Shown: positions 1 through 62,230, counted from the stretch's first letter. The stretch is DNA of 62,230 bases from a virus (IMGVR_UViG_3300014501_000019:1-62230); one strand, 5' to 3'. The notes: generated from the letters alone by a model not told the origin. Numbers and translations are program-made.

Positions 1-31
1 ACTCATATGTTACCTTATATCATTGAAACCA

Positions 32-3000
32 TTATCTTACGCGTCTAGCTTGTAAAAACGAATTAGTTCCCCATGTAGCACCACCGGCAACTGTATATGT
101 CACTGCTGCAACCAAATAAACAGTTGTAGTGGTACTCATATTTATACGTCTATTCCCTGTAGGATTAAGATAGGTACTACTTGCTACCAAAGTGCCGAAA
201 GCGTCAAATACACCGCCATTAGCCTGGCTATCTTCCGAAGTAGGATTTAATGAAACACCACCGGAAATAATTGTTCCAGCAGTCGTACTACCTGTAACAA
301 GTGACATAGTCCCATTAACATCCCAATCCCCAGCAGTCAATGAAATAGAAGTTACAGTTACAAAAGCTCCAGAAGAACCTACGGAGACACCAGCACTATT
401 GGCGCTAACGTATTCACCAATATATCCAGTAGTTGCATTTCCACCAGTAGTGGTTCCAATAACTTGAGAACTAGCAACGTTTCCAGTAACTGTCGTAGCA
501 GTTCCAACAGCGCCGTTGTTATAGTATTCGGTGACTTCAATGTAACCAGCGGCTCCTGCTCCACCAACTACTCCACCTGCGTTAGCAGTTCCTGCTGCAC
601 CACCAGTACCCACTGCATAACTATAAGTTGCTGTAGGACTTACGATAATAGCTTCAATGTAGGCACCGGCTCCACCACTTGATCCAGTATATCCTGGTGC
701 AGGAGACCCAGCACCTCCACCACCTGCTCCAGTATTAGCAGCAGGTGCTAAACCAACAGTTGTTCCGCCAGCACCCCCGCCGCCGCCAGCTCCAAAAGGA
801 GTGCTCGCGCCAGGAGGACCGTTTACCGCATTAGTTGTAGTAGAAAGACCAGAAATACCAGTCCCATTTCCACCATTAAAAGCCGCAACAATAATTGGAC
901 CAGCTGTTGAACTTGCGGTTCCACCGAGTCCACCGGTTCCTGCACCACCAGCCGCAGAACCGCCAGTACCAGCGCCAGCGCTAAGGAGTGTTGTATTCCA
1001 AGTAGTTGCCGAACCAGTCCCACCTGCGGCACCAGCACCTGTAGAAGTTCCCGATCCAGCACCCCCGCCACCGCCACCGACCATTTTTATTTGGATAAAA
1101 CTTACGTTAGCAGGGGTGGTATAAGTTCCCGAACCTGAAATAAATTTTTGAACAGTAGGTGTAAAAGCGCCGCCGCCACCCACATAAATAGCGCTCCAAT
1201 TTGCAGCAGTGGTCCCAGAAGTGGCAATACATGTATATATGGCGGTAGTTGAAGGATTTTGAGCTAAAACAGTATTACTTCCACTACTTTGAACCGTTAC
1301 GACCGCCGTACTATTATTAGTGACGATGTAAGCTTGTCCCAAAATTAAAGTACTGGTTACGGGAAGCGTAACCGTTTGTGCGGTGGATCCAGTAAAGTAT
1401 TGTTGACCGGCTGAAATTACGGTTAGCACTACAGGGGTTGCCGATGTAATGGTGGTAGCGTATCCATTAACTAAATTGTTAGAGGCGACAACGTTACCAC
1501 TTGAGTTTATGGTCAAACCAGTGGTTGCAAGATTCGCAGTAGAACCACTGGTTACACTGGCAGGACTGGTTTGAATAATTACACTACCGCCAGCACCTGT
1601 CCCAGTGGAATTACCCCCTATGATGGTTAGATTAGCTCCAGGAAGATTAGCACCAACCATTGGACTTGGTTGAATATTTACGTTAGTAGCGGTTCCATCC
1701 CCAACCGCTCCGCGACCCAAGAACATGCTTTGTAGAGTTGCAGTTGGACTTCCGAAAGTAATCTGACCGGCGGCAGTAGTGGGATCGTATGTCGAAGTGG
1801 TCCCGGCATGTCCAGCTGAAAAACTGTAATGAGTTGGCTGCAGTTGACTTCCAATGGCGATACCGCCGGTAGCGGTATGAGCGGCGTTCCTACCAATTGA
1901 AATACTGTAAGTGGCTAATGACGAATTGTTTCCAGCATTATATCCGATAGCGGTAGCAAACCCAGCGGCTGTTGCGGTGCTACCAGCTGCTGTCCCAATG
2001 ATGACTTGCTCACTTGAATTCGCTTTTGCGGCAGATCCAATCGCTACGATATTTGAAGTTGCAGCAGTAGATGCGATATCATAACCAACAAATACCGAGG
2101 ATGATGCATTAGCTGTAATTGCGTGACCAATAAATACGCTATCAGACGTGTCACCATGTGTGAATACCATGGAATCACCAATAGCAATTAAGGTACTATC
2201 ATTGGTCAACACATTGGTTGAATCGGTTTTGTAACCAATTAAAATAACATCGAAACCCGTAGATAGGGAAGTAGAAGGTTTACTGCCGATAACAGTATTG
2301 AAGGTCCCTGATGTAATCCCGCTACCTGCTTCATAGCCATACAGAGTGTTATCAGTAGCACCGGTTGTTAATGCATTACCAGCACTGATACCAACTACAG
2401 TATTATCGGCACCTGTAAAACTTAAAGTAGAATTCGTGCCCCCGTAAACAGAAGTATTACTAGATAGGTAATTGAATCCATTAACTGATCCCGGCGTCTG
2501 CCAAGTAGGAGCTGCAGTTGCGCTAACCGCTGTTAACACTTGGCCTACTGTGCCACCAGCTACAACGGTTAAGGGACTGGTAGAAGTAGCACCTGCTATG
2601 ATTACCTGATTCGCGGTGAAACTACCGACCCCTGTTCCACCATTAGCTACAGGCAGTAATCCTGTGACACCAGTTATTAAAGGAAGTCCAGTGGCATTAG
2701 TGAGTGTGATAGCGGAAGGAGTGTCTAAGTTTGGAGTTGTTAAGCTTGGAGAAGTAGCTAATACTACCGTGCTTCCCGTACCGGTTGTAGTAGCAGCACT
2801 AATCGCGGTTCCATTTCCTTGTAAAATCCCTGTAATAGTCGTTTCGATAGTAATGGCAGGAGTGGTAGTAGAAGTTGCTACGGTTCCTGCAAATCCATTA
2901 GCGCTAGCTACAGAGACAGAGGTAACGGTGCCGGTTCCAGAAGCAGGTAGATTGTAATATCCTAGAACGCTGGATCCATTGGTTCCGTAGTATTGACTTG

Positions 3001-4054
3001 CTGTAGGACTCGCGGTATCATTTTTAAGTGTGATATTACCAGCAGTAATTACTACTGAATCGCTTGCTGTAAGTGATGAAGGCCCTCCAGTGACCTGTGA
3101 ATAAGGAAGACTTAGAGCGGATAAGGTTACTAATGTACTATTACTAGTTGCTGTCAAAGAAGTAGCTGTTAAGCTGCCCGTGACATCTCCAGTTAATGTA
3201 CCTACCAATGAAAGAGTTGGCGTGGAAGTTGCATTGGTTACGGTGCCTGTAAAACCACCACCATTGGTGAAAGCGAATGAAGTAACGGTACCAGTTCCAG
3301 GGCTAGGAAGGCTAAAATAACCTAGAACACTAGACCCATTGGTTCCGTAATATCGTGAAGCACCAGGAGACGCGGTGTCGTTAACAAGAGTAACGGTTCC
3401 TGAAGTGTTGACCAAACTATCTGCAAATGCTAGGGAAGAAGGGGTGCCAGTTACTTGAGAATAAGGTAGTGAAAGCGATGAGAGCGTGGTTATAGTTGAA
3501 TTCGTAGTAGCTGTAATATTTGAAGCGGTTCCACTAGTATTAGAGGAGATACTTGCGGGAAGATCAGCAGCTACTAAAAGTCTGAACGTGGGTTGAGCAG
3601 ATCCTCCAGAAACAGGACCTGCGAACACCGTATTAGCAACTTCAACATTAAGAGTTAAAGTCAGCGTACCAGTGCCAGTTACTGGGCTATTGCTAATAGC
3701 GTAAATAGGAGTAGTGCTTCCATCAGAAAGGGCAACTGAAGTAACGCTTCCACTATTAGTCGCGGCTATGGTAATATTAGAACCACTAGGGGTAACGCTG
3801 ATTCCTGAACCAGCAACCAAAGTTATGGCTCCGGTGAGACTGTTAAGTGAGGTAACCGAACTACCACCGCCTGGAGACCAACTTAGATTCCCCGCTCCAT
3901 CATTGGTCAATACATATCCTGAAGTAGCGGCTTGCGCGGCAGGCCAAGTAATGGAATAATTGGTCGTAGAAGGAACGAGTTGAGTGAAGGTTCCAGAAGT
4001 GAAAGCAGAAATGGCTAACTTATTGCCACTACCGGTGTTAGGATTGTATGACAT
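32..4054 (-). CDS. Giant tail fibre-like virion protein with YadA-like head repeats and glycine-rich region
   Basis: A 1340-aa protein rich in Ser, Thr, Gly and Ala, typical of phage fibres. Residues about 180-410 hold two related repeats of about 120 aa, each with LPYSQVTG, YYGTNGSSVLGY and GTGTVTS. Residues about 550-765 hold short repeats such as DNTVVGISAGNA, NTVIGSK, SVFIGHA, NIVAIGSAA and ATAIGYNAGN, the pattern of the beta-roll head of trimeric YadA-type adhesins. Residues about 970-1170 are a glycine-rich region (MVGGGGGGAGSG), as in receptor-binding tips of some phages. The C-terminal 160 aa look like a compact beta domain. It is the last gene of the minus-strand virion cluster and its start overlaps the end of the upstream HNH gene by 17 bp. 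Inferred role: trimeric receptor-binding fibre. The exact receptor cannot be read. Confidence 0.8.
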   Translation of the reverse strand: MSYNPNTGSGNKLAISAFTSGTFTQLVPSTTNYSITWPAAQAATSGYVLTNDGAGNLSWSPGGGSSVTSLNSLTGAITLVAGSGISVTPSGSNITIAATNSGSVTSVALSDGSTTPIYAISNSPVTGTGTLTLTLNVEVANTVFAGPVSGGSAQPTFRLLVAADLPASISSNTSGTASNITATTNSTITTLSSLSLPYSQVTGTPSSLAFADSLVNTSGTVTLVNDTASPGASRYYGTNGSSVLGYFSLPSPGTGTVTSFAFTNGGGFTGTVTNATSTPTLSLVGTLTGDVTGSLTATSLTATSNSTLVTLSALSLPYSQVTGGPSSLTASDSVVITAGNITLKNDTASPTASQYYGTNGSSVLGYYNLPASGTGTVTSVSVASANGFAGTVATSTTTPAITIETTITGILQGNGTAISAATTTGTGSTVVLATSPSLTTPNLDTPSAITLTNATGLPLITGVTGLLPVANGGTGVGSFTANQVIIAGATSTSPLTVVAGGTVGQVLTAVSATAAPTWQTPGSVNGFNYLSSNTSVYGGTNSTLSFTGADNTVVGISAGNALTTGATDNTLYGYEAGSGITSGTFNTVIGSKPSTSLSTGFDVILIGYKTDSTNVLTNDSTLIAIGDSMVFTHGDTSDSVFIGHAITANASSSVFVGYDIASTAATSNIVAIGSAAKANSSEQVIIGTAAGSTATAAGFATAIGYNAGNNSSLATYSISIGRNAAHTATGGIAIGSQLQPTHYSFSAGHAGTTSTYDPTTAAGQITFGSPTATLQSMFLGRGAVGDGTATNVNIQPSPMVGANLPGANLTIIGGNSTGTGAGGSVIIQTSPASVTSGSTANLATTGLTINSSGNVVASNNLVNGYATTITSATPVVLTVISAGQQYFTGSTAQTVTLPVTSTLILGQAYIVTNNSTAVVTVQSSGSNTVLAQNPSTTAIYTCIATSGTTAANWSAIYVGGGGAFTPTVQKFISGSGTYTTPANVSFIQIKMVGGGGGGAGSGTSTGAGAAGGTGSATTWNTTLLSAGAGTGGSAAGGAGTGGLGGTASSTAGPIIVAAFNGGNGTGISGLSTTTNAVNGPPGASTPFGAGGGGGAGGTTVGLAPAANTGAGGGGAGSPAPGYTGSSGGAGAYIEAIIVSPTATYSYAVGTGGAAGTANAGGVVGGAGAAGYIEVTEYYNNGAVGTATTVTGNVASSQVIGTTTGGNATTGYIGEYVSANSAGVSVGSSGAFVTVTSISLTAGDWDVNGTMSLVTGSTTAGTIISGGVSLNPTSEDSQANGGVFDAFGTLVASSTYLNPTGNRRINMSTTTTVYLVAAVTYTVAGGATWGTNSFLQARRVR

Positions 4055-4793
4055 TTTCGATGTCCTCTTGGGGAGAGACCTTATTGCCTTTTATAATATT
4101 TTCTATAGCCCACATCGGCTGTAAATTAGTATAATGACAAACTTTTAAGAACTCTTCTCTATTGGTCAAATCCACTATAGAAAGGGGTATTTTATGATCT
4201 ATATTCCAATATCCATGGCCATTACCGTAGTTATCCCAAGTCATTCCTGGTTGAAATAGGGATTCGAGATATGATTTAAAAAATTCTACGGAACAGCCCA
4301 AATCTTTTACTGCAGAACCGGCCTTAGTTGTTCCATGTATCATTTTAGACATTCTTTTTCTTAAATTATTGGTCAATTTGAATTGAATATCGGTGGAAGA
4401 TCTCTCTCTAGAGTGCTTGTTTCTTTTTTCTCTATTTTCTTCTCTATAAATTTTATGTTGAGCTAGTATTTCTTCTTTATTTCTTTCATAGTGTATTTTT
4501 CTAGCATTGACTATTTGTTCCAAATTATTGTTTCTATATTCTGTTTGTTTTTCTAAAATTTGATCCCTATTTTGTATGTAATATTCTCTACCTCTTTCTT
4601 TCTTCTCGTCTTTATGTTCAGCAATGTAAGTTTTATTTTTAGCTTTAATCTTTTCTTTATTTTTTTGATAATATTCTCTCTTTTTTACACTGTTGCAGGA
4701 TTTACAAAGATAGTAAAATCCGTCTTTAGAACGTTTATTATTATCAAAAAAACAAAAATATAAATTACTATTACATCCTTTACAAAATTTCAT
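4038..4793 (-). CDS. HNH homing-type endonuclease
   Basis: A 251-aa protein. The N-terminus has two CxxC pairs (CKGCNSN and CKSCNS), a zinc-finger module common in phage HNH enzymes. The middle is a long, Lys/Glu/Arg/Asn-rich helical linker. The C-terminus has LESLFQPGMTWDNYG and then NIDHKIPLS, a DH nuclease core also seen in the protein at 53226-53900. I chose the ATG at 4793 because the upstream fibre gene stops at 4795; an open frame continues upstream to 4877 but would overlap that gene by 83 bp. TATATT lies 5 nt before this ATG, which fits a leaderless promoter. The gene sits between two fibre genes and touches both, as expected for a free-standing homing endonuclease. Confidence 0.85.
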   Translation of the reverse strand: MKFCKGCNSNLYFCFFDNNKRSKDGFYYLCKSCNSVKKREYYQKNKEKIKAKNKTYIAEHKDEKKERGREYYIQNRDQILEKQTEYRNNNLEQIVNARKIHYERNKEEILAQHKIYREENREKRNKHSRERSSTDIQFKLTNNLRKRMSKMIHGTTKAGSAVKDLGCSVEFFKSYLESLFQPGMTWDNYGNGHGYWNIDHKIPLSIVDLTNREEFLKVCHYTNLQPMWAIENIIKGNKVSPQEDIENVIQS

Positions 4794-4794
4794 A

Positions 4795-7700
4795 TTAAAA
4801 TATAAACCACGCATTCCCCGAACTAACCAATGAAAATTCGAAATATTGAGTATTAGTCGATTGTGTACCGAGACCATTTATTAGGTCTGAACCTGCAGCA
4901 ACAATATACATATAATTTGAACTGGCATCCGACTTCACAAAATAGAAGCATCGTCCAATAAAAGCGGAAGCAGAAGGTAAATCAAAAGTTACGGTTCCAG
5001 TAGCACAATCTGCAATCAAAAATTGATCAGCGGTAAGTACGCCATAAGTTGTCGGCCCCACTTTTGTAGAAATGGCTTGCATGTTCCCAAGGCCATTGGC
5101 TCCAGTGGCTCCAGCGGCTCCCGGAGGACCTTGAATGCCGCTATTGCTTCCGCTGCCGCCGCCCGAGTAACGAAATTCCAGTTCGTCCCCGACAACCAGT
5201 CCGTCAGGCAACGTTAGAATTTCAATTTGATTACTTGGCGTGCCAGCGGCACCCACTTCCTCGTAAGCTCCGCTTTCCACATCCAAGAATTGACCGTTAA
5301 GAAATACTTCGAGAATTCCTTTACCAACGGTATAGTATGCAATACTATTAGCTTCTCTGGAATTAAAAGGTAACGTGATAATAGTGGAATTAGCTATTGG
5401 TCCATTTATAGAAACCGGTGAAACCAAAGAAGGTGGATAAGTTCCACCAGAAGCAACCACAGATATGGTTTCATCATAGGTGGGACTATTTAGTGATATC
5501 TCTAGATTTCCTAAGGCAAGATCTAGTTCTTTAATAGCTAACGTTAGATTATCACCATCATGGACGAAGTAGTTTCCGGTTCCGGTTCCGCTTTGAATTA
5601 TAGAAATTGAAAATGGAGCGCCGACATTGCCATTAGTTGCGGGAGTACTTGTGCCTGCACTGGTATTAGTTACGACAACCGCTGTAGCATTACTGGTAAA
5701 AGCGGAGAAAGTAATCGTAGCGTCGCCAACACCACTTGCCAAAGTAAGTGTGCCGGTTCCACTTCCGGGAATCGCGTTTGCATTAGTAGTATTGCTTAGA
5801 GTAACTGCTCCAGTCAATGCAATTAGGGAACCATTTACGGTTCCGCCGCTGGTATCGGTGATACTAGCTTGAGCGATGATATTGCCGTTAAAAGTTCCAG
5901 CATTTCCACTATTAATGGTAGCCGAAGATCCGACTAACCAATAAACGTTCTTAGCTAATGCGCCACCAGTCAAAGCAATTGTAGGGGTTCCACCGGCTCC
6001 AGTAGTTAGAGTAGAAGCGGCTTTAAATACGAATATATCAGTAGCACTACCATTTAATGTCACTGTTCCTGGACCGCTAGCCGCTAAATTAAATGTTCCG
6101 CTGGATTCAGAATAATAACCTGCGGTTAATGTTTGACCATCTAAAATCGGTGATATCGCAACATATCCACCATGAGCGGCTAAACTAGTATACGCCGATA
6201 AAGCATCGCTTTGTGCGATTTGAGCGAGAGTGTTACCAGCGTTTTCAGTACCTGTATAAGTACTGGGAGGAAAATTAGTAATAGAAGTAGCATTATTTGG
6301 ATAAATACCTAAATCACCAGTTAAAACCGACCCTCCACCAGTGGACCCAGTAACCGCTGTTGCACCTAAAACAGCATAAGCACTTGCAGAATTTAGTAAA
6401 CTTCCTCCAATAAGTAGAGGAGATCCGGTTCCCGTAGTAATTAGTGTAGTCCCACCAGAAATCGTCGAAACCACCGTAAATGTTTGCGAATTATTTGTAT
6501 AAGTAGCTCCTGCGGTGGCATTAGCAGAACTAGTGGTAAAGACGTATTCATTAGCATCGATCAGCGCACTAAAATCACCAAGTGGAGAAGAGTTTAAAGC
6601 AATTTCTATTTTGGTATCAACTTGTGCAGCGGTGTCCGTACTTAAAATTGGAACCAGAATTAAACCATTGGTATAAGGAATAACTGGAGGGCTTCCAACT
6701 CCATTAACGGTAAACCAAACCACATATTGCTGGGCGTTCGCACTACTATTAATCAGGAAATACTGACCGCCGGTAATCGTGGAGCCCGTACCAGCAGAAA
6801 TACTGGTAATTTGAGGTAAAGAACCAGGATTTAATGCGCTAACGTATTGTGGGCGGCTAGTACTTGCGGATGGGCTACCAATATATTGAAGAAGCTGTAG
6901 AGAAGTGGTTCCGCTAACTTCTACTGATTCTCCGTAATCCAATTCTTCAGCTAAGAAACGAATGTAGACTCTTGGACTACCACCATTATCTTCTCGTAAG
7001 AATAACCAAAACGCACCTGCAGGAACAAGAGCACGGGGAGCTATATAGATGTTACGGTTGGTAGAAGGTGAAGGTGAAGCGGTGTAGCTACCAAAAGCGT
7101 ATTGAGCGGGGGCGCCACCGACACCGGTATTATCACCAATACTGACATCAGTAGTCAAAGTAACTTGGGAAAGACTATTTACGGTTAAAATTTCGTAGTA
7201 ACCAGAAACAGCATCTGATTTTAATTTAATATAGTCGCCAGGAAGTAAGCCAGAAGTCCATGATACCGCGCCGACGCTATTAACTACAGCGGACCCACCC
7301 ACAAAAATTAGATTTGGAGTGATTGGAACATTATTGACCAAAGTAATATATGCCACTTCATCGTCGGCTAAAGTAATATTGGTGGAAGTAGGGTTGGCCG
7401 CCAAAGTATACATTAGAGAGGAACCAACTACACGAATACTAATTGGTTGATCCCAGTTAATCTGACCGGGTTGAGTAATAACGCTAGGACTATAGAAAGT
7501 AATTCCTAAGCCGGTCCCATTTAAGGTAGCAGCTTGGGACATCGTAATAGCGTATGGACCGCTGCCAGTAATAGCTAAAATAGTGGTATTGGTTGGAATA
7601 CCGGTGCCAAAAATATAATCGCCATTAGCCAATCCGGTGACGGTTGGGAGATTGGTGAGTTGGTTATTTCCTGAAGAAATATTACCAGTAGTGACTAAGA

Positions 7701-8607
7701 TAGAATCTGAATTAGGCAATATCCCGTTTGAAATTTCGCCGCTACCAGTGATTACAGTGTTGCCAAGATCTTGTAAGAGGCTTAGAATGGAAGGAACAAC
7801 GCCGCCGCCACTAGTAGAAGAACTCCAATATGGTGTGCCTTGAATCAGTAAAATCTGAGACATGACAGCATTCATCCAGTCTTTTTGACATGTGAGCTGT
7901 TTATCGCCGCCAACGAAAGGATCTACGGAATTCGAAGTAGTAGTTACTGGAGGAGGAGTACGGCCTTCTGACCAGGGATAGACGTAGTTTGGATTAGGAT
8001 TGATTCCGCCGGTTTCCAGACTAAAAAGCATCCAGCGAGCATCTGTGATAGAAACAACGTTACCGTTGCCATCAGTCGTTACGATTGCAATTGGTAAAAC
8101 ATTGGCAGCCCAGATTGAAGTGGTGATAAAAATTTGAAACGTGAGGGTTTGGGCGGCGGGAGCGATAGTGGTGATTTCAGAATTAGAAGCGGCGTCCCAA
8201 ATATACTTAGTCACATCCGTTGACGGATCAGCGAATCTATTATAATCTAGACCCACATAATTCGTACTGTTCGCCGTGAATGAACCGGTGACCACGGTAT
8301 TGGTAGCTGCATTTAGAACTTGATTTACGGTACCTGTAGGAACCTGAAAGATAGTTCCAGAAACACTGGCGGCAATATGGAGGACAGCACCTGGATCGAC
8401 TACTAGGGCTAAGCCATTGGCAGGCGCACCGATAGCTCCAGCGGTAAGGATAGAGAAACCACGAATGATGTAACCCTGTGAAGTATTAGTGAAAACTGAA
8501 GTTACTAGTGTGTCCCAGTCATTTCTGGAAGCACTTTCGACACGACGCATGTCCGAAATGTCAATTCTCTGTTCACTTAACCAATTTACTGTAGTTAGAA
8601 CGGCCAT
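4795..8607 (-). CDS. Giant virion fibre/baseplate protein with ice-binding-like (DUF3494) domain and collagen-like stretch
   Basis: A 1270-aa Thr/Ser/Gly-rich protein. Residues about 1-200 resemble a conserved phage fibre attachment region. Residues about 611-670 carry the module shared with three other proteins here (QYFLINSSANAQQYVVWF, then ILSTDTAAQVDTK). Residues about 740-940 form a full DUF3494-type ice-binding/adhesin domain: SAYAVLGATAV, LTGDLGIYP, DGQTLTAGYY, IFVFKAASTLTTGAGG, VYWLVGSSATINSG and VNGSLIALTGAVTL. This domain interrupts a small module whose halves are at about 689-732 and 949-972. A collagen-like GPPGAAGATGANG lies near residue 1160. The start is supported by AAGGA upstream, and a late-promoter-like motif lies at 8625-8635. 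Inferred role: side fibre or adhesin. Actual ice binding is not shown. Confidence 0.8.
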   Translation of the reverse strand: MAVLTTVNWLSEQRIDISDMRRVESASRNDWDTLVTSVFTNTSQGYIIRGFSILTAGAIGAPANGLALVVDPGAVLHIAASVSGTIFQVPTGTVNQVLNAATNTVVTGSFTANSTNYVGLDYNRFADPSTDVTKYIWDAASNSEITTIAPAAQTLTFQIFITTSIWAANVLPIAIVTTDGNGNVVSITDARWMLFSLETGGINPNPNYVYPWSEGRTPPPVTTTSNSVDPFVGGDKQLTCQKDWMNAVMSQILLIQGTPYWSSSTSGGGVVPSILSLLQDLGNTVITGSGEISNGILPNSDSILVTTGNISSGNNQLTNLPTVTGLANGDYIFGTGIPTNTTILAITGSGPYAITMSQAATLNGTGLGITFYSPSVITQPGQINWDQPISIRVVGSSLMYTLAANPTSTNITLADDEVAYITLVNNVPITPNLIFVGGSAVVNSVGAVSWTSGLLPGDYIKLKSDAVSGYYEILTVNSLSQVTLTTDVSIGDNTGVGGAPAQYAFGSYTASPSPSTNRNIYIAPRALVPAGAFWLFLREDNGGSPRVYIRFLAEELDYGESVEVSGTTSLQLLQYIGSPSASTSRPQYVSALNPGSLPQITSISAGTGSTITGGQYFLINSSANAQQYVVWFTVNGVGSPPVIPYTNGLILVPILSTDTAAQVDTKIEIALNSSPLGDFSALIDANEYVFTTSSANATAGATYTNNSQTFTVVSTISGGTTLITTGTGSPLLIGGSLLNSASAYAVLGATAVTGSTGGGSVLTGDLGIYPNNATSITNFPPSTYTGTENAGNTLAQIAQSDALSAYTSLAAHGGYVAISPILDGQTLTAGYYSESSGTFNLAASGPGTVTLNGSATDIFVFKAASTLTTGAGGTPTIALTGGALAKNVYWLVGSSATINSGNAGTFNGNIIAQASITDTSGGTVNGSLIALTGAVTLSNTTNANAIPGSGTGTLTLASGVGDATITFSAFTSNATAVVVTNTSAGTSTPATNGNVGAPFSISIIQSGTGTGNYFVHDGDNLTLAIKELDLALGNLEISLNSPTYDETISVVASGGTYPPSLVSPVSINGPIANSTIITLPFNSREANSIAYYTVGKGILEVFLNGQFLDVESGAYEEVGAAGTPSNQIEILTLPDGLVVGDELEFRYSGGGSGSNSGIQGPPGAAGATGANGLGNMQAISTKVGPTTYGVLTADQFLIADCATGTVTFDLPSASAFIGRCFYFVKSDASSNYMYIVAAGSDLINGLGTQSTNTQYFEFSLVSSGNAWFIF

Positions 8608-8624
8608 CTGTGTATCCTTACTCT

Positions 8625-8635
8625 ATAAGATTGTC
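8625..8635 (-). promoter_or_regulatory. Late-promoter-like motif GACAATCTTAT
   Basis: On the minus strand this reads GACAATCTTAT and ends 17 nt before the ATG of the 1270-aa fibre gene, with an AAGGA ribosome site between. The same motif occurs before most virion genes in the window and always points in the direction of transcription. A promoter role is inferred. Confidence 0.55.
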
Positions 8636-8667
8636 ATCAAGGTTATATCGTATAGTTTGCTTTTTGG

Positions 8668-8686
8668 GTCAATCTTATGGTATAGT
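8668..8686 (+). promoter_or_regulatory. Plus-strand promoter: GTCAATCTTAT joined to an extended -10
   Basis: GTCAATCTTAT (8668-8678) runs into TGGTATAGT (8678-8686), an extended -10 of sigma-70 type. GAGGAATT and the ATG at 8702 follow. It is the divergent partner of the motif at 8625-8635, and its reversed orientation matches the reversed gene. Confidence 0.55.
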
Positions 8687-8701
8687 AGACAGCGAGGAAT
8701 T

Positions 8702-9070
8702 ATGGGTAAATCCAGACGCGGTGATAAAGAATTTACTAGAGAACGTCAATTAGTAAAACAAAATCGTCAATTAAAACAAGAAGTTAGTAAATTAAGAAAA
8801 CAATTGGCAAAAATAGACTTGGATCGTTATTCTACGATAAAAGAAATGGTCGAAGAACACAGAATGGAAAATAAAATAGAAAATACTAAGACTCTTCTAG
8901 AATCTATGAAAGAAACGTGGAAATGTAATGAATGTGATAGCGGGTATTTGGAGATAGTTATTTTTAACAAAGTAGGGTCTCCGTGGTACTACAGGTGCTG
9001 TAGTTCATGCTCTAAAAGAACTAAATCTCAAAAATACACTCCTGAAGTAAAGGGCATTGTTCATGGGTAG
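8702..9070 (+). CDS. Coiled-coil and zinc-ribbon small protein
   Basis: A 122-aa protein with no recognised family. Residues about 8-75 are charged and helical (RQLVKQNRQLKQEVSKLRKQLAKI in pattern), likely a coiled coil. The C-terminus has CNEC and then CCSSC, a likely zinc site. The ATG at 8702 has GAGGA 5-9 nt upstream and a clear promoter. An open frame extends back to 8489 but would run into the divergent fibre gene, so the short form is preferred. It heads a plus-strand cassette and overlaps the next gene by 8 bp. Confidence 0.7.
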   Translation: MGKSRRGDKEFTRERQLVKQNRQLKQEVSKLRKQLAKIDLDRYSTIKEMVEEHRMENKIENTKTLLESMKETWKCNECDSGYLEIVIFNKVGSPWYYRCCSSCSKRTKSQKYTPEVKGIVHG

Positions 9071-9695
9071 ACCGTTACTAAACGATTTAATTGGCAAAAA
9101 ATCTGGAATTTTAACTATAGTGGAATTTTCTCATATAGACCGTAGTAAGAAACTTGCTACTACTTATTGGAAGTGTAGATGCGAATGCGGGGTATTCACT
9201 ATAGTAGAAAGATCTAATCTCACGAGAAAAGGCAATAGGGGAACAAAATCATGCGGGTGTATCGACGTAGAAAACTGTAGAAAAAAGTTTTTGGGTAATA
9301 CTTTTAGAAGAAAAGCACCTGGAGAAACCGGATTCAACATGTTAATTGGCACATACAAACGCTCTGCTAGAGATAGGGATCTTCCATTTGACACGTCTAA
9401 TGAGTTTAAATTAGAATTAAAAAAAATAACAAAAAGTAATTGTTTTTATTGTGGAATAGAACCTAAACAAATCATAAAACCTCAAGAAAAATATCATCCA
9501 ACTAAAGAAAGTATTGAAAATAGCACTTATATCTATAATGGTATTGATAGGATAGATAGTAATAAAGGATATGAATTCGGAAATGTGGTTCCGTGTTGCT
9601 ATCATTGTAATTTAGCAAAATCTGATTATACTACCGAAGAGTTCATGGAATGGGCAAATCGTTTAGCAAAACATATGGAATCTAAAAATGAATGA
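9063..9695 (+). CDS. Zinc-ribbon HNH endonuclease, DRID type
   Basis: A 210-aa protein. The N-terminus has LIGKKSGILTIVEF, then WKCRCECG and TKSCGC, a zinc-ribbon domain found on phage homing-type nucleases. The C-terminus has CFYCG, then NGIDRIDSNKGYEFGNV and CCYHCNLAKSD, an HNH-like metal-bound core. The same architecture occurs at 12117-12860 and 36472-37176. I chose the ATG at 9063 (AAAGGG about 9 nt upstream) over a TTG at 9057. It overlaps its upstream neighbour by 8 bp. Likely a mobile endonuclease; DNA target unknown. Confidence 0.82.
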   Translation: MGRPLLNDLIGKKSGILTIVEFSHIDRSKKLATTYWKCRCECGVFTIVERSNLTRKGNRGTKSCGCIDVENCRKKFLGNTFRRKAPGETGFNMLIGTYKRSARDRDLPFDTSNEFKLELKKITKSNCFYCGIEPKQIIKPQEKYHPTKESIENSTYIYNGIDRIDSNKGYEFGNVVPCCYHCNLAKSDYTTEEFMEWANRLAKHMESKNE

Positions 9696-9915
9696 ATTCG
9701 TAGAAGGTAGTGTTGTTATTGTAGGTACGGGCCAAAGTGGTTGCGTTGTTCAATTAAAGCCAGAAGTTTGGGTACTTCTACTTAACAACGATATCTGGAT
9801 TGGACCAGCAAGTCAGTGCATGTTTCCTCAAGATGAAGAACATCTCAAAAATTGCCCGCTAGAAGTGGAAAGATTTGAAGTAAGAGAAAAGATCAATCGC
9901 GTAAAGGAAGATTAA
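9688..9915 (+). CDS. Small hypothetical protein
   Basis: A 75-aa acidic protein, not recognised. MNEFVEGSVVIVGTGQSG followed by CVVQLKPEVWVLLLNNDIW suggests a small beta-barrel like those of phage regulatory proteins. It overlaps the HNH gene by 8 bp. Its stop codon overlaps the stop of the convergent membrane-protein gene, so no terminator fits between them. Confidence 0.6.
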   Translation: MNEFVEGSVVIVGTGQSGCVVQLKPEVWVLLLNNDIWIGPASQCMFPQDEEHLKNCPLEVERFEVREKINRVKED

Positions 9916-10652
9916 TCTACCCAGTATTTAATGAATGGATGATCGTGACTATAATAGACATAAGCAACACCTTTCATCCCAGCACCTTTATAGTCTTTAG
10001 CGAGTCTCTTGTACCAAAGAAAACTGGCTAATTTACACATAAGAGATACACCACAAACAGTCTGAAGTAGATGCCAACTTAGCCTGCGGGGGTCGGCCTG
10101 ATCAATTGGCGTATTTACACAACTTACAGCCAATGTAACCGCTGCCACTAAAAATAAAGGAAAGCATAGTAGTCTAATCAATATGTGAATAGGATTCCAC
10201 GTTGGAAAGCTTGCTGCGACTACAGCGGCCATTAATTGAGGTTGTCTTGGCATAAAAGTTGCCCAATTACTATGACTGCCTGGATTAACGGTGTCCATAA
10301 AACCCATATTCTTGATCAGAGACATTAGAATCTGTCTTGGAATACTAGTATTTCCCATTTGCATGCAGCCGTTCATAACCCCATAATAATCATCAACTTC
10401 TTCCTGTGAAGCCGTTTGTCCTCGTGGAACTCTACAGAGCATGCCTTCATTGTTTATGCAAGAACTGATAATTTTATCAAACGTCGTATAATCGCTACCT
10501 AGTAATTGGCCCATTTTCTTAAGCATTACATAATATTCAGAGGTAAAACAGGTACCATTATCGGAACCTACAATAGTATTGGGAGGAACAGGATTGGGGG
10601 CTACCAAATTGTTACCGTCGATATATGGAGGAATTTCTTCTCTAATGCTCAT
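9912..10652 (-). CDS. Putative membrane protein of the virion cluster
   Basis: A 246-aa protein, not recognised. The first 150 residues are soluble, with four Cys (TCFTSE, SSCINNEG, LCRVPRG, NGCMQMG). Residues about 155-180 (HILIRLLCFPLFLVAAVTLAVSC) are a strong membrane segment, and a weaker hydrophobic stretch follows near 195-215. It is the only minus-strand gene inside the 8.7-12.9 kb plus cassette, so it probably belongs to the surrounding virion operon. A GTCAATCTTAT motif lies only 4 nt before its ATG and no ribosome site is visible, which fits a nearly leaderless message. Confidence 0.65.
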   Translation of the reverse strand: MSIREEIPPYIDGNNLVAPNPVPPNTIVGSDNGTCFTSEYYVMLKKMGQLLGSDYTTFDKIISSCINNEGMLCRVPRGQTASQEEVDDYYGVMNGCMQMGNTSIPRQILMSLIKNMGFMDTVNPGSHSNWATFMPRQPQLMAAVVAASFPTWNPIHILIRLLCFPLFLVAAVTLAVSCVNTPIDQADPRRLSWHLLQTVCGVSLMCKLASFLWYKRLAKDYKGAGMKGVAYVYYSHDHPFIKYWVD

Positions 10653-10656
10653 AAAT

Positions 10657-10667
10657 ATAAGATTGAC
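10657..10667 (-). promoter_or_regulatory. Late-promoter-like motif GTCAATCTTAT, 4 nt from ATG
   Basis: On the minus strand GTCAATCTTAT is followed by ATTT and the ATG of the 246-aa gene. There is no room for a ribosome-binding site, so the message would be leaderless or nearly so if this is the promoter. Confidence 0.45.
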
Positions 10668-10697
10668 ATATACTTTGTATTAAGTTATTGTCAGAGA

Positions 10698-11144
10698 ATG
10701 GATATTATAAACATTATTCTTGGTGCAGCAAAATCGGTTGGAGTTTCTGGAAGTCTTCTGTTAGCTATTTGTTCCCATGAAAGTTCGGGATTTACTCAAA
10801 ACTACGCAGCAATGGACAAGGGCAGCCCTAGTTATGGAAGTTGTCAGATCAAAAAAAGAACCGCAGAATTTTTAGGTTTTAAGGGTGATCCAAAGAAGCT
10901 CAATGACATTAAGATCAATGCCTATTGGGCAGCAAAATATTTGAAGTATCAGCAAAATAGATACGGAGATAATTGGCTAAAATTAGTTTCTAGTTATAAT
11001 GCCGGTTCTTTCTTGCCTTCAAAATACTACCCGGAATGTCCAAAAAATATCAAATACGTTCACTTGGTACAAAAGAAACTGCCCTACGATTTGCAAAATC
11101 GACTACAATGTGGCATTTCTGGAGAATTTGCGGAGAATCTATGA
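10698..11144 (+). CDS. Lytic transglycosylase (SLT fold), likely endolysin or cell-wall hydrolase
   Basis: A 148-aa single-domain protein of the SLT/goose-lysozyme type, which cleaves peptidoglycan between MurNAc and GlcNAc. The catalytic Glu lies in ICSHESSGF near residue 28. YGSCQIKKRTAEFLG corresponds to the family's GLMQI-type motif and SSYNAG to the AYNAG motif. I see no signal peptide or membrane anchor. The ATG at 10698 was chosen because the family fold starts there; an open frame extends back to 10506 but would overlap the divergent gene. Its stop overlaps the next start (ATGA). It could be the lysis enzyme or a virion-entry enzyme; its place in an accessory cassette favours lysis. 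Confidence 0.85.
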   Translation: MDIINIILGAAKSVGVSGSLLLAICSHESSGFTQNYAAMDKGSPSYGSCQIKKRTAEFLGFKGDPKKLNDIKINAYWAAKYLKYQQNRYGDNWLKLVSSYNAGSFLPSKYYPECPKNIKYVHLVQKKLPYDLQNRLQCGISGEFAENL

Positions 11145-11407
11145 AGAAAAAAGCTGTAAAAAGTATTCATCCACTGGATATGATGGACCTAAAGAATGTC
11201 TTCATAGAAGTTTATTGGCTCAACCAATGGCACAGGGTCAGATATGATAGCTGGGAACCCGTCTGTGAAAACGACTTTAGACAGCCAATGAAAGGTGGGG
11301 TGCACACTGTTTATTATCATGTTACGCCATTCCATATGACCACCGGAAGACCATGTCAACAATGGAATATGGTTCACGAGAGCCGAGTTAGGAAATGCAA
11401 GAAATGA
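11141..11407 (+). CDS. Hypothetical protein
   Basis: An 88-aa basic protein rich in aromatic residues, His and Trp (EVYWLNQWHRVRYDSWEPVCE). No family recognised. The ATG at 11141 overlaps the transglycosylase stop in an ATGA junction, and its own stop overlaps the next ATG the same way, so the genes are translationally coupled. Longer starts at 11036 would lie inside the transglycosylase gene. Confidence 0.62.
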   Translation: MKKKAVKSIHPLDMMDLKNVFIEVYWLNQWHRVRYDSWEPVCENDFRQPMKGGVHTVYYHVTPFHMTTGRPCQQWNMVHESRVRKCKK

Positions 11408-11613
11408 GCAAACACTATCTTTGTGGCGTAGACTATCAACACGAAAATGATCAAGGCAAAGCTGACTACTACGATTTTATAAATGAACTCAAGGACAACA
11501 AATCTTGTTGGAAACAATGCGGAATTGTAGAACTTGAACTAGATGAACAAGGAAATGAAATAGGCCATACATGGATCGTCAGACAAAACTTGTTTGGAGA
11601 CAAAAATGACTAA
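11404..11613 (+). CDS. Hypothetical protein
   Basis: A 69-aa acidic protein (MSKHYLCGVDYQHENDQGK at its start). No family recognised. The start at 11404 is set by an ATGA overlap with the previous stop. It overlaps the next gene by 8 bp. Confidence 0.6.
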   Translation: MSKHYLCGVDYQHENDQGKADYYDFINELKDNKSCWKQCGIVELELDEQGNEIGHTWIVRQNLFGDKND

Positions 11614-11803
11614 GATGAAAGTTAGATTTTGTTGGCTATGTGGAAATCAGTTGTGTGGCAATCATTTTAAATTACTTGTCGTTGACACACATGAGAGAGT
11701 TTTTCATAAAACATGCGCTAAGACTGTGGAGAAGAATTTTGTTAAAAGAGAAGACGGGTATTATTCGATGGGTACTATTTGGGAATTTGAGGGAGAACGG
11801 TAG
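11606..11803 (+). CDS. Small zinc-finger protein
   Basis: A 65-aa protein with CWLCGNQLCGNHF and then HKTC, a likely single zinc site of the C-C-H-C kind. GGAG lies 7 nt before the ATG at 11606. Role unknown; it sits inside the coupled small-gene run. Confidence 0.6.
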   Translation: MTKMKVRFCWLCGNQLCGNHFKLLVVDTHERVFHKTCAKTVEKNFVKREDGYYSMGTIWEFEGER

Positions 11804-11810
11804 GATTAGT

Positions 11811-12107
11811 ATGAAAACAATTAGAATTAATGGTTATCCGGCTACGTTTGAGTTTAAAATTAGAACCAAATTGCCAAAGTGGGATAAAAGTCAAGATGAC
11901 AACTTTACCGATGGCGATTGGCAAAATATGACCGATGAACAGTATGAAAATCGTGTAAACTTTCAGGCAGAGCAGATCAGAAATAAATTTCTTCTTAAAT
12001 ACCTAAAGAAGCTTAAAATTTATTCTTTTGGTCATGGTTATGGTGATTATGTAGTCGAAGGGGTCACGGAAACCGAAGACGGAGAGATTTGGCAATTGGG
12101 AGGTTGA
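11811..12107 (+). CDS. Hypothetical protein
   Basis: A 98-aa protein with an acidic middle and an ending of YSFGHGYGDYVVEGVTETEDGE. No family recognised. AGGA lies about 6 nt before the ATG at 11811, which sets the start. An upstream in-frame stretch to 11640 overlaps the zinc-finger gene and is probably not used. Confidence 0.6.
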   Translation: MKTIRINGYPATFEFKIRTKLPKWDKSQDDNFTDGDWQNMTDEQYENRVNFQAEQIRNKFLLKYLKKLKIYSFGHGYGDYVVEGVTETEDGEIWQLGG

Positions 12108-12116
12108 GAAGTTGAG

Positions 12117-12860
12117 ATGGGCGCGTTTATAGATCTAACTGGACAAAAATTTGGAAAATTGACTGTTTTAAGAAATCTCACTAAAAGAACGAAAAACAAT
12201 AGTGGCCCTACTGTATGGTTATGCCAATGTGATTGTGGAATCGTGAAGAATATTAGATATTCGGGATTGGTTAGAGGTTCTTCTAGTAGCTGTGGTTCCC
12301 ATACCTGTAGACCTAATTTTAAAGACTTAACGGGACAAAAATTTGAGAGACTTACGGTTATAAAAATGAGCACCAAAAAAGGTAAGAGAGGTTCTGCATA
12401 TTGGGAATGCGTATGCGATTGTGGAAACCTTGTAACTATATTTGGAGCTAGCATGTCATGCGGCAAAACGAGATCTTGTGGATGCGTAAAACATTCAAAA
12501 CAATACGAAACAATAAAGAATCTGCATTATAGAATGCACCTAATTCACGCAAAAGAAAACAATGTTGTCAGCTATCTTTCAAAAGAAGAATATGTGCAAA
12601 TAGCTTCACAACGTTGTCATTATTGCAACCTTATCGATATCAAGAAAAACAATCGCACCAAAGTCACAATAGAATTAAATGGGGTAGATAGAAAAAACAA
12701 TGAACTTTACTACAAAATAGAAAATGCACTACCTTGTTGTAAGAATTGTAATTTTATGAAAAGAAATACTCCATATGGGATATTTGTGTCTAGTATTAAA
12801 AGTATCTATTTAAATATCTTTAAGAAAGATCTAGAGGATAAAAAAGAATCTGACCAATAA
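12117..12860 (+). CDS. HNH endonuclease with duplicated zinc-ribbon domain
   Basis: A 247-aa protein. The N-terminal DNA-binding module occurs twice. Copy 1 (about 5-65) has DLTGQKFGKLTVL, WLCQCDCG and two later Cys. Copy 2 (about 68-125) has DLTGQKFERLTVI, WECVCDCG and SCGC. The C-terminal core has CHYCN, NGVDRKNNELYYKI and CCKNCNFMKR. In related proteins here the core reads DRID, so the second Asp is changed to Asn. Its 3' end overlaps the 3' end of the convergent structural gene by 41 bp, so the cassette has grown into the virion operon. Confidence 0.82.
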   Translation: MGAFIDLTGQKFGKLTVLRNLTKRTKNNSGPTVWLCQCDCGIVKNIRYSGLVRGSSSSCGSHTCRPNFKDLTGQKFERLTVIKMSTKKGKRGSAYWECVCDCGNLVTIFGASMSCGKTRSCGCVKHSKQYETIKNLHYRMHLIHAKENNVVSYLSKEEYVQIASQRCHYCNLIDIKKNNRTKVTIELNGVDRKNNELYYKIENALPCCKNCNFMKRNTPYGIFVSSIKSIYLNIFKKDLEDKKESDQ

Positions 12861-13251
12861 ATGAAAATGACAATTTATATACTCCCTTAATGGAAACACT
12901 TTCTTGTAAATTACTAAGCTTGGCCTTAGGGATACTCCATAACGTCTCATTTGTACTTCTGTCCTCCAAACGAAGCGAAACGTAGTTGCTGGCTCCGATA
13001 TCGGAAAAAAGAGGTAAAGCATTGACTCCCTGTAATCCACCTGAGTTTTTAGTCCTAACACCAGAAACTTCTCCATGAACAGTCCGTTGTCCACCACCAG
13101 CTATTTCTTGGGGATATGGGGAATTGATTCCAAAAATTTCATATTCGCCGGTCTGATTTTGCATTGAGACGGTTTGAGTGGAAGTGTAGATCTTATTATT
13201 AATATACAGGCGACATAAACCACTTGAAATAACGATTGAATTTGTTGCCAT
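12820..13251 (-). CDS. Small virion structural protein, possibly tail-tube fold
   Basis: A 143-aa protein. ATNSIVISSGLCRLYINNKIY, then SMQNQTGEYEIFGINSPYPQE and GGGQRTVHGEVSGVRTKNSG, resembles small phage tube-like or baseplate-cap proteins of beta-sandwich type; the match is one of pattern only. It lies directly downstream of the tail-I-like gene (10 bp gap), in the baseplate operon. Its last 41 bp overlap the convergent HNH gene. Confidence 0.6.
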   Translation of the reverse strand: MATNSIVISSGLCRLYINNKIYTSTQTVSMQNQTGEYEIFGINSPYPQEIAGGGQRTVHGEVSGVRTKNSGGLQGVNALPLFSDIGASNYVSLRLEDRSTNETLWSIPKAKLSNLQESVSIKGVYKLSFSFIGQILFYPLDLS

Positions 13252-13261
13252 AAATTATTCC

Positions 13262-15238
13262 TTAGGGGCCGTATACATAAATTACCTCATCGGTTCCAGG
13301 AATAGGGCTTTGCCAATTTCCCAAACCTATGCTATTGGGATACAAAATTGTATATATAACAGTAATTCCCGCAGCGGCCACGGAGTCAATAATTCCTTGC
13401 GCCCAAACTCTACCACTGGCAGTATCTGTCAAATATGGTTGATAGTAAGATCCATCACTAGGTAATGTAATAGGGGAATCTTGCGTAACCAACATTACAG
13501 ACGATCCTCCTGGATGATCTTGTTGAATGAAATATGCGGGCGAAATAAGTAGGCTTCCAGGACTCGGGGTGGCAATATAAGGAATAGGGCCTTCTTGATA
13601 CTCAGTCCCATAACCAAGTATGATGTATCCGCTACTATTAGGAAATCCTACCGAACTATCAACCAAAATTACATGACTAGTTTCTCCATTAACATCTTCT
13701 GTCAACGTGGTACTAGCGCCGCCCACGACAAATCCTTGAGTCGTATCAAATATGTAAGGCCCGAGTGTATTAGGAGTTGAAGGACCGGCATCCGCAACAG
13801 TAGACGCTACAACATTGGTCATGGTAACCAAATTGTCTACGATCGTATATGTAAGCGAAGGAATTGCGGTTTCAATAGCCAATAAACCTTTAGCCGCTAC
13901 TTCAGCAGCGGTATCCGTACTCAAAATATTCACTTCTATCCCAGTAAATCCTGCGGGAGCCGGATCGCTGTTTCCACCATTAACATTAAGCCAAACATAA
14001 TAAAAGTAAGTAGATCCTAAGTCATCAATTAGAAAATATTCTGCTGGTCCCGTTGCTACTGGATAAAAAGACCAAGGAAATGGTGGAGGTGGCTCAGAAG
14101 GGATCATTCCAGGTGGAAATATGATTTGAACCACTGGAGATTCTGTGACACCGTGAAGATGAGCGCTTCCAATCCTACTTCTTTCAATAACTTGAGTTGT
14201 GGCAGGCATGAAGATCTGAAGTATGTTCTTTTCAGTATTATAAACTGCTCCATAGTATTGTTTACTTAAAATGGTTTCTCTTACCGGCGTAAAAAAAGAA
14301 ACCGCGCTATCAGTACCTTGAACCACAATTCCAGGGCTACCAGTCGGATTACTAATTTGAAAGTAAGCGATCCCAACAGCTCCACCCTGAGCACTTACGA
14401 TAGTAAAACTTCCTTCGTTATTACTGCTAGCGAATCCACCGCCATAAATATTGACGTACTGTAAGGGCTGGACATCTCCTAAGTTAGGATTTCCTCCACC
14501 AGTCCACGTATATCTTAGATAGCCACCAGGCTGAATGCTAATAGTCCATTGAGTGCTGAAGTTACCGCCAGCTGGCACACTTGCGGGAAAAAATAAAACA
14601 TTTTGTGCGCGACCGCCTAGAACCGTTACCGAAGACGAAGCTCCAATAGTAGAAGAAAGGAGTTCTACATAGTTTCCGTTTCCATCATTATTGGCAATTG
14701 CGCTTCCAGTGACATTTAAATTACTGAGACCAACAGAAATTACATTCGCTACTTCTTGCGCGGTTGCTGCTCCAATATTAGTAAATTGGTCGGTGTTAAA
14801 AGTAATAGTGCTGGTATTAGCACCATCAAAATTAATAATTAAAGTATCTCCATCCTGTAGAGCATACGGTTCAAAGTTTTGAGCACTATCCGTTGCTTTA
14901 ACAAAGACATCGCCGAAAACAGCGTCTAGGATGTTATTAATGAGATCCCTGACTTGTTTCCTGTTCTTAACTTGGATACCAATGGTGCGAAAAATTTCAT
15001 CTGATAAGCCAGTTATAGGGTCTCTAGTTATACCATAGTTGGCTAATAGAAGATCTAAATAATTGCCTTGGGCAGTCACTATATAAAGACTGTCATTTAC
15101 GGCTTGTACAGAATTGACAAGATAGGCGGAAGAGGTAGCTAATGCGTTGAGAACAGCTTGAACTCCAGGTCCTTTGAAATAGGGATTAAGATATTTCCTT
15201 AATCTTACAGCTTCTGCGGCTTGTGTTGTAACTGCCAT
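13262..15238 (-). CDS. Baseplate protein, tail protein I-like with extra beta modules
   Basis: A 658-aa protein. The N-terminal 110 residues (YLNPYFKGPGVQAVLNALA, then DSLYIVTAQGNYLDLLLANYG) resemble the start of wedge proteins that pair with baseplate J. Residues about 396-450 carry the module shared with three other virion proteins here (AEYFLIDDL, then DPAPAGFTGIEVNILSTD). The C-terminal 130 residues are Ser/Gly-rich. It begins 1 nt after the stop of the 2410-aa baseplate J gene. J followed by I is the usual myovirus order, which supports the call. Confidence 0.68.
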   Translation of the reverse strand: MAVTTQAAEAVRLRKYLNPYFKGPGVQAVLNALATSSAYLVNSVQAVNDSLYIVTAQGNYLDLLLANYGITRDPITGLSDEIFRTIGIQVKNRKQVRDLINNILDAVFGDVFVKATDSAQNFEPYALQDGDTLIINFDGANTSTITFNTDQFTNIGAATAQEVANVISVGLSNLNVTGSAIANNDGNGNYVELLSSTIGASSSVTVLGGRAQNVLFFPASVPAGGNFSTQWTISIQPGGYLRYTWTGGGNPNLGDVQPLQYVNIYGGGFASSNNEGSFTIVSAQGGAVGIAYFQISNPTGSPGIVVQGTDSAVSFFTPVRETILSKQYYGAVYNTEKNILQIFMPATTQVIERSRIGSAHLHGVTESPVVQIIFPPGMIPSEPPPPFPWSFYPVATGPAEYFLIDDLGSTYFYYVWLNVNGGNSDPAPAGFTGIEVNILSTDTAAEVAAKGLLAIETAIPSLTYTIVDNLVTMTNVVASTVADAGPSTPNTLGPYIFDTTQGFVVGGASTTLTEDVNGETSHVILVDSSVGFPNSSGYIILGYGTEYQEGPIPYIATPSPGSLLISPAYFIQQDHPGGSSVMLVTQDSPITLPSDGSYYQPYLTDTASGRVWAQGIIDSVAAAGITVIYTILYPNSIGLGNWQSPIPGTDEVIYVYGP

Positions 15239-15239
15239 C

Positions 15240-18200
15240 TTAACTTCCTATCAATGACACGGAAATATCAGACACCTGATTGACAATGAACGCCTTTTCT
15301 CCAGTTACAAGTTGAATCTCGTCTTGTGCTAGATCATAAGTTGGCGATGTAAGAACAACAGAAGTCACTCCAGGGATCGCCCTAACCGTCTCTACAATAC
15401 TGCTGCAGTCAATTGATTGGCCTAGGGGGTTTGCCTGAATAAGTGCATACACACTCGATTGAATCTGAGAAGTTATTTGCGCGAAACTAACACCAATATT
15501 TGTCCTGATAGCCAAAGCGATTTGAATCCTCTTGAGAAGAGGTTCACGGATAAAAATATTTGTTCCCGCTGCTTCCACACCTGGATAGGTGATTGCGTCA
15601 CGGGGATCTCCATAGATAACCCGATTTGCTTGTCCAATCAAACCGGTATCATAATTGTAACTATCGATTCCAGTTCTAACAGTTGTTGGGAAATTTAGTT
15701 TCCCAAGTGATACCATTACTACGCCAGCCGATAAGTCGATTTTATCGTATTGCGCTGAAGTGTTAAAAATGATATTGTTGAAATTAGAGACTCCTAATTG
15801 TGGTGAAACATACGCAACTTGTTTATAACCGGTGTACGCAGTTCCTTCTTGAACCGACAGGGATACATAGTTAGCACCTAGACTGGTTCCAAACTGTTGA
15901 CCGATGACTCCAGAAACAACGATAGTATCGGGATTTAATACTTGCAGAATTTTGTAAGTTCCAGCATTTCCGATTCCAAGAATGGATCCGTTAACACTCA
16001 GCTTATCTCCTGGAACCGTTGCGTCATACGGAAAGAATTGGATTTGCGGTCTATTAACAGTGAAAGTCACAGAAGAAATTCCGGTTTGATTCACTCCTGT
16101 GGGATTCACAACATTTAAAAATGTTTGTTGACCTAATTGCGTGATAATGAAATTGAAAGCAGCTGGCATCGAAACATCTACTGGAGAATTAGTAGTTGCC
16201 GGAACTGTTGCTGTCACCGTCACCACATTGCTACTTACGGAAGAAGTCATTGCGGTCAAATGACCATTAATTGCTGTGTAGGTCTCATTAGCAACAGTTG
16301 TAGAGCTATCACTGCTATTGATACTTACTTCAATACCAGTGAAACCAGCAGGAGCGGGATCAGTATTGCTACCACCCAAAACATTATACCAAATATAATA
16401 TTTGTTAGCGTTACCACCGTTGTAAATTTCAAAATATTCTCCTGGACCCGTATCGGAAAACGTGATTCCCGATGGCATAATGAGTTGAACAATCTGTTGC
16501 TGTGCTGGTCCAGAACCTGTTACGATAAAATTGCCTTGATTAGCTGGAAGACTTGTGAATGCGGAGAAGGTGATCGTTGTATCACCGGTCCCAGAAGTTT
16601 TAGTTAATGTTCCAGAAGCTGTTGGGGCACCGGTTCCAATAGTTGTGAGGGTAGTTCCTGCTGCTATAGTGCTAGATACGGTAAATGTTTGACCATTGTT
16701 TATGTACGTCGCTCCAACAGTTGCATTGGCAGAAGTTACGGTAAAAGTATATTCTGTTTCAGTAAAACCAGCACCAAAAGTAACAACGTCTCCTGGAAGC
16801 AACACTCCTAAAGTCGGTGCAGTTCCTGTGCCGGTATAAACCAGACTAGCGGTTCCACCTACTACGGTTACATTGAAAGTTGTAGTAGAATCATAGCCCG
16901 TAGTAATTGGATTTACGACGCAAGTAACTTCTTCTTCAATTAAATCAGTAGCTAATGGGAAAGACAGGGCTTCTGGATTTTCATACCAAACACTGTCGTG
17001 ATTGCTACGAATGACTCTGTACTCACCTTGATTGAGAGGGGAGAAAGGAGAAGAGAGAATCATCGTATCACCTTCGGAAACCGAAGAAGTGGCTGTGAAC
17101 GCACCAGCTGAAATAGTGGTTCCATTTTCTACAACCGCTAAAGGATTATCTACACTGAAAGATGAACCATTAAGTGCAACGGCGGATACAAAGAATGTAC
17201 CATCGTTTGCAGAATTAGCGGCACCCGTAATAGTAATTAGATCTCCAATACTAAGATCAGCAAAGTTTGCGGTTCCCGTGGGCTCTGGCGTGTAAGAAGG
17301 AACAGTGATAGTTGTAGGTTCACTTAAGGTTACTGCAGCTGTTAAAGCGATTAGTGATCCATTAACTGTGCCGCCCAAAGTATTCGTAATACTGGCTTCG
17401 GCAATAATATTACCGTTAAATGTGCCAGCATTTCCACTGTTAATGGTGGCACTACTGCCAACTACCCAATAAACATTGGCCGCAATTGCACCGCCAGTTA
17501 AAGCAATCGTAGCAACTCCACCTGCGCCGGTAGTAAGGGTACTAGGTACTTGGAAAACAAATATGTCTGTTACACTACCATTGATAGTAAATGTTCCAGG
17601 ACCAGATTGAGCTAGATGTACATCCCCAGAAGGAAAGGTATAATAACCAGCAGTAACTGTATGCCCATCGAGAGCATTATAACCTAGATTAGTCGAAGAA
17701 TGGCTATTAAGAGTTGTATAAGCGCTCATGGCATCGGTTTGAGCGTTATCAGCAGCGGTATTGCCGAGATTAGTGGTTCCGGTTACTGTGAAAGCGCCTG
17801 TTACCGTAGATCCAGGATATTCGCCTAAATCTCCATTTACAACACTGGTTCCAACGCTATTAGTGATTGCTGAAGCCGCTAAAATACCATAAGGAGCGGC
17901 TCTTCCTAGAAAAGTGGCAGGAGGCTGAGGAGGATTAGCCACGACAGTATAAGTACCAGTAGAAGAAATGTCTACTGTGAATCCGCCAGTATCGTTAATG
18001 TTGACTACCGAATTGAATCCAGGAGAGGTTCCAACGCCATTCCAACTTAAACAAGCAAGTACACCTTGTTTTTCAATTCTAAAAGTTCTTCCTTCAACAC
18101 TAACATTTTTACGAGGTCCACCGAAATAAAGTTGATTGCCTTCTTGATTGAGTAGTGTTACCGTAGATTCACCAGCGACAGGAGTATTACTTAGGACAGT

Positions 18201-21200
18201 TACACTGGTATTTACACCGATTCCCGTGTCTTTATTTTGGAAGTTTTGAGCTTGCAATCTAAACCATTGATCGCTCATCATGGCTTGACTGGCGATATTA
18301 TTCGCAGAAACCACCATTTCGTTGTTTCCAAGTAATTCGCCAGAAGTTAAGACCGGTACCGTGTATTCATTTCCGCTGCCACCAACGATTTGAATGCTCC
18401 CTACAGATCCAATGGTATTAGTTGCAAGTTGTAGTTTGGTTCCACGATCACTGGTTTCCACGGTCCCAACGGTCGTGAAGCCTGTAACCGCCAAGACGTT
18501 CCAAAAATCTTTGACTTGATCCATGGTTGTTGGAATCAATCTAATAGTTTCTCCACTGGTAAAGAAACTATAGCCCGCAGCGCTTGGATAAGTTAATGGA
18601 GTTTTGAGCGTAAATTGTGGACTTCCAGTAACATTCGAACTTGCGATCCAATTAATTCCGTCAAAGAAATAATAAGACGGAGTTGTGAAACCGCTGTTTT
18701 CATAGGTGCTTAGAACAATATTTCCAGCGCCGGTTCCATTGACAACGGTCGTAGTAAAATATTGACTTAGATTTGCATTTACGTAAGCGTTAATAGCGTT
18801 AGCGGTAGTTGCAGTTGCAGTGAAGAAACTGATGCCATTAAGAACACTAGTTACAGCATTACTTTGTGCTACCGCTGTTCCACTTGGAACTGGTACGCTG
18901 AAAGATGTTGCAGTTGGAGTAATAGTAGTAGATACTCTAAAGGTGCCCGTATCTTTAATGTTAAACCCAGTCGAAGGAAGGATGGTAACATATTCGCCAC
19001 CACTCAATGTAAGATTTGGATTGGTTCCAACGGTGTTCCAGGTGTAAGTTACTTGATCGACTCCAGTTATAGGAGTGTTTGGGGTTATAGTAATATTCCA
19101 TTGTGTATTAGCGGCAATAGTGGAAGTAATGGGGTTACCAGAAAGCAAGCTAATTACAACCGCGACTTCATTATTTGGTGTTACTGTGGAATTTATGGGT
19201 TGATTGGCCGAAGTTGGATATACATAAGATACACTAATATTTTCGCCACTTCTACCAAAAAGTGCGGATCTATAAAGAAGAGAAGTATTTGAAGCCGCAC
19301 TGGAAACCACAAATTTGGCCTGCATCAAAACTTTATAATTGGCGAAAAAATCAGTTGGTGTGGTAAAAACGCTATTAAATGTAGGAACATTGAAATTAGT
19401 AGCAAAGCTCGCAGTGGCTCCAGCAGCAGTATCATAAGCATCAAAACTATAGTTATTAAGAGGAAATATACTGTTAACTAAAGCTGTTCTATAAAGAGGC
19501 ATCGTATAAGCTTCGCCTACAGTATTATTATCAACAATGGCAACTACGGTGTCATTATAACCAAAATCTAAGGGATTTGCTACGTAGAATCTGTCATTGA
19601 CCCTTAATCGTCTAACGTCTGGATACACTGGTAAGATAGTTACAGCTGTCCCAGCTAAAGTAGACATTTGAACCGTTTCTTCAGCCGGTTGTTCGTCGTC
19701 TAGAATAGTTCCTGGAACCACCCCATAAGGATGTAAAAAGTTAATAAGTTCATTTGGATCGAATTGAGACATTGATTGCGATGAAGAAAGACTGGTAAGA
19801 TAGCTATCAATGGGCTCGGCATAACTATCGGCGGTAAAATGAGAATGGAAAAACAATGGAAGTTCGGCTTGAGTTGCTTCGGTTTCATAGAATGCGATCA
19901 GTGCGTCTTGGCTAATATTGGTTTCACCACTAGTGAATCCCATCAACGCACCAAATGAATCCTGAGTAACTACGAAAATTTGACCTTCAGTGTTGAAAGT
20001 ATTGCTAACAACGGTAATATTAGTGTTGTCGAAAACTCCAAAAGTAAGTTGATCAGTTTGAAGTTGAAGTTCGGCGGCAATAACTTGCAAAGTTTTAGTG
20101 CCCGTAGTGACTCTAAATTTTTGTGGAACATTGGCGGTCCTGACAACTACGAAGCCTTGAATGAAGGTGGCGTTTGAGACTGGAGTAACTAAACCGTATT
20201 CGGCAACCGTAACTTCGATATCCAAAGTAGAACCGGTGACAGCGTGAACTCTACCTTCTATGTCATCGGTGGAAGGAATTTCAGCGGACCAAACAATAAC
20301 GTAATCGCCTGGAATTACATTGACAAAAGCCGTAGAGGAATTACTAGTATATCTAATGATGTTTGGGCTAACCTTAGAAACACTAAGTAAGGAACCGCTT
20401 TGAATTGTTGGAATAATTACAGCATCGGTATCTATGGAAATCCAAACATGCGCGTTTTCAGTCAAAACCACCATACCAGTACTAACATTACCGGCTTCAA
20501 TATGTGCCTGCGTGATAAGAGTTCCAGCGGAAAGCGTATCCAGTTTAACAAGAGCGGTGTCTAATTGGATTTGAGCGGTATTTCTATCCAAAATATAATC
20601 GGACTGCACGCCAGTTGAAGTGAGATCGATATTACTGATGACACCTTTTGAGATAAGGGAAGTGGGGTTTGAAATCGTATTGACTACTGTAACTTGAGCC
20701 CTATCGATTGGACCTAAATTAGAAGTGATTTCAATAGTGGATCCAACGATAGAAGCAGTGATTCCGGTAATGTTGGAATTAAGAACGTTCACCCAAGATT
20801 GTAAACTATTTGAAGCAGAAAGTGTGGTATAAGTTCCTTCTGCTACGAACATTGCGTTGGTCAGAGTGTAGGTAATTGGAGCGGTCCCATCAACTGCTAA
20901 ACTTAGAGTATCACCAGAGGCTAAAGTATTAGACCATTGGCCTTGTGAGAGTGTGAAAATAGAAGCCGTGGTACCATCCTCGGTTAATAGGATTCCATTT
21001 TTATAAAGTCTTAAAGTTTCCGCCTTCTGAGAAGGAAATTGAAGGATGGTATTGGCATCAATAACGTTGGTAGTTGCGGGAGTAGTGATTTGAATAACAT
21101 TGGTAATCTCATCTTCGGGACGAATAACAACATAGGTTCCACCGCCAGCAGTGACGGCTTCAAAATTTAGAACCGTGTCGCCATTGATAGAAGCACAAAC

Positions 21201-22472
21201 TTCGTAAGCAGTTGCAGATCCGGGATTAGCGAAATCTGAGGCTTGAAAAGTATGGTATTGAGTGATATTCCCAACTACTACACCGAGAACTTCGCCGCCG
21301 TTAAGGGCAAAGGGTTCGGCAGCAACGGTTTGAAGAAGAGCTTTGGTAACACTGGTTTGTTGGCCGCCTGTAACTAATTGGAAGAACTTCTCACCACCTA
21401 AAGCACTGTTTACGATAGCCTCGATTGGGACACCAGTATGAGTTGCTTCTAGGATACCGCCATCATCGATATAAACTATAGTATTTGAAGAATTGTTAAG
21501 AACATCGGTGCTGACAATAGTATTTGAACTATTTGGATCTTGTACGCCTTGTAATGCCGATTCGATAGCGGTTACCGTCCCGAGTCCAGTAGAAGCGAGT
21601 GCATTTTGAACTCTAACTCGAAGTTGGTTGTCTGTCTCAAGGTCTTGGCCGGTAGTAATGGAAAGAGGATTTGTAACAGAAGCATTTGGTAGCCCTGAAG
21701 GATTTCCAGAGAATTGAGAAATTGCGCCTCCGGGAACATTACCAGCGGCTCCAGGAAGTAAGGCGGTGATTGGTATGTTAGAAGCAACAACCTCACCGTC
21801 AAGAATAATCCCTTGTTGTGTAACCGAATACTGAATAGTAGGAGTGGTGCCGATGCCAGGAGAAACAACGATAGTGTTGACTGGGACCGTTCTTACGCCA
21901 CCTTGAGACAAGATTACGTTTTCTCCTAAATTGTGATATTTAGTTGTTACGGAAGAAAGTGTAATTTGCCAAAATGAACCAATTGGAGTCGGGGCAACGG
22001 TATAGGCAAGTGGTCCTTCAACGTCTACAGTGCCTCTACCAATATAAACCGCTCCTGTTGCGGGGAACAAAGAAGCGTTCGAAACGTATATAATATTAGA
22101 ACCTATATTTGGTGGCTGAATTCCAGCATAAATAGTCGTAGAAATTTTTTGAAAGCTTAGATCGGTGACGGTGACAAAACCGGTAGCTGTTAAAGCGGGG
22201 AGGGGCGGAACATCATACTCGATCGCCAGATTTTGCAAACTTGGTCCAGTTGCCCTCGATAAATTAAAGTCACGAAGGATTTGAAATACGTCTCCGCTTG
22301 AACGACTCACCATCAAAGCGACCAATTTGAAAAAAGAAACGTTCGCACTTCCTACATTAAGATCGTTTGTGTTGATGCTAGAACTATAACTAGAAAGCAT
22401 CTGCCCCAAGATCTCTTCAAAACTTTGAGGTTGAGGCAACGACGAACTTGGTGGTGTGGGACTAGTGGCCAT
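15240..22472 (-). CDS. Giant baseplate J-like wedge protein with inserted ice-binding-like domain
   Basis: A 2410-aa protein, many times the usual length of phage baseplate J proteins (roughly 300-400 aa in P2-type phages). The J signature is at residues about 276-311 (DLETDNQLRVRVQNALAST, then GTVTAIESALQGV). The J-type C-terminus is at about 2309-2376 (LLKRIQIALAIRTN, then SIVETVRAIPGVTSVVL). Between them is a long row of beta modules, including a DUF3494-type domain at about 1520-1716 (VNGDLGEYPGS, DGHTVTAGYY, VYWVVGSSATINSG), an uninterrupted ANATVGATY module at about 1910-1972 and the EYFEIYNGG module at about 2005-2067. GGAG lies 8 nt before the ATG and a late-promoter motif 15 nt upstream. 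Inferred role: baseplate wedge that also carries surface-exposed adhesive domains. Confidence 0.85.
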   Translation of the reverse strand: MATSPTPPSSSLPQPQSFEEILGQMLSSYSSSINTNDLNVGSANVSFFKLVALMVSRSSGDVFQILRDFNLSRATGPSLQNLAIEYDVPPLPALTATGFVTVTDLSFQKISTTIYAGIQPPNIGSNIIYVSNASLFPATGAVYIGRGTVDVEGPLAYTVAPTPIGSFWQITLSSVTTKYHNLGENVILSQGGVRTVPVNTIVVSPGIGTTPTIQYSVTQQGIILDGEVVASNIPITALLPGAAGNVPGGAISQFSGNPSGLPNASVTNPLSITTGQDLETDNQLRVRVQNALASTGLGTVTAIESALQGVQDPNSSNTIVSTDVLNNSSNTIVYIDDGGILEATHTGVPIEAIVNSALGGEKFFQLVTGGQQTSVTKALLQTVAAEPFALNGGEVLGVVVGNITQYHTFQASDFANPGSATAYEVCASINGDTVLNFEAVTAGGGTYVVIRPEDEITNVIQITTPATTNVIDANTILQFPSQKAETLRLYKNGILLTEDGTTASIFTLSQGQWSNTLASGDTLSLAVDGTAPITYTLTNAMFVAEGTYTTLSASNSLQSWVNVLNSNITGITASIVGSTIEITSNLGPIDRAQVTVVNTISNPTSLISKGVISNIDLTSTGVQSDYILDRNTAQIQLDTALVKLDTLSAGTLITQAHIEAGNVSTGMVVLTENAHVWISIDTDAVIIPTIQSGSLLSVSKVSPNIIRYTSNSSTAFVNVIPGDYVIVWSAEIPSTDDIEGRVHAVTGSTLDIEVTVAEYGLVTPVSNATFIQGFVVVRTANVPQKFRVTTGTKTLQVIAAELQLQTDQLTFGVFDNTNITVVSNTFNTEGQIFVVTQDSFGALMGFTSGETNISQDALIAFYETEATQAELPLFFHSHFTADSYAEPIDSYLTSLSSSQSMSQFDPNELINFLHPYGVVPGTILDDEQPAEETVQMSTLAGTAVTILPVYPDVRRLRVNDRFYVANPLDFGYNDTVVAIVDNNTVGEAYTMPLYRTALVNSIFPLNNYSFDAYDTAAGATASFATNFNVPTFNSVFTTPTDFFANYKVLMQAKFVVSSAASNTSLLYRSALFGRSGENISVSYVYPTSANQPINSTVTPNNEVAVVISLLSGNPITSTIAANTQWNITITPNTPITGVDQVTYTWNTVGTNPNLTLSGGEYVTILPSTGFNIKDTGTFRVSTTITPTATSFSVPVPSGTAVAQSNAVTSVLNGISFFTATATTANAINAYVNANLSQYFTTTVVNGTGAGNIVLSTYENSGFTTPSYYFFDGINWIASSNVTGSPQFTLKTPLTYPSAAGYSFFTSGETIRLIPTTMDQVKDFWNVLAVTGFTTVGTVETSDRGTKLQLATNTIGSVGSIQIVGGSGNEYTVPVLTSGELLGNNEMVVSANNIASQAMMSDQWFRLQAQNFQNKDTGIGVNTSVTVLSNTPVAGESTVTLLNQEGNQLYFGGPRKNVSVEGRTFRIEKQGVLACLSWNGVGTSPGFNSVVNINDTGGFTVDISSTGTYTVVANPPQPPATFLGRAAPYGILAASAITNSVGTSVVNGDLGEYPGSTVTGAFTVTGTTNLGNTAADNAQTDAMSAYTTLNSHSSTNLGYNALDGHTVTAGYYTFPSGDVHLAQSGPGTFTINGSVTDIFVFQVPSTLTTGAGGVATIALTGGAIAANVYWVVGSSATINSGNAGTFNGNIIAEASITNTLGGTVNGSLIALTAAVTLSEPTTITVPSYTPEPTGTANFADLSIGDLITITGAANSANDGTFFVSAVALNGSSFSVDNPLAVVENGTTISAGAFTATSSVSEGDTMILSSPFSPLNQGEYRVIRSNHDSVWYENPEALSFPLATDLIEEEVTCVVNPITTGYDSTTTFNVTVVGGTASLVYTGTGTAPTLGVLLPGDVVTFGAGFTETEYTFTVTSANATVGATYINNGQTFTVSSTIAAGTTLTTIGTGAPTASGTLTKTSGTGDTTITFSAFTSLPANQGNFIVTGSGPAQQQIVQLIMPSGITFSDTGPGEYFEIYNGGNANKYYIWYNVLGGSNTDPAPAGFTGIEVSINSSDSSTTVANETYTAINGHLTAMTSSVSSNVVTVTATVPATTNSPVDVSMPAAFNFIITQLGQQTFLNVVNPTGVNQTGISSVTFTVNRPQIQFFPYDATVPGDKLSVNGSILGIGNAGTYKILQVLNPDTIVVSGVIGQQFGTSLGANYVSLSVQEGTAYTGYKQVAYVSPQLGVSNFNNIIFNTSAQYDKIDLSAGVVMVSLGKLNFPTTVRTGIDSYNYDTGLIGQANRVIYGDPRDAITYPGVEAAGTNIFIREPLLKRIQIALAIRTNIGVSFAQITSQIQSSVYALIQANPLGQSIDCSSIVETVRAIPGVTSVVLTSPTYDLAQDEIQLVTGEKAFIVNQVSDISVSLIGS

Positions 22473-22487
22473 TGGATCTCCTAATAG

Positions 22488-22498
22488 ATAAGATTGTC
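22488..22498 (-). promoter_or_regulatory. Late-promoter-like motif GACAATCTTAT
   Basis: It lies 15 nt before the ATG of the 2410-aa baseplate gene, with GGAG between. It directly abuts the stop of the upstream endonuclease gene, so the baseplate gene keeps its own promoter despite the insertion. Confidence 0.55.
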
Positions 22499-22499
22499 A

Positions 22500-23498
22500 T
22501 TAAAGAATACTCATTTCCTTGAGCTTCTCCCGATCCCAAAGTTCAGCATCTGGAAATTGGGTTTTAAACCAGTCCCATTTAAGTTGTGAACAGGGTCTCA
22601 TATATCCCTTAATCTCTACCCATTTGTTTTCATTGATTAAAAATAGATCCGGGCGATAAGTTGATATGTTTCCTTTGAGGGTTAATATAGGCGTAATAAA
22701 TACTTGTGGTTGCCAAAGAAAGTCTATTCTATTGGTATTAAGATAGTCCACGACTTTAGGCTCATAAGACGCTTTGCATATCAATTCTTCACCTGTTTTC
22801 CAATGTAGTTTTACACATGTATTGTTTCCAGTTTTTGCGGCTTGTAAAGCTTTTTCTCTATTTTGGCTGATATTTTCTACTCCATATCTCGCCAAAGTAG
22901 TGGCCATAGCTTTAATTCGTGCCCTGACTTTATGCCCACACCCTCTCAAAACATTAGTTGGAAAAGCTTCCCAGCTACCGTAGTCCTTATCGATAAAAGT
23001 ACATTTTTCATGCGTCTTAACAAAAGTAGACTCATCCACTATTACCTGATCTCCGTGTACAGCGAAGATTTTTGATTTCAATTCTTCTATTGTCATTATA
23101 GCTTCTTTTGCTCTACCTTCAAAACTACTAGAAGCTCCGCTTAAAATACTCGCAGGAGTGGCCTTCCATTCCCCATATTTCCTGTTAATAAAAACACAAG
23201 GAGTATCTACGTTTACATAAGTACTTTCATCTAAAACAACGAGATCTCCGTGTATTTCCTTAATTCTATTTTTTATTTCCTCTATGGGGCATTTCTTATC
23301 TTCGGTGGCCGCCTTGAAATGGGTAGAACCTCTAGTTACACCTCTAGGAAAAGCTTTCCATGAACCATATATTTTGTGAATAAACGTGCAGTAAGAATTC
23401 ATATCGACATATGTAGATTCGTCTATAGATACCGAATCGCCGTGTGCTTCGAAAAGCCTACGTTTTACTTCTTCTATTTTCAATCTTGTTTTTCCCAT
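22500..23498 (-). CDS. PD-(D/E)XK homing-type endonuclease with three DNA-binding repeats
   Basis: A 332-aa protein. Three tandem repeats of about 65 aa fill residues 1-190; each has EEVKRRLFEAHGD or a variant, then DESTYV, a Cys, F-I and YGSW or YGEW. I read them as DNA-binding modules. The C-terminus (about 225-332) has a PD-(D/E)XK nuclease pattern: YRPDLFLIN followed by WVEIKGY. The ending resembles that of the protein at 27713-28528. The gene lies exactly between two consecutive baseplate genes, with about 20-27 bp on each side. TGATATAAG ends 6 nt before its ATG, a leaderless-type promoter of its own. Confidence 0.78.
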   Translation of the reverse strand: MGKTRLKIEEVKRRLFEAHGDSVSIDESTYVDMNSYCTFIHKIYGSWKAFPRGVTRGSTHFKAATEDKKCPIEEIKNRIKEIHGDLVVLDESTYVNVDTPCVFINRKYGEWKATPASILSGASSSFEGRAKEAIMTIEELKSKIFAVHGDQVIVDESTFVKTHEKCTFIDKDYGSWEAFPTNVLRGCGHKVRARIKAMATTLARYGVENISQNREKALQAAKTGNNTCVKLHWKTGEELICKASYEPKVVDYLNTNRIDFLWQPQVFITPILTLKGNISTYRPDLFLINENKWVEIKGYMRPCSQLKWDWFKTQFPDAELWDREKLKEMSIL

Positions 23499-23504
23499 AA
23501 TTAT

Positions 23505-23513
23505 CTTATATCA
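23505..23513 (-). promoter_or_regulatory. Extended -10 promoter of the endonuclease gene
   Basis: Reads TGATATAAG on the minus strand, 6 nt before the ATG at 23498. The predicted start of transcription falls on the ATG, and no ribosome site is present. Confidence 0.5.
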
Positions 23514-23520
23514 TACACTA

Positions 23521-26205
23521 TTAAGCCGTAATAGGCAACTGGAATCCAATCGGAAACGTGCCACTCTGTCCTGCAAGTTGCACACCTAAGTTAATCCCCA
23601 AACTTGGTGGACTTATTGTCACTTGCAACCCGGATACCCCCTGGAACCTACTGTCTTGAGTAACCATGTTAACTATTTGATTATAAATGGTTTTTGCGTC
23701 TATATCTGAAACCATTGTACCGACTTTCACTCCTAGTCCAAAATTTTGATCGAGCAAACTACTATTCAATGGAGTTCCAAATTTAATCGCTAAGGCCTGG
23801 ACAAGATTCGTAATTCCTGCCGCCAACCTAAAGTCACCCGTATTAGTAAGTGCTAAATCTCCTTGAGGTGTCAGGAGCCAATCCACCTTCGAGAGACCCA
23901 CGAGATCTACGTTTGCCACCGACGCAGGTATATTTATTTGATCATCGGGAGCCGCTGGAAGATCGCTCGGCATCCAAATAACTTGCTGGCTGTTTACGGT
24001 CCCTGGTAAATACGCTTGGATATACGCTTGATCTGTTAACGTAAATACATCCAAATTAGCCAAACCATCCAAAGTGATCAAAAAAGTGGTCTGTGATAGC
24101 GGAACAATGTTAATGATAGTTCTAGCAGTGGCCATTTGTGTGTTAGAATATAGGAAAACTGTCTGACCAATATAAAGATCGGTGTCGCTTCCAATAACGA
24201 TGTTGCGTCCATCGGCGTTGCTAAGTAGTTGATATTGAAAGCCATTTTCATCGATATAAGGTTCTCTTAATTGATTTAATGTGGCAATTTCCAACCACCT
24301 TTGAGGATCTCCCAAGTAGCGCATAGCTATCTGCTCGATAGTCAATCCATATGGCACCGGCACTTGTATCTTACTGTTTGGTATAGAGAATTCAATCTGC
24401 GAAGTAGCCGCCAATGCATTCACGTATTGCATACTATTTAAAATCTGTTGATCATCCAATTGATTCGTAGCAGTAAGGACATCGTATGCTTGTACCAATT
24501 CATAAAAACTTTGCAAAATATCGAACTCATCCAAAGTCATCGGTTCAGATCTAACGATTGGCGCGGGTTGATTAAACAACGTGCTATAATAAGCATTCCC
24601 TGCACCAAACGAATTAGATAACTGCGTAGCTAATGTCAATATGGTCGCTTGCATGGTTTTCAAATTGGCAACCGTAAATTCGCTGACGTTAGTTAATTCA
24701 GTTTGCAACGCGTTTTGCTGCTGACTGTTTAAGGCCAAACTATTTACTGGAACCTGGCTAAAAAGTAATGGATATTGCAAAGGATTAGTAAACACAGCAT
24801 TGCTTGGATTTAAAGTAGATGATGCCGCAGCATTTGGACCTAATACACCGCTTGCCACTGTGGTCGTAGATAAGCCTTCATTTGTCGAAGTTAGCGCTAT
24901 AATAGCAGCAATAGCGGCCAAAGTAGTTACGTCTGTTGCCGCAGCTCCAAATAAATTATTTGGCTGTATGGTGGAAATAAAATTTGAAATAGTACTTTGA
25001 GTATCACCAACTAATTGCGCGGGAAGATCATTTACCGCAAGTGCTACTCCAGCAAGTTGCTTGACAAAAATTCCAGTTTGTCTGATAATGTTTAGGATAT
25101 TATCAACATCTGATCTTACGGCACCAATTAGAGCCGTTGCTGCGGCTGCCGTATTTTGAGCGGCTTGAATAGTGTTTAAAATTTGCTGCAGAATTCCAGG
25201 AGAAAGCGGAGTTACTTGAAGTGGGACCGTAGTTGTGGCGTTATTGAGATCGATTCTACGCCATGCTTTCAACTGAAGATTGTAATTAATCTCCATGGGC
25301 CTATTGACATTTTCATCCCACGTAAATCCAACAGGTGTTACTACAAAACTTTGTTTCTGTTTTGGAATATCGAAAACTAAACGGTAGCCAGCATTTGCGG
25401 GATTTCTCTTGGCTTCCGCGTACTGTTCTAGAAATTGCTGAAGCATGATTGTTTGATAGTATCCGGTGCCAGTTCCTCCATATTCGGGATCACTGGGATT
25501 TGAGATTACCGAATTTGCTGGTCCACTTTTATCGGGTCTAATAGTTACAGGTTTATTGGCTAGGGTTCCAGTCAATGCGGCATTGACTACGGTTTGAAAC
25601 TGACTCGCTACATTCTGTGCGGCTGCGATCGTTCCTCCAAAAATAGATTGCAAGGCACTAGGAGTTCCTGGAGGCTGTACAATAGCAGGCCTACCAGGCC
25701 AAACACCAAAGGTTCCTCGAACCACAATATTTTTAAATCTGACGCCAGAATGTTCTTCTAATACACCGCGTAATGTAGCGCTAGTATTAATAGCAAAAAC
25801 ATCTGAAATAGAAAGTTGTTGAGGCGTAATAGGTAAAGTAAAAGTCCAAGCCTGTGTCATGGGGATAAAAGCTAAAGTTCCATTCCCCAATGGATTAATC
25901 TGAACATTGGAAATAAGATTTCCGTTAACTACTTTATTGCCGTTCGCCGTATCCACTACCACAAGTCTATATGGAACCAATTTATCCCAGAGAGTTGGAT
26001 CTGGAATATAGTATGGAAAAAACGCGCTCTTAGTTGGTAAAGCCGAACTGGTTTGTCCTATTTGAGGTCCTGGGTTAGCCGTTCCAGCCCAAGGAAGATT
26101 ACCGGTATTGGGGATACTAGCAGATGTCAAATTGAGCCCAAGGTTAAGAGGGCCTAATCCAAGGTTTGAAGAGGGTAATGTGGTTGGAACGCCTAAACCT
26201 GCCAT
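23521..26205 (-). CDS. Baseplate protein with LysM and gp25-like domains
   Basis: An 894-aa protein combining roles that are separate genes in many phages. Residues about 130-330 (TLPITPQQLSISDVFAINTS, then FVVTPVGFTWDENVNRP) resemble tail-tube-end or LysM baseplate adaptor proteins. Residues about 340-600 are Ala-rich helices. A LysM-type segment lies near 612-660 (VPYGLTIEQIAMRYLGDPQRW). The last 120 residues (LLTPQGDLALTNTGDFRL, then LGVKVGTMVSD) resemble the gp25/GpW wedge family. It lies just upstream of baseplate J, as gp25 does in many myoviruses. The ATG is 3 nt from a GACAATCTTAT motif and lacks a ribosome site. Confidence 0.75.
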   Translation of the reverse strand: MAGLGVPTTLPSSNLGLGPLNLGLNLTSASIPNTGNLPWAGTANPGPQIGQTSSALPTKSAFFPYYIPDPTLWDKLVPYRLVVVDTANGNKVVNGNLISNVQINPLGNGTLAFIPMTQAWTFTLPITPQQLSISDVFAINTSATLRGVLEEHSGVRFKNIVVRGTFGVWPGRPAIVQPPGTPSALQSIFGGTIAAAQNVASQFQTVVNAALTGTLANKPVTIRPDKSGPANSVISNPSDPEYGGTGTGYYQTIMLQQFLEQYAEAKRNPANAGYRLVFDIPKQKQSFVVTPVGFTWDENVNRPMEINYNLQLKAWRRIDLNNATTTVPLQVTPLSPGILQQILNTIQAAQNTAAAATALIGAVRSDVDNILNIIRQTGIFVKQLAGVALAVNDLPAQLVGDTQSTISNFISTIQPNNLFGAAATDVTTLAAIAAIIALTSTNEGLSTTTVASGVLGPNAAASSTLNPSNAVFTNPLQYPLLFSQVPVNSLALNSQQQNALQTELTNVSEFTVANLKTMQATILTLATQLSNSFGAGNAYYSTLFNQPAPIVRSEPMTLDEFDILQSFYELVQAYDVLTATNQLDDQQILNSMQYVNALAATSQIEFSIPNSKIQVPVPYGLTIEQIAMRYLGDPQRWLEIATLNQLREPYIDENGFQYQLLSNADGRNIVIGSDTDLYIGQTVFLYSNTQMATARTIINIVPLSQTTFLITLDGLANLDVFTLTDQAYIQAYLPGTVNSQQVIWMPSDLPAAPDDQINIPASVANVDLVGLSKVDWLLTPQGDLALTNTGDFRLAAGITNLVQALAIKFGTPLNSSLLDQNFGLGVKVGTMVSDIDAKTIYNQIVNMVTQDSRFQGVSGLQVTISPPSLGINLGVQLAGQSGTFPIGFQLPITA

Positions 26206-26208
26206 AAT

Positions 26209-26219
26209 ATAAGATTGTC
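26209..26219 (-). promoter_or_regulatory. Late-promoter-like motif GACAATCTTAT, 3 nt from ATG
   Basis: The minus strand reads GACAATCTTAT, ATT, ATG. No space remains for a ribosome-binding site, so this virion gene would have a leaderless or nearly leaderless message. Confidence 0.5.
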
Positions 26220-26232
26220 GGTTTACTCCATA

Positions 26233-26241
26233 TGATATATA
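26233..26241 (+). promoter_or_regulatory. Extended -10 promoter of the metalloprotease gene
   Basis: TGATATATA followed by 6 nt and the ATG at 26248. It has the same geometry as the promoters of the endonuclease genes at 23498, 43538 and 55059. Confidence 0.45.
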
Positions 26242-26247
26242 GACGAT

Positions 26248-26766
26248 ATGAAGCTTACAAAAATTGTAATAGATTGTTTCTTATTGATTTTTTTATTATC
26301 TTGCTGTACATTTAACATAAGCGGCACTAGATTGATTCCAGAACATGAGGGTGTCGATCCTAAAATTGTACCATATGTGAATGAATACATGGATTTAGCT
26401 AAGATTATGGGAATCAAGTTCAAAAATAAAGTTAGTATTGGATTCAAGGATATTAATAGGGGCGTTATTATTGGCGAGTGTGTTTACGGTATCAATTTTA
26501 GAGAGATTAACATAGATAGGAATTATTGGGACCACGCTACTCCTATTAGTAAAAATACTCTTATATTTCATGAACTTGCACACTGTTATTGTGGTAGAAT
26601 ACACGATTATGGGCTTGGCAAAGAATATGAAAACGAATGGGAAGGACGTTTAGAAGATGGGTGTAAAACGAGTATCATGTCTCCTAAAATACTACCTGAT
26701 GATTGCATGGTCTCTCATTACAAGTATTATGTGGTGGAAGCCTTTGACCGGTGTCAACCTTACTAA
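26248..26766 (+). CDS. Putative lipoprotein zinc metallopeptidase
   Basis: A 172-aa protein. The N-terminus KLTKIVIDCFLLIFLLSC is a hydrophobic signal ending in a lipobox-like LLSC, with Cys19 or Cys20 as lipidation site. HELAH at residues 108-112, with a further His at 119 (HELAHCYCGRIHD), is the HExxH zinc-protease motif with Glu109 as predicted catalytic base. Several Cys follow (CKTS, DCMVS, RCQ) and may form disulfides in the periplasm. It is on the plus strand between virion genes and has its own promoter. Inferred role: periplasmic or outer-membrane-facing protease acting on the infected host. Substrate unknown. It could also be an inactive binding protein. Confidence 0.72.
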   Translation: MKLTKIVIDCFLLIFLLSCCTFNISGTRLIPEHEGVDPKIVPYVNEYMDLAKIMGIKFKNKVSIGFKDINRGVIIGECVYGINFREINIDRNYWDHATPISKNTLIFHELAHCYCGRIHDYGLGKEYENEWEGRLEDGCKTSIMSPKILPDDCMVSHYKYYVVEAFDRCQPY

Positions 26767-26770
26767 AAAT

Positions 26771-27121
26771 ATGATATTAAATATGGGAGATTCAATAATC
26801 ATTAAAACAGTTCTTGATAGATTTCTAGAATCTGAAGAAGCCACCTGGACAGAAATTGACGAAAATATTGATTTTATTAGTTATCTTAGCGATTCAGAAC
26901 TAATAAAAGAGTGTCAAATTAAATATGATTCGCACTGTATTGGAATTTTTAGATGTAATCAGGAACATCAACAACAGCATTGTTTTGCACCATTAGTTCT
27001 TGAAGCCGTGGAAGTAATTTTAGGCTTATATGAAAAAACTGGTGAACTTCATCCAAATCACTATTACATCCTATCTTACTATTTAGCAATGAGCGAAATG
27101 CGTATGATTTTTGTTTCTTAA
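26771..27121 (+). CDS. Hypothetical acidic protein
   Basis: A 116-aa protein, not recognised. Predicted to be mostly helical, with several Cys and His in the middle (CQIKYDSHCIGIFRCNQEHQQQHC), which may bind metal. It follows the metallopeptidase by 4 nt. ATG codons at 26771 and 26783 are both possible and neither has a clear ribosome site. Its stop overlaps that of the convergent virion gene. Confidence 0.55.
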   Translation: MILNMGDSIIIKTVLDRFLESEEATWTEIDENIDFISYLSDSELIKECQIKYDSHCIGIFRCNQEHQQQHCFAPLVLEAVEVILGLYEKTGELHPNHYYILSYYLAMSEMRMIFVS

Positions 27122-27711
27122 GAAATCGTGCCGGTCCCAGTTCCAGTGCCAGGCCCAGTTGGAGTACCTGTCCCAGTAATGGTTATTGTACCCGTGCCAG
27201 AAGAAGTGATTCCGCTACAAACTCCAGCCGCTATAGATGATGCGAGGTTGGCTCTATTTTTTCCTTTGGCTCCCGAATTTTGAAGTGCTGTGTCTATATC
27301 TTGTGCCATAACTGATGCTACAACTGTTATTGATCCAACAAGTATAGTGCCGGTTCCAATGTAAACCGGTGCATTTGTGGTAGTTAATACAGCGTTGCTT
27401 CCAAGATAAGAAATAACTGCATCCATAATTGCAGTCATTAAATCCACAGCTTTCGGTCCCCTACTTGTCATTATAGCTAAAGCGTCGTTTACCATTACGG
27501 AATCGACTAAGCCAGTAATTCCAGTTCCAATACCAGTTCCAATACCCGCTATAGTTCCAATATCTACGGTGGTGAATGTACTTGATATTACAGAGTTTAT
27601 TATGCCAGATGCTACTGAAAAACAGAATTTCTGGAGATTGGAGCCTTTAGCTCCTTGTTTTTCCAAATTGGATTGTATTAATAATGCTAGTCCAGAGGGC
27701 AATAAGGACAT
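27118..27711 (-). CDS. Virion-cluster protein with internal duplication
   Basis: A 197-aa protein with two related halves. Half 1 has EKQGAKGSNLQKFCFSVASG then a Thr/Ile/Gly stretch; half 2 has QNSGAKGKNRANLASSIAAG, also followed by a Thr/Gly run (GTGTPTGPGTGTGTG). No family recognised. Its place between spike and gp25-like genes, on the same strand, suggests a small baseplate or tail component. Confidence 0.6.
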   Translation of the reverse strand: MSLLPSGLALLIQSNLEKQGAKGSNLQKFCFSVASGIINSVISSTFTTVDIGTIAGIGTGIGTGITGLVDSVMVNDALAIMTSRGPKAVDLMTAIMDAVISYLGSNAVLTTTNAPVYIGTGTILVGSITVVASVMAQDIDTALQNSGAKGKNRANLASSIAAGVCSGITSSGTGTITITGTGTPTGPGTGTGTGTIS

Positions 27712-27712
27712 A

Positions 27713-28528
27713 TTATTTTAATTTAATTCCTAAGCTTTTTAAATATTCTTCGTTTGCAAGTATCACGGGCTGAACCGTTTTGAAAAAATCAAACTTGAGT
27801 TTAGCATCTTTTCTAAACCATCCCTTTACTTCTACAAAAATATTCCATTCTGGAATCCAAAAGTCAGGGGTATAAAAACCAAAAGGAGTTTCGAAGGATT
27901 CTGGTTCATATGTCCACTTTATATTTTTGGAATCTAGATATTGAGCGAATTTTATTTCCCAACCAGAACGCATCTTAATACCGTTGTATTCTCCTTTAAA
28001 ACAATTTTTTACAGAATATCTATTAGCACATTTTTTTGAACAATAGGTATTTTTATATTTTTTTACTACGTTTGGTTTTTGTACATAATTGTTGCCACAT
28101 CTACAAGTCAATTCGATCGAGTTGTAACAATGATGTTCTTTGGTAGGAACCTTAGGCCTTTTCTTATTAGCAATTGTTGTCAGCTCGTTTCGTTTTTCAT
28201 TAAAAATCCCATTACATTTTCGAGAACAAAAATTAGCACTATTTTTTCTATTTTGACTTACATGAAACACTTTTCCACATTTGCAATGTTTTTCTATTTT
28301 ACCCTTATAGTTTGGATTGTTCTTTCCGATAACTGAAGGCCTACCTTTTACCATTTTTAATGTTAGTTGTTTTTTATCAGAAGATTTGTTATAACACCTA
28401 TAACAGTATTGGTAAGTCTTTTTTCTCAACATGTAAAATTGTTGGTATTGTTCTTTTTTACAAATATCGCACACAAAAAGGGCGCATCTTTTTTGTTTTA
28501 TTATTTTTATGTTTTCCCAATAAATCAT
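27713..28528 (-). CDS. PD-(D/E)XK homing-type endonuclease with zinc fingers
   Basis: A 271-aa basic protein. The N-terminal 170 residues hold many Cys pairs (CDICKK, CYRCYN, CKCG, CSRKC, CRCG, CSKKC), a chain of small zinc fingers for DNA binding. The C-terminus (about 185-271) has SGWEIKFAQYLD, YTPDFWIPEWNIFVEVKGW and KFDFFKTVQPVI, a PD-(D/E)XK nuclease with Asp and E-x-K in place. It is inserted between the spike gene (2 nt gap) and the 197-aa gene (1 nt gap). The pattern is that of a homing endonuclease between virion genes. Confidence 0.8.
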   Translation of the reverse strand: MIYWENIKIIKQKRCALFVCDICKKEQYQQFYMLRKKTYQYCYRCYNKSSDKKQLTLKMVKGRPSVIGKNNPNYKGKIEKHCKCGKVFHVSQNRKNSANFCSRKCNGIFNEKRNELTTIANKKRPKVPTKEHHCYNSIELTCRCGNNYVQKPNVVKKYKNTYCSKKCANRYSVKNCFKGEYNGIKMRSGWEIKFAQYLDSKNIKWTYEPESFETPFGFYTPDFWIPEWNIFVEVKGWFRKDAKLKFDFFKTVQPVILANEEYLKSLGIKLK

Positions 28529-28530
28529 AT

Positions 28531-29397
28531 CTAAATACCTGTTTTTACTTTTGAAAAACCAATACTAGGTTCTCCGTATATGCTATCGATCGTTGGCATT
28601 GATTTGTCGGTCAAAACCTGAGCTTCGCTTCCATTTAAATCTATCTCTGAACCCATAATAACAGCTTTTCCAGTTGCTGTCAAGTTACAATCGCCACCTA
28701 CAGTAATATTAGCATCTCCGCTAGTATTAATAGTAAGTACGCCACTCTTATCTGCGGTAATTGTAATAGTGCTATGATTAAACTGAAAGCTTCCATCTGT
28801 CATGATTTGGAATTCAGTTGGACCTTGACTAGAATCTACTGGCACACCTTTACTGTCCGTCGCACCATTAAATATGAGCGAACAACTGCCATCATTAGCT
28901 ATCGATATACTAACTCCATTATATTCCCCAGCTAATTGAGGATCGGTACTAGTGATATTGGTTGTGCGATCTGGATGAATTAAATTACTAACAACGATGG
29001 CCTTATCGCCAATGTTATCCAAACATTGAATCAAAACTATAGCTCCATCTTGATCACTGAATGTGACAGTTCCTTTATTGGTTTGAAATGTTTTTGGTCT
29101 CAAAGTGTATTCAAAATAATCAGCTAAAGAACCAAAGCCTTGTGTAGACAAACAATTCTTATAAGTAATGGAAGTGCTTCCTTTATTCTCAAACTGCTCA
29201 AACGTTACCACATCATATTCGGTACAAAGTCCATTTTGATTCGCGGGATCATCTGCGGCATACGACTTAATTACAATCCCAGCTTTTATACCAGTATTTC
29301 TATAGCTACGATTAAAAGCGGTTATGGCGGCCTCGGAACCCTGTTTACCTAGTAAGCCAGATGGCAATACAGTTCCATTATTCATCACATTACTCAT
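28531..29397 (-). CDS. Baseplate spike protein (gp5/gpV type)
   Basis: A 288-aa protein. The first half (about 20-130) fits an OB-fold carrier domain. Residues about 195-265 are short repeated strands (FNHSTITITADKSG, LTINTSGDANITVGGD, CNLTATGKAVIMG), the triple beta-helix pattern of membrane-puncturing spikes. It lies directly after the hub gene, as expected. No lysozyme domain is present, so the cell-wall enzyme must be elsewhere. Confidence 0.75.
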   Translation of the reverse strand: MSNVMNNGTVLPSGLLGKQGSEAAITAFNRSYRNTGIKAGIVIKSYAADDPANQNGLCTEYDVVTFEQFENKGSTSITYKNCLSTQGFGSLADYFEYTLRPKTFQTNKGTVTFSDQDGAIVLIQCLDNIGDKAIVVSNLIHPDRTTNITSTDPQLAGEYNGVSISIANDGSCSLIFNGATDSKGVPVDSSQGPTEFQIMTDGSFQFNHSTITITADKSGVLTINTSGDANITVGGDCNLTATGKAVIMGSEIDLNGSEAQVLTDKSMPTIDSIYGEPSIGFSKVKTGI

Positions 29398-29399
29398 AG

Positions 29400-31289
29400 T
29401 TACTCCGAATCGTTTATGGAAGTGTTTGTATTTGGCTGAATAAAAGACTGATTTGGTGAAATAGGAGTATCTGGATTATTCGGAGCATCTCTATAAACAA
29501 CGTCTTGACTCTCAGATACGCCAGGCAAAATGTTTGCATTTTTGTAATCAGCGACACGACTTTGATAACCACCGCCGTATTTCATTTCGGGATAAACTAC
29601 GTTGGTCCCGCTAAATACAGATACGCCATTGCTTAATGTAACGGTGGTTCTAAAAGTCTTAAATCCATTTTGATCGATAAACGCGCTATGCATAAGTTGT
29701 TCGATATGATAAACCACGTTGTCAAATTGTAGGTTATCTCCAACTGCAATAGGTTCCGGTAAGCCAACGAAATTAATGGTTCCACTCATCTTTAAATGGC
29801 CACCTATTAACGCATCTCCAACTATCTTTGCCCAACCAGGCGCGCGGAAGTCTCCTTGAGCACTGGTATCAGGAGCCCTATCGAACTCCGATGTAACTAC
29901 ATATGGTCTTAAACCATTTCTTTTCACATCGTCTATATCGTAAATATAATTCTGTCTAGCGGTTTCGTCTGAAATATCGTAACCCGCTGGCCCATTAACA
30001 GATCTACCATAGTACTGAACAAAGTTAATTCTAGCGACCTCATCTTTACCAAGATCAAAACTGAAGGCTAAAGAAGGACTGATATTCCACCTAGGAACAT
30101 TCATAAACTTAGTCACATGGTAATTGGTTCCACTAACGGAAAAGCCATCTGTGGTAAAAGGGATTTGACGCAATACCATAGTTGGCATCACGCTTCCATT
30201 TGGAGCCACTCGAAAACAAGTATAAAGCTCATTAAGAGGGGAATTAGTAAATTGATTTAAGATTGCCCATGCTTTTACTTGATTCCAATATTCGGGTTTA
30301 GTTACGGTAACACCTTCTACAGGATTATTGGTGAACATGAAACGACCGGTAGTAGCAGTAGCAGTTGGTGGAATTCCTGAAGGGTTCATTCCTTGAGCCA
30401 ATGTCTGATTGGAATTACTTGAGTAGTTCTGTATACCAAAAAGGAAGTTGTATGCGTCTTTAGCAGATGTTAATCCTTGAAGTCCCAATAGGTTTCCAAC
30501 TGCTTGCGGCATATAGAAATGAGTATTAGCGGAAAAAACGGTTTGACCCTCTACTTTTCTTCCCTGATCTGTAAGGCCGGTTCCAATAAAACATTGGATT
30601 AGAGCCTGCAAAACTTGTTGAATTACATTTAAGCCTTTATCTGATTGTATGGCTGCCCAATCTATTCCCAATTGGCTTATAAACAATAAAAGGTTCTGAT
30701 CACTTTGATCTATAAGATAGGGGTTGAAATAAATGCTATTATTAAATTCAGTAAAAGCGAAACCAGTAATTTTTACCGCGTATGTTCTTATACCGGTTTT
30801 AGGATCTGTGGTTAAAACTTTACGAACGCTCTGAACTTTAAAAAAACCCTTAAATCCGTCGTGAATGCCGTTAATTGGTTGTAAATTTCTTGCTCTATCC
30901 GCTACTCCAGTACCTGCTGAGTTCCTCACTTGGTTTTCCCAATTTAAAATGTTCACAAAAACAAAATCACCAGGAGATAATTCGGTTTCATAGTTTACAT
31001 CGGTAATCAAAAGTGTGGCTGCCATAGATGGAGTTAAAACTGTCTTGGCATCTGAAACCGAAAGTTGTATACAATCGTTTTCCACAACCAAAGGTGTTCC
31101 ATTAGGAACCGCTCCAGCAATAGTGAATGAATTGGTTACAGTAGTATCTAAAGTCCTTAAAGTATCTCGTTCAGCCCATCTTAGGAATGTCAATACCCAT
31201 GCAGGACTGGTCTGATGAACCGGCCCTTCTCCTGGACCACTAGCATTTGGTATGATACGATGTACGAATGCCGTATTATTAGTGGCCAC
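29400..31289 (-). CDS. Baseplate hub protein (gp27/gpD type)
   Basis: A 629-aa protein. Segments such as ELSPGDFVFVNILNWENQV and FFKVQSVRKVLTTD, and a late half with MSGTINFVGLPEPIAVGDNL, resemble the hub that connects tube and spike. It sits between tape measure and spike, the standard order. I chose a GTG start at 31289: GGAGG lies 5 nt upstream, and the start overlaps the upstream stop by 11 bp. An upstream in-frame ATG (31346) would give a hydrophobic extension and a 68-bp overlap and is less likely. Confidence 0.7.
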   Translation of the reverse strand: MATNNTAFVHRIIPNASGPGEGPVHQTSPAWVLTFLRWAERDTLRTLDTTVTNSFTIAGAVPNGTPLVVENDCIQLSVSDAKTVLTPSMAATLLITDVNYETELSPGDFVFVNILNWENQVRNSAGTGVADRARNLQPINGIHDGFKGFFKVQSVRKVLTTDPKTGIRTYAVKITGFAFTEFNNSIYFNPYLIDQSDQNLLLFISQLGIDWAAIQSDKGLNVIQQVLQALIQCFIGTGLTDQGRKVEGQTVFSANTHFYMPQAVGNLLGLQGLTSAKDAYNFLFGIQNYSSNSNQTLAQGMNPSGIPPTATATTGRFMFTNNPVEGVTVTKPEYWNQVKAWAILNQFTNSPLNELYTCFRVAPNGSVMPTMVLRQIPFTTDGFSVSGTNYHVTKFMNVPRWNISPSLAFSFDLGKDEVARINFVQYYGRSVNGPAGYDISDETARQNYIYDIDDVKRNGLRPYVVTSEFDRAPDTSAQGDFRAPGWAKIVGDALIGGHLKMSGTINFVGLPEPIAVGDNLQFDNVVYHIEQLMHSAFIDQNGFKTFRTTVTLSNGVSVFSGTNVVYPEMKYGGGYQSRVADYKNANILPGVSESQDVVYRDAPNNPDTPISPNQSFIQPNTNTSINDSE

Positions 31290-33597
31290 TACCGCCTCCA
31301 GAATCAGGAGAACCAGCACTAGGGGCTGTAGTCGGTGCGTGGCCAAAAACTGGTAAAATATTCTTATTAGCGTATGCCGCTCTTTCGCTTTCAGGCAACG
31401 CCATCATTACGGCATTAAGTTTTTTAATTTGTTCTACGAAATTAGCAGCAGCTCCTGCGGCGGGAACAATAGAATCTTTCATGTCTAAGAAAATTTGATT
31501 AACTGCCTTAGACATCTCAGCACGAATTCTATTGGTCTCATCTTCAGGACGACCTTGGCCAGGACCTTCTAGCTGTTTCCTCTTAGCCTCTTCTAAGACC
31601 GAATTTTGCTTCTGAACATCTCCAGCAGAAAGAGCATCACTGTAAGCGCTTGTCAACTTTTGATATTGACCAAGTTCTGGATGTTCTTTTACTTGAGCTA
31701 TATTAGATATACCTAATGCACCTGAAATTTCATCATAGCTTCCAGGTGAAAGCGGGCCTTGAAATCCTATTGCCGAAGAAACTCCATATTTTTTCTTTAT
31801 ATTAGCAAGTCTATCTCTAGCTATGTCGGATTTTTTAAATAGATTAGCTGATTTACCAGTAATCTTATTCTGTGCATTAATAATATCTTCTGGAGTAGTT
31901 TTACCTCCCAACTCTCTGGCCATTGCTATGATTGCAGGATTATCAGGAGTTAACTGATCTATCGGCATGTTAAAAAGAGCTTCTCTAGAATCTCTGCCAA
32001 GTCTACTAATTGTGGGATCTGATAACATCCCTGCGGCGCGCATTGTACCTCTGGGGCCAGTGGTGGCCATAGAAGTTTGTCTGTAGAGGTCAAAAGCGCT
32101 TTTACCGGCTTCAATACCGGTATTGGTTTTATCGCCAAAGAATTTACCAATCTCACTAAGAAGTTGATCAACGCCTCCACCAGTAGTTACACCGGCAGCC
32201 GAGACCATTTGAGCCGCAGTTTCTACGAACTTCCTATTTTCTTCTCTAAAATCGCTACCATCTAAACCAACTTTAGTTCCCTCAGCTAAGATCTTAACAA
32301 AGGCTTCTTTAGTTGTTCCTGCACCGCCCATGCTTTTAGAAAGAGTTCCTATTACTCCTCCAGCATTGGTCATGTCTAAATTTCTTTGTGCTTGTAATCC
32401 TAAAGCCGCGTTTCCAGTTGCGGAACGCGTTGAGCCTCCAGCACCCATAATGGAACCTGCCATACTCATTCCTTGGATATCCTCAAAACCGGCATCGTAA
32501 ATACTTTTCTTAAATGTACCTCTAAAACTTTGGGTGTTAAGTCCCATTTGCCTTTGAAAGTCTAAGTCTCTTTGAGAATTTCTATTATATTCTTCAGTCG
32601 CCAAAACTTTGGTAGGATTTAATTGCTTTTTAGATTCGTAGTTTCTATTAAAGTCTTCAGCATTTTGCTGCGCAATTAAACTTTCGTATTCATCATTTTG
32701 CTGTTTTGACAGACCTGGAAAAATACCTTTAGTAAGCGCTGACGTGGTTTTGGCTCGCATTCTTTGGCTGCTAAAAAGAGTTCCTAGAGATGCGAGAGCC
32801 GTTCCACCCGCTCCTAGCATTCCAACGCCAGTCCAACCAGCGCCGAGCGCCATTGCACCGGCTCCCATACCTAAAGCAGCGGCGGCAGCGGTTTTAGCTG
32901 CATCCTTAGCTCTCTCAGCGGCTTCTTGTTTATCCGCCATTTCCTTAGCTTCAGTTCTCTCTTTGTTGAAAGCCAGTCTTTCCGGTAAAGAACCGTTGTA
33001 AAGAGAAGACATTTCTCTTCCAACTGTTCCGCTAACTGCGGAGCCACCGGCTAAAAGCGTTCTTGAAGGAGAACCTGCTATTTGATTGATACCTTGAATT
33101 ACAGCAGTCGCGATGCCACCTACGGCTCCAGCAAACCCAACACCTCCAAGTTTACCTTGGGGACCATTTGGGAGCGGCCCATTCACGCCACTTTTCTCCA
33201 TCCTCTGAAGTGTTCCCTGTAAAGTTACTCGCTCTTTTAATAAATTATTTTTTTCTTTTTCGTAAAAAACCTTGTCCTGATCACTCTTACGTTCTTGTTT
33301 AGCGTTGTTAGCAAGCAGTCTGCCTACTTCTTCTAAGTTCTTTTTAGTTTTTTGGTACGCTTCTTGTTCAACTCTTGACTTATTTTCTTGCGCTCTAACG
33401 GCCTGGAAATTCCTTTGAAACTCCCGGTGTGCCTCAGAACCGGCTTGGAATGAGGCTCCTGGGCCGCCGGGCTTAGCAATATTCGGAGTGATGTTCATTT
33501 TTTTAGAGGCTTGTTCGATCTGAGAAAGCGCGGCTTTAACAGTGGCGATTAAGCCAGACGCGTCACCATCGATCTTGAGTTTTATGTCTTGTGCCAT
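31279..33597 (-). CDS. Tape-measure-like tail protein
   Basis: A 772-aa protein. It starts with DIKLKIDGDASGLIATVKAAL, a typical opening of tail tape-measure and related proteins, followed by a coiled coil (about 50-140), hydrophobic Gly/Ala segments (about 155-190 and 235-275) and long helical parts. It would control tail length and be ejected into the host envelope. By the rule of about 1.5 angstrom per residue its length would give a tail of about 115 nm, but a longer tape measure may exist outside the window. GGAG lies before the ATG. Confidence 0.68.
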   Translation of the reverse strand: MAQDIKLKIDGDASGLIATVKAALSQIEQASKKMNITPNIAKPGGPGASFQAGSEAHREFQRNFQAVRAQENKSRVEQEAYQKTKKNLEEVGRLLANNAKQERKSDQDKVFYEKEKNNLLKERVTLQGTLQRMEKSGVNGPLPNGPQGKLGGVGFAGAVGGIATAVIQGINQIAGSPSRTLLAGGSAVSGTVGREMSSLYNGSLPERLAFNKERTEAKEMADKQEAAERAKDAAKTAAAAALGMGAGAMALGAGWTGVGMLGAGGTALASLGTLFSSQRMRAKTTSALTKGIFPGLSKQQNDEYESLIAQQNAEDFNRNYESKKQLNPTKVLATEEYNRNSQRDLDFQRQMGLNTQSFRGTFKKSIYDAGFEDIQGMSMAGSIMGAGGSTRSATGNAALGLQAQRNLDMTNAGGVIGTLSKSMGGAGTTKEAFVKILAEGTKVGLDGSDFREENRKFVETAAQMVSAAGVTTGGGVDQLLSEIGKFFGDKTNTGIEAGKSAFDLYRQTSMATTGPRGTMRAAGMLSDPTISRLGRDSREALFNMPIDQLTPDNPAIIAMARELGGKTTPEDIINAQNKITGKSANLFKKSDIARDRLANIKKKYGVSSAIGFQGPLSPGSYDEISGALGISNIAQVKEHPELGQYQKLTSAYSDALSAGDVQKQNSVLEEAKRKQLEGPGQGRPEDETNRIRAEMSKAVNQIFLDMKDSIVPAAGAAANFVEQIKKLNAVMMALPESERAAYANKNILPVFGHAPTTAPSAGSPDSGGGSGH

Positions 33598-33634
33598 CTC
33601 AAATACTCCAGAAGCCGTTTTAAACCACTATATG

Positions 33635-33645
33635 ATAAGATTGTC
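33635..33645 (-). promoter_or_regulatory. Late-promoter-like motif GACAATCTTAT
   Basis: It lies 37 nt before the ATG of the tape-measure-like gene, with GGAG downstream. With AATCTTAT on the plus strand at 33651-33658 it forms an inverted repeat (8-bp arms, 8-nt loop), so the two divergent units may share a control site. Confidence 0.5.
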
Positions 33646-33691
33646 GTTAAAATCTTATAGTTGGCCTATACCTATATCACCAAAAAAGTAG

Positions 33692-33720
33692 TTGACGTGG
33701 AGCTGTAGAATATGTAATAT
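33692..33720 (+). promoter_or_regulatory. Sigma-70 type promoter, leaderless geometry
   Basis: TTGACG (33692-33697), a 17-nt spacer and TAATAT (33715-33720), then 6 nt to the ATG at 33727. The predicted start of transcription falls on the ATG. Confidence 0.5.
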
Positions 33721-33726
33721 CTATCT

Positions 33727-33906
33727 ATGGCAACTAAAAATAAAACTAAGAACAAAGAAAATGACAAAGAAATCGAATACTTGGAGAAATTAATCAAATA
33801 TAGTGCCCGCTGTTTAGATGATAAATATGAAGTTCTAGATTCTATTTTTGTCGAACAAATCTACAAACTTAAGAAAGAAATCAATAAAATCAAGGAAAAA
33901 CAATGA
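33727..33906 (+). CDS. Small charged coiled-coil protein
   Basis: A 59-aa protein, about half of it Lys, Glu and Asp, predicted as one long helix (DKEIEYLEKLIKYSARCLDD in its middle). No family recognised. It has a promoter just upstream, and its stop overlaps the ATG of the next gene (ATGA), so it is translationally coupled to the PagL-like gene. That context makes it a real gene despite its size. Confidence 0.6.
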   Translation: MATKNKTKNKENDKEIEYLEKLIKYSARCLDDKYEVLDSIFVEQIYKLKKEINKIKEKQ

Positions 33907-34424
33907 GTTACAAAAAACTTGGTTTTCTATTTGTAATCGCAGCGATTGTAGGGTTCGCAACTTCTATCCTATTGAATCTAGCGTATGCCGATGAGGCCTT
34001 CGTAGGATATGGCGTTGGTATCTTTAGAGGCGCTGATCAATTCTTAGGCCAAACCAAATATGCTAGTATTGGATACCGGGATTTTCTTTACGAAGGTCTT
34101 TATTGGCAAAGCAAACTTGGATTTATTGGCGAAGGAAGTGCGGACCAAACCAGAAAAAGTGGGGGTTGGACCAGTAGTGGATTTGGCTTAGAAACAAATC
34201 TTTCGCCAGTTGAACTAAGAGGCGGGGCGGCATTGGCTGCAATTACTACTCCCGATAGTCAACTTGGAGGGTATTTTGAATTTAATGAAGATGTTAGTAT
34301 TGGTCTGCGTGATACAAGAGGGGATGGAATTGCTTTACAATATAATCACATCAGCTGTGCCAGTCTATGCTCACCGAATTTAGGCCGGGATGCTGTTATG
34401 TTGGAACTGAGTCAAAAATGGTGA
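33903..34424 (+). CDS. Outer-membrane beta-barrel resembling lipid A 3-O-deacylase (PagL)
   Basis: A 173-aa protein with a signal peptide (hydrophobic residues about 7-26, cleavage after AYA near residue 29). The rest has alternating strands and ends in an aromatic residue (LELSQKW), the signature of an outer-membrane barrel. The C-terminal QYNHISCASLC places His149 and Ser151 in an H-x-S motif, and Asp163 follows. From memory, Pseudomonas PagL has the same precursor length and a His149-Ser151-Glu163 triad; here Glu would be Asp. PagL removes a fatty acid from lipid A in the outer leaflet. Inferred role: altering host LPS during infection, for example to block superinfection or free progeny from debris. 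A non-enzymatic barrel remains possible. Confidence 0.7.
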   Translation: MSYKKLGFLFVIAAIVGFATSILLNLAYADEAFVGYGVGIFRGADQFLGQTKYASIGYRDFLYEGLYWQSKLGFIGEGSADQTRKSGGWTSSGFGLETNLSPVELRGGAALAAITTPDSQLGGYFEFNEDVSIGLRDTRGDGIALQYNHISCASLCSPNLGRDAVMLELSQKW

Positions 34425-34427
34425 GAC

Positions 34428-34748
34428 ATGTCGAATAATTACGATTATGAAGCAAATAGAATGAACGCATTTTTAGTGAATATGGTCAGAGAATTGTTGT
34501 TAGATAAAAAGTCGGTTTACTACATTGATCAGAATAGAGATCGTAGGGCTGCAATAAGTGCGATTACTAGAGATTACTTTAGATTGGAAGTAACAAACGG
34601 TGCCCTATCTGGAAAAGGCAGTCTTCATTATAATGTTTTAATTGTTATTAATGAACACGAAGTTTCAGAGTCTCTAAGAAAAGAATGGGACAGTATTCCG
34701 AGTTTCTACAACGGTATTCACCCCTGCACTATACGAATTAGTATTTAG
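34428..34748 (+). CDS. Hypothetical protein
   Basis: A 106-aa mixed alpha/beta protein, not recognised. It begins 3 nt after the PagL-like gene and is probably in the same transcript. One Cys near the C-terminus; no membrane segment. Confidence 0.55.
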   Translation: MSNNYDYEANRMNAFLVNMVRELLLDKKSVYYIDQNRDRRAAISAITRDYFRLEVTNGALSGKGSLHYNVLIVINEHEVSESLRKEWDSIPSFYNGIHPCTIRISI

Positions 34749-34773
34749 GGTGGCAATATGAAAATGGTGAATT

Positions 34774-35205
34774 ATGGATAATGTATTTCATTGGAATATC
34801 ATAGAAGGAAGTGAAAAATGTTGGAAAGATTATGTCAACATGATGACCAGAGGAACCTTTGTTACAGTGCCAACGTCTATCGTTTATCCATATCCTGATG
34901 GCACTACAAGCTCTGTTAAGCCATGCAATGGACAAATTCACTACGTGGGAAACGGCAGCATAGGACTTACAAGGTTTCAATGGGATGAGTATTCGGGAGT
35001 TTGGGTGGATGTCACCCCCTCTCCTGGACCTATTGCTGTAACCACTGGAACAAAAGCTAAAATATACGTGAATGGAGTTTTTGCTGGAGATCTAACTTCG
35101 GCAGATATTAAAATCACTAGCTGCAGTCATGAATGGGTTCCTTATGAAGGTTTTACTCAAAGATATAACTATTGTAAAAAATGCGATATTAAAGATAACG
35201 TATAA
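34774..35205 (+). CDS. Hypothetical protein with C-terminal CxHxW...YCxxC zinc module
   Basis: A 143-aa protein. The N-terminal 110 residues are not recognised. The last 30 residues (CSHEWVPYEGFTQRYNYC followed by KKCD) form a small zinc module also found at the C-terminus of the proteins at 46927-47322, 50472-50846 and 60713-60943. Its stop overlaps the next ATG by 1 nt. Confidence 0.62.
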   Translation: MDNVFHWNIIEGSEKCWKDYVNMMTRGTFVTVPTSIVYPYPDGTTSSVKPCNGQIHYVGNGSIGLTRFQWDEYSGVWVDVTPSPGPIAVTTGTKAKIYVNGVFAGDLTSADIKITSCSHEWVPYEGFTQRYNYCKKCDIKDNV

Positions 35206-35453
35206 TGATCTTCGGACTAGTCTTTCTATTTGGCATAGTCTTTGGACTTATTTTAGTTGCCTACGATGATGGATTACCTTTAGGACTATACCGCAGAATA
35301 CAATGTAAACTTGGTAATTGTAGATATTACATTAAAGTAGGAAAGACGAAGATTAATAAGTATTACTGTATTATTTGTAGGAAGCCAAGAAGTTTTCCTG
35401 TGCTAAAAGTAGTTGACGATGATAAAATGGGCGATAATAAGTTTAGGAGATAG
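35205..35453 (+). CDS. Small membrane protein with zinc-ribbon tail
   Basis: An 82-aa protein. Residues 2-19 (IFGLVFLFGIVFGLILVA) form a membrane segment. A cytoplasmic part with CKLGNC and CIIC likely binds zinc. No family recognised. TAATG coupling with the previous gene. Confidence 0.55.
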   Translation: MIFGLVFLFGIVFGLILVAYDDGLPLGLYRRIQCKLGNCRYYIKVGKTKINKYYCIICRKPRSFPVLKVVDDDKMGDNKFRR

Positions 35454-35454
35454 T

Positions 35455-35529
35455 ATGAATATTGTTTGCAGAAAATGTCATAAAGTATATGGAGCCTGCA
35501 AGTGTCACAAAGGAAATGTATGCAAGTAA
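35455..35529 (+). CDS. 24-aa zinc-knuckle micropeptide
   Basis: A 24-codon frame with CRKCHK and CKCHK, a minimal C-x2-C...C-x-C site. It starts 1 nt after the upstream stop, behind AGGAGA, and overlaps the dUTPase start by 10 bp. The strong ribosome site and tight fit support it. It could serve only to couple translation of the dUTPase. Confidence 0.4.
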   Translation: MNIVCRKCHKVYGACKCHKGNVCK

Positions 35530-35999
35530 AATTCAAAAAATTACACGAAGACGCTGTTCTTCCAAGTTACGCTAAGCCTGGAGATGCCGGTATGGATCTC
35601 ACAGCAGTAGAAAAAGGTGAAGTTGTTCATTCCAAGGATCTCCTGGTTGATTCCTGGTATTATATAGAATATAAAACAGGCCTAGCGGTTGAAATTCCAG
35701 AAGGTTATGTCGGTCTCATATTTCCACGTTCTTCTATCAGCAAATCCTCTCTTATTTTAGCTAATAGTGTTGCCGTCATCGATTCTGGATATCGAGGAGA
35801 GATCTGTCTTAGATTTAAAATAGACAATGCTCTTATGGACACTTATATGGATGAAACATCTAAGCCCTGTACTTACAAAAAAGGTGACAGAATTGGTCAA
35901 TTAGTAATTTTGCCATTTCCAACTATTGAACCAGAATTTACAGAAGAACTGACCACAACTGAACGTGGTAAAGATGGATGGGGCAGTACTGGCACATGA
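35520..35999 (+). CDS. dut: dUTP diphosphatase (dUTPase)
   Basis: A 159-aa protein that hydrolyses dUTP to dUMP and pyrophosphate, keeping uracil out of DNA and feeding dTMP synthesis. All five family motifs are visible: KPGDAGMDLTA, PRSSISKSS, VIDSGYRGEI, KKGDRIGQLVI and RGKDGWGSTGT. In the last, Trp replaces the usual Phe that stacks on uracil. The length fits a trimeric dUTPase. AGGA 6 nt upstream supports the ATG at 35520 over a GTG at 35502. Confidence 0.93.
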   Translation: MQVKFKKLHEDAVLPSYAKPGDAGMDLTAVEKGEVVHSKDLLVDSWYYIEYKTGLAVEIPEGYVGLIFPRSSISKSSLILANSVAVIDSGYRGEICLRFKIDNALMDTYMDETSKPCTYKKGDRIGQLVILPFPTIEPEFTEELTTTERGKDGWGSTGT

Positions 36000-36034
36000 A
36001 AGTAAATTGTGAAATCTTTAACTGTTAGGATAAC

Positions 36035-36433
36035 ATGACATACGACAAAGGTCTTAAAAAGAATAAATTCAAAATGGGAGATAGGGTGAAAGCCCTCCCT
36101 TCTTTGGTTGATTGGCATAGCAGTCACCTTGTTTGGTCGTATGCTAGAGTAGTTGAAGGGGAACATAGGGAAAAAGATGAAAGAGATATTACAGAAGAAT
36201 CATTGCCCATACTCTATTTCTGGATTTGGTGTAAATTATTTAATAGAATGCCCAGAGGGGTTGTAACTGGTTTTGGAGAAGAAGACGATAAGGATGGCGA
36301 GAAGAGCGGTATTAGGTGTGTTTGGGTGGAATTCCATATCTTTACTGAGTTTGGTAAAGTTGAATACAGTACTTACGTAGAAGAAAAAGATTTGGTAGCG
36401 GTTAAGAAGAAGGTTAATAAGAGTATCAAATAA
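36035..36433 (+). CDS. Hypothetical protein
   Basis: A 132-aa charged protein, not recognised. It contains KMGDRVKALPSL and a later RGVVTGFGEED, a pattern of small SH3-like barrels. AGGA lies about 6 nt before the ATG. Between dUTPase and an HNH gene. Confidence 0.55.
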   Translation: MTYDKGLKKNKFKMGDRVKALPSLVDWHSSHLVWSYARVVEGEHREKDERDITEESLPILYFWIWCKLFNRMPRGVVTGFGEEDDKDGEKSGIRCVWVEFHIFTEFGKVEYSTYVEEKDLVAVKKKVNKSIK

Positions 36434-36456
36434 ATAAGTGGTGTACTCCCATGTAT

Positions 36457-36467
36457 GGCAATCTTAT
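36457..36467 (+). promoter_or_regulatory. GGCAATCTTAT motif, 4 nt from ATG
   Basis: Same core as the late-promoter-like motif, on the plus strand, followed by CTGT and the ATG at 36472. The spacing is the same as at 10657 and 26209. It is the only case before an endonuclease, so it could be chance. Confidence 0.35.
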
Positions 36468-36471
36468 CTGT

Positions 36472-37176
36472 ATGAACAAATATACAGATGAACAAAAAGA
36501 ATTAGTGATTACTCTACGAAAACAAGGATTTACATACGAAAAAATAGCTATTATAGTGGGCATCAAAACAGGAACGACTGTCCATAACATTTGCTATGCT
36601 GCCGGTCTTCCTAAAAAACCATATCCTAGAAGAATAGAATATGCGATTGGACAAAAATTCGACTATTTTACTATAATAGCTCCATCTCCAACTATAACTA
36701 CCCATAAAGGAAGAACTTACACTTGTTGGGAATGTAAATGTGATTGTGGTCAAATATTTACTACAACTACAAAGCAAATAGGAAAAGGAATAAGAAAGTC
36801 TTGTGGGTGTCGCAATAGGGATGGTCGATTTAAAAGAGCCGACGGCGATGTGATAATAGCAAAATATAGAGAAAATCACTACAAATCAGGAGCAAAAAGA
36901 AGAAAATTGATTTGGCAATTAAGTTTTGAAGAATTTATGAAAATGCTTTATGCGAACTGTGTTTATTGTGGATCAACTCCTTTTCTCCCAGTTAAAAGAG
37001 GATGTCATGAAAGAAAATCAAATGGTGTGGACAGGATAGATTCAGATTTAGGATATTTTACAGAAAATTGTGTTGCCTGTTGTAGATTTTGCAATCTGGC
37101 AAAGGGAGATAGGACCAGGGAAGAATTTTTGGAATGGATTGAAAGAGTTAAAGCTTTTGAACCAGCTATTAAATAG
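36472..37176 (+). CDS. HNH endonuclease with N-terminal HTH and zinc ribbon
   Basis: A 234-aa protein. Residues about 3-45 (DEQKELVITLRKQGFTYEKI, then GIKTGTTVHNI) are a helix-turn-helix of resolvase type. A zinc ribbon follows (IGQKFDYFTII, WECKCDCG, SCGC). The C-terminal core has CVYCG, NGVDRIDSDLGY and CCRFCNLAKGD. ATG 36472 is preferred over 36451 because a promoter-like motif lies between them; neither has a good ribosome site. Its end overlaps the convergent phosphoesterase gene by 8 bp. Confidence 0.82.
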   Translation: MNKYTDEQKELVITLRKQGFTYEKIAIIVGIKTGTTVHNICYAAGLPKKPYPRRIEYAIGQKFDYFTIIAPSPTITTHKGRTYTCWECKCDCGQIFTTTTKQIGKGIRKSCGCRNRDGRFKRADGDVIIAKYRENHYKSGAKRRKLIWQLSFEEFMKMLYANCVYCGSTPFLPVKRGCHERKSNGVDRIDSDLGYFTENCVACCRFCNLAKGDRTREEFLEWIERVKAFEPAIK

Positions 37177-37828
37177 TGAGTATGACAGGAAAATTCGTAG
37201 GCTCATACAGCTCAGTACAGACACTGGCATTAATAAAATTAATATCACTAATTTTAACCGATATACCTCCACAAAAATGCAAATGGCCAAATACACTAAG
37301 TCGTAAATCTTTCAATTGTTGAATTCTACTATAGAGATCTTTACAGCCCACATGTTCTTGGACGTGTCCATTATGAATGGAGTGCTCAACAATATCTAAT
37401 ATTCCAAATGGCGGCCCATGTGTAATTAGGATTTGCGTCTCATCCGGAATCAAATCCCATTTTTCCTTCAGAGCTTGCCCACGAGGTAAGTTTAGTGCCC
37501 AATTACAAAATTCTGGAGTCCAGCCAGATCCATAAATAAGTTTATCTTCAAACATTACAGAGGAGTCATGTAGATAGGTAACTCCGACATCTTCACACAT
37601 TTGCTTAAATAGTGTTGGTTGTTTCTCCGATAGCCAATCATGATTACCTGGAGAAAGACAGGTCATTTTAAAATTTTTAGCAATTCTACCGAGTTCTTTA
37701 AGTTCAGAAGATATTTCCTGAACGGTCCCTCTAAACGTAAGATCTCCAGCGTGGAGTAACAGGTCTCCTTCTGGAACATTAATCTTCCTAAGTTTGCAGT
37801 GAGTATCTGAAATACAGACAATCTTCAT
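37169..37828 (-). CDS. Calcineurin-like metallophosphoesterase
   Basis: A 219-aa protein with all metal-binding motifs of the family: SDTH (Asp8, His10), HAGDL, PGNHDW, THGPP and GHLHFCGG. It would hydrolyse a phosphomono- or diester in the cytoplasm using two metal ions. Substrate unknown; a phage role in nucleotide or RNA turnover is a guess. It is the last gene of a minus-strand run and follows the small membrane protein by 1 nt. Confidence 0.88.
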   Translation of the reverse strand: MKIVCISDTHCKLRKINVPEGDLLLHAGDLTFRGTVQEISSELKELGRIAKNFKMTCLSPGNHDWLSEKQPTLFKQMCEDVGVTYLHDSSVMFEDKLIYGSGWTPEFCNWALNLPRGQALKEKWDLIPDETQILITHGPPFGILDIVEHSIHNGHVQEHVGCKDLYSRIQQLKDLRLSVFGHLHFCGGISVKISDINFINASVCTELYEPTNFPVILTI

Positions 37829-37829
37829 A

Positions 37830-37988
37830 TCATTCTCTATTCATTACGTCGTCAAAATTAAGAACTCTTGGAGTAATAACTTCTTCAAACTTTACCAAAC
37901 GTTTGTAGGTACTATAGACGACAAGGCCCAAAAGAATTGTCCAAACCAAGATAAGGAAAATTACCGATTCTTTTCTAACGACTTTCAA
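37830..37988 (-). CDS. Small single-pass membrane protein
   Basis: A 52-aa protein with a TTG start that overlaps the upstream stop. Residues about 9-28 (VIFLILVWTILLGLVVYSTY) form one membrane helix with positive charges on both sides, then an acidic tail. It exactly fills the space between two genes. It could be a holin-like or spanin-like piece, but nothing specific shows that. Confidence 0.5.
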   Translation of the reverse strand: MKVVRKESVIFLILVWTILLGLVVYSTYKRLVKFEEVITPRVLNFDDVMNRE

Positions 37989-38179
37989 TCCATGCTCCAA
38001 TCATTTGGTTCGGGTTCAGGTTTCTCTTCTACTTTATCAGGATCGTTGTAGTAGTCAAGTTTCTTTATTGCTCTGATATTGGGATCGTTACACGCGAAAC
38101 AAGTGACATCGTCATTAGGTAAGTAGTTGATTTCCCAGGAATAATTGCAATATAGGCAAGTTAGGATATAATTAGTCAA
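37985..38179 (-). CDS. Small zinc-ribbon protein
   Basis: A 64-aa protein with CLYCNYSW and CFACND, a rubredoxin-like zinc site, and an acidic Pro/Glu tail (EEKPEPEPNDW). It overlaps both neighbours, as usual in this operon. Confidence 0.58.
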   Translation of the reverse strand: MTNYILTCLYCNYSWEINYLPNDDVTCFACNDPNIRAIKKLDYYNDPDKVEEKPEPEPNDWSMD

Positions 38180-38504
38180 GAGAGAAACCCATGGAGATCA
38201 TTACATCTAAGACTTCAGTTTTTCTTAGGCTATTGATCAATCTAGCAAAGTCCTTATCTTTTTCGATATGAACTAGGATTGGACCTTTGAAATAACCTGG
38301 ACAATAAACATTGGCTAACCTTAGAAGTCTCTCTCCTTCTTCCTCCATAAATACAGCGTAGTAATCATGGGCAATGCAAGTTAGTCCTTTGCCTACCGAT
38401 AGAAGAGGAATTGTATCTGCGAATTCATAAAACCACTCTTCGAGTCTAATAAGTTCTTTAAGTAGGATTACGTGATTTTCTGGAATATCGCCAAAGGTTC
38501 TCAT
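38172..38504 (-). CDS. Hypothetical protein
   Basis: A 110-aa mixed helical protein, not recognised. It overlaps the HNH gene upstream by 4 bp and the zinc-ribbon gene downstream by 8 bp. Confidence 0.55.
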   Translation of the reverse strand: MRTFGDIPENHVILLKELIRLEEWFYEFADTIPLLSVGKGLTCIAHDYYAVFMEEEGERLLRLANVYCPGYFKGPILVHIEKDKDFARLINSLRKTEVLDVMISMGFSLD

Positions 38505-38890
38505 AATTTTAACTTAGTGCCCTTTTTAATATTTTCTATAGCCGTAAGTATTTGAAGATTCCAGGGAACGTGGAGTCCAGAAATTTCTTTTCCTTGCAGT
38601 GGCATTATGTGGTCAACATGATGTTTGATACCAGTTTCTTTAGTTAACTTAGCGGCTTTCGTATAGATATCTTCTATTTCTTTTAATTGTTCTCTTGTAA
38701 GCCATTTGGGAGTTCTTTGAAGTTTAGCCGCGTGTCTTTTTGCATTTGTGGCGTTTACTTTTCCACGATTGTCTTCTTGCCATTTAGAGTGTTGTTTTGC
38801 AACATATTCTTTATTTTCTTGGTGCCAAACTGCCTTGTATGCAATAACCTTATCTTTATTTTTTGCGGTCCAGGCAGATGTCCTTATCAA
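38501..38890 (-). CDS. HNH endonuclease, 5' end uncertain
   Basis: A 129-aa product from a TTG codon. The core is KHHVDHIMPLQGKEISGLH, then WNLQILTAIENIKKG, a typical HNH pattern with the DH pair. The same frame stays open 216 nt further upstream and encodes a good zinc finger, but no ATG, GTG or TTG occurs there (see 38891-39106). The TTG-start form would lack DNA-binding fingers. The gene may therefore be 5'-damaged or use a rare start codon. Confidence 0.65.
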   Translation of the reverse strand: MIRTSAWTAKNKDKVIAYKAVWHQENKEYVAKQHSKWQEDNRGKVNATNAKRHAAKLQRTPKWLTREQLKEIEDIYTKAAKLTKETGIKHHVDHIMPLQGKEISGLHVPWNLQILTAIENIKKGTKLKL

Positions 38891-39106
38891 AACTTCTTCC
38901 CTATTCTTTTCATAACTAATATGACTTTTTATTTTTATTTCTTCTTTATTTCTAGTCCTGTAGTCTTTTCGACATGAAAAGCAGTGCGGATTTAATCCAT
39001 CTTTTCTGCCCCTATCTACACCAAAACAAGTACTTGATTGTGGATTAAGCTGATTACAATTTGGATTAGAACACTTTTTTGTTATTATAAATACTATTCC
39101 TCTAAC
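38891..39106 (-). other. In-frame zinc-finger coding stretch with no normal start codon
   Basis: This continues the HNH frame upstream to a stop at 39107-39109. It encodes CSNPNCNQLNP, then a GVDRGRKDGLNP-type loop and CFSCRKDYR, matching the N-terminal fingers of the other HNH proteins here. Only ATA codons are available near the expected start (39083-39097), although GAGG lies upstream. It may be an ATA start, a lost start codon or a sequence error. Confidence 0.5.
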
Positions 39107-39345
39107 TCAATACCATCAGTAAAAAAGAATATCTCTCCACTAACTTCACAGATAGCCAGATCGGTCCAACTTCCAGAGATCGAGCATTCGTCTTCGGGCC
39201 ATTCCCTGTTGAAAGCGTCGATAAATTTTCCCATTTCTAATGTAGTCTTGAACTTCTTTACCTTTGGTTCGGTATTGAGGACATAGAACAAAAGATGGTA
39301 GGTCTCTTTTTTAATCTTATTTGGTTTCTTAACAACTTTTTTCAT
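39094..39345 (-). CDS. Hypothetical protein
   Basis: An 83-aa protein with a Lys-rich start and an acidic end (FFFTDGIELEE). Not recognised. AGGAG lies before the ATG, and TGATATACT (39361-39369 reversed) gives it an extended -10 promoter with a normal leader. Confidence 0.6.
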   Translation of the reverse strand: MKKVVKKPNKIKKETYHLLFYVLNTEPKVKKFKTTLEMGKFIDAFNREWPEDECSISGSWTDLAICEVSGEIFFFTDGIELEE

Positions 39346-39369
39346 AGGTTCTCCTATTGTAGTATATCA

Positions 39370-40995
39370 TCAAATACCACAGACCCCATTTAAACATTCC
39401 GCTTCTTTTTCTTCGAATACTTTCCCTTCATCAGCCAGCGCTTCTTGCAACTCTACTCTAGTAAGAGGTTGACCACCGCGACATCCATCGGGATAAACGG
39501 TGAATCCACGCAAACGTTTTGCATATTTAAGGAGTGTATTTGCATTCTTTTCGTAATTGCCTTCATTATTGGCCGGTGAACCCCAACTATCCATATTAGA
39601 CGTGCTAGAAATTGACATGTCTACATAGTTCTGAACATCGGCTTGAAATTTTACTCTTTGTTTAAAAGTTAGATCTCCTGAATCTTTAATATTTTCTATC
39701 TTAATTCCTTGTTCTAATAGTCTCTTGACAGAACCATCAACTACGTATTGATACATCCACTTACCGTCTTTATAATATCGTCTTTTATAGGCCTTACAGT
39801 AAAGAGGTTCGATACCAGTAGTACTCTCGGCAATGATTCCAATTGTTCCTGTGGGTGCAATGGCCCTAACTCCCTTAGGAACGGACACACCAAGTTGTTT
39901 AGCCCCCATAAAAGCAGCGGAGTCGCTTTCCTGTTCATAGATGGACAGAAATTTGTGAAGTTCCGGAGTCACCTCATATGGTTGTCCCTTAGCCATAAGC
40001 CATTCGTGAATACCGCCTAATCCTAAACCAATACGATTATTTTTTAATCCAATTTCTTTGATCCTCTGAGTAGGAATATCACTATAAATACCGCCGCATA
40101 ATAGAAAAAGAGTGGCATATTTGGTAGATTCCGCAAGATCTTTTTTGTCTTTCATACGATTGAGCCAAAGTGTGCCTAGATTGCACTTATCAGAATCGTC
40201 CTCGCTCACCACTTCAGTACAAGCATTTCTCAATGATTCCGCATCCTTACGAAAGTTAAAACTCATTCCTGGTTCTGCAGTAGAAAAAGCTTGTTTACAA
40301 TTCTCCAACCATACTTTTTGTGCTAGAGAGTGTTTAGGGTGATCTTCGTTCTCAATGGCAATAAAAAATTCGGTGTCATAAATCACAGAAATATTAGTAA
40401 GTTCCATTGGAAGAGGAAATGTTAAGTCAACAAGTTTAGCTGCCTTAAGGGTTTCTGAATGATCTTTAAGCTTGATAAACTTAAAAACATCTGGATGATT
40501 CCAATTAAGGCCTGCCCAAATAGCACTTCTCCTTTGGCCGCCCTGCATAATATAGCGTCCAGATTCATTGGTCATTTGCATAAGAGCAATCGGTCCCGTA
40601 GATTTACCACCAGTGCGCCTAATGATAGCGCCTTCTTCCCTTAACCTGGAATAATCGACTCCAATGCCTCCACCAGTCATCAAAGATGCGGTAGTTTTAT
40701 GCATTAGTTCAGCCCAAGATTCGCGGCTGTCTTCAGCCCTAAATAAGAAACAATTATTTACTTGGTGAAATTCTCGACCGGCGGAATACAAGTATCTCCC
40801 ACCTGGAATAAACTTACGTTCTAAAATAATATTGAAGATCTTTTCTTTAGTCTTATTATCCAAAAGTTGAGAACACACGGCTTCAGTGACACGTTTTGAA
40901 GTATCACTCCATGATTCTACTTGATCCTTCGAATATTTTTGAAGATAGATATCGTGCGGAAACTTACTAGAAAATACGTCAAACTCGCTCTTCAT
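39370..40995 (-). CDS. nrdJ: Ribonucleotide reductase, adenosylcobalamin (class II) type
   Basis: A 541-aa catalytic subunit that converts ribonucleotides to deoxyribonucleotides. Visible motifs: FIPGGRYLYSAGR, the redox Cys in NNCFLF, TGGGIGVDYSRLRE, the active-site N-x-C-x-E in RNACTEVV, and a C-terminal Cys pair in CLNGVCGI that would be re-reduced by thioredoxin-like partners. Class II is inferred because there is no ATP-cone domain and no NrdB gene nearby; in that class cobalamin makes the radical. It is shorter than many NrdJ proteins. A GACAATCTTAT motif lies 44 nt upstream. Confidence 0.85.
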   Translation of the reverse strand: MKSEFDVFSSKFPHDIYLQKYSKDQVESWSDTSKRVTEAVCSQLLDNKTKEKIFNIILERKFIPGGRYLYSAGREFHQVNNCFLFRAEDSRESWAELMHKTTASLMTGGGIGVDYSRLREEGAIIRRTGGKSTGPIALMQMTNESGRYIMQGGQRRSAIWAGLNWNHPDVFKFIKLKDHSETLKAAKLVDLTFPLPMELTNISVIYDTEFFIAIENEDHPKHSLAQKVWLENCKQAFSTAEPGMSFNFRKDAESLRNACTEVVSEDDSDKCNLGTLWLNRMKDKKDLAESTKYATLFLLCGGIYSDIPTQRIKEIGLKNNRIGLGLGGIHEWLMAKGQPYEVTPELHKFLSIYEQESDSAAFMGAKQLGVSVPKGVRAIAPTGTIGIIAESTTGIEPLYCKAYKRRYYKDGKWMYQYVVDGSVKRLLEQGIKIENIKDSGDLTFKQRVKFQADVQNYVDMSISSTSNMDSWGSPANNEGNYEKNANTLLKYAKRLRGFTVYPDGCRGGQPLTRVELQEALADEGKVFEEKEAECLNGVCGI

Positions 40996-41039
40996 TTATT
41001 ATTACCTATTGTATTTTTGGGGATTGTTTTCTGTTATTA

Positions 41040-41050
41040 ATAAGATTGTC
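41040..41050 (-). promoter_or_regulatory. Promoter-like motif GACAATCTTAT
   Basis: It lies 44 nt before the reductase ATG on the minus strand, in a 61-bp gap between genes. It is the only copy in front of a clear metabolic gene. Confidence 0.45.
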
Positions 41051-41056
41051 GGGCTT

Positions 41057-41617
41057 TCAGTCCCAAAGATTTCTAATATATTTATTAAGAATATCAAAAA
41101 ACCATTTTTGCTCGCGTTTAGACATAGCATCACCTTTAAAACAAGCTATAAGGAAGTCGCTACGTTCTTCTTCTTGTTCTTCTGGAGTATTAGCGTTTGG
41201 TCTAGAACTATTCCATTTAGACATATCCTTATGATCAATACAAGGAGTAAACCATGTGTACAACTCTCCCCACTTTGAGGCATGGCGCTCGTAAAAAAGT
41301 ATATCGTAGCTATCTTCTTTAAGCCTGCCAGCTAGTTTAATGGCTAATCTGAGAGCTTTCATGTCTTTATCTTCTTGGATAGCAGAACCATTAAGAAGAC
41401 AATTTTCAACACGTTTTAGTTTATATTCCAAGATAGCAAATATACTGTTCGCGTCAAAGTCATAATCATTTCGGAATACGTACCAGAACCAGCCCAATGT
41501 TTTACTTAGCAATCTATATGGTCTACGAAAACAAGTGTATTTGAAATCTCTGATCCAACCATAAAGAGGAGATTCTATATACCAAAGATAGAGCTTCGAT
41601 GGTTTCGAATTAAACAT
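41057..41617 (-). CDS. Hypothetical aromatic-rich protein
   Basis: A 186-aa protein rich in Trp, Tyr, Phe and Arg at its N-terminus (LYLWYIESPLYGWIRDFKYT), with a charged helical C-terminus. It resembles hypothetical proteins of other phages that I have seen, without a known function. Its ATG overlaps the upstream stop by 1 nt. Confidence 0.6.
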   Translation of the reverse strand: MFNSKPSKLYLWYIESPLYGWIRDFKYTCFRRPYRLLSKTLGWFWYVFRNDYDFDANSIFAILEYKLKRVENCLLNGSAIQEDKDMKALRLAIKLAGRLKEDSYDILFYERHASKWGELYTWFTPCIDHKDMSKWNSSRPNANTPEEQEEERSDFLIACFKGDAMSKREQKWFFDILNKYIRNLWD

Positions 41618-41799
41618 TACTTAGTCCTCTTCATGATCTTCTTTAAGTATTCAGGAAGTTTGCCAACATCGGCGCGTTCCGACATAAGAATATCTGCAAA
41701 ATACTTAACCGCTTCCTCTGGATCACCTATTTCCAACATTTCCATCAAGTATACCTGCTCGGCATGAGTTAGATAAACTTTGGTATTATCCGAACTCAT
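41617..41799 (-). CDS. Hypothetical protein
   Basis: A 60-aa helical protein (MSSDNTKVYLTHAEQVYLME at its start). AGGA lies 5 nt before the ATG at 41799. A longer start at 41862 lies inside the upstream zinc-protein gene and is less likely. Confidence 0.55.
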   Translation of the reverse strand: MSSDNTKVYLTHAEQVYLMEMLEIGDPEEAVKYFADILMSERADVGKLPEYLKKIMKRTK

Positions 41800-41932
41800 C
41801 TTTTTCCTGTTCACTTTCGTTTTCCAAATAGCATTCCATACAGGGTTTAGTTCCATCTTCATCTAGCAGTTTTTCTTCATCGTAATCGATCCAAGAGAAA
41901 TTGACTTTACAAAGCCAACAAATATCCTTCAT
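41786..41932 (-). CDS. 48-aa zinc-ribbon protein
   Basis: A short frame encoding CWLCKVNF and CMEC, a plausible C2-C2 zinc site, with an acidic tail. It lies 2 nt downstream of its neighbour's stop and overlaps the next gene by 14 bp, the spacing typical of this operon. Confidence 0.5.
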   Translation of the reverse strand: MKDICWLCKVNFSWIDYDEEKLLDEDGTKPCMECYLENESEQEKDEFG

Positions 41933-41934
41933 AA

Positions 41935-42297
41935 TTAACGCTTTTTCTTTCCTTTAGACTTCTTCTTTTTACTCTTGGACTTCTTCTTAGGTTTTTCTTC
42001 TAGTCCATACCATTCGACTCGATTAGTAGAATCGATATGCAAGGGAGGTTTATATGAATCTACATCGAGGTAATCATTTGGCGTCTGTGTCTGTACGTCT
42101 TTAACCTCTTCAAGCCTGTCTTCAATTTTAATCTCTTCAAGCCTATCTTCAAATTCCTTCTCGATTACTTCCATTGCTTCCTTATAATATGTCTTCGCTA
42201 GGGAATCTTTTTTCTTACCATTCCTATAAAGTTCAAAACAAACAAGACCCAGACAACAGGCTAACATCGCATACAAAACATAAATAAAATCTTCCAT
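41935..42297 (-). CDS. Membrane-anchored protein with Lys-rich tail
   Basis: A 120-aa protein. Residues about 4-22 (FIYVLYAMLACCLGLVCF) form a membrane helix. Then come a charged helix with a short internal repeat (EDRLEEIKIEDRLEEVKD) and a highly basic end (KKKSKSKKKKSKGKKKR). It could tether nucleic acid or another acidic partner to the membrane; that is inference. Confidence 0.6.
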   Translation of the reverse strand: MEDFIYVLYAMLACCLGLVCFELYRNGKKKDSLAKTYYKEAMEVIEKEFEDRLEEIKIEDRLEEVKDVQTQTPNDYLDVDSYKPPLHIDSTNRVEWYGLEEKPKKKSKSKKKKSKGKKKR

Positions 42298-42513
42298 TTA
42301 TTCCTCCGTTAAAACTAACACTCTAGTTTGTCCTTCATCGTCATCACAACACAAGTACCCAGCTTTTTCATTCATCCTAACACAGTGGTGAGTCAATAGA
42401 TTATCTTTAGGACCTACGAGTTCCCAAATACCAGGCATATTATAGGTATACCTATAGAACCTATCATAAGTCAAATAAATGGTTCCATCTGATTTTTGCC
42501 TGAGTCTAAACAT
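42298..42513 (-). CDS. Hypothetical protein
   Basis: A 71-aa beta-rich protein with CC and acidic residues (YLCCDDDEGQTRVLVL). Not recognised. It overlaps the upstream gene by 1 nt. Confidence 0.55.
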   Translation of the reverse strand: MFRLRQKSDGTIYLTYDRFYRYTYNMPGIWELVGPKDNLLTHHCVRMNEKAGYLCCDDDEGQTRVLVLTEE

Positions 42514-42926
42514 TAAAATTCCTTTCTATATCGGTCACACCAATCGCTATGGCCTTGACCTACGGGGTTATGCTTATTGCCGCACTCGCATTCGCACCTA
42601 TCTTTGAGTTTAGGCTCAGAAACCATGTTAAATGTCATTTGACTTATAGGGGGATTTGAAACAACTATGCTAGTTCCAGTTAGTGTATAAATTCCAGATC
42701 CAACCGAATAAGCAAGAAAAAGACCGGTAGTGTCTTTTATTACGGTACCATCAAACCAAACATGGTCGGCGTGCAGTTCTTTTTGACCCAATGTTATATT
42801 TCCTATAAAAGCTTGGTCTGATGAGAATTTCCAGTGGGAATTCAAAGAATCGTATTCATCATTAATCCAATTCATGGGATAAACACTCCAAACCTTTTTC
42901 TGAAATTCTTGTGAAGTACATTTCAT
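42513..42926 (-). CDS. Hypothetical protein with C-terminal Cys/His cluster
   Basis: A 137-aa protein. The first 110 residues look like a small beta domain. The end (RCECECGNKHNP, then HSDWCDRY) is likely a zinc site. A weak GACAATATGATT motif lies just before the ATG. Confidence 0.58.
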   Translation of the reverse strand: MKCTSQEFQKKVWSVYPMNWINDEYDSLNSHWKFSSDQAFIGNITLGQKELHADHVWFDGTVIKDTTGLFLAYSVGSGIYTLTGTSIVVSNPPISQMTFNMVSEPKLKDRCECECGNKHNPVGQGHSDWCDRYRKEF

Positions 42927-42938
42927 AGAATCATATTG

Positions 42939-43538
42939 TCAGAAACCGTTGGGGTTGTCAACACTTTTCTTCTTTTTGCCAGAAAGATCTTTCTTAGTTT
43001 TATTCTTAGTTTTATTCTTATGACAAGTATAGCAAAGAATTTGATGATTAGATAGTCCTAATGACTCTCCACCATTACAAATAGCTAAAATATGATCCAC
43101 TTCTGGAGCGCGACTTTTCTCACATTTATCTTTAAGTCTTTTCAAATACCACCATTCGAGGAGAGATAAGTCCTGATCCTCACCTTTACTAGCAGGATAG
43201 CGTTCTTTCTCTCTTCTCAGGACGGCCTTCATAATGGGTTTGTAATCAAATTGGCAGTCAGCACATTTCCAGTCTTGTTTAATCAGAAGAAACTTAAGAG
43301 AATTTTCTTTTTGTGGATAGCTCCAAGCCATAGCTGAATCGGAGCATAGATTAGAACAATACTTTTGATTACCATGAAAAATCTCTACTTCAGCACACCA
43401 AGCACAAAGTCTCTTAGGTTTACCTTTAGCATTAAGCTCGTCCAATTTGATTGGATGGATACAAGAAAGATTATAGGATCTTTCCTTTATGGATTTAGTT
43501 AATGCTATCACTTTGGGATTGCCAGAAGGTTTAAACAT
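42939..43538 (-). CDS. HNH endonuclease (McrA-like core)
   Basis: A 199-aa protein. N-terminal Cys pairs CAWC and CSNLC and then WKCADCQFDY suggest zinc binding. The core PEVDHILAICNGG, NHQILCYTCHKNKT is a classical HNH motif with C-x2-C zinc ligands. The Lys-rich tail may bind DNA. TGATATAGT ends 5 nt before the ATG, so the gene has its own leaderless-type promoter. Likely a homing or restriction-type nuclease. Confidence 0.85.
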   Translation of the reverse strand: MFKPSGNPKVIALTKSIKERSYNLSCIHPIKLDELNAKGKPKRLCAWCAEVEIFHGNQKYCSNLCSDSAMAWSYPQKENSLKFLLIKQDWKCADCQFDYKPIMKAVLRREKERYPASKGEDQDLSLLEWWYLKRLKDKCEKSRAPEVDHILAICNGGESLGLSNHQILCYTCHKNKTKNKTKKDLSGKKKKSVDNPNGF

Positions 43539-43543
43539 AGTTT

Positions 43544-43552
43544 ACTATATCA
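43544..43552 (-). promoter_or_regulatory. Extended -10 promoter of the HNH gene
   Basis: Minus strand reads TGATATAGT, then 5 nt, then ATG. Same geometry as at 23505 and 55065. Confidence 0.5.
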
Positions 43553-43557
43553 TACTA

Positions 43558-43588
43558 ATAAAAAAGAGCCACTAAATAAATAGTGGCC
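43558..43588 (-). terminator. Rho-independent terminator after the ice-binding-like gene
   Basis: On the minus strand a perfect GCCACTA/TAGTGGC stem (43568-43574 with 43581-43587, loop of 6) is followed by TCTTTTT. It lies 29 bp past the stop of the 536-aa gene and separates it from the HNH gene. Confidence 0.8.
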
Positions 43589-43616
43589 CTTAACAAAGAT
43601 GAATTAACTAAGATGT

Positions 43617-45227
43617 TTAAGTAATTACGTAACTCGCAGAACCAACCTGAGAGGTAGCGTATCCAGACAATACGGCAATTGCATTTACGGTCTCGGAAGC
43701 GGATACGGAGATTGCTCCAGTATATAGAGTGCTATATACCGTAGGAGTCGTTCCATTGGTAGTATAGTAAATAGCGGCTCCGGGAGTGCCCGAGGTGATC
43801 GTAACCGTCTGTGTAGAAGGGTAGGATCCACCAACAGGACTGAAAGCGGGGCGACCTACTTGAGAAGAAACAGGAGCTAATACTGTAGTAACAACTGCAC
43901 CACTGGCACTAGAGAATGCTTCAGCCATAACCGGCGTTTCAGGACCACTCGAAGGAGCGATAACGTTCGCGGCAGCACTAAGAGTAACGGCTCCAGTCAA
44001 AGCGATTAATGAACCATTCACGGTTCCACCAAGAGTATCGGTGATACTGGCTTGAGCGATGATGTTACCTTGAAAGGTGCCAGCGCTCCCTGAATTGATG
44101 GTTGCAGATGAACCAACGATCCAGTAGATGTTGGCAGAAGTAGCCCCGTTTTCAAGAGTCATGACAGGAACACCTCCAGCACCAGTAGTAAGTGTGGAAG
44201 CAGTATATAGGATATACGTGCCTGCACCATTAAAAGTTAGGGTTCCTGTAGCAGAAGTAGCTAGATGTGCAGCTCCTCCGGTGAACTGATAATTCCCAGG
44301 TGTGAGTGTTTGACCGTCTAGAGTTGCTGAAATCGTGGTACCAGCTAGACCAAGAGTTTGTTTGGAGGTAAACGAAGCTTGTGCTGCGGTTTGGGCAGAA
44401 GAAGCTACGCCGTCCGCGATATGCTCGCCACCAGTATAAGTACCAGGAGGGAAGCCAGTAATACTCGTCCCAGGATAGATGCCAAGATCTCCAGTAAGAA
44501 CGCTTGAACCCGTATTGGTGACTGCAGAGGCGCCCAAGATAGCGAAGGCACCCATTCCACCGCTAGAGGCGTTCATGGCTGCAACTGTCTTAGTGGCAAC
44601 TGCTGAAGCCGAATCACTGCTAAGAATGGTTACTTCGATCCCGGTAAAGCCAGCTGGAGCTGGGTCGGTATTTGAACCGCCTGAAACATTATACCAAATG
44701 TAGTAAGAATTAGAATTACCGCCAGTAAATATTTCAAAGTACTCACCTGCACCAGTAGATGCGAAGGCAGAACCTGCGGGGAAAGTCATCAAATCCCACT
44801 GCTGACGAGCGGGACCTTGAAATTGAACAGATGAACTAAATCCGGAAGGCATCGTTACATTAACTGGCGAGCCGTTAAAATACGCATTTGGAAAAGAGTT
44901 GGGCACCGTTGGGGGTAAAAAGTTTGGAAAAATAGGAGCTTGGACACCGCCAGCTAGAGCGTTAAGCAGTTCTTTTAGACTAGCATCTGGAAGACTGAAG
45001 CCGTCTTTTACAAACTGAACGTCAAGAGGACTAAGTGCGTAGGTTCCAAGAATACAGGCTTGAAAATTACTGGCCATACTAGGACGACCAAGACAGTCGG
45101 TCAGTCTAGTAAAATCAATGGAAGAAAGTGTGGTTTCTTGGGCAATGGCGGAAACGAGGTTGAGACCTGAAGTGGTGCTGCCCATTCCGCTGATAAGATA
45201 AGCTTGAGTAGTTGAAGATAAAGACAT
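43617..45227 (-). CDS. Stand-alone virion protein with ice-binding-like (DUF3494) and chitobiase-type C-terminal domains
   Basis: A 536-aa protein. Residues about 159-215 carry the EYFEIFTGG...DPAPAGFTGIEV module. Residues about 224-414 are a DUF3494-type domain (AFAILGASAVTNTG, LTGDLGIYPG, GFPPGTYTGGEH, LDGQTLTPGNY, IYWIVGSSATINSG, VNGSLIALTGAVTL). Residues about 455-536 (FSPVGGSYPSTQTVTI, IYYTTNGTTPTVYS, SQVGSASYVI) match the CHB_HEX_C beta-sandwich seen next to carbohydrate-active domains. The gene has its own late-promoter motif, AAGGAG ribosome site and terminator, so it is expressed alone, 10 kb from the tail genes. Inferred role: capsid or tail decoration with adhesive function. Confidence 0.8.
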   Translation of the reverse strand: MSLSSTTQAYLISGMGSTTSGLNLVSAIAQETTLSSIDFTRLTDCLGRPSMASNFQACILGTYALSPLDVQFVKDGFSLPDASLKELLNALAGGVQAPIFPNFLPPTVPNSFPNAYFNGSPVNVTMPSGFSSSVQFQGPARQQWDLMTFPAGSAFASTGAGEYFEIFTGGNSNSYYIWYNVSGGSNTDPAPAGFTGIEVTILSSDSASAVATKTVAAMNASSGGMGAFAILGASAVTNTGSSVLTGDLGIYPGTSITGFPPGTYTGGEHIADGVASSAQTAAQASFTSKQTLGLAGTTISATLDGQTLTPGNYQFTGGAAHLATSATGTLTFNGAGTYILYTASTLTTGAGGVPVMTLENGATSANIYWIVGSSATINSGSAGTFQGNIIAQASITDTLGGTVNGSLIALTGAVTLSAAANVIAPSSGPETPVMAEAFSSASGAVVTTVLAPVSSQVGRPAFSPVGGSYPSTQTVTITSGTPGAAIYYTTNGTTPTVYSTLYTGAISVSASETVNAIAVLSGYATSQVGSASYVIT

Positions 45228-45266
45228 TTAAAGCTCCTTGTGTTTTAGTATTTATATATACTGCTT

Positions 45267-45277
45267 ATAAGATTGCG
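45267..45277 (-). promoter_or_regulatory. Late-promoter-like motif CGCAATCTTAT
   Basis: It lies 39 nt before the ATG of the 536-aa virion gene, followed by TATATATAAATA and the AAGGAG ribosome site. It differs from the common motif only in its first two bases. Confidence 0.5.
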
Positions 45278-45313
45278 TAGTTATAGTGTTATTACTATAA
45301 GTTGTTGTTTTTA

Positions 45314-45469
45314 TTAATCTTTATCTTTATCGGTAATTTCTACTTGCTTTACAAATATCCAAAAACCTTCCATTGGTTTATCTGAAATACCATAATGTCC
45401 ATGGCAAACGTGGCCAGTAGGGTTACCATCTGGATCTAATTCTATCCAATAATGGTCTAAAAATATCAT
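45314..45469 (-). CDS. Small hypothetical protein
   Basis: A 51-aa acidic protein with several His and one Cys (GHVCHGHYGISDKP), perhaps metal-binding. Its ATG overlaps the stop of the HNH-AP2 gene (ATGA), which supports it. Not recognised. Confidence 0.5.
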   Translation of the reverse strand: MIFLDHYWIELDPDGNPTGHVCHGHYGISDKPMEGFWIFVKQVEITDKDKD

Positions 45470-46005
45470 ATGAGTCCTAAAATTTTATTAGTAACAGCAA
45501 ATTCTCCGAAAAGGATAATGGCTGCCTCATCATGTGCTTTAGCTGCTTCTATTTTAGTGTGATAGGTCCCTAATACAATTTGTTTCCCATTTTTATAGAT
45601 ATGGGCTCTCCATTTTTTGGTCCTATTTTTATCTGATCTATACGATACACCTTTATATCCAGACGTGTTATCCGATCGGATTCCGACATTGGCAGCATTA
45701 GATTGTTTATCGGCACATCTTAAATTGTCCCATTTATTATTAGACCTATTTCTATCCTCATGATCCACATGGGCAGGAATTGTTCCTGTTATGTATAAGA
45801 AAGCCAATCTATGAGCCCTATAATGTTCTCCGTCTATACCAATCATAACGTATCCTTCGCTACCACCATAAGTCGGCGTATAGCCCGCAATTGTACCGGC
45901 TTCATGCTGATTGTTTTTAGACGAACGTGTCCATACAAAATCCCCTGTTAGTGGATCATAATATAATATGGATTTTAAATATTCTTGAGTTATAATTTTA
46001 GGCAC
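45466..46005 (-). CDS. HNH endonuclease with AP2 DNA-binding domain
   Basis: A 179-aa protein. The HNH core is AHRLAFLYITGTIPAHVDHE, then NNKWDNLRCADKQSNAAN. The C-terminal half GYKGVSYRSDKNRTKKWRAH, then LGTYHTKIEAAKAHDEAA, is an AP2/ERF-type DNA-binding domain. HNH plus AP2 is a standard free-standing homing endonuclease. It overlaps the phosphoesterase gene by 16 bp. Confidence 0.92.
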   Translation of the reverse strand: MPKIITQEYLKSILYYDPLTGDFVWTRSSKNNQHEAGTIAGYTPTYGGSEGYVMIGIDGEHYRAHRLAFLYITGTIPAHVDHEDRNRSNNKWDNLRCADKQSNAANVGIRSDNTSGYKGVSYRSDKNRTKKWRAHIYKNGKQIVLGTYHTKIEAAKAHDEAAIILFGEFAVTNKILGLI

Positions 46006-46586
46006 AAAATATCTTTTTCTATTCGCTCTAAACTAACTGGATAAAAGTCATTTACGTCCACGCCCACGTTTATCATCAAACTATTTTTTGGAGACAGTTT
46101 ATTTTTCCATGCACCATGACAATGGCCATGAAGCAACGTCTGCCCATTATCAATTGGCCTATATTTGGGATATCTTTGGTCATACCGGGAGTTGTCTTCT
46201 AAATAAGGTAGATGATGCATCAACACTTGTTTACCGCCGATAATGATCGTATCTTCTAATTTAATAGTCTTAAATCCAGCATCAAAGTATATTTTACGAA
46301 ATTTTTCCAGCTTTTCTTTGTTCTTAGCATGAACGGGATGACAATGATCATGGTTTCCAGCAATAAGGTGATGCTCACCATTTAAACGTGGTAGGATTAA
46401 ACCAGGAGCGGTTTTGTCGAGACTGAAGTCTCCCAGATGGTAAGTTACGTCCCCAGGTTTAACCAAAGAATTAAAACGTTCTACGATGGTTTCATTCATT
46501 TCCTCAATTGAGTTAAATGGGCGACTACAGTATTTTATTACGTTAACGTGATTAATGTGGAAATCCGCGCTGAAAAATATTGACAC
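45990..46586 (-). CDS. Metallophosphoesterase
   Basis: A 198-aa protein with SADFHINH (Asp8, His10), YHLGDFS, AGNHDHCHP, MHHLPY and HGHCHG, a complete calcineurin-like metal centre. It resembles the small phosphoesterases common in phages. It is a different branch from the enzyme at 37169-37828. Substrate unknown. Confidence 0.88.
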   Translation of the reverse strand: MSIFFSADFHINHVNVIKYCSRPFNSIEEMNETIVERFNSLVKPGDVTYHLGDFSLDKTAPGLILPRLNGEHHLIAGNHDHCHPVHAKNKEKLEKFRKIYFDAGFKTIKLEDTIIIGGKQVLMHHLPYLEDNSRYDQRYPKYRPIDNGQTLLHGHCHGAWKNKLSPKNSLMINVGVDVNDFYPVSLERIEKDILCLKL

Positions 46587-46925
46587 TTAACACCACTTAA
46601 TCTCTACGACCTTCTCTAAAAGATAGACACCACCTTGAGTTTCGAAGGTAATGCTATTCTCACCGGCATCTAAAACCTTAACGATAGGTGATGTTCTAAT
46701 ATATTGGTTATCAAAGAACCTATTAGCCGAGGTATTAATCACCTTAACACCAGGCAACCCAAGAGACTTGACTTCAACGATGGTAAGTGGACCTTCTACA
46801 CTATCGCCGTCATTAACCATACCTAAACGAAAATTCTGGGTTTTAGTGAGTCTATAGTTAACATCTTCTAGGTTTAGAAATTCCTTGGGTACCAAATGTT
46901 TAATGTTTTCGTCGATTTTAATCAT
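46587..46925 (-). CDS. Hypothetical protein
   Basis: A 112-aa protein with a beta-rich C-terminal half (NSITFETQGGVYLLEKVVEI). Not recognised. I chose the ATG at 46925 (AAGGA just upstream, 1 nt after the previous stop); a frame open to 47081 lies inside the upstream gene. Confidence 0.55.
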   Translation of the reverse strand: MIKIDENIKHLVPKEFLNLEDVNYRLTKTQNFRLGMVNDGDSVEGPLTIVEVKSLGLPGVKVINTSANRFFDNQYIRTSPIVKVLDAGENSITFETQGGVYLLEKVVEIKWC

Positions 46926-46926
46926 A

Positions 46927-47322
46927 TCATCCTTTTTCATCGCATTTAGTACAGTAGTTATAGGTTTCAGTGAAGCCTTCGTATTTAGCCCAGGCGTGGT
47001 TGCAAGTTTTGAAGTCTTCATCACAGGTAATCCAACCAGGGTTTTTAAACTGTGCATAGAACTGCTTTCTAAACTGTGCATAGAACTGCTTTCTAAGCTC
47101 TTCTATATCCTCATCTACATAATTCCTAACCAATTCAATTGTTTCCTCAGTCTCTGGAGAGGGTTTATAATTAGGATCTCCAGGCATGCCTAGAATATAA
47201 CCTGTTGGAAAACCATTAATGGCAACATATCTAAGAGCGTCTAACATATCATCCTTATATGGAACATCCTTCTTAGAACAAGACATGGATTCCAAATAAT
47301 CGAGAAAATTACCTTCGTTCAT
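46927..47322 (-). CDS. Hypothetical protein with tandem duplication and CxHxW...YCxxC zinc module
   Basis: A 131-aa protein. Near residues 76-91 an 8-aa unit (RKQFYAQF) occurs twice because of a 24-bp tandem DNA repeat. The end (CNHAWAKYEGFTETYNYC, then TKCD) is the zinc module shared with three other proteins here. Confidence 0.6.
   Translation of the reverse strand: MNEGNFLDYLESMSCSKKDVPYKDDMLDALRYVAINGFPTGYILGMPGDPNYKPSPETEETIELVRNYVDEDIEELRKQFYAQFRKQFYAQFKNPGWITCDEDFKTCNHAWAKYEGFTETYNYCTKCDEKG
47049..47096 (-). repeat. 24-bp tandem repeat, two copies, inside a gene
   Basis: Two perfect copies of a 24-bp unit beginning AAACTGTGCATAGAACTG. The frame is kept, so the protein gains 8 residues. 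It looks like a recent slippage or duplication event. Confidence 0.85.
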
Positions 47323-47513
47323 TTCTTCACCTCAACTGGCATAGCCGTCTTCACTAGTTCGATCTTAGCAGAGACCATAGAAAGTTCGCGTTCAAGAAAC
47401 TGTCGATATTCTTTGGCACGATTCTTGTGCTTTTCTGGCAATACGGTAGAAGCAAGTTTTAGCTTAACATCGCTCTCATACTTAACAAGACTGATCAACT
47501 TTTCCTTATTCAT
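47319..47513 (-). CDS. Small helical protein
   Basis: A 64-aa charged protein, predicted to be all helix (KYESDVKLKLASTVLPEKHK in its middle). Not recognised. It overlaps the next gene by 4 bp. Confidence 0.55.
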   Translation of the reverse strand: MNKEKLISLVKYESDVKLKLASTVLPEKHKNRAKEYRQFLERELSMVSAKIELVKTAMPVEVKK

Positions 47514-47522
47514 ATTTTTCCT

Positions 47523-47807
47523 TTAATATCCATCCTTAAAAACTTTAACACCATAACCGCAATTATTGGAAGTATCCAACTCTGTTATACCGATTTTATT
47601 GGTAATTTTTACTGAATTACTTTCAGGACCATCACCTAAATATTTAACCGTTCTGATGTCTAATAAACCAAGTTCTAACCGCTCTTTTGCGTTAGTGGAA
47701 AATTCTCGAAATTTACGGTAGCAATCACTATCATCGCTCCCTTGAACTAAGAAGAATCTATCTTCCCTGGATACTAAATCTTTAGCGGTCATCAAAACTA
47801 CACACAT
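47523..47807 (-). CDS. Hypothetical protein
   Basis: A 94-aa mixed alpha/beta protein, not recognised. GAGGAATAAT immediately precedes the ATG at 47807, 1 nt after the upstream stop, so this start is preferred over the one at 47819. Confidence 0.55.
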   Translation of the reverse strand: MCVVLMTAKDLVSREDRFFLVQGSDDSDCYRKFREFSTNAKERLELGLLDIRTVKYLGDGPESNSVKITNKIGITELDTSNNCGYGVKVFKDGY

Positions 47808-47808
47808 A

Positions 47809-48009
47809 TTATTCCTCATAATTCTCCCATGCTTGATCTACTGCTCGTTCCGCCTTACGTACTTTATTGTTAATATACACTGCCTCATTACAACTGTCTA
47901 GACATTTAAACAAATAATAATTATATTCTGACGCACCACATTGATCGCACTCATAAATGGGCGGCATGCTACTATGTGAAGTAATTAGTTTAATCAAATT
48001 TATATCCAA
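47809..48009 (-). CDS. Small zinc-binding protein
   Basis: A 66-aa protein with CDQCG and CLDSC, a likely zinc site. The start is uncertain: TTG at 48009 follows GGAGAGG closely; an ATG at 47967 would shorten the product but has no ribosome site. Confidence 0.5.
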   Translation of the reverse strand: MDINLIKLITSHSSMPPIYECDQCGASEYNYYLFKCLDSCNEAVYINNKVRKAERAVDQAWENYEE

Positions 48010-48397
48010 ACCTCTCCAGATCAGCTTTCGAACGAACGCTGGTTGGTAGACCGTTGTTGTGCCCAGATAGTCTATAAATGGAAATAGTTCCGTAAAGAAC
48101 TCGTATTTCTGTGATATCAGGGGGCAATACGCTTTGATCTGATGGGGTCAATATAAGAACTAAGGAACCGGGATCGCAATGACGTTCTAAATAGAACTTA
48201 ATACCTTCGTTAGCGATTTCATAAATTTGTTCACGTCTATCCGTTACTAATGAGTAGGTAGGTAGTTCAAAAAATTCTTCAACAAGTTTAAGATCAAAAA
48301 GTGAAGGTTTATACTCACTTCCATCTTCATCCAAGTTTTGAACCAATTTTTGCATTTGTCGAAATTGTTCAACATAGTATTCAAATGAATTACGCAT
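47990..48397 (-). CDS. Hypothetical protein
   Basis: A 135-aa protein with an acidic helical first half and a beta-rich end (LVLILTPSDQSVLPPDIT). Not recognised. Confidence 0.55.
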   Translation of the reverse strand: MRNSFEYYVEQFRQMQKLVQNLDEDGSEYKPSLFDLKLVEEFFELPTYSLVTDRREQIYEIANEGIKFYLERHCDPGSLVLILTPSDQSVLPPDITEIRVLYGTISIYRLSGHNNGLPTSVRSKADLERFGYKFD

Positions 48398-48399
48398 AA

Positions 48400-48600
48400 T
48401 TACTTCTTAGGACCATAATAATACACTGGTTTAGTTCCATCCAAATATTCCTCCTGCGATTCTGGACAATGAATTTCAAGGTAGCCACGAACAATATTAA
48501 GAATTTCTCCCCATTGAAGTTCATGGGCTTCTACCATCTCCAAAATAAGGGGCTCCATATCCATGGTTATGTCTCCGAGAGGCCTAAGTTTTTTACCCAT
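48400..48600 (-). CDS. Hypothetical protein
   Basis: A 66-aa protein, not recognised (WGEILNIVRGYLEIHC in its middle). The ATG at 48600 follows the upstream stop at once; a TTG at 48612 is an alternative. Confidence 0.5.
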   Translation of the reverse strand: MGKKLRPLGDITMDMEPLILEMVEAHELQWGEILNIVRGYLEIHCPESQEEYLDGTKPVYYYGPKK

Positions 48601-48601
48601 A

Positions 48602-49219
48602 TCAAAATCCAAAACTCAAAGCCGCACCGGCCTGATTCATTCGTTGTGCAATTTGACGCAAAGCTTCCATTAGCTGTTGATTCTGCATCTCTAAGCTTTG
48701 TATCTTTAGGGCTAACATTCGATTTTCATATTTTTGTGCCAAACCTTCAGGTAGAAGATCGGTGTATTTAATCATCAAAGAATCAACAATAGGTGCATAA
48801 CCAAGATGGTCCAAAAAAGTAAAGAATTCCTGCTGTTTGTCAAACTCTTCTTGAAATTCCCATCTACACCGTTGTTTACATTCAAGATCGCCGCTCCAGA
48901 TTACTTGTTGCCTATCTTTATGTTTATCTAAGAAAATATCGCCTTTGCACAGGTTTCCAAATTCTTGTGAATCGTAGTAACTATAGCCGCCAGGTCTTTG
49001 ATATTTGTATCCTGGAACCATATTAACACATGTATCCTGACAGCCCACGTATTTCTTACCGCAGGAAGTGCAATACGAGAATCCCTCGGTTTTATCCACA
49101 ATGTGATCTGGGGTTCTGATATTAAATTTCTTAGCAGTAGCCACCCAATCGGCTCTAGAATAGGGAGTCCAGCAATAATCGCCGTATCCAGGTTCTTTGT
49201 ATGGAATTAGCTCGTTCAT
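48602..49219 (-). CDS. Hypothetical Cys-rich protein with C-terminal coiled coil
   Basis: A 205-aa protein. The first half has CTSCGKKYVGCQDTC and further Cys (zinc or disulfide). The end (about 160-195) is a Gln/Leu-rich coiled coil (MLALKIQSLEMQNQQLMEAL). Not recognised. Confidence 0.58.
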   Translation of the reverse strand: MNELIPYKEPGYGDYCWTPYSRADWVATAKKFNIRTPDHIVDKTEGFSYCTSCGKKYVGCQDTCVNMVPGYKYQRPGGYSYYDSQEFGNLCKGDIFLDKHKDRQQVIWSGDLECKQRCRWEFQEEFDKQQEFFTFLDHLGYAPIVDSLMIKYTDLLPEGLAQKYENRMLALKIQSLEMQNQQLMEALRQIAQRMNQAGAALSFGF

Positions 49220-49220
49220 A

Positions 49221-49499
49221 CTAAAACCACAGCCGTTCGTCTTCAGTTAAACCAAACTCCTGACAAACCCTTTCAGCTTCTGGAATATCTCGCTCATTGA
49301 TATACCAAGTACAAGAGTTGGTTTCATCACCAATAGGTAGGTTGTCGATTAATTCTTCAATGGCATCCCTATTATGTTCTGCAATGTGATCGTCTATATA
49401 TCCAACTTGCTGGGAGCTAAGGGAAAAACGATATTCGCCGTCAGTATATTCGTCACTGTAAATTATATAACGATACCCTTTTAGATTACTCATTTTCAT
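49221..49499 (-). CDS. Hypothetical protein
   Basis: A 92-aa acidic protein, not recognised. The ATG at 49499 overlaps the upstream stop (ATGA); a second ATG lies at 49493. Confidence 0.53.
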   Translation of the reverse strand: MKMSNLKGYRYIIYSDEYTDGEYRFSLSSQQVGYIDDHIAEHNRDAIEELIDNLPIGDETNSCTWYINERDIPEAERVCQEFGLTEDERLWF

Positions 49500-49702
49500 C
49501 TCATCACGCAATTTCGGTGAATATTTTCGGTTCCATTACAACAGGGGCATTGATTGGTTTCTGTTATATAAAGAGAATATACGGCATGAGCCATTTCAAG
49601 TCTGGTAATTAAACTAGCACTGTCGTCGTAACAGTAATCATTACGTTCAATCTCGTCTTGAAGTTCCTTAATAGTAGTTTTTATCCAATTTCCAAAATTC
49701 AT
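49496..49702 (-). CDS. Small zinc-binding protein
   Basis: A 68-aa helical protein ending in CPCCNGTENIHRNC, a likely zinc site. GAGG lies 7 nt before the ATG at 49702, which starts 1 nt after the upstream stop. A frame open to 49747 lies inside that gene. Confidence 0.55.
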   Translation of the reverse strand: MNFGNWIKTTIKELQDEIERNDYCYDDSASLITRLEMAHAVYSLYITETNQCPCCNGTENIHRNCVMR

Positions 49703-49703
49703 A

Positions 49704-49883
49704 TTAATCCTCGTATCCAAGATATACGCGCCAACCTTCGGTACCAAAGAAATCGTCCATGGACAATTCGTCCAATTTCTTCATAAGGTCTTCCAGCAAT
49801 ATTTCTCTTTGCATGGCAGTCAACACGTCAAGATCACGGGTTCTACGGGGACACAAGACTTTCTTAGGTTTGTTTTTCTTCAT
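49704..49883 (-). CDS. Small basic/acidic protein
   Basis: A 59-aa protein: basic start (MKKNKPKKVLCPRRTRD), amphipathic helix, acidic end. It fills the gap between two genes exactly and overlaps the upstream gene by 20 bp. Not recognised. Confidence 0.5.
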   Translation of the reverse strand: MKKNKPKKVLCPRRTRDLDVLTAMQREILLEDLMKKLDELSMDDFFGTEGWRVYLGYED

Positions 49884-50181
49884 CTTCGCCTTCCTCGATA
49901 TGTGAATACTGGTATTTAAGTTGGTCTAAACTAATCCTATTGCCATCTCTATCCATGAGAATGAATCCGCCATCTCTCATGTCTATACTAAGTTTTATAT
50001 ATTTGCACAGACTATTTTTAATCCAAGACCAATCTATGGCTCCCGGTTTTAAAGTCATTCCGTCTTCCTCGTATGGATCTTCTATTGCGGCGGATTTAAT
50101 GAAAGCAATGACTTCATCAAAGTTGGTTTCCCAAATATTTGCATTTACTTTAGCTTCAAATTCTTTACTTGGTTTATTCAT
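49864..50181 (-). CDS. Hypothetical protein
   Basis: A 105-aa acidic protein, not recognised, with a very acidic C-terminus (HIEEGEDEEKQT). No membrane segment. Confidence 0.55.
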   Translation of the reverse strand: MNKPSKEFEAKVNANIWETNFDEVIAFIKSAAIEDPYEEDGMTLKPGAIDWSWIKNSLCKYIKLSIDMRDGGFILMDRDGNRISLDQLKYQYSHIEEGEDEEKQT

Positions 50182-50212
50182 AAATAGAATGTATTCTAAT
50201 AACTAATGAAGG

Positions 50213-50479
50213 TCAATCTTTATCTTCAATTCCTTTCATAAATTCGTCCAAAGAGATCCTAACACCTTCTACTCCATAAGCATTCCTATATTTACCATCT
50301 TTTTGTAGTGTAAAGTGCTCGGGACTCCAATTCATAGCACGTTGAATTTGGTCATGTAGGGCATCTTCTCTGGCAGTTCTAGTCCTACGCCATGGACGAT
50401 CCGGTGCAAATCCAATAACGAAAAGCGGTAGAAAAAATACAAAAAATAGTAACCCGAATGTGAACAATAAATCAACCAT
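50213..50479 (-). CDS. Small membrane protein
   Basis: An 88-aa protein with one N-terminal membrane helix (LLFTFGLLFFVFFLPLFVIG) followed by a basic stretch (RPWRRTRTARE) and a soluble tail. It overlaps the upstream gene by 8 bp. Not recognised. Confidence 0.57.
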   Translation of the reverse strand: MVDLLFTFGLLFFVFFLPLFVIGFAPDRPWRRTRTAREDALHDQIQRAMNWSPEHFTLQKDGKYRNAYGVEGVRISLDEFMKGIEDKD

Positions 50480-50846
50480 TTTCTTCTTTCTTTACGTTAC
50501 AATGCTTGCAATACTCATACCTACTCCAACCACTATCGTAGGTTAACCAAACATGGTCGCAAGGTAGATCAGGTAGATCAGGTAGATCAGCATGGGAAGC
50601 CGTAACAGGAGATAACGATTCAAGAAATACTTGAATATCTAGTTCCAAGTCTTTTTCATCGATGGTATATGTACGACTACCGACAGTAACGAATCCTTGA
50701 CTGTTATCCAGTACTTGGCACATAACTTGATAAGTACGTTCTGTGATTCCAGTGCTATGGCCAGCAATTCTAGTCCCAATAACGATACCTTTATTATAAT
50801 GGGTGAAAAGCTTAATAATTACTTTGTCGCGGAGTTTAAACTTCAT
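50472..50846 (-). CDS. Hypothetical protein with DLP repeat and CxHxW...YCxxC zinc module
   Basis: A 124-aa protein. The first half contains a KOW/SH3-like pattern (LRDKVIIKLFTHYNKGIVIG). A 9-bp DNA repeat gives DLPDLPDLP near residue 90. The zinc module CDHVWLTYDSGWSRYEYC then KHC follows, shared with three other proteins in the window. Confidence 0.6.
   Translation of the reverse strand: MKFKLRDKVIIKLFTHYNKGIVIGTRIAGHSTGITERTYQVMCQVLDNSQGFVTVGSRTYTIDEKDLELDIQVFLESLSPVTASHADLPDLPDLPCDHVWLTYDSGWSRYEYCKHCNVKKEENG
50563..50589 (-). repeat. 9-bp tandem repeat, three copies
   Basis: GGTAGATCA repeated three times, encoding Asp-Leu-Pro units just before the zinc module. It probably forms a flexible linker and is prone to slippage. 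Confidence 0.75.
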
Positions 50847-50852
50847 ATCGAT

Positions 50853-50978
50853 TTACTTTGGTTTAAATATGTTTAATTTTTTAGCAAGTTTTACCGCAGA
50901 TTTTTCTTTACCACTGGCTTTAATTTTCTTGTCAAGAATCTTTATCATCAAGAGTCTACCTTCTTTTGTTAACCCCAT
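50853..50978 (-). CDS. Small basic protein
   Basis: A 41-aa Lys-rich protein (KEGRLLMIKILDKKIKASGK). It starts 4 nt after the upstream stop. No clear ribosome site, so confidence is modest. Confidence 0.4.
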   Translation of the reverse strand: MGLTKEGRLLMIKILDKKIKASGKEKSAVKLAKKLNIFKPK

Positions 50979-50982
50979 AATT

Positions 50983-51207
50983 TCAATGACTTGTTTTCGT
51001 AGGATCTATATCTTCTAAGGAACCATCTAGACCCGGTTTATTCTCTGGATTGTTTCCTGTGTATCTTTCTACTAAGTAGTTTAATCCAAACTGGGTAGTT
51101 TCTGGAATTTCAAAGAAATGCTGGCAATCGTCGTGACGGCATATAAAGCCAACTAACATAAACTGAGTTTCTTTTCTATTACATTTGGGACAAACTACTT
51201 CATTCAT
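50983..51207 (-). CDS. Small zinc-ribbon protein
   Basis: A 74-aa protein with CPKCNRKETQF and CRHDDCQHFF, a two-part zinc ribbon. I chose the ATG at 51207 (AGGA upstream); a frame open to 51264 is not supported. It is the first gene of this minus-strand run. Confidence 0.58.
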   Translation of the reverse strand: MNEVVCPKCNRKETQFMLVGFICRHDDCQHFFEIPETTQFGLNYLVERYTGNNPENKPGLDGSLEDIDPTKTSH

Positions 51208-51264
51208 ATTTTCCTTTAAATAATGGGTAGGGATTCTCGATTTACCCCTAGGCTCGCTCCTCAT

Positions 51265-51466
51265 ACCTATTTACCTTCCGGCCCTGGTAAGTGCTCCCCG
51301 GAAGACCCTGACTATCACATTAGCCAGCCCACTCATTTACAGTCACCTACCCGCTAACCGTTCGGTTAACGCTGAAATCGGCCTTTGCTTAGCAATCTGC
51401 GATTCATCGCATTGGCTTTCGGCGCTGCTATAAATAGAGATTCGCACAAAGAGGAAAGGAAGTCAA
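51265..51466. other. GC-rich structured intergenic region upstream of the recombinase
   Basis: No gene seen. It has an inverted repeat CTTCCGG/CCGGAAG (51275-51281 with 51298-51304) and a near-palindrome TAACCGTTCGGTTA around 51355-51368. It is visibly more GC-rich than its flanks. It could be a recombination site for the adjacent recombinase or a structured leader. Confidence 0.4.
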
Positions 51467-51592
51467 ATGTTTTTTGGCGAAGCCTCCGTGGTATTTATCT
51501 TGCCTTTATTAAAATATATGAGACTATGGTTAGGAGGTATATATGAAAGGCGCAAGAAGTTTAACAGATCAAGAAATAACGGATGTCTATAA
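51467..51592 (+). CDS. Possible 41-aa leader peptide overlapping the recombinase gene
   Basis: MFFGEASVVFILPLLKYMRL then a basic tail, preceded by a strong GAGGAAAGGAAG ribosome site. It overlaps the recombinase start by 50 bp in another frame. It may be a membrane micropeptide or may regulate recombinase translation. It may also be chance. Confidence 0.35.
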   Translation: MFFGEASVVFILPLLKYMRLWLGGIYERRKKFNRSRNNGCL

Positions 51593-52109
51593 CTCATTGA
51601 AATCTTTGAGAGATAAGGCATTTTTCTGGCTAGGCATAAAATGCGGGTTAAGAATAAGTGAAATACTTTCTTTACAGATCAAGGATGTCATGGAGTATGG
51701 AGAAGTTGGAAGTCAGGTAAAGGTAAGAAAAAACAATACCAAGGGTAAAATAGAAAGCAGGACTTTGCCACTGACAGAAAGTGCGAAACGAGTATTGAAA
51801 ACGTATATTGATAGTTTATGGAAAGCCGTGCCCGATGATATGCTGTTTAAGTCAAACCAAAGTAAAGAGGCTATCACAGTAAGGCAAGCCAATAGAATTC
51901 TTAAGGAAGCGTTCAACCAATTAAAGTTGCAGGGAAATTGCAGCTCACATAGCCTAAGAAAGAGTTATGCCCACAGAGTCCATAAGGCGTTGGGCGAAAA
52001 GATTGAAAAGACGCAGATAGCAATGGGGCATAAAAGTCTGAGTTCGACGGTAAGCTATATTCAGGTAAATAGGGAAGAAGTAGATCAGGCGATCTTGGGG
52101 ATGGGATAA
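51543..52109 (+). CDS. Minimal tyrosine recombinase
   Basis: A 188-aa protein consisting of the catalytic domain only. The active-site set is complete: Arg37 (GLRISE), a Lys in TKGK near 67-69, His136 and Arg139 (HSLR), His163 (MGHKS) and Tyr172 (SYIQV). The N-terminal DNA-clamping domain of integrases and XerC/D is missing. TAGGAGG lies just before the ATG. It could resolve genome dimers, act on a DNA element or be a captured integrase remnant. Confidence 0.88.
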   Translation: MKGARSLTDQEITDVYNSLKSLRDKAFFWLGIKCGLRISEILSLQIKDVMEYGEVGSQVKVRKNNTKGKIESRTLPLTESAKRVLKTYIDSLWKAVPDDMLFKSNQSKEAITVRQANRILKEAFNQLKLQGNCSSHSLRKSYAHRVHKALGEKIEKTQIAMGHKSLSSTVSYIQVNREEVDQAILGMG

Positions 52110-52354
52110 TGGACAATAGAATAACTCATAAAAACGTGGTTATAGAACTTCAAATGAATGAAGAACCAATATTTTTGGTGGGTAGGGGTTGGGTTCATGT
52201 AGCGATGCTGTGTGGAAGTTATAATAGGGACCAATTAAAAGATCTCATTGGTTTACAATTATGGGGAACAAAAGTTTTAGCGGTAGAAAGTTTCTGCATC
52301 GATAATCAGACCAATAGGCCAATTGGGCTTTTAGTCAATAGGAGATTGTGGTAA
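52109..52354 (+). CDS. Hypothetical protein
   Basis: An 81-aa beta-rich protein, not recognised. Its ATG overlaps the recombinase stop (TAATG), so the two are translationally coupled. Confidence 0.55.
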   Translation: MDNRITHKNVVIELQMNEEPIFLVGRGWVHVAMLCGSYNRDQLKDLIGLQLWGTKVLAVESFCIDNQTNRPIGLLVNRRLW

Positions 52355-52356
52355 TT

Positions 52357-52656
52357 ATGAACGAAACTATATGGTTAGTAGCATTTTACCTGTTTAAGTA
52401 CTATTCCAGACCAGGCTTTGAGAGAATCGATCTCCATTGGATTTTTAAGACAGAGGAACCAGCCAGGAGAGCGTGCGAGAAGAGTTTTTGTGATGAAGCG
52501 GGCTGGTATGAAGGCGCTCTGATTGAGGAACGACCGTTTGGTTATCGTTTATCAAAGAATCTAAAGAGAATTTGGTATCGCCAAGATGACCACGGCGTAA
52601 TGGAAGAAATTGAAGAACCAAAAAATTATAAAAACGTCAGCAATCTAATCGGTTGA
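52357..52656 (+). CDS. Hypothetical protein
   Basis: A 99-aa protein with aromatic and acidic stretches (WYEGALIEERPFGYRLSKNL). Not recognised. ATG 52357 is preferred; a GTG at 52348 also follows AGGAG. Confidence 0.53.
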   Translation: MNETIWLVAFYLFKYYSRPGFERIDLHWIFKTEEPARRACEKSFCDEAGWYEGALIEERPFGYRLSKNLKRIWYRQDDHGVMEEIEEPKNYKNVSNLIG

Positions 52657-52660
52657 TGAT

Positions 52661-52921
52661 ATGGGAAGCTTAAATAAATACGAATTATCGCATCTAGCAT
52701 TTATTATTGATGCCCTAGTGGGTTGCCCTAAACAAGTGGACAAAATAGAAAAAGCGGTTAAAAAGTATTTTCCAAAGCAGAGTGAATTGCTGAAGAAAAC
52801 TATTAAAGAAGCCTTTGAAATAGCTAGAGGTAAGAAAAGCGAAGATGAACGATTGCTAGGTTGCTTTGAGTGGGCGAAAAGTAATTACCAGTATAGGAAA
52901 AATAGAAATGGCAAAAGATAG
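52661..52921 (+). CDS. Hypothetical helical protein
   Basis: An 86-aa basic helical protein (LSHLAFIIDALVGCPKQVDK). Not recognised. It overlaps the next gene by 14 bp. Confidence 0.55.
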   Translation: MGSLNKYELSHLAFIIDALVGCPKQVDKIEKAVKKYFPKQSELLKKTIKEAFEIARGKKSEDERLLGCFEWAKSNYQYRKNRNGKR

Positions 52922-53222
52922 TTATACTAAAAGAATGAAGGGCAGCTGGAATCAAGGTAAACGCTGCAAGGGCGATGCAGAGGAACGCCAATACGCTAAA
53001 ACTGAAATAAAACAAGAACTTGAAAGCGACGATGAGAATTATCTTGTAAAACACAAAGCTAAGAAAAAGAAGAATGAGAAAGCAAGGTTAGAACATTGGA
53101 TTGACTGGTATGAAAGGACTATCCAGGAATACGAGCGACGAGGAATGGACGACAGTCACACAAGTTATTTGAGGGATGGTCTGAAGAAGGCAAAAATGAA
53201 ACTGGAGAAACTAAAGCCATAG
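52908..53222 (+). CDS. Hypothetical highly charged protein
   Basis: A 104-aa protein, nearly half charged residues, predicted to be helical (LVKHKAKKKKNEKARLEHWI). AGGA lies upstream of the ATG at 52908. It ends 3 bp before the convergent HNH gene. Confidence 0.55.
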   Translation: MAKDSYTKRMKGSWNQGKRCKGDAEERQYAKTEIKQELESDDENYLVKHKAKKKKNEKARLEHWIDWYERTIQEYERRGMDDSHTSYLRDGLKKAKMKLEKLKP

Positions 53223-53225
53223 TTT

Positions 53226-53900
53226 TCAGAGCGAAGCGACCACGGGTATTGGAATCTCAAAAGGTGGAATGCTTTCGTCGATGTTGTGAAGAAGCTTGTA
53301 GGCTAGCCATTCTTCTGGAGACTTTGCATTCTTCTGGATATTATATATCCCCCACATGGGTTTTATATTTGTAAAATGAAAATATTTATATAACTCTTCT
53401 TCTGTTTTAGCGTTGGAAAGAGAAATTGTATGATCTAAATGCCATTCACCGTGATTGTCCCAAGTCATTCCTGGTTGAAATAGGGATTCTAGATAGACAG
53501 TTAGTTCGTAAATAGAACATCCTAAGTATTTGGCATAATCGCATGAATTATTAAACCTACCTTTTTTAAGAGCAGAATTTAGTCTAGATCTTAAAGTATT
53601 TTTCAATCTAACTATGGTATTTTTAGGTTTGTAGGCTTTTGTTTTATTAACAGATTTTTTACGCCTGACTCGGGGAGTAAACTTATGATCTTTGAAAAAT
53701 ACAGGTATTTTTCTTTCCCTTCGTTTTTCTTTAATCTTGTCCTTGTTTAACATACGCCTTTTGCTGTCATAATCACGTTCACAAACTCTACAAATATAAT
53801 AAGATTTTACACTCTCATGTTTATCCCTGTATTGCCTAAAATCTGTTTGGTTCTTTTCAGTCAAACACTGATTACATATTTTATTACTCAAATCGCTCAT
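53226..53900 (-). CDS. HNH homing-type endonuclease
   Basis: A 224-aa protein of the same family as 4038-4793. N-terminal fingers CNQCLTEKNQTDF and CRVC; a basic middle; then YLESLFQPGMTWDNHGEWHL with DHTISLSNA and IKPMWGIYNIQKN. TGATATAAC ends 9 nt before the ATG. It is convergent with the recombinase operon. Confidence 0.85.
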   Translation of the reverse strand: MSDLSNKICNQCLTEKNQTDFRQYRDKHESVKSYYICRVCERDYDSKRRMLNKDKIKEKRRERKIPVFFKDHKFTPRVRRKKSVNKTKAYKPKNTIVRLKNTLRSRLNSALKKGRFNNSCDYAKYLGCSIYELTVYLESLFQPGMTWDNHGEWHLDHTISLSNAKTEEELYKYFHFTNIKPMWGIYNIQKNAKSPEEWLAYKLLHNIDESIPPFEIPIPVVASL

Positions 53901-54606
53901 ATTATATATGTTATATCATAAGATTTTTATAGAAAAATTTTTAATGATATTAATAAGTTACGTTCATTAATTCTTTAAAATTCTGGAAAAATTTTAAAGT
54001 TGTTATTACGGTCGTGTGAATAAATGTAACTATATGGGCCTTCAGTTTGGCCATGTCTATTAGGACCCGGTTCATGAAATATATGTCTAACCTTTTGTAA
54101 TCATTGACTTATTTGGATTGGCATGTTCTATGATGCCGATACGTGACACATGCACGCGGACATAGGTGATGACTCATGTCAGGGCAGACATTTTGCATTA
54201 GCAATGCCGATGCCATACAACTTAACTAATGCATACGCGGGTTTATAGCGCAACGCGTTATAGGCCGATGCTATGGCCATGGCTTACCCTGCGTTGTCCA
54301 CTGGCGCCGATCCTAGACAGTCTGCTAGTGAATTTCGAATACCTATAAGGTACGATACAGCATGACCTGACTGGCGCATTGACTCCAATGGGCGCCATTG
54401 ATACTAACTATATGAGATTATTAAATTTAGTTTGATTCGTGACTTCTTTTACTCTTTCGGGACACTGGCATTTTGAAACACAAATGCCCTGCAACGGATG
54501 CTCCGCGCAAGGCGATTGACTATTTATTTTTCTAATGCTATAAAAGCGAGGGATAATACTAGCTATGTATTAATCCCTCATTGTAAAGATTGAACTACTT
54601 AACTAG
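53901..54606. other. 700-bp non-coding region rich in hairpins
   Basis: No gene or tRNA recognised. Several stem-loops are visible: TGCATTAG/CTAATGCA (about 54194-54226), TATAGCGC-AAC-GCGTTATA (about 54244-54262), TACCT-ATA-AGGTA (about 54342) and a strong GGCGCATTG/CAATGGGCGCC pair (about 54373-54398). GCCGAT occurs four times (54135, 54206, 54264, 54306). It may be a replication origin, a packaging site or a structured RNA gene. It also separates two regions of different character. Confidence 0.5.
54545..54580 (-). terminator. Terminator after the Endo VII gene
   Basis: GAGGGATAATAC (54548-54559) pairs with GTATTAATCCCTC (54567-54579) with one bulge. On the minus strand it is followed by GCTTTTAT. 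It lies 27 bp past the stop of the nuclease gene. Confidence 0.7.
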
Positions 54607-55059
54607 TTATTTTGATTTGTGTTTTTCTATGTATTTGATAGCATTAGCTAATATACTGGAGTCTTCTAAGAAGATGCCTAATCCCGTGTTACATCTGCGA
54701 CACAGTAATCCGCGTACCACTATTTCGCCTGTTTTCTCTTCTATCGTATGGTCATGGTCAACCATTAGCTGCAATCGGCGCCCCGTTTTCTTTCGAATGC
54801 CCGTTTCGGGTAGTTCACAAATAGAGCAGTTACCATTTTGTGATTTCAATACTTCGTTGTATCTCTCTAATGTTATTCCATAATGATGCTTGTAATGAGT
54901 ATCACGGTATAGATCGGGATTCTTTAATGGGTATGCCCTGCGTTTAGTGCTATGACAGACCTTGCAATAAGTACTTAAGCCGTCATTCTTTCGACGTTCT
55001 TTATTGAATAGTTCTATTGGTTTAGTCTCATTACAGCAACTGCATTGTTTATGTGTCAT
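54607..55059 (-). CDS. Recombination endonuclease VII family nuclease
   Basis: A 150-aa protein. Zinc ligands CSCCNETK and CKVC; then HYGITLERYNEVLKSQNGNC and SICE, LQLMVDHDHTIEE, VRGLLCRRCNTGLG. These are the marks of the Endo VII family (T4 gp49), whose His-Me nuclease cuts branched DNA; in other phages members act as homing nucleases. Extended -10 TGATATAAT lies 5 nt from the ATG. Divergent from the plus-strand block. Confidence 0.92.
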   Translation of the reverse strand: MTHKQCSCCNETKPIELFNKERRKNDGLSTYCKVCHSTKRRAYPLKNPDLYRDTHYKHHYGITLERYNEVLKSQNGNCSICELPETGIRKKTGRRLQLMVDHDHTIEEKTGEIVVRGLLCRRCNTGLGIFLEDSSILANAIKYIEKHKSK

Positions 55060-55064
55060 AGCGG

Positions 55065-55073
55065 ATTATATCA
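55065..55073 (-). promoter_or_regulatory. Extended -10 promoter of the Endo VII gene
   Basis: Minus strand reads TGATATAAT, a perfect extended -10, then 5 nt, then the ATG. The message would be leaderless. Confidence 0.6.
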
Positions 55074-55087
55074 TGCAATACACATAT

Positions 55088-55195
55088 CCAAGTATTAGAC
55101 AGTGTAAACGCCATAGACACTATTTTAAATTAACAGTTGCCATGTCTCATATACTTAGGTCTGGCATAGCCGCTGCAATAGAGTATAAGTGTCAG
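55088..55195 (+). promoter_or_regulatory. Two-box regulatory module, copy 1
   Basis: Box A (55088-55119) begins CCAAGTATTAGACAGTGTAA and continues ACGCCATAGACA. Box B (from 55162) has TGGCATAGCCGCTGCAATA then TATAAGTGTCAG. The distance from the first C of box A to the GG of box B is 75 bp. Box B fits both a sigma-70 promoter (CTGGCA, 17 nt, TATAAG) and the GG-N10-GC pattern of sigma-54. The gene start follows at 55238. Confidence 0.65.
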
Positions 55196-55237
55196 TAACA
55201 AGGTCATGCGTAAACTGATCTAACCGGGAGAATGACA

Positions 55238-55465
55238 ATGAAATGCGATAAGTGCAAGACTACTGTTGGCATGAGTACACAACATGGCCATGTTAACATG
55301 ACTTTAAATGGCATTCCATCAACGGTTTGCCGCGCATGTAGTTTTGAGATTAGGGATAATCAGATAAAAATTGAAGTATTTGAATTTTCAGGTGAATTCT
55401 GTAAACATGGCCTGCCCATGGCGTTAGGGTATGATATCTGTGAATGCGAGATATCCAATGAGTAA
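55238..55465 (+). CDS. Small zinc-finger protein
   Basis: A 75-aa protein with CDKC, CRAC and C-terminal CKHG/CECE, likely zinc-binding. GGGAG lies 7 nt before the ATG at 55238, which is preferred over 55232 (1 nt spacing). First gene behind the regulatory module; probably expressed early. Confidence 0.62.
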   Translation: MKCDKCKTTVGMSTQHGHVNMTLNGIPSTVCRACSFEIRDNQIKIEVFEFSGEFCKHGLPMALGYDICECEISNE

Positions 55466-55661
55466 AGTAGCTAGTTATAAACATGGCGTATCTTGGATTG
55501 CAATGAATGACAATAATGGCGCATTAGATGCAATGGTTACAGAAGTAGTAGCGTCCTATATTTCAACGATTTTACTTGCCGATCTTTTTGGCAAGACAGT
55601 CGAACATGTCGCTAAAGACATAGTTAAAGCCCGTATGAGAATTGAAGAGTCAACTATATGA
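55458..55661 (+). CDS. Hypothetical protein
   Basis: A 67-aa helical protein (ALDAMVTEVVASYISTILLA, then LFGKTVEHVAKDIV). Start at 55458 overlaps the previous stop. Not recognised. Confidence 0.57.
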   Translation: MSKVASYKHGVSWIAMNDNNGALDAMVTEVVASYISTILLADLFGKTVEHVAKDIVKARMRIEESTI

Positions 55662-55900
55662 CTAAATAGGAATTTACTAAGGCTTTACAGCTAGCGCATT
55701 CCGATAATGAAGTACCTGCATACTTTTCAACTGAAATGAGTCATCTTAAGGATTGCGCGTTAGACAATAAACGCAGGTATGTCCGTTTAGACCATGTCGC
55801 TAGTCTTATTCGTGGACATTGCTTGACGTTTGCCGGAACATGGGATTACACTGAACTTGCCAGTATTCAGGAATGGTCGAAACGCTTTGATTTGATCTAA
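55658..55900 (+). pseudogene. Gene with in-frame amber stop at codon 4
   Basis: ATG ACT AAA TAG, then 76 open codons in the same frame (EFTKALQLAHSDNEVPAYF at the start, WDYTELASIQEWSKRFDLI at the end). The ATG overlaps the upstream stop in the ATGA style of the other genes, so it looks like the true start. The remainder is free of stops and has gene-like composition. Either a recent nonsense mutation, a readthrough site, or use of an internal ATG at 55733. Confidence 0.6.
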
Positions 55901-55916
55901 ATAATTGAAAGAATTT

Positions 55917-56405
55917 ATGAAAATCTCTAATTCCCGTGGTTTCAGTTTGCTTGAAACCATGATTGCTCTGGCCGTCTTGAGTATCCTAGCTATGGCTTCC
56001 GCAGGCTTGATGACCAATATACTTCGGGCTCAAGTCACGGCTACCGTTGATTCAGATATCCTAGGTTTAGTCAGTCAAATGCGAGCGGCGTTGCAAAACA
56101 GCACTACAGCCGTATGTTCAGAGGATCTATCCAGTGGTTTACAAGTAGTGAACCCTTTGAACACTGTGCAGGTCATTGCTAGCGGTGGTATGTCATTTAA
56201 TAATAAACTTTGGAATATCTCCATGATTGGATTGACTAATACCACTGTGTTGAATGGCGTTACTAAGGGGACAGTCGTCATGACAGTCAATAAAGACACT
56301 ACTAGACTCTATGGCGCGCCCCAGTCTCAAATTGTAGTCACTGATATCTATTGCACGACTCCAGTTGCGCCAGTGACTCCCGTTGACCCCTGTGATAAAA
56401 ATTGA
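55917..56405 (+). CDS. Type IV prepilin-like protein
   Basis: A 162-aa protein with a class III signal: MKISNSRG then FSLLETMIALAVLSILAMAS. Gly8 precedes Phe(+1) and Glu is at +5, as required for prepilin peptidase cleavage and methylation; the hydrophobic helix follows. The rest is a beta-rich domain with two distant Cys that could form the usual disulfide. ATG 55917 gives a normal short leader; TTG 55905 is an alternative. Inferred role: host prepilin peptidase could process it into a pilus or secretion pseudopilus, perhaps blocking pilus-dependent phages. Confidence 0.75.
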   Translation: MKISNSRGFSLLETMIALAVLSILAMASAGLMTNILRAQVTATVDSDILGLVSQMRAALQNSTTAVCSEDLSSGLQVVNPLNTVQVIASGGMSFNNKLWNISMIGLTNTTVLNGVTKGTVVMTVNKDTTRLYGAPQSQIVVTDIYCTTPVAPVTPVDPCDKN

Positions 56406-56417
56406 ATTGAGGAAACC

Positions 56418-56675
56418 ATGAAAGTCTTTACTAAGATATATGATCCTGGACATGGTTGGCTGAAAGTTAGCCGTAAAGCCTATGAGGCAAGCGGTTACGT
56501 AGCATCGCGATACAGCTATCAGTCTGCTAGTGGTAAAACCGTGTATCTTGAAGAGGATTGCGACATGTATGGGTTTTTGTTGGCTATTGGCTACAGTACC
56601 TTAACGCGTGTTCGACTCAAAAATGTTTACATCAAAAACTATAGCAAAATCCGTAACTTGGAGCCTATCAAATGA
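56418..56675 (+). CDS. Hypothetical basic protein
   Basis: An 85-aa Tyr/Lys-rich protein (IYDPGHGWLKVSRKAYEASG). AGGAAA lies before the ATG. The pattern is common in phage accessory proteins but has no known function. Overlaps the next gene by 4 bp. Confidence 0.58.
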   Translation: MKVFTKIYDPGHGWLKVSRKAYEASGYVASRYSYQSASGKTVYLEEDCDMYGFLLAIGYSTLTRVRLKNVYIKNYSKIRNLEPIK

Positions 56676-56908
56676 AAATTTACATTGTTACTATTCATCC
56701 GACTAAGGCTAGCAAGTCTAGTTACCTGCTAGGCGCGTATTCCACTGTCAAGCTTGCCCATGATGCAGCTAAAGCCGAAGTAGGCCGCGCCGACGCGTCA
56801 TGGTGGACAAATTACGATATTACTATGGCTACCGTAGATCGTAATGTCGAGCATATTGAGCATAATGGAAACGACCACTATTTGAAGTATGTCGAAGGAT
56901 TGGATTGA
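56672..56908 (+). CDS. Hypothetical protein
   Basis: A 78-aa protein (YLLGAYSTVKLAHDAAKAEV). Not recognised. ATGA junction with the previous gene. Confidence 0.57.
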   Translation: MKIYIVTIHPTKASKSSYLLGAYSTVKLAHDAAKAEVGRADASWWTNYDITMATVDRNVEHIEHNGNDHYLKYVEGLD

Positions 56909-56909
56909 T

Positions 56910-57098
56910 ATGCATATATACGCTATAACCTTTACAATTGATGGAGTTAGGGATTACAAGGTTATCCAGGCGGCTAGCGGTATCAGCGCTGTAAATTGGT
57001 TGCGCCGCAAGTTGAAAATGGATGGAATTGACTTGAGTCTTTTCCTAGTGGTAAGCTGTAAGCTGGAAAAAGACGTTAGCGTTTATGATCAACTGTAA
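56910..57098 (+). CDS. Hypothetical protein
   Basis: A 62-aa protein (IYAITFTIDGVRDYKVIQAA), small alpha/beta. ATG 56910 follows the upstream stop by 1 nt; a start at 56889 would overlap. Confidence 0.55.
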   Translation: MHIYAITFTIDGVRDYKVIQAASGISAVNWLRRKLKMDGIDLSLFLVVSCKLEKDVSVYDQL

Positions 57099-57113
57099 AT
57101 GAAAGGAAAACCG

Positions 57114-57452
57114 ATGTCTAAGCCAATTAATGGTTTTACTAAACAGAAAATCTTGGAAGTCTTGCAGGCTCGAAAGTTTCCCGGACGGGCGATAAGCGAT
57201 GAAAGGGGCGATTGTGCTTACAAGACTGAGGATGGTAACAAGTGCGGCGTTGGCATGTTTATCCCAGATGGTCATAAAGCCGAATCCTATCACGGGTCAT
57301 ATTTGGAAGTAATCGCATACTATCCCGATCTACTAGCGTTTATGCCATTAGATCACGTAGGTATGGGAGAATTACAATTTGCACATGATAGTTCCCCTAA
57401 TGCCAAAAAAGCAATGCTGGATTGGGTAAATGAGAATGTGGAAAACGATTGA
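57114..57452 (+). CDS. Hypothetical protein, CxxG-FIP family, paralogue A
   Basis: A 112-aa protein with GDCAYKTEDGNKCGVGMFIP, then YYPDLLAFMP and ELQFAHD. The protein at 58092-58442 has the same pattern, so they are paralogues. Similar small proteins with a CAVG-LIPD motif occur in other phages, function unknown. AAAGGA 6 nt before the ATG at 57114. Confidence 0.62.
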   Translation: MSKPINGFTKQKILEVLQARKFPGRAISDERGDCAYKTEDGNKCGVGMFIPDGHKAESYHGSYLEVIAYYPDLLAFMPLDHVGMGELQFAHDSSPNAKKAMLDWVNENVEND

Positions 57453-57518
57453 TGTCATTAGACTAATCCCCCTAGTCTATTGAATTAACAAGGGAAGGAG
57501 AGCAGCGCTATACATCCA

Positions 57519-57570
57519 GGCTCCCGCTAGTGCGTCGTTCGGCGCGTCAAAGCTAGTGGGAGCCTTTTCT
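57519..57570 (+). terminator. Rho-independent terminator
   Basis: GGCTCCCGCTAG (57519-57530) pairs with CTAGTGGGAGCC (57553-57564), one G-T pair, then TTTTCTATTT. It ends the plus-strand unit that begins at copy 1 of the regulatory module. Confidence 0.85.
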
Positions 57571-57603
57571 ATTTGATACAGCCATGTGTCCATTATGGCC
57601 TGT

Positions 57604-57710
57604 CCAAGTATTAATCGCTGTAAACGCCTTACACACTTATCTTTCTTCACAAATCAATTAATCCACGTATTTAGTTTGGCATCTATACTGCAATACTATG
57701 TAATCAGAAC
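57604..57710 (+). promoter_or_regulatory. Two-box regulatory module, copy 2
   Basis: Box A begins CCAAGTATTAATCGCTGTAA, then ACGCCTTACACA. Box B has TTTGGCATCTATACTGCAATA and TATGTAAT. Box A to the GG of box B is 74 bp. GG-N10-GC is kept. It starts a new unit right behind the terminator. Confidence 0.63.
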
Positions 57711-57730
57711 GCAGTTATACCGGAGGATAT

Positions 57731-57826
57731 ATGCAAAAACCTGATTTATTTGACTTAATCCTGATCCTTATGGCAATCCTGGTTTTAGTGCTGTGCGCGG
57801 TAGAATTCAACCAATGGTTTATGTGA
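57731..57826 (+). CDS. 31-aa membrane micropeptide
   Basis: A short frame with one membrane helix (LFDLILILMAILVLVLCAVE), GGAGG ribosome site, first gene behind the module. It couples to the next gene by TGATG. It could be a small inhibitor of a host membrane process. Confidence 0.5.
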   Translation: MQKPDLFDLILILMAILVLVLCAVEFNQWFM

Positions 57827-58083
57827 TGTTTACCATCGTGCAAAATGAAAATCGATATCAAGTAAGCTATAAAGGTAAGCTAAGTATTCCCTTTGACGAT
57901 ATCACGGACGCTATTAATCACGGACATCGAAGGGCATTGGCTAGTATCTCTATTGGCTCCCACATCTCTCAACTGACGGGCAGTGGCGAGGAATGGCTAG
58001 TCATTAATGACACAGTTATAGCTAAGATGTATGACGGCAATTTGATGACTGATGTCGTTGGGAATAACGACGTAACTATTTGA
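57826..58083 (+). CDS. Hypothetical protein
   Basis: An 85-aa protein (FTIVQNENRYQVSYKGKLSI). Not recognised. ATG 57826 overlaps the micropeptide stop; a start at 57814 is also possible. Confidence 0.55.
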   Translation: MFTIVQNENRYQVSYKGKLSIPFDDITDAINHGHRRALASISIGSHISQLTGSGEEWLVINDTVIAKMYDGNLMTDVVGNNDVTI

Positions 58084-58091
58084 AAGGATTT

Positions 58092-58442
58092 ATGTTTAAG
58101 CTTATTAATGGATGGACTAAAGCAACTGTCATGGCTAAGGTCAAAGAAATGAATAATAACACGCAATGCCGGAATGAAAACGGAAACTGCGTTTATGACG
58201 ATGGTAAAGGCAATCATTGCGCAATAGGTTGCTTTATCCCACTAAATCATGGGGCAATGCAGGGAGAGCCAAGCATTCAAGCTATCAAATTAGTAACACG
58301 CTATCCAGACCTTGCACTGTGTATGCCATTTGAAGTAATGTATCTAAATGACTTTCAAATAGCGCATGACAACGCTAAAAGTTGTGACTTAACCGTGTAT
58401 GAAGCCGTCGAAAAGTTTTTAAATGAAAGAGTTACTGAATAG
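58092..58442 (+). CDS. Hypothetical protein, CxxG-FIP family, paralogue B
   Basis: A 116-aa protein: GNCVYDDGKGNHCAIGCFIP, then RYPDLALCMP and NDFQIAHD. Related to 57114-57452. AAAGGA lies before the ATG at 58092. The two copies sit in two separate transcription units. Confidence 0.62.
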   Translation: MFKLINGWTKATVMAKVKEMNNNTQCRNENGNCVYDDGKGNHCAIGCFIPLNHGAMQGEPSIQAIKLVTRYPDLALCMPFEVMYLNDFQIAHDNAKSCDLTVYEAVEKFLNERVTE

Positions 58443-58517
58443 ATTAGTTGCTATGCATTTCGAAGTCTGTTACTGTTTAGTTAGTGGTCCCAATGTAAAT
58501 AACCTGAAAGGAATTTT

Positions 58518-59372
58518 ATGAGCTTGAAAACCGTTTCCCCTGAAGTTGTCCAAGGTTTTGCCGATATCCCCGCTAATCATCCCGGTAGCGCGTCGAACTA
58601 TGGCGTTAGTGGGAGTTACCTGCAAACCGATCGACACGCTATTGTGAGTGATCGTTTCCAAGTGATTCAACCGGCTGCAGTAGGAAACGCATTGTCTGAA
58701 CGTGGTTTCAATCTTGTGTCTTGTTTGACTGGTAAAGCTAGACAAGAGGATAAAACCGATTTTCAGCGAACCATTAGCCGGTATCGCAGCAATGACTTGT
58801 TTGATATCAATGGCTTGTCACTGGATATCATCTATATCGGTAAACATATGGGTCGCGGCTGCGATGAACTTCGTTTGGGACTATATAGGGGAGTTTGCGC
58901 TAATCAGTGGGCAGTGGGTACGCTTTTTGATATGATTCGTTTCCGACACACTGGCAATGCTTTGGATGATATCCAGACTGGAATTGCAGCCGTGCTGAGT
59001 CAACGCGCTAAGCTTGTTGAAACCGTTCAGAATATGCAAGGTAAACAAATGACTGCCAGTGAAATCGAGGAATTGTGCAAAAAGTATGCCGATATTCGAT
59101 TGAATGGCAAGCCTAACGTAATCAAGGTAGACTTTCGGCGCCTTGCTACCGTGCGCCGCGCTGAGGATAGTTTTGCCGATCTTTTCACGGTGGCCAATGT
59201 TTTGCAAGAGAATGCAATCCGTTTCCCGATTCCGTATGATCTTAACGCGGTTGACACACAAGGTAACCCATATGTGCGCCATATGACTAGCCGTAGACTA
59301 CGCGAATCATCTAGTCAATTGGTTGAATTGAATGGTGCAATGTTCGATGCTGCAATGCAGTTTGCCGCTTAA
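58518..59372 (+). CDS. DUF932-type phage/plasmid protein
   Basis: A 284-aa protein resembling the DUF932 family found on phages and plasmids: SGSYLQTDRHAIVSDRFQVI, then GLSLDIIYIGKHMGRG and VCANQWAVGTLF, and late RFPIPYDLNAVDTQGN. Function of the family is unknown. AAAGGAA lies before the ATG. Largest gene of the last region; Arg codons are mainly CGN, unlike the virion genes. Confidence 0.68.
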   Translation: MSLKTVSPEVVQGFADIPANHPGSASNYGVSGSYLQTDRHAIVSDRFQVIQPAAVGNALSERGFNLVSCLTGKARQEDKTDFQRTISRYRSNDLFDINGLSLDIIYIGKHMGRGCDELRLGLYRGVCANQWAVGTLFDMIRFRHTGNALDDIQTGIAAVLSQRAKLVETVQNMQGKQMTASEIEELCKKYADIRLNGKPNVIKVDFRRLATVRRAEDSFADLFTVANVLQENAIRFPIPYDLNAVDTQGNPYVRHMTSRRLRESSSQLVELNGAMFDAAMQFAA

Positions 59373-59450
59373 TCAATAACCGGTTTATTTTGTTTGCGTT
59401 TAGAACATTGTTTCATATAAGAAAGATTGTATATCATAAAATTGACATGA

Positions 59451-59558
59451 CCAAGTATTAGACAGTGTAAACGCCATAGACAGAGTATCTGAAAATACAC
59501 AGAATAATTTATAAGGGTTTTGTTTGGCATCTCGGTTGCAATAGGGTATAAGTGTCAG
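59451..59558 (+). promoter_or_regulatory. Two-box regulatory module, copy 3
   Basis: Box A begins CCAAGTATTAGACAGTGTAA, then ACGCCATAGACA, identical to copy 1. Box B has TTTGGCATCTCGGTTGCAAT and TATAAGTGTCAG. Box A to GG is 75 bp. GGGAG and the ATG at 59580 follow. Confidence 0.67.
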
Positions 59559-59579
59559 ACAACAAATACGGGAGATGAA

Positions 59580-59807
59580 ATGCGTTACAATTCTAAAACC
59601 ATGATGCTTGAAGGATTATCGGAAACCGCTAAAACTGAAATTGTGCAAATATGTCGCGATATTATACTAAACGGCAAAATTGACCGGGAAAATCAATACG
59701 TTAAGTTTTGGCTTGAGCAGACTGGAATGGGGAATGTAACGCACGGGTTACTATTGCAAACGACCGTGATGCCGTGCCGCCTGCTCCTTTCTGTTGTATC
59801 GCTTTGA
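59580..59807 (+). CDS. Hypothetical protein
   Basis: A 75-aa protein (KTMMLEGLSETAKTEIVQIC). Not recognised. First gene behind copy 3 of the module; followed by a terminator, so it is expressed alone. GGGAG 5 nt before the ATG. Confidence 0.6.
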   Translation: MRYNSKTMMLEGLSETAKTEIVQICRDIILNGKIDRENQYVKFWLEQTGMGNVTHGLLLQTTVMPCRLLLSVVSL

Positions 59808-59835
59808 TAAGTTAGGACGCGCTAGGGGCGCTTGC

Positions 59836-59876
59836 GAGGTATCCGCCCTAATCCCCTTACCGGATACCTCATTTTT
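59836..59876 (+). terminator. Rho-independent terminator
   Basis: GAGGTATCCG (59836-59845) pairs perfectly with CGGATACCTC (59861-59870), then ATTTTTAT. It ends the 75-aa gene's unit. Confidence 0.85.
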
Positions 59877-59888
59877 ATAGGAGTTAAC

Positions 59889-60251
59889 ATGTTTAAATCG
59901 CTTCGGGAATTCACTTTAGATAAGCAAGTTAATCGTGCCAAACTCAAGATTATTCATACCAATGATAAGCGCGGACCTTGCACTATTGTCCAGCTATACC
60001 GTACCTCTGTAGTCCATCGGCAAAACGTTAATAACGTGGTTACGCTGAATAGTGGCGCATGGCGTACCGTTTCGACTAAGACTTGCATTAATACCGCGCT
60101 AAAAGCGATTTATGGCAGTCTATCGCCTTATGTCTTTCAATATAAAAAGGAATGGTATATCAATTTACCCGGTATGCAAGATGCTATCAAATATTTTGAC
60201 GGCATGACTATCGGTGGCGGTTGCGGCGCCCCATTCATGGTTTTAAACTGA
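59889..60251 (+). CDS. Hypothetical basic protein
   Basis: A 120-aa basic protein (SLREFTLDKQVNRAKLKIIH, ending with GGGCGAPFMVLN). Not recognised. AGGAG 6 nt before the ATG at 59889. Confidence 0.6.
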   Translation: MFKSLREFTLDKQVNRAKLKIIHTNDKRGPCTIVQLYRTSVVHRQNVNNVVTLNSGAWRTVSTKTCINTALKAIYGSLSPYVFQYKKEWYINLPGMQDAIKYFDGMTIGGGCGAPFMVLN

Positions 60252-60260
60252 AAGGCTAAT

Positions 60261-60464
60261 ATGGCAAAAATCATTGACTTTGTAACTAGACAAGTATTAT
60301 TTGATGGTCCCGTAAAGAAAAGCAAGCCATACGCGCAACTTTGGAAGTTTACTGATAATGATCCATACCGTTATCAGTTGTATACTATCGCCAGTAATCA
60401 AGTCGAAGCAATTGATAACCTGCATAGGGCGAAAAGCCGTATCTATGAAGTGAAAGCAAGTTAA
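60261..60464 (+). CDS. Hypothetical protein
   Basis: A 67-aa protein (AKIIDFVTRQVLFDGPVKKS). Not recognised. AAAGG before the ATG. Confidence 0.57.
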   Translation: MAKIIDFVTRQVLFDGPVKKSKPYAQLWKFTDNDPYRYQLYTIASNQVEAIDNLHRAKSRIYEVKAS

Positions 60465-60465
60465 T

Positions 60466-60660
60466 ATGCCCGTAAGGAAAACATCGTTAAGCAAAATGGC
60501 GTTAGGTTTAGATGCTCTGTCTGTCCTTGAAATCATTGTTGCCGAACATCCCGGCATGATAACCGATGACGAAGTCAATGGCGCCGATTTAGTGGATACT
60601 TTGAGCCGATTGATTAATGATGACAGTGATTTAGCTAAATACCTAGGGAGATTAGTTTAA
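60466..60660 (+). CDS. Hypothetical protein
   Basis: A 64-aa helical acidic protein (LGLDALSVLEIIVAEHPGMI). Not recognised. It starts 1 nt after the upstream stop. Confidence 0.55.
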   Translation: MPVRKTSLSKMALGLDALSVLEIIVAEHPGMITDDEVNGADLVDTLSRLINDDSDLAKYLGRLV

Positions 60661-60712
60661 AATCGAGTTAAGCAAGTATTATACCGAAAAGTGAATTTTC
60701 AAGGGGATTAAT

Positions 60713-60943
60713 ATGCCATGCGATTGCGCGGTAGTTATGGCACCATGCCATTATTGCGAGAATTCATATGAATGCGATTCATGTGGCGGCATTAAATATA
60801 TAGACGGGGATGGGTTAAATAAGACTAACACTGAATTGTTATGTGATGTATGCGTAAATAAAGAATGTTCTCATGACTGGCGCTTGTATGAGGGATTTAC
60901 TAGTTGGTATAATTATTGCACTAAATGTGATAAAAAGGATTGA
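60713..60943 (+). CDS. Zinc-ribbon protein with CxHxW...YCxxC module
   Basis: A 76-aa protein. The N-terminal part has CDC, CHYC, CDSCGG and CDVC, reminiscent of DnaJ-type zinc repeats. The end is CSHDWRLYEGFTSWYNYC then TKCD, the shared module. AAGGGG lies before the ATG; a partial box A (CAAGTATTA) lies at about 60671. Confidence 0.62.
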   Translation: MPCDCAVVMAPCHYCENSYECDSCGGIKYIDGDGLNKTNTELLCDVCVNKECSHDWRLYEGFTSWYNYCTKCDKKD

Positions 60944-60944
60944 T

Positions 60945-61619
60945 ATGTTATTGACACAGAATAGCAAAATGAAGAAAAGTTCTAAGAATGGCCTAACCGT
61001 TGTTAACTGGACTATTCCCGCATTCATGTCTAGTAGTGGATTCCGGACCTGCCCTAATGCCGGAGTATGTGCTAAGGGATGCTATGCGCGTAGCGGGACA
61101 TACATGTTTAAATGCTCAAAGGCAAGCCATGAAAAGAAGTTAGCTTTGACACAACGCGATGATTTTACTCAAGTTATGATCAATGAAATCGAGTCATGGC
61201 TTAAAAAGAAAAGCGTTAAGCATCTTAAGGTTAGAATACATGACGCAGGCGATTTTTATGATATCCAGTATTTGAATAAATGGGTTAGCGTTATGACACA
61301 CTATGCCACTGATAGCCGTGTCAGTTTTTACGCGTATACTAAACAAGTAGACATGTTTAAGAAATACCGCGCAGTCAAAGGTTTGCCCGATAGTTTTACC
61401 GTTATTTTTAGCTATGGCGGCAAGCAAGACAAGTTGATTAATCCCGCAGTGGATCGACATAGCAAGGTTTTCGAGTCAATGGATAGGCTAGTTGCTGAGG
61501 GATATGCTGAGTCAACGGCTGATGATATGGTCGCTGCAATGGGAGTCAATAATAAAATCGGCCTAGTCTTTCATCATGTCAAAAATTGGGAAAATACGGC
61601 ATGGGATAGGGTTAAATAA
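60945..61619 (+). CDS. gp88-like phage protein with Cys cluster
   Basis: A 224-aa protein. It begins LLTQNSKMKKSSKNG and has FRTCPNAGVCAKGCYARSGT, then KLKVRIHDAGDFYD-type strands (HLKVRIHDAGDFYDIQYLNK). This resembles the gp88 family of actinobacteriophages, whose function is unknown. The C-x5-C-x3-C cluster may hold a metal or iron-sulfur group. AAGGA precedes the ATG at 60945. Confidence 0.65.
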   Translation: MLLTQNSKMKKSSKNGLTVVNWTIPAFMSSSGFRTCPNAGVCAKGCYARSGTYMFKCSKASHEKKLALTQRDDFTQVMINEIESWLKKKSVKHLKVRIHDAGDFYDIQYLNKWVSVMTHYATDSRVSFYAYTKQVDMFKKYRAVKGLPDSFTVIFSYGGKQDKLINPAVDRHSKVFESMDRLVAEGYAESTADDMVAAMGVNNKIGLVFHHVKNWENTAWDRVK

Positions 61620-61683
61620 CGGATTGACTAAGGTAAAGGCTCAAAAGTGATTTTTGGCACAACTTGTGCTATGAGGAAATTTT

Positions 61684-62230
61684 ATGAAACTAACTTTTAA
61701 ATTGACTTCCGAAAGTATTGTTAACGTCCATGGCGTCAAACTTTATCGCATGGAAGCCATAACGGATATTCCCGCGCGTGGCGTCAAGGCAGGTGATAAA
61801 GGCGGATTTCTATCCAGTGCGGACATTAACGGCAACGCTCGGGTATTCGGCAACGCTTGGGTATACGGCAACGCTCAGGTATACGGCGACGCTCGGGTAT
61901 ACGGCGACGCTCGGGTATACGGCGACGCTCGGGTATACGGCGACGCTCAGGTATACGGCAACGCTTGGGTATACGGCAACGCTCGGGTATTCGGCAACGC
62001 TTGGGTATACGGCAACGCTCGGGTATTCGGCGACGCTCAGGTATACGGCAACGCTTGGGTATACGGCAACGCTTGGGTATTCGGCGACGCTCAGGTATAC
62101 GGCAACGCTCGGGTATTCGGCAACGCTCAGGTATACGGCGACGCTCGGGTATACGGCGACGCTCGGGTATACGGCGACGCTCGGGTATACGGCGACGCTC
62201 GGGTATACGGCGACGCTCAGGTATACGGCA
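61684..62230 (+). CDS. Hexapeptide-repeat beta-helix protein, 3' end outside window
   Basis: At least 182 codons with no stop before the window ends. The first 48 residues form a leader domain (ITDIPARGVKAGDKGGFLSS). From residue 50 on it is a run of six-residue units G-[N/D]-A-[R/W/Q]-V-[Y/F]. Such repeats build a left-handed or related beta-helix; similar YdcK-like proteins occur in phages and enterobacteria. AGGA precedes the ATG. Role unknown. Confidence 0.75.
   Translation, partial: MKLTFKLTSESIVNVHGVKLYRMEAITDIPARGVKAGDKGGFLSSADINGNARVFGNAWVYGNAQVYGDARVYGDARVYGDARVYGDAQVYGNAWVYGNARVFGNAWVYGNARVFGDAQVYGNAWVYGNAWVFGDAQVYGNARVFGNAQVYGDARVYGDARVYGDARVYGDARVYGDAQVYG
61831..62230 (+). repeat. 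18-bp tandem repeat, 22 copies to the window end
   Basis: Unit GGCAACGCTCGGGTATTC with changes limited to three codons: AAC/GAC, CGG/TGG/CAG and TTC/TAC. The array continues past the window. All units keep the frame. Confidence 0.95.

Follow-up and report, generated by a model that had tools for sequence, protein, structure and literature searches.

The DUF3494 fold (Pfam PF11999, Ice_binding) is known mainly from stand-alone antifreeze proteins, the type 1 ice-binding proteins such as EfcIBP (PDB 6eio), AnpIBP (7bwx), SfIBP (6bg8) and FfIBP (4nu2). Among viruses, three PF11999 genes in Arctic vOTUs have been read as auxiliary metabolic genes for host cryoprotection (PMC11515562), and one antifreeze protein has been described in Southern Ocean viruses (PMC8407431). 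S-SKS1, which the Arctic study names as a source of homologues, gave no PF11999 match by profile search. Phage tail sheaths are known to carry additional domains, mostly Ig-like, for which adhesion or stabilising roles have been proposed (PMC9230969). In our search of openly available journal papers we found no description of PF11999 as a virion domain. The preliminary description of the present DNA knew of no phage system built in this way; genes of the family as such had already been reported in phage contigs (PMC11515562).

Here we analyse one stretch of viral DNA, an IMG/VR record of 62,230 bases that we call the window, in which three proteins, of 1270, 2410 and 536 amino acids, each contain a DUF3494 domain (Table 1). 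The phage domains share with the type 1 ice-binding proteins the profile, the fold and the helix beside the solenoid, and the two groups have in common a TSIT-type loop and the columns of the B-face. Unlike those proteins, they are embedded as inserts in tail proteins instead of standing alone, they are permuted in relatives, and their b4 loop (SGNAG) is longer than that of AnpIBP or EfcIBP. The form of a secreted, surface-anchored or stand-alone cellular-type protein is not what we find, two of the three domains lying inside phage tail proteins. The Arctic genes (PMC11515562) belong to the same Pfam family and likewise occur in viral contigs, but the window's domains lie inside structural tail proteins, several per genome. 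With the additional Ig-like sheath domains (PMC9230969) the phage domains share a sporadic presence outside the conserved tail core and a proposed role in adhesion; they differ in being beta-solenoids, in belonging to a family with characterised ice-binding members, and in being circularly permuted in the sheath.

The three segments are genuine DUF3494 domains. At the places where the preliminary description had put them, they match PF11999 with E-values of 7e-35, 7e-33 and 2e-31, far above the gathering cut-off of 28.7 bits; the matches span positions 1-205/206 of the 208-position profile, and all three were recovered again by a search directly on the window DNA. Chance or low complexity as a source of the domains is ruled out by these scores, by the fold, and by the same search in 14 control genomes, which returned zero PF11999 matches. 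The domains are 55-66% identical to one another. As to the motifs said to be common to them, STLTTGAGG, VGSSATINSG and GTVNGSLIALT-AVTLS are identical in all three, whereas the N-terminal ones (LTGDLGIYPN, VNGDLGEYPG, LTGDLGIYPG) are looser than the proposed LTGDLG-YPG.

When the 536-aa protein is compared with the PDB by phmmer, it matches the ice-binding proteins 6eio (2e-28) and 7bwx (4e-23). Structure prediction for the 1270-aa copy gave the beta-solenoid with a helix alongside that had been anticipated: the long helix lies at segment residues 209-226 amid the strands, with pLDDT of about 90-97, and the fold of the 2410-aa and 536-aa copies is assigned from sequence. Against the PDB, the model has 31 matches at E<=0.001, all of them ice-binding or antifreeze proteins, with target-normalised TM-scores of 0.68-0.88 for single-domain targets. 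Of the outcomes by which the preliminary description could have been refuted computationally, neither occurred: PF11999 matches, and the predicted fold is not a different one. The only viral predicted structures (in BFVD) that match at E<=0.001 are DUF3494 proteins of Hyperionvirus, a giant virus that infects eukaryotes and has no kinship with tailed phages.

Table 1. Features of the window, and of sheath genes in related contigs, that bear on the DUF3494 domains.
Feature	Position	Strand	Basis or remark
1270-aa tail protein (probably fibre or fibre-adaptor) with DUF3494	4795..8607	-	ORF call, PF11999; no PHROG
Inserted cassette of the 1270-aa protein, ~residues 682-976: DUF3494 nested in TSANATAGATYTNN...TLTLASGVGDATITFSAF module	5680..6564	-	empty-site alignment, tblastn
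DUF3494, 1270-aa protein residues 746-941, canonical order	5785..6372	-	PF11999 E 6.8e-35, 121 bits
658-aa conserved tail-cluster protein	13262..15238	-	70-76% identity to G020/G039 counterparts
2410-aa baseplate wedge protein (gpJ/gp6-like) with DUF3494	15240..22472	-	phrog_6 E 3.6e-25; PF04865 E 4e-11
DUF3494, 2410-aa protein residues 1530-1719, canonical order	17316..17885	-	PF11999 E 7.3e-33, 114 bits
Empty site after residue 920 of the 2410-aa protein	19701..19713	.	filled in G020 and G039 by an extra DUF3494 cassette
Baseplate_J match, residues 194-296 of the 2410-aa protein	21585..21893	-	Pfam
Baseplate protein, 894 aa, phrog_975	23521..26205	-	30% identity to Myxococcus phage Mx1 baseplate protein
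Baseplate assembly protein-like, 288 aa	28531..29397	-	phrog_9992, weak match
536-aa protein, made up of an unassigned N-terminal domain, a beta module, DUF3494 and CHB_HEX_C_1	43617..45227	-	Pfam and sequence
CHB_HEX_C_1 / Fn3-associated domain, residues 464-528 of the 536-aa protein	43644..43838	-	Pfam
DUF3494, 536-aa protein residues 230-419, canonical order	43971..44540	-	PF11999 E 1.7e-31, 110 bits; PDB 6eio E 2e-28
Sheath with permuted DUF3494 in one fixed loop	L005:1811-4651, L091:6127-8877, L104:13889-16663, L113:686-3550

The window, whose tail cluster lies on the minus strand, seems to be about one third of a contractile-tail phage of 160-175 kb. Scans of viral contigs by domain and by protein returned many related phages, all uncultured, whose contigs reach 177 kb; in two of these, G020 (166 kb) and G039 (162 kb), the core tail genes are about 57-76% identical to the window's and the gene order is largely collinear. 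The window contains a J-type gene and, within its 62,230 bases, no tail sheath gene; G020 and G039, as close relatives, have a sheath gene. Among named phages, Myxococcus phage Mx1 (169.6 kb) comes closest: its baseplate protein is 30% identical to the window's, and its sheath is 42% identical to that of a relative. A profile search of the Mx1 genome gave no PF11999. The Mx1 sheath (L194:2225-5086, 953 aa) has some 240 residues beyond the 715-aa sheaths, with no PF11999 match; they represent another, unassigned sheath domain.

The 2410-aa protein had been described as a baseplate wedge, and its matches to PHROG 6 (E 4e-25) and Baseplate_J (E 4e-11) bear this out. Empty-site alignment and tblastn reveal an extra DUF3494 copy in the baseplate protein of G020 and G039, at a site that is empty in the window. 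The window's own baseplate copy is 79% identical to the fibre copy of L024 and 78% identical to the baseplate copy of L100, even though in the latter case the host proteins are only about 30% identical outside the domain. The N-terminus of the 1270-aa protein, found in 19 of the 34 records searched (the window's own included), belongs to a protein that lies within the tail gene cluster, has a collagen-like GPPGAAGATGANG stretch and has no PHROG match; we infer that it is a fibre. Its orthologues in G020 and G039 are without the cassette: about 295 residues are missing between GDFSA and VVVTNTSAGT, and these residues consist of a common tail module (TSANATAGATYTNN...GVGDATITFSAF) with DUF3494 enclosed in it. 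Adjoining the 1270-aa protein is a repetitive, Ser/Thr/Gly-rich protein of 1340 aa (window 32-4054); neither Pfam nor PHROG gave a match to it, and it probably forms a tail fibre.

In relatives, a PF11999-bearing protein of roughly 900-990 aa matches PHROG 279, the tail sheath. By the order of the profile, its DUF3494 is circularly permuted, with positions ~43-204 coming first and ~1-60 following. A set of sheaths gathered by a scan with the sheath C-terminus, and thus blind to DUF3494, contains sheaths of about 715 aa without the domain and of about 917 aa with it. The insertion is always at the same hairpin (FSIRVNGGA.xVVTLSS / AELxxELNxLLPAGI), is permuted in every complete case, and falls outside the conserved structural core, preceding the main phrog_279 match at 489-912. 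Tandem domains, considered as an alternative to permutation, are ruled out: about 200 aa are added, the halves of the profile are swapped, and the domain-free sheaths measure about 715 aa. One of the sheaths, as modelled by AlphaFold (mean pLDDT 83.6, the domain mostly above 85), matches sheaths, and its matches to ice-binding proteins are partial (about 143-187 columns, target TM 0.43-0.61), which is what a sequential alignment should give for a permutant. DUF3494 is carried by 25 of the 69 sheaths on the sheath tree, 8 of the 25 having been recruited by the domain, and its distribution requires 8 parsimony changes versus 21 with shuffled labels. The domain is therefore passed on within clades, but has also been acquired or lost repeatedly; close kin of the L005, L091, L104 and L113 sheaths include domain-free ones of about 715 aa. 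Other cassettes occupy the same regions; the sheaths of L136 and L134, for example, have the TSANATAGATYTNN module there.

The 536-aa protein lies some 20 kb from the tail cluster, where its neighbours are genes for HNH endonuclease, a phosphoesterase and ribonucleotide reductase, and has no PHROG match. All of the tested relatives that match its N-terminal domain carry DUF3494, some phages carry DUF3494 only in the homologue of this protein, and two versions of it among relatives have a permuted domain. It looks like a dedicated DUF3494 carrier and is presumably a virion protein. In one homologue (L008:5389-6960), the permuted DUF3494 interrupts a FEIQNxGNANRYAVWFNVPGG...GGYTGIEV module, the counterpart of which is intact in the window. 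Further proteins of 380-470 aa with a canonical DUF3494 occur in related contigs (L029, L034, L035, L040, L051, L055, L056 and L063).

Compared across homologues, the sequences show that DUF3494 comes and goes as an entire cassette, at fixed loop positions of the baseplate, fibre and sheath proteins. For each of the three, close homologues with and without the domain differ cleanly at the same sites. Domain trees intermix the copies from baseplate, fibre and other proteins, and pairs of sheath and baseplate proteins with less than 40% flank identity have domains that still average 58% identity. This shuffling, together with the empty sites, makes DUF3494 a mobile cassette in phage tail proteins. 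Where a record has both a sheath and a J gene, the domain is present in J in 7/7 records with a domain-bearing sheath and 0/10 without (Fisher 5e-5), a comparison biased by kinship and by ascertainment, as records were recruited partly by the domain; among sheath-recruited records only, the counts are 2/2 versus 0/10 (p 0.015). In six records of 155-177 kb without the sheath domain, there is no PF11999 anywhere. The INPHARED named phages gave no tblastn match with three different DUF3494 queries, and contigs of cellular genomes gave a single one, in a Geobacteraceae MAG (43%), which is uninformative on origin.

Known members of the family bind ice through the solvent-facing B-face. Its positions have been defined for AnpIBP (PMC7277481), and we transferred them by alignment to 47 phage domains. 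Outward B-face positions in these domains are 93% Thr/Ser/Ala/Gly, with Thr in column 4 of strands b1, b6, b5 and b4 in 46-47 of the 47. In AnpIBP, changing S153 and T156 to Tyr cut activity to 17%; the equivalent of S153 is Ser in 46/47 phage domains and that of T156 is Thr in 47/47. Mean entropy at the outward B positions is 0.53, as against 1.17 in the rest of the domain (p 5e-5) and 1.54 at the outward positions of the preceding strand face (p 1e-5), whose outward residues are an inferred assignment. With the other alternation, which selects residues that should face inward, the difference between the B-face and the neighbouring face vanishes, as expected, because these are core positions. 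Permuted sheath copies retain the same B-face. In the window (536-, 1270- and 2410-aa proteins, in that order), strand b1 reads SAVTNT/TAVTGS/SAITNS, b6 GAVTLS/GAVTLS/AAVTLS and b5 ASITDT/ASITDT/ASITNT, while b4 reads SSATI and b3 STLTTG. This is close to the B-face of ice-binding EfcIBP, and because the Thr/Ser-rich face resembles that of EfcIBP, its retention need not be a phage-specific adaptation.

Most likely, the DUF3494 domains of the window and its relatives are accessory modules that the tail displays and that serve adhesion. Several adhesive patches per particle, as the preliminary description had supposed, are plausible, and the relatives with a sheath domain go further. We see about an even chance that they act as plug-in surface-binding modules on the contractile tail, with the B-face binding ice or the ice-water boundary. 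Each domain would point outward with its flat, Thr/Ser/Ala/Gly-rich B-face free, and an assembled virion would show numerous copies, at least six on each baseplate and, in relatives with the domain in their sheath, one on every sheath subunit. The B-face, as in characterised members of the family, would bind ice or ordered water at the ice-water boundary. The particle might then be held at ice surfaces or in liquid veins where cold-adapted hosts gather, or might alternatively benefit in being spared freeze-thaw damage, and the tail fibres would find the receptor as usual. The fuller version of this proposal is more tentative, falling somewhat short of an even chance: an ice-adhesive virion with tens to hundreds of domains on baseplate, fibres and sheath, and with a permutant evolved for the sheath hairpin, docks on ice and meets its cold-adapted hosts there. 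If true, there are phages equipped to cling to ice, which would position viruses in frozen habitats and is, so far as we know, undescribed. The fold would serve phages as a module that is mobile, insertable and circularly permuted, a point of interest for the question of how new surface functions arise on contractile tails.

Ice is the best-supported candidate ligand, and a cell-surface glycan is its main rival. The conservation of the B-face would also be expected if the flat face bound another ligand, and the same metagenomes yielded both relatives that have the domain and relatives that lack it, so that there is no habitat contrast to support ice. It is possible, if on the doubtful side, that the mobile tail domains bind cell-surface or matrix polysaccharide and provide weak, multivalent, reversible adhesion to the host before receptor binding, as Ig-like domains would. 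Accessory beta domains of sheaths have been proposed to act in this way (PMC9230969); DUF3494 sits where such domains do, within beta-module loops and next to CHB_HEX/Fn3-like modules; its shuffling among fibre, baseplate and sheath fits the Ig-like pattern; and the relatives may include phages from habitats that never freeze. But in the literature examined we found no glycan-binding member of DUF3494, the B-face appears to have none of the aromatic or charged groups that carbohydrate sites usually show, and its ice-type Thr columns are strongly retained.

The domain could also be a structural or passenger module without a ligand, a rigid spacer that stiffens or cements the tail or is tolerated in a loop. 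Clean gain and loss, with no harm to be seen in the neighbours, and the presence of other cassettes in the same regions would suit such a module. We nonetheless think it unlikely, given that conservation is far higher at the exposed positions of the B-face than at exposed positions elsewhere and that tail proteins of several kinds contain this one domain; the conservation of the B-face speaks against a neutral passenger and fits ice binding, though another flat ligand could account for it too. Finally, the domains might serve host cryoprotection as auxiliary genes, for which the Arctic contigs provide a precedent (PMC11515562). The 536-aa protein, outside the tail cluster and with a homologue that is the sole carrier in several relatives, would be the obvious candidate, but no signal peptide is evident in it by eye and it has tail-type beta modules that are also present in the baseplate protein. 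Since two of the three copies form part of tail proteins of 1270 and 2410 aa, and the sheaths of relatives contain the domain too, we consider this reading very improbable. Taken together, the evidence suggests a virion that can stick to ice or to another surface.

Two further features of the window's gene content may be recorded. HNH, endonuclease VII-like and other endonuclease genes are unusually numerous (4038-4877, 12117-12860, 22500-23498, 27713-28528, 36451-37176, 42939-43538, 45466-46005 and 53226-53900); several sit between tail genes, and they are possibly free-standing homing endonucleases. The 541-aa ribonucleotide reductase (39370-40995) is 90% identical to that of G039, as against 57-76% for most tail genes, a difference that suggests a recent exchange of this gene; among named phages, it is close to that of Tunturiibacter phage Tunturi_3.
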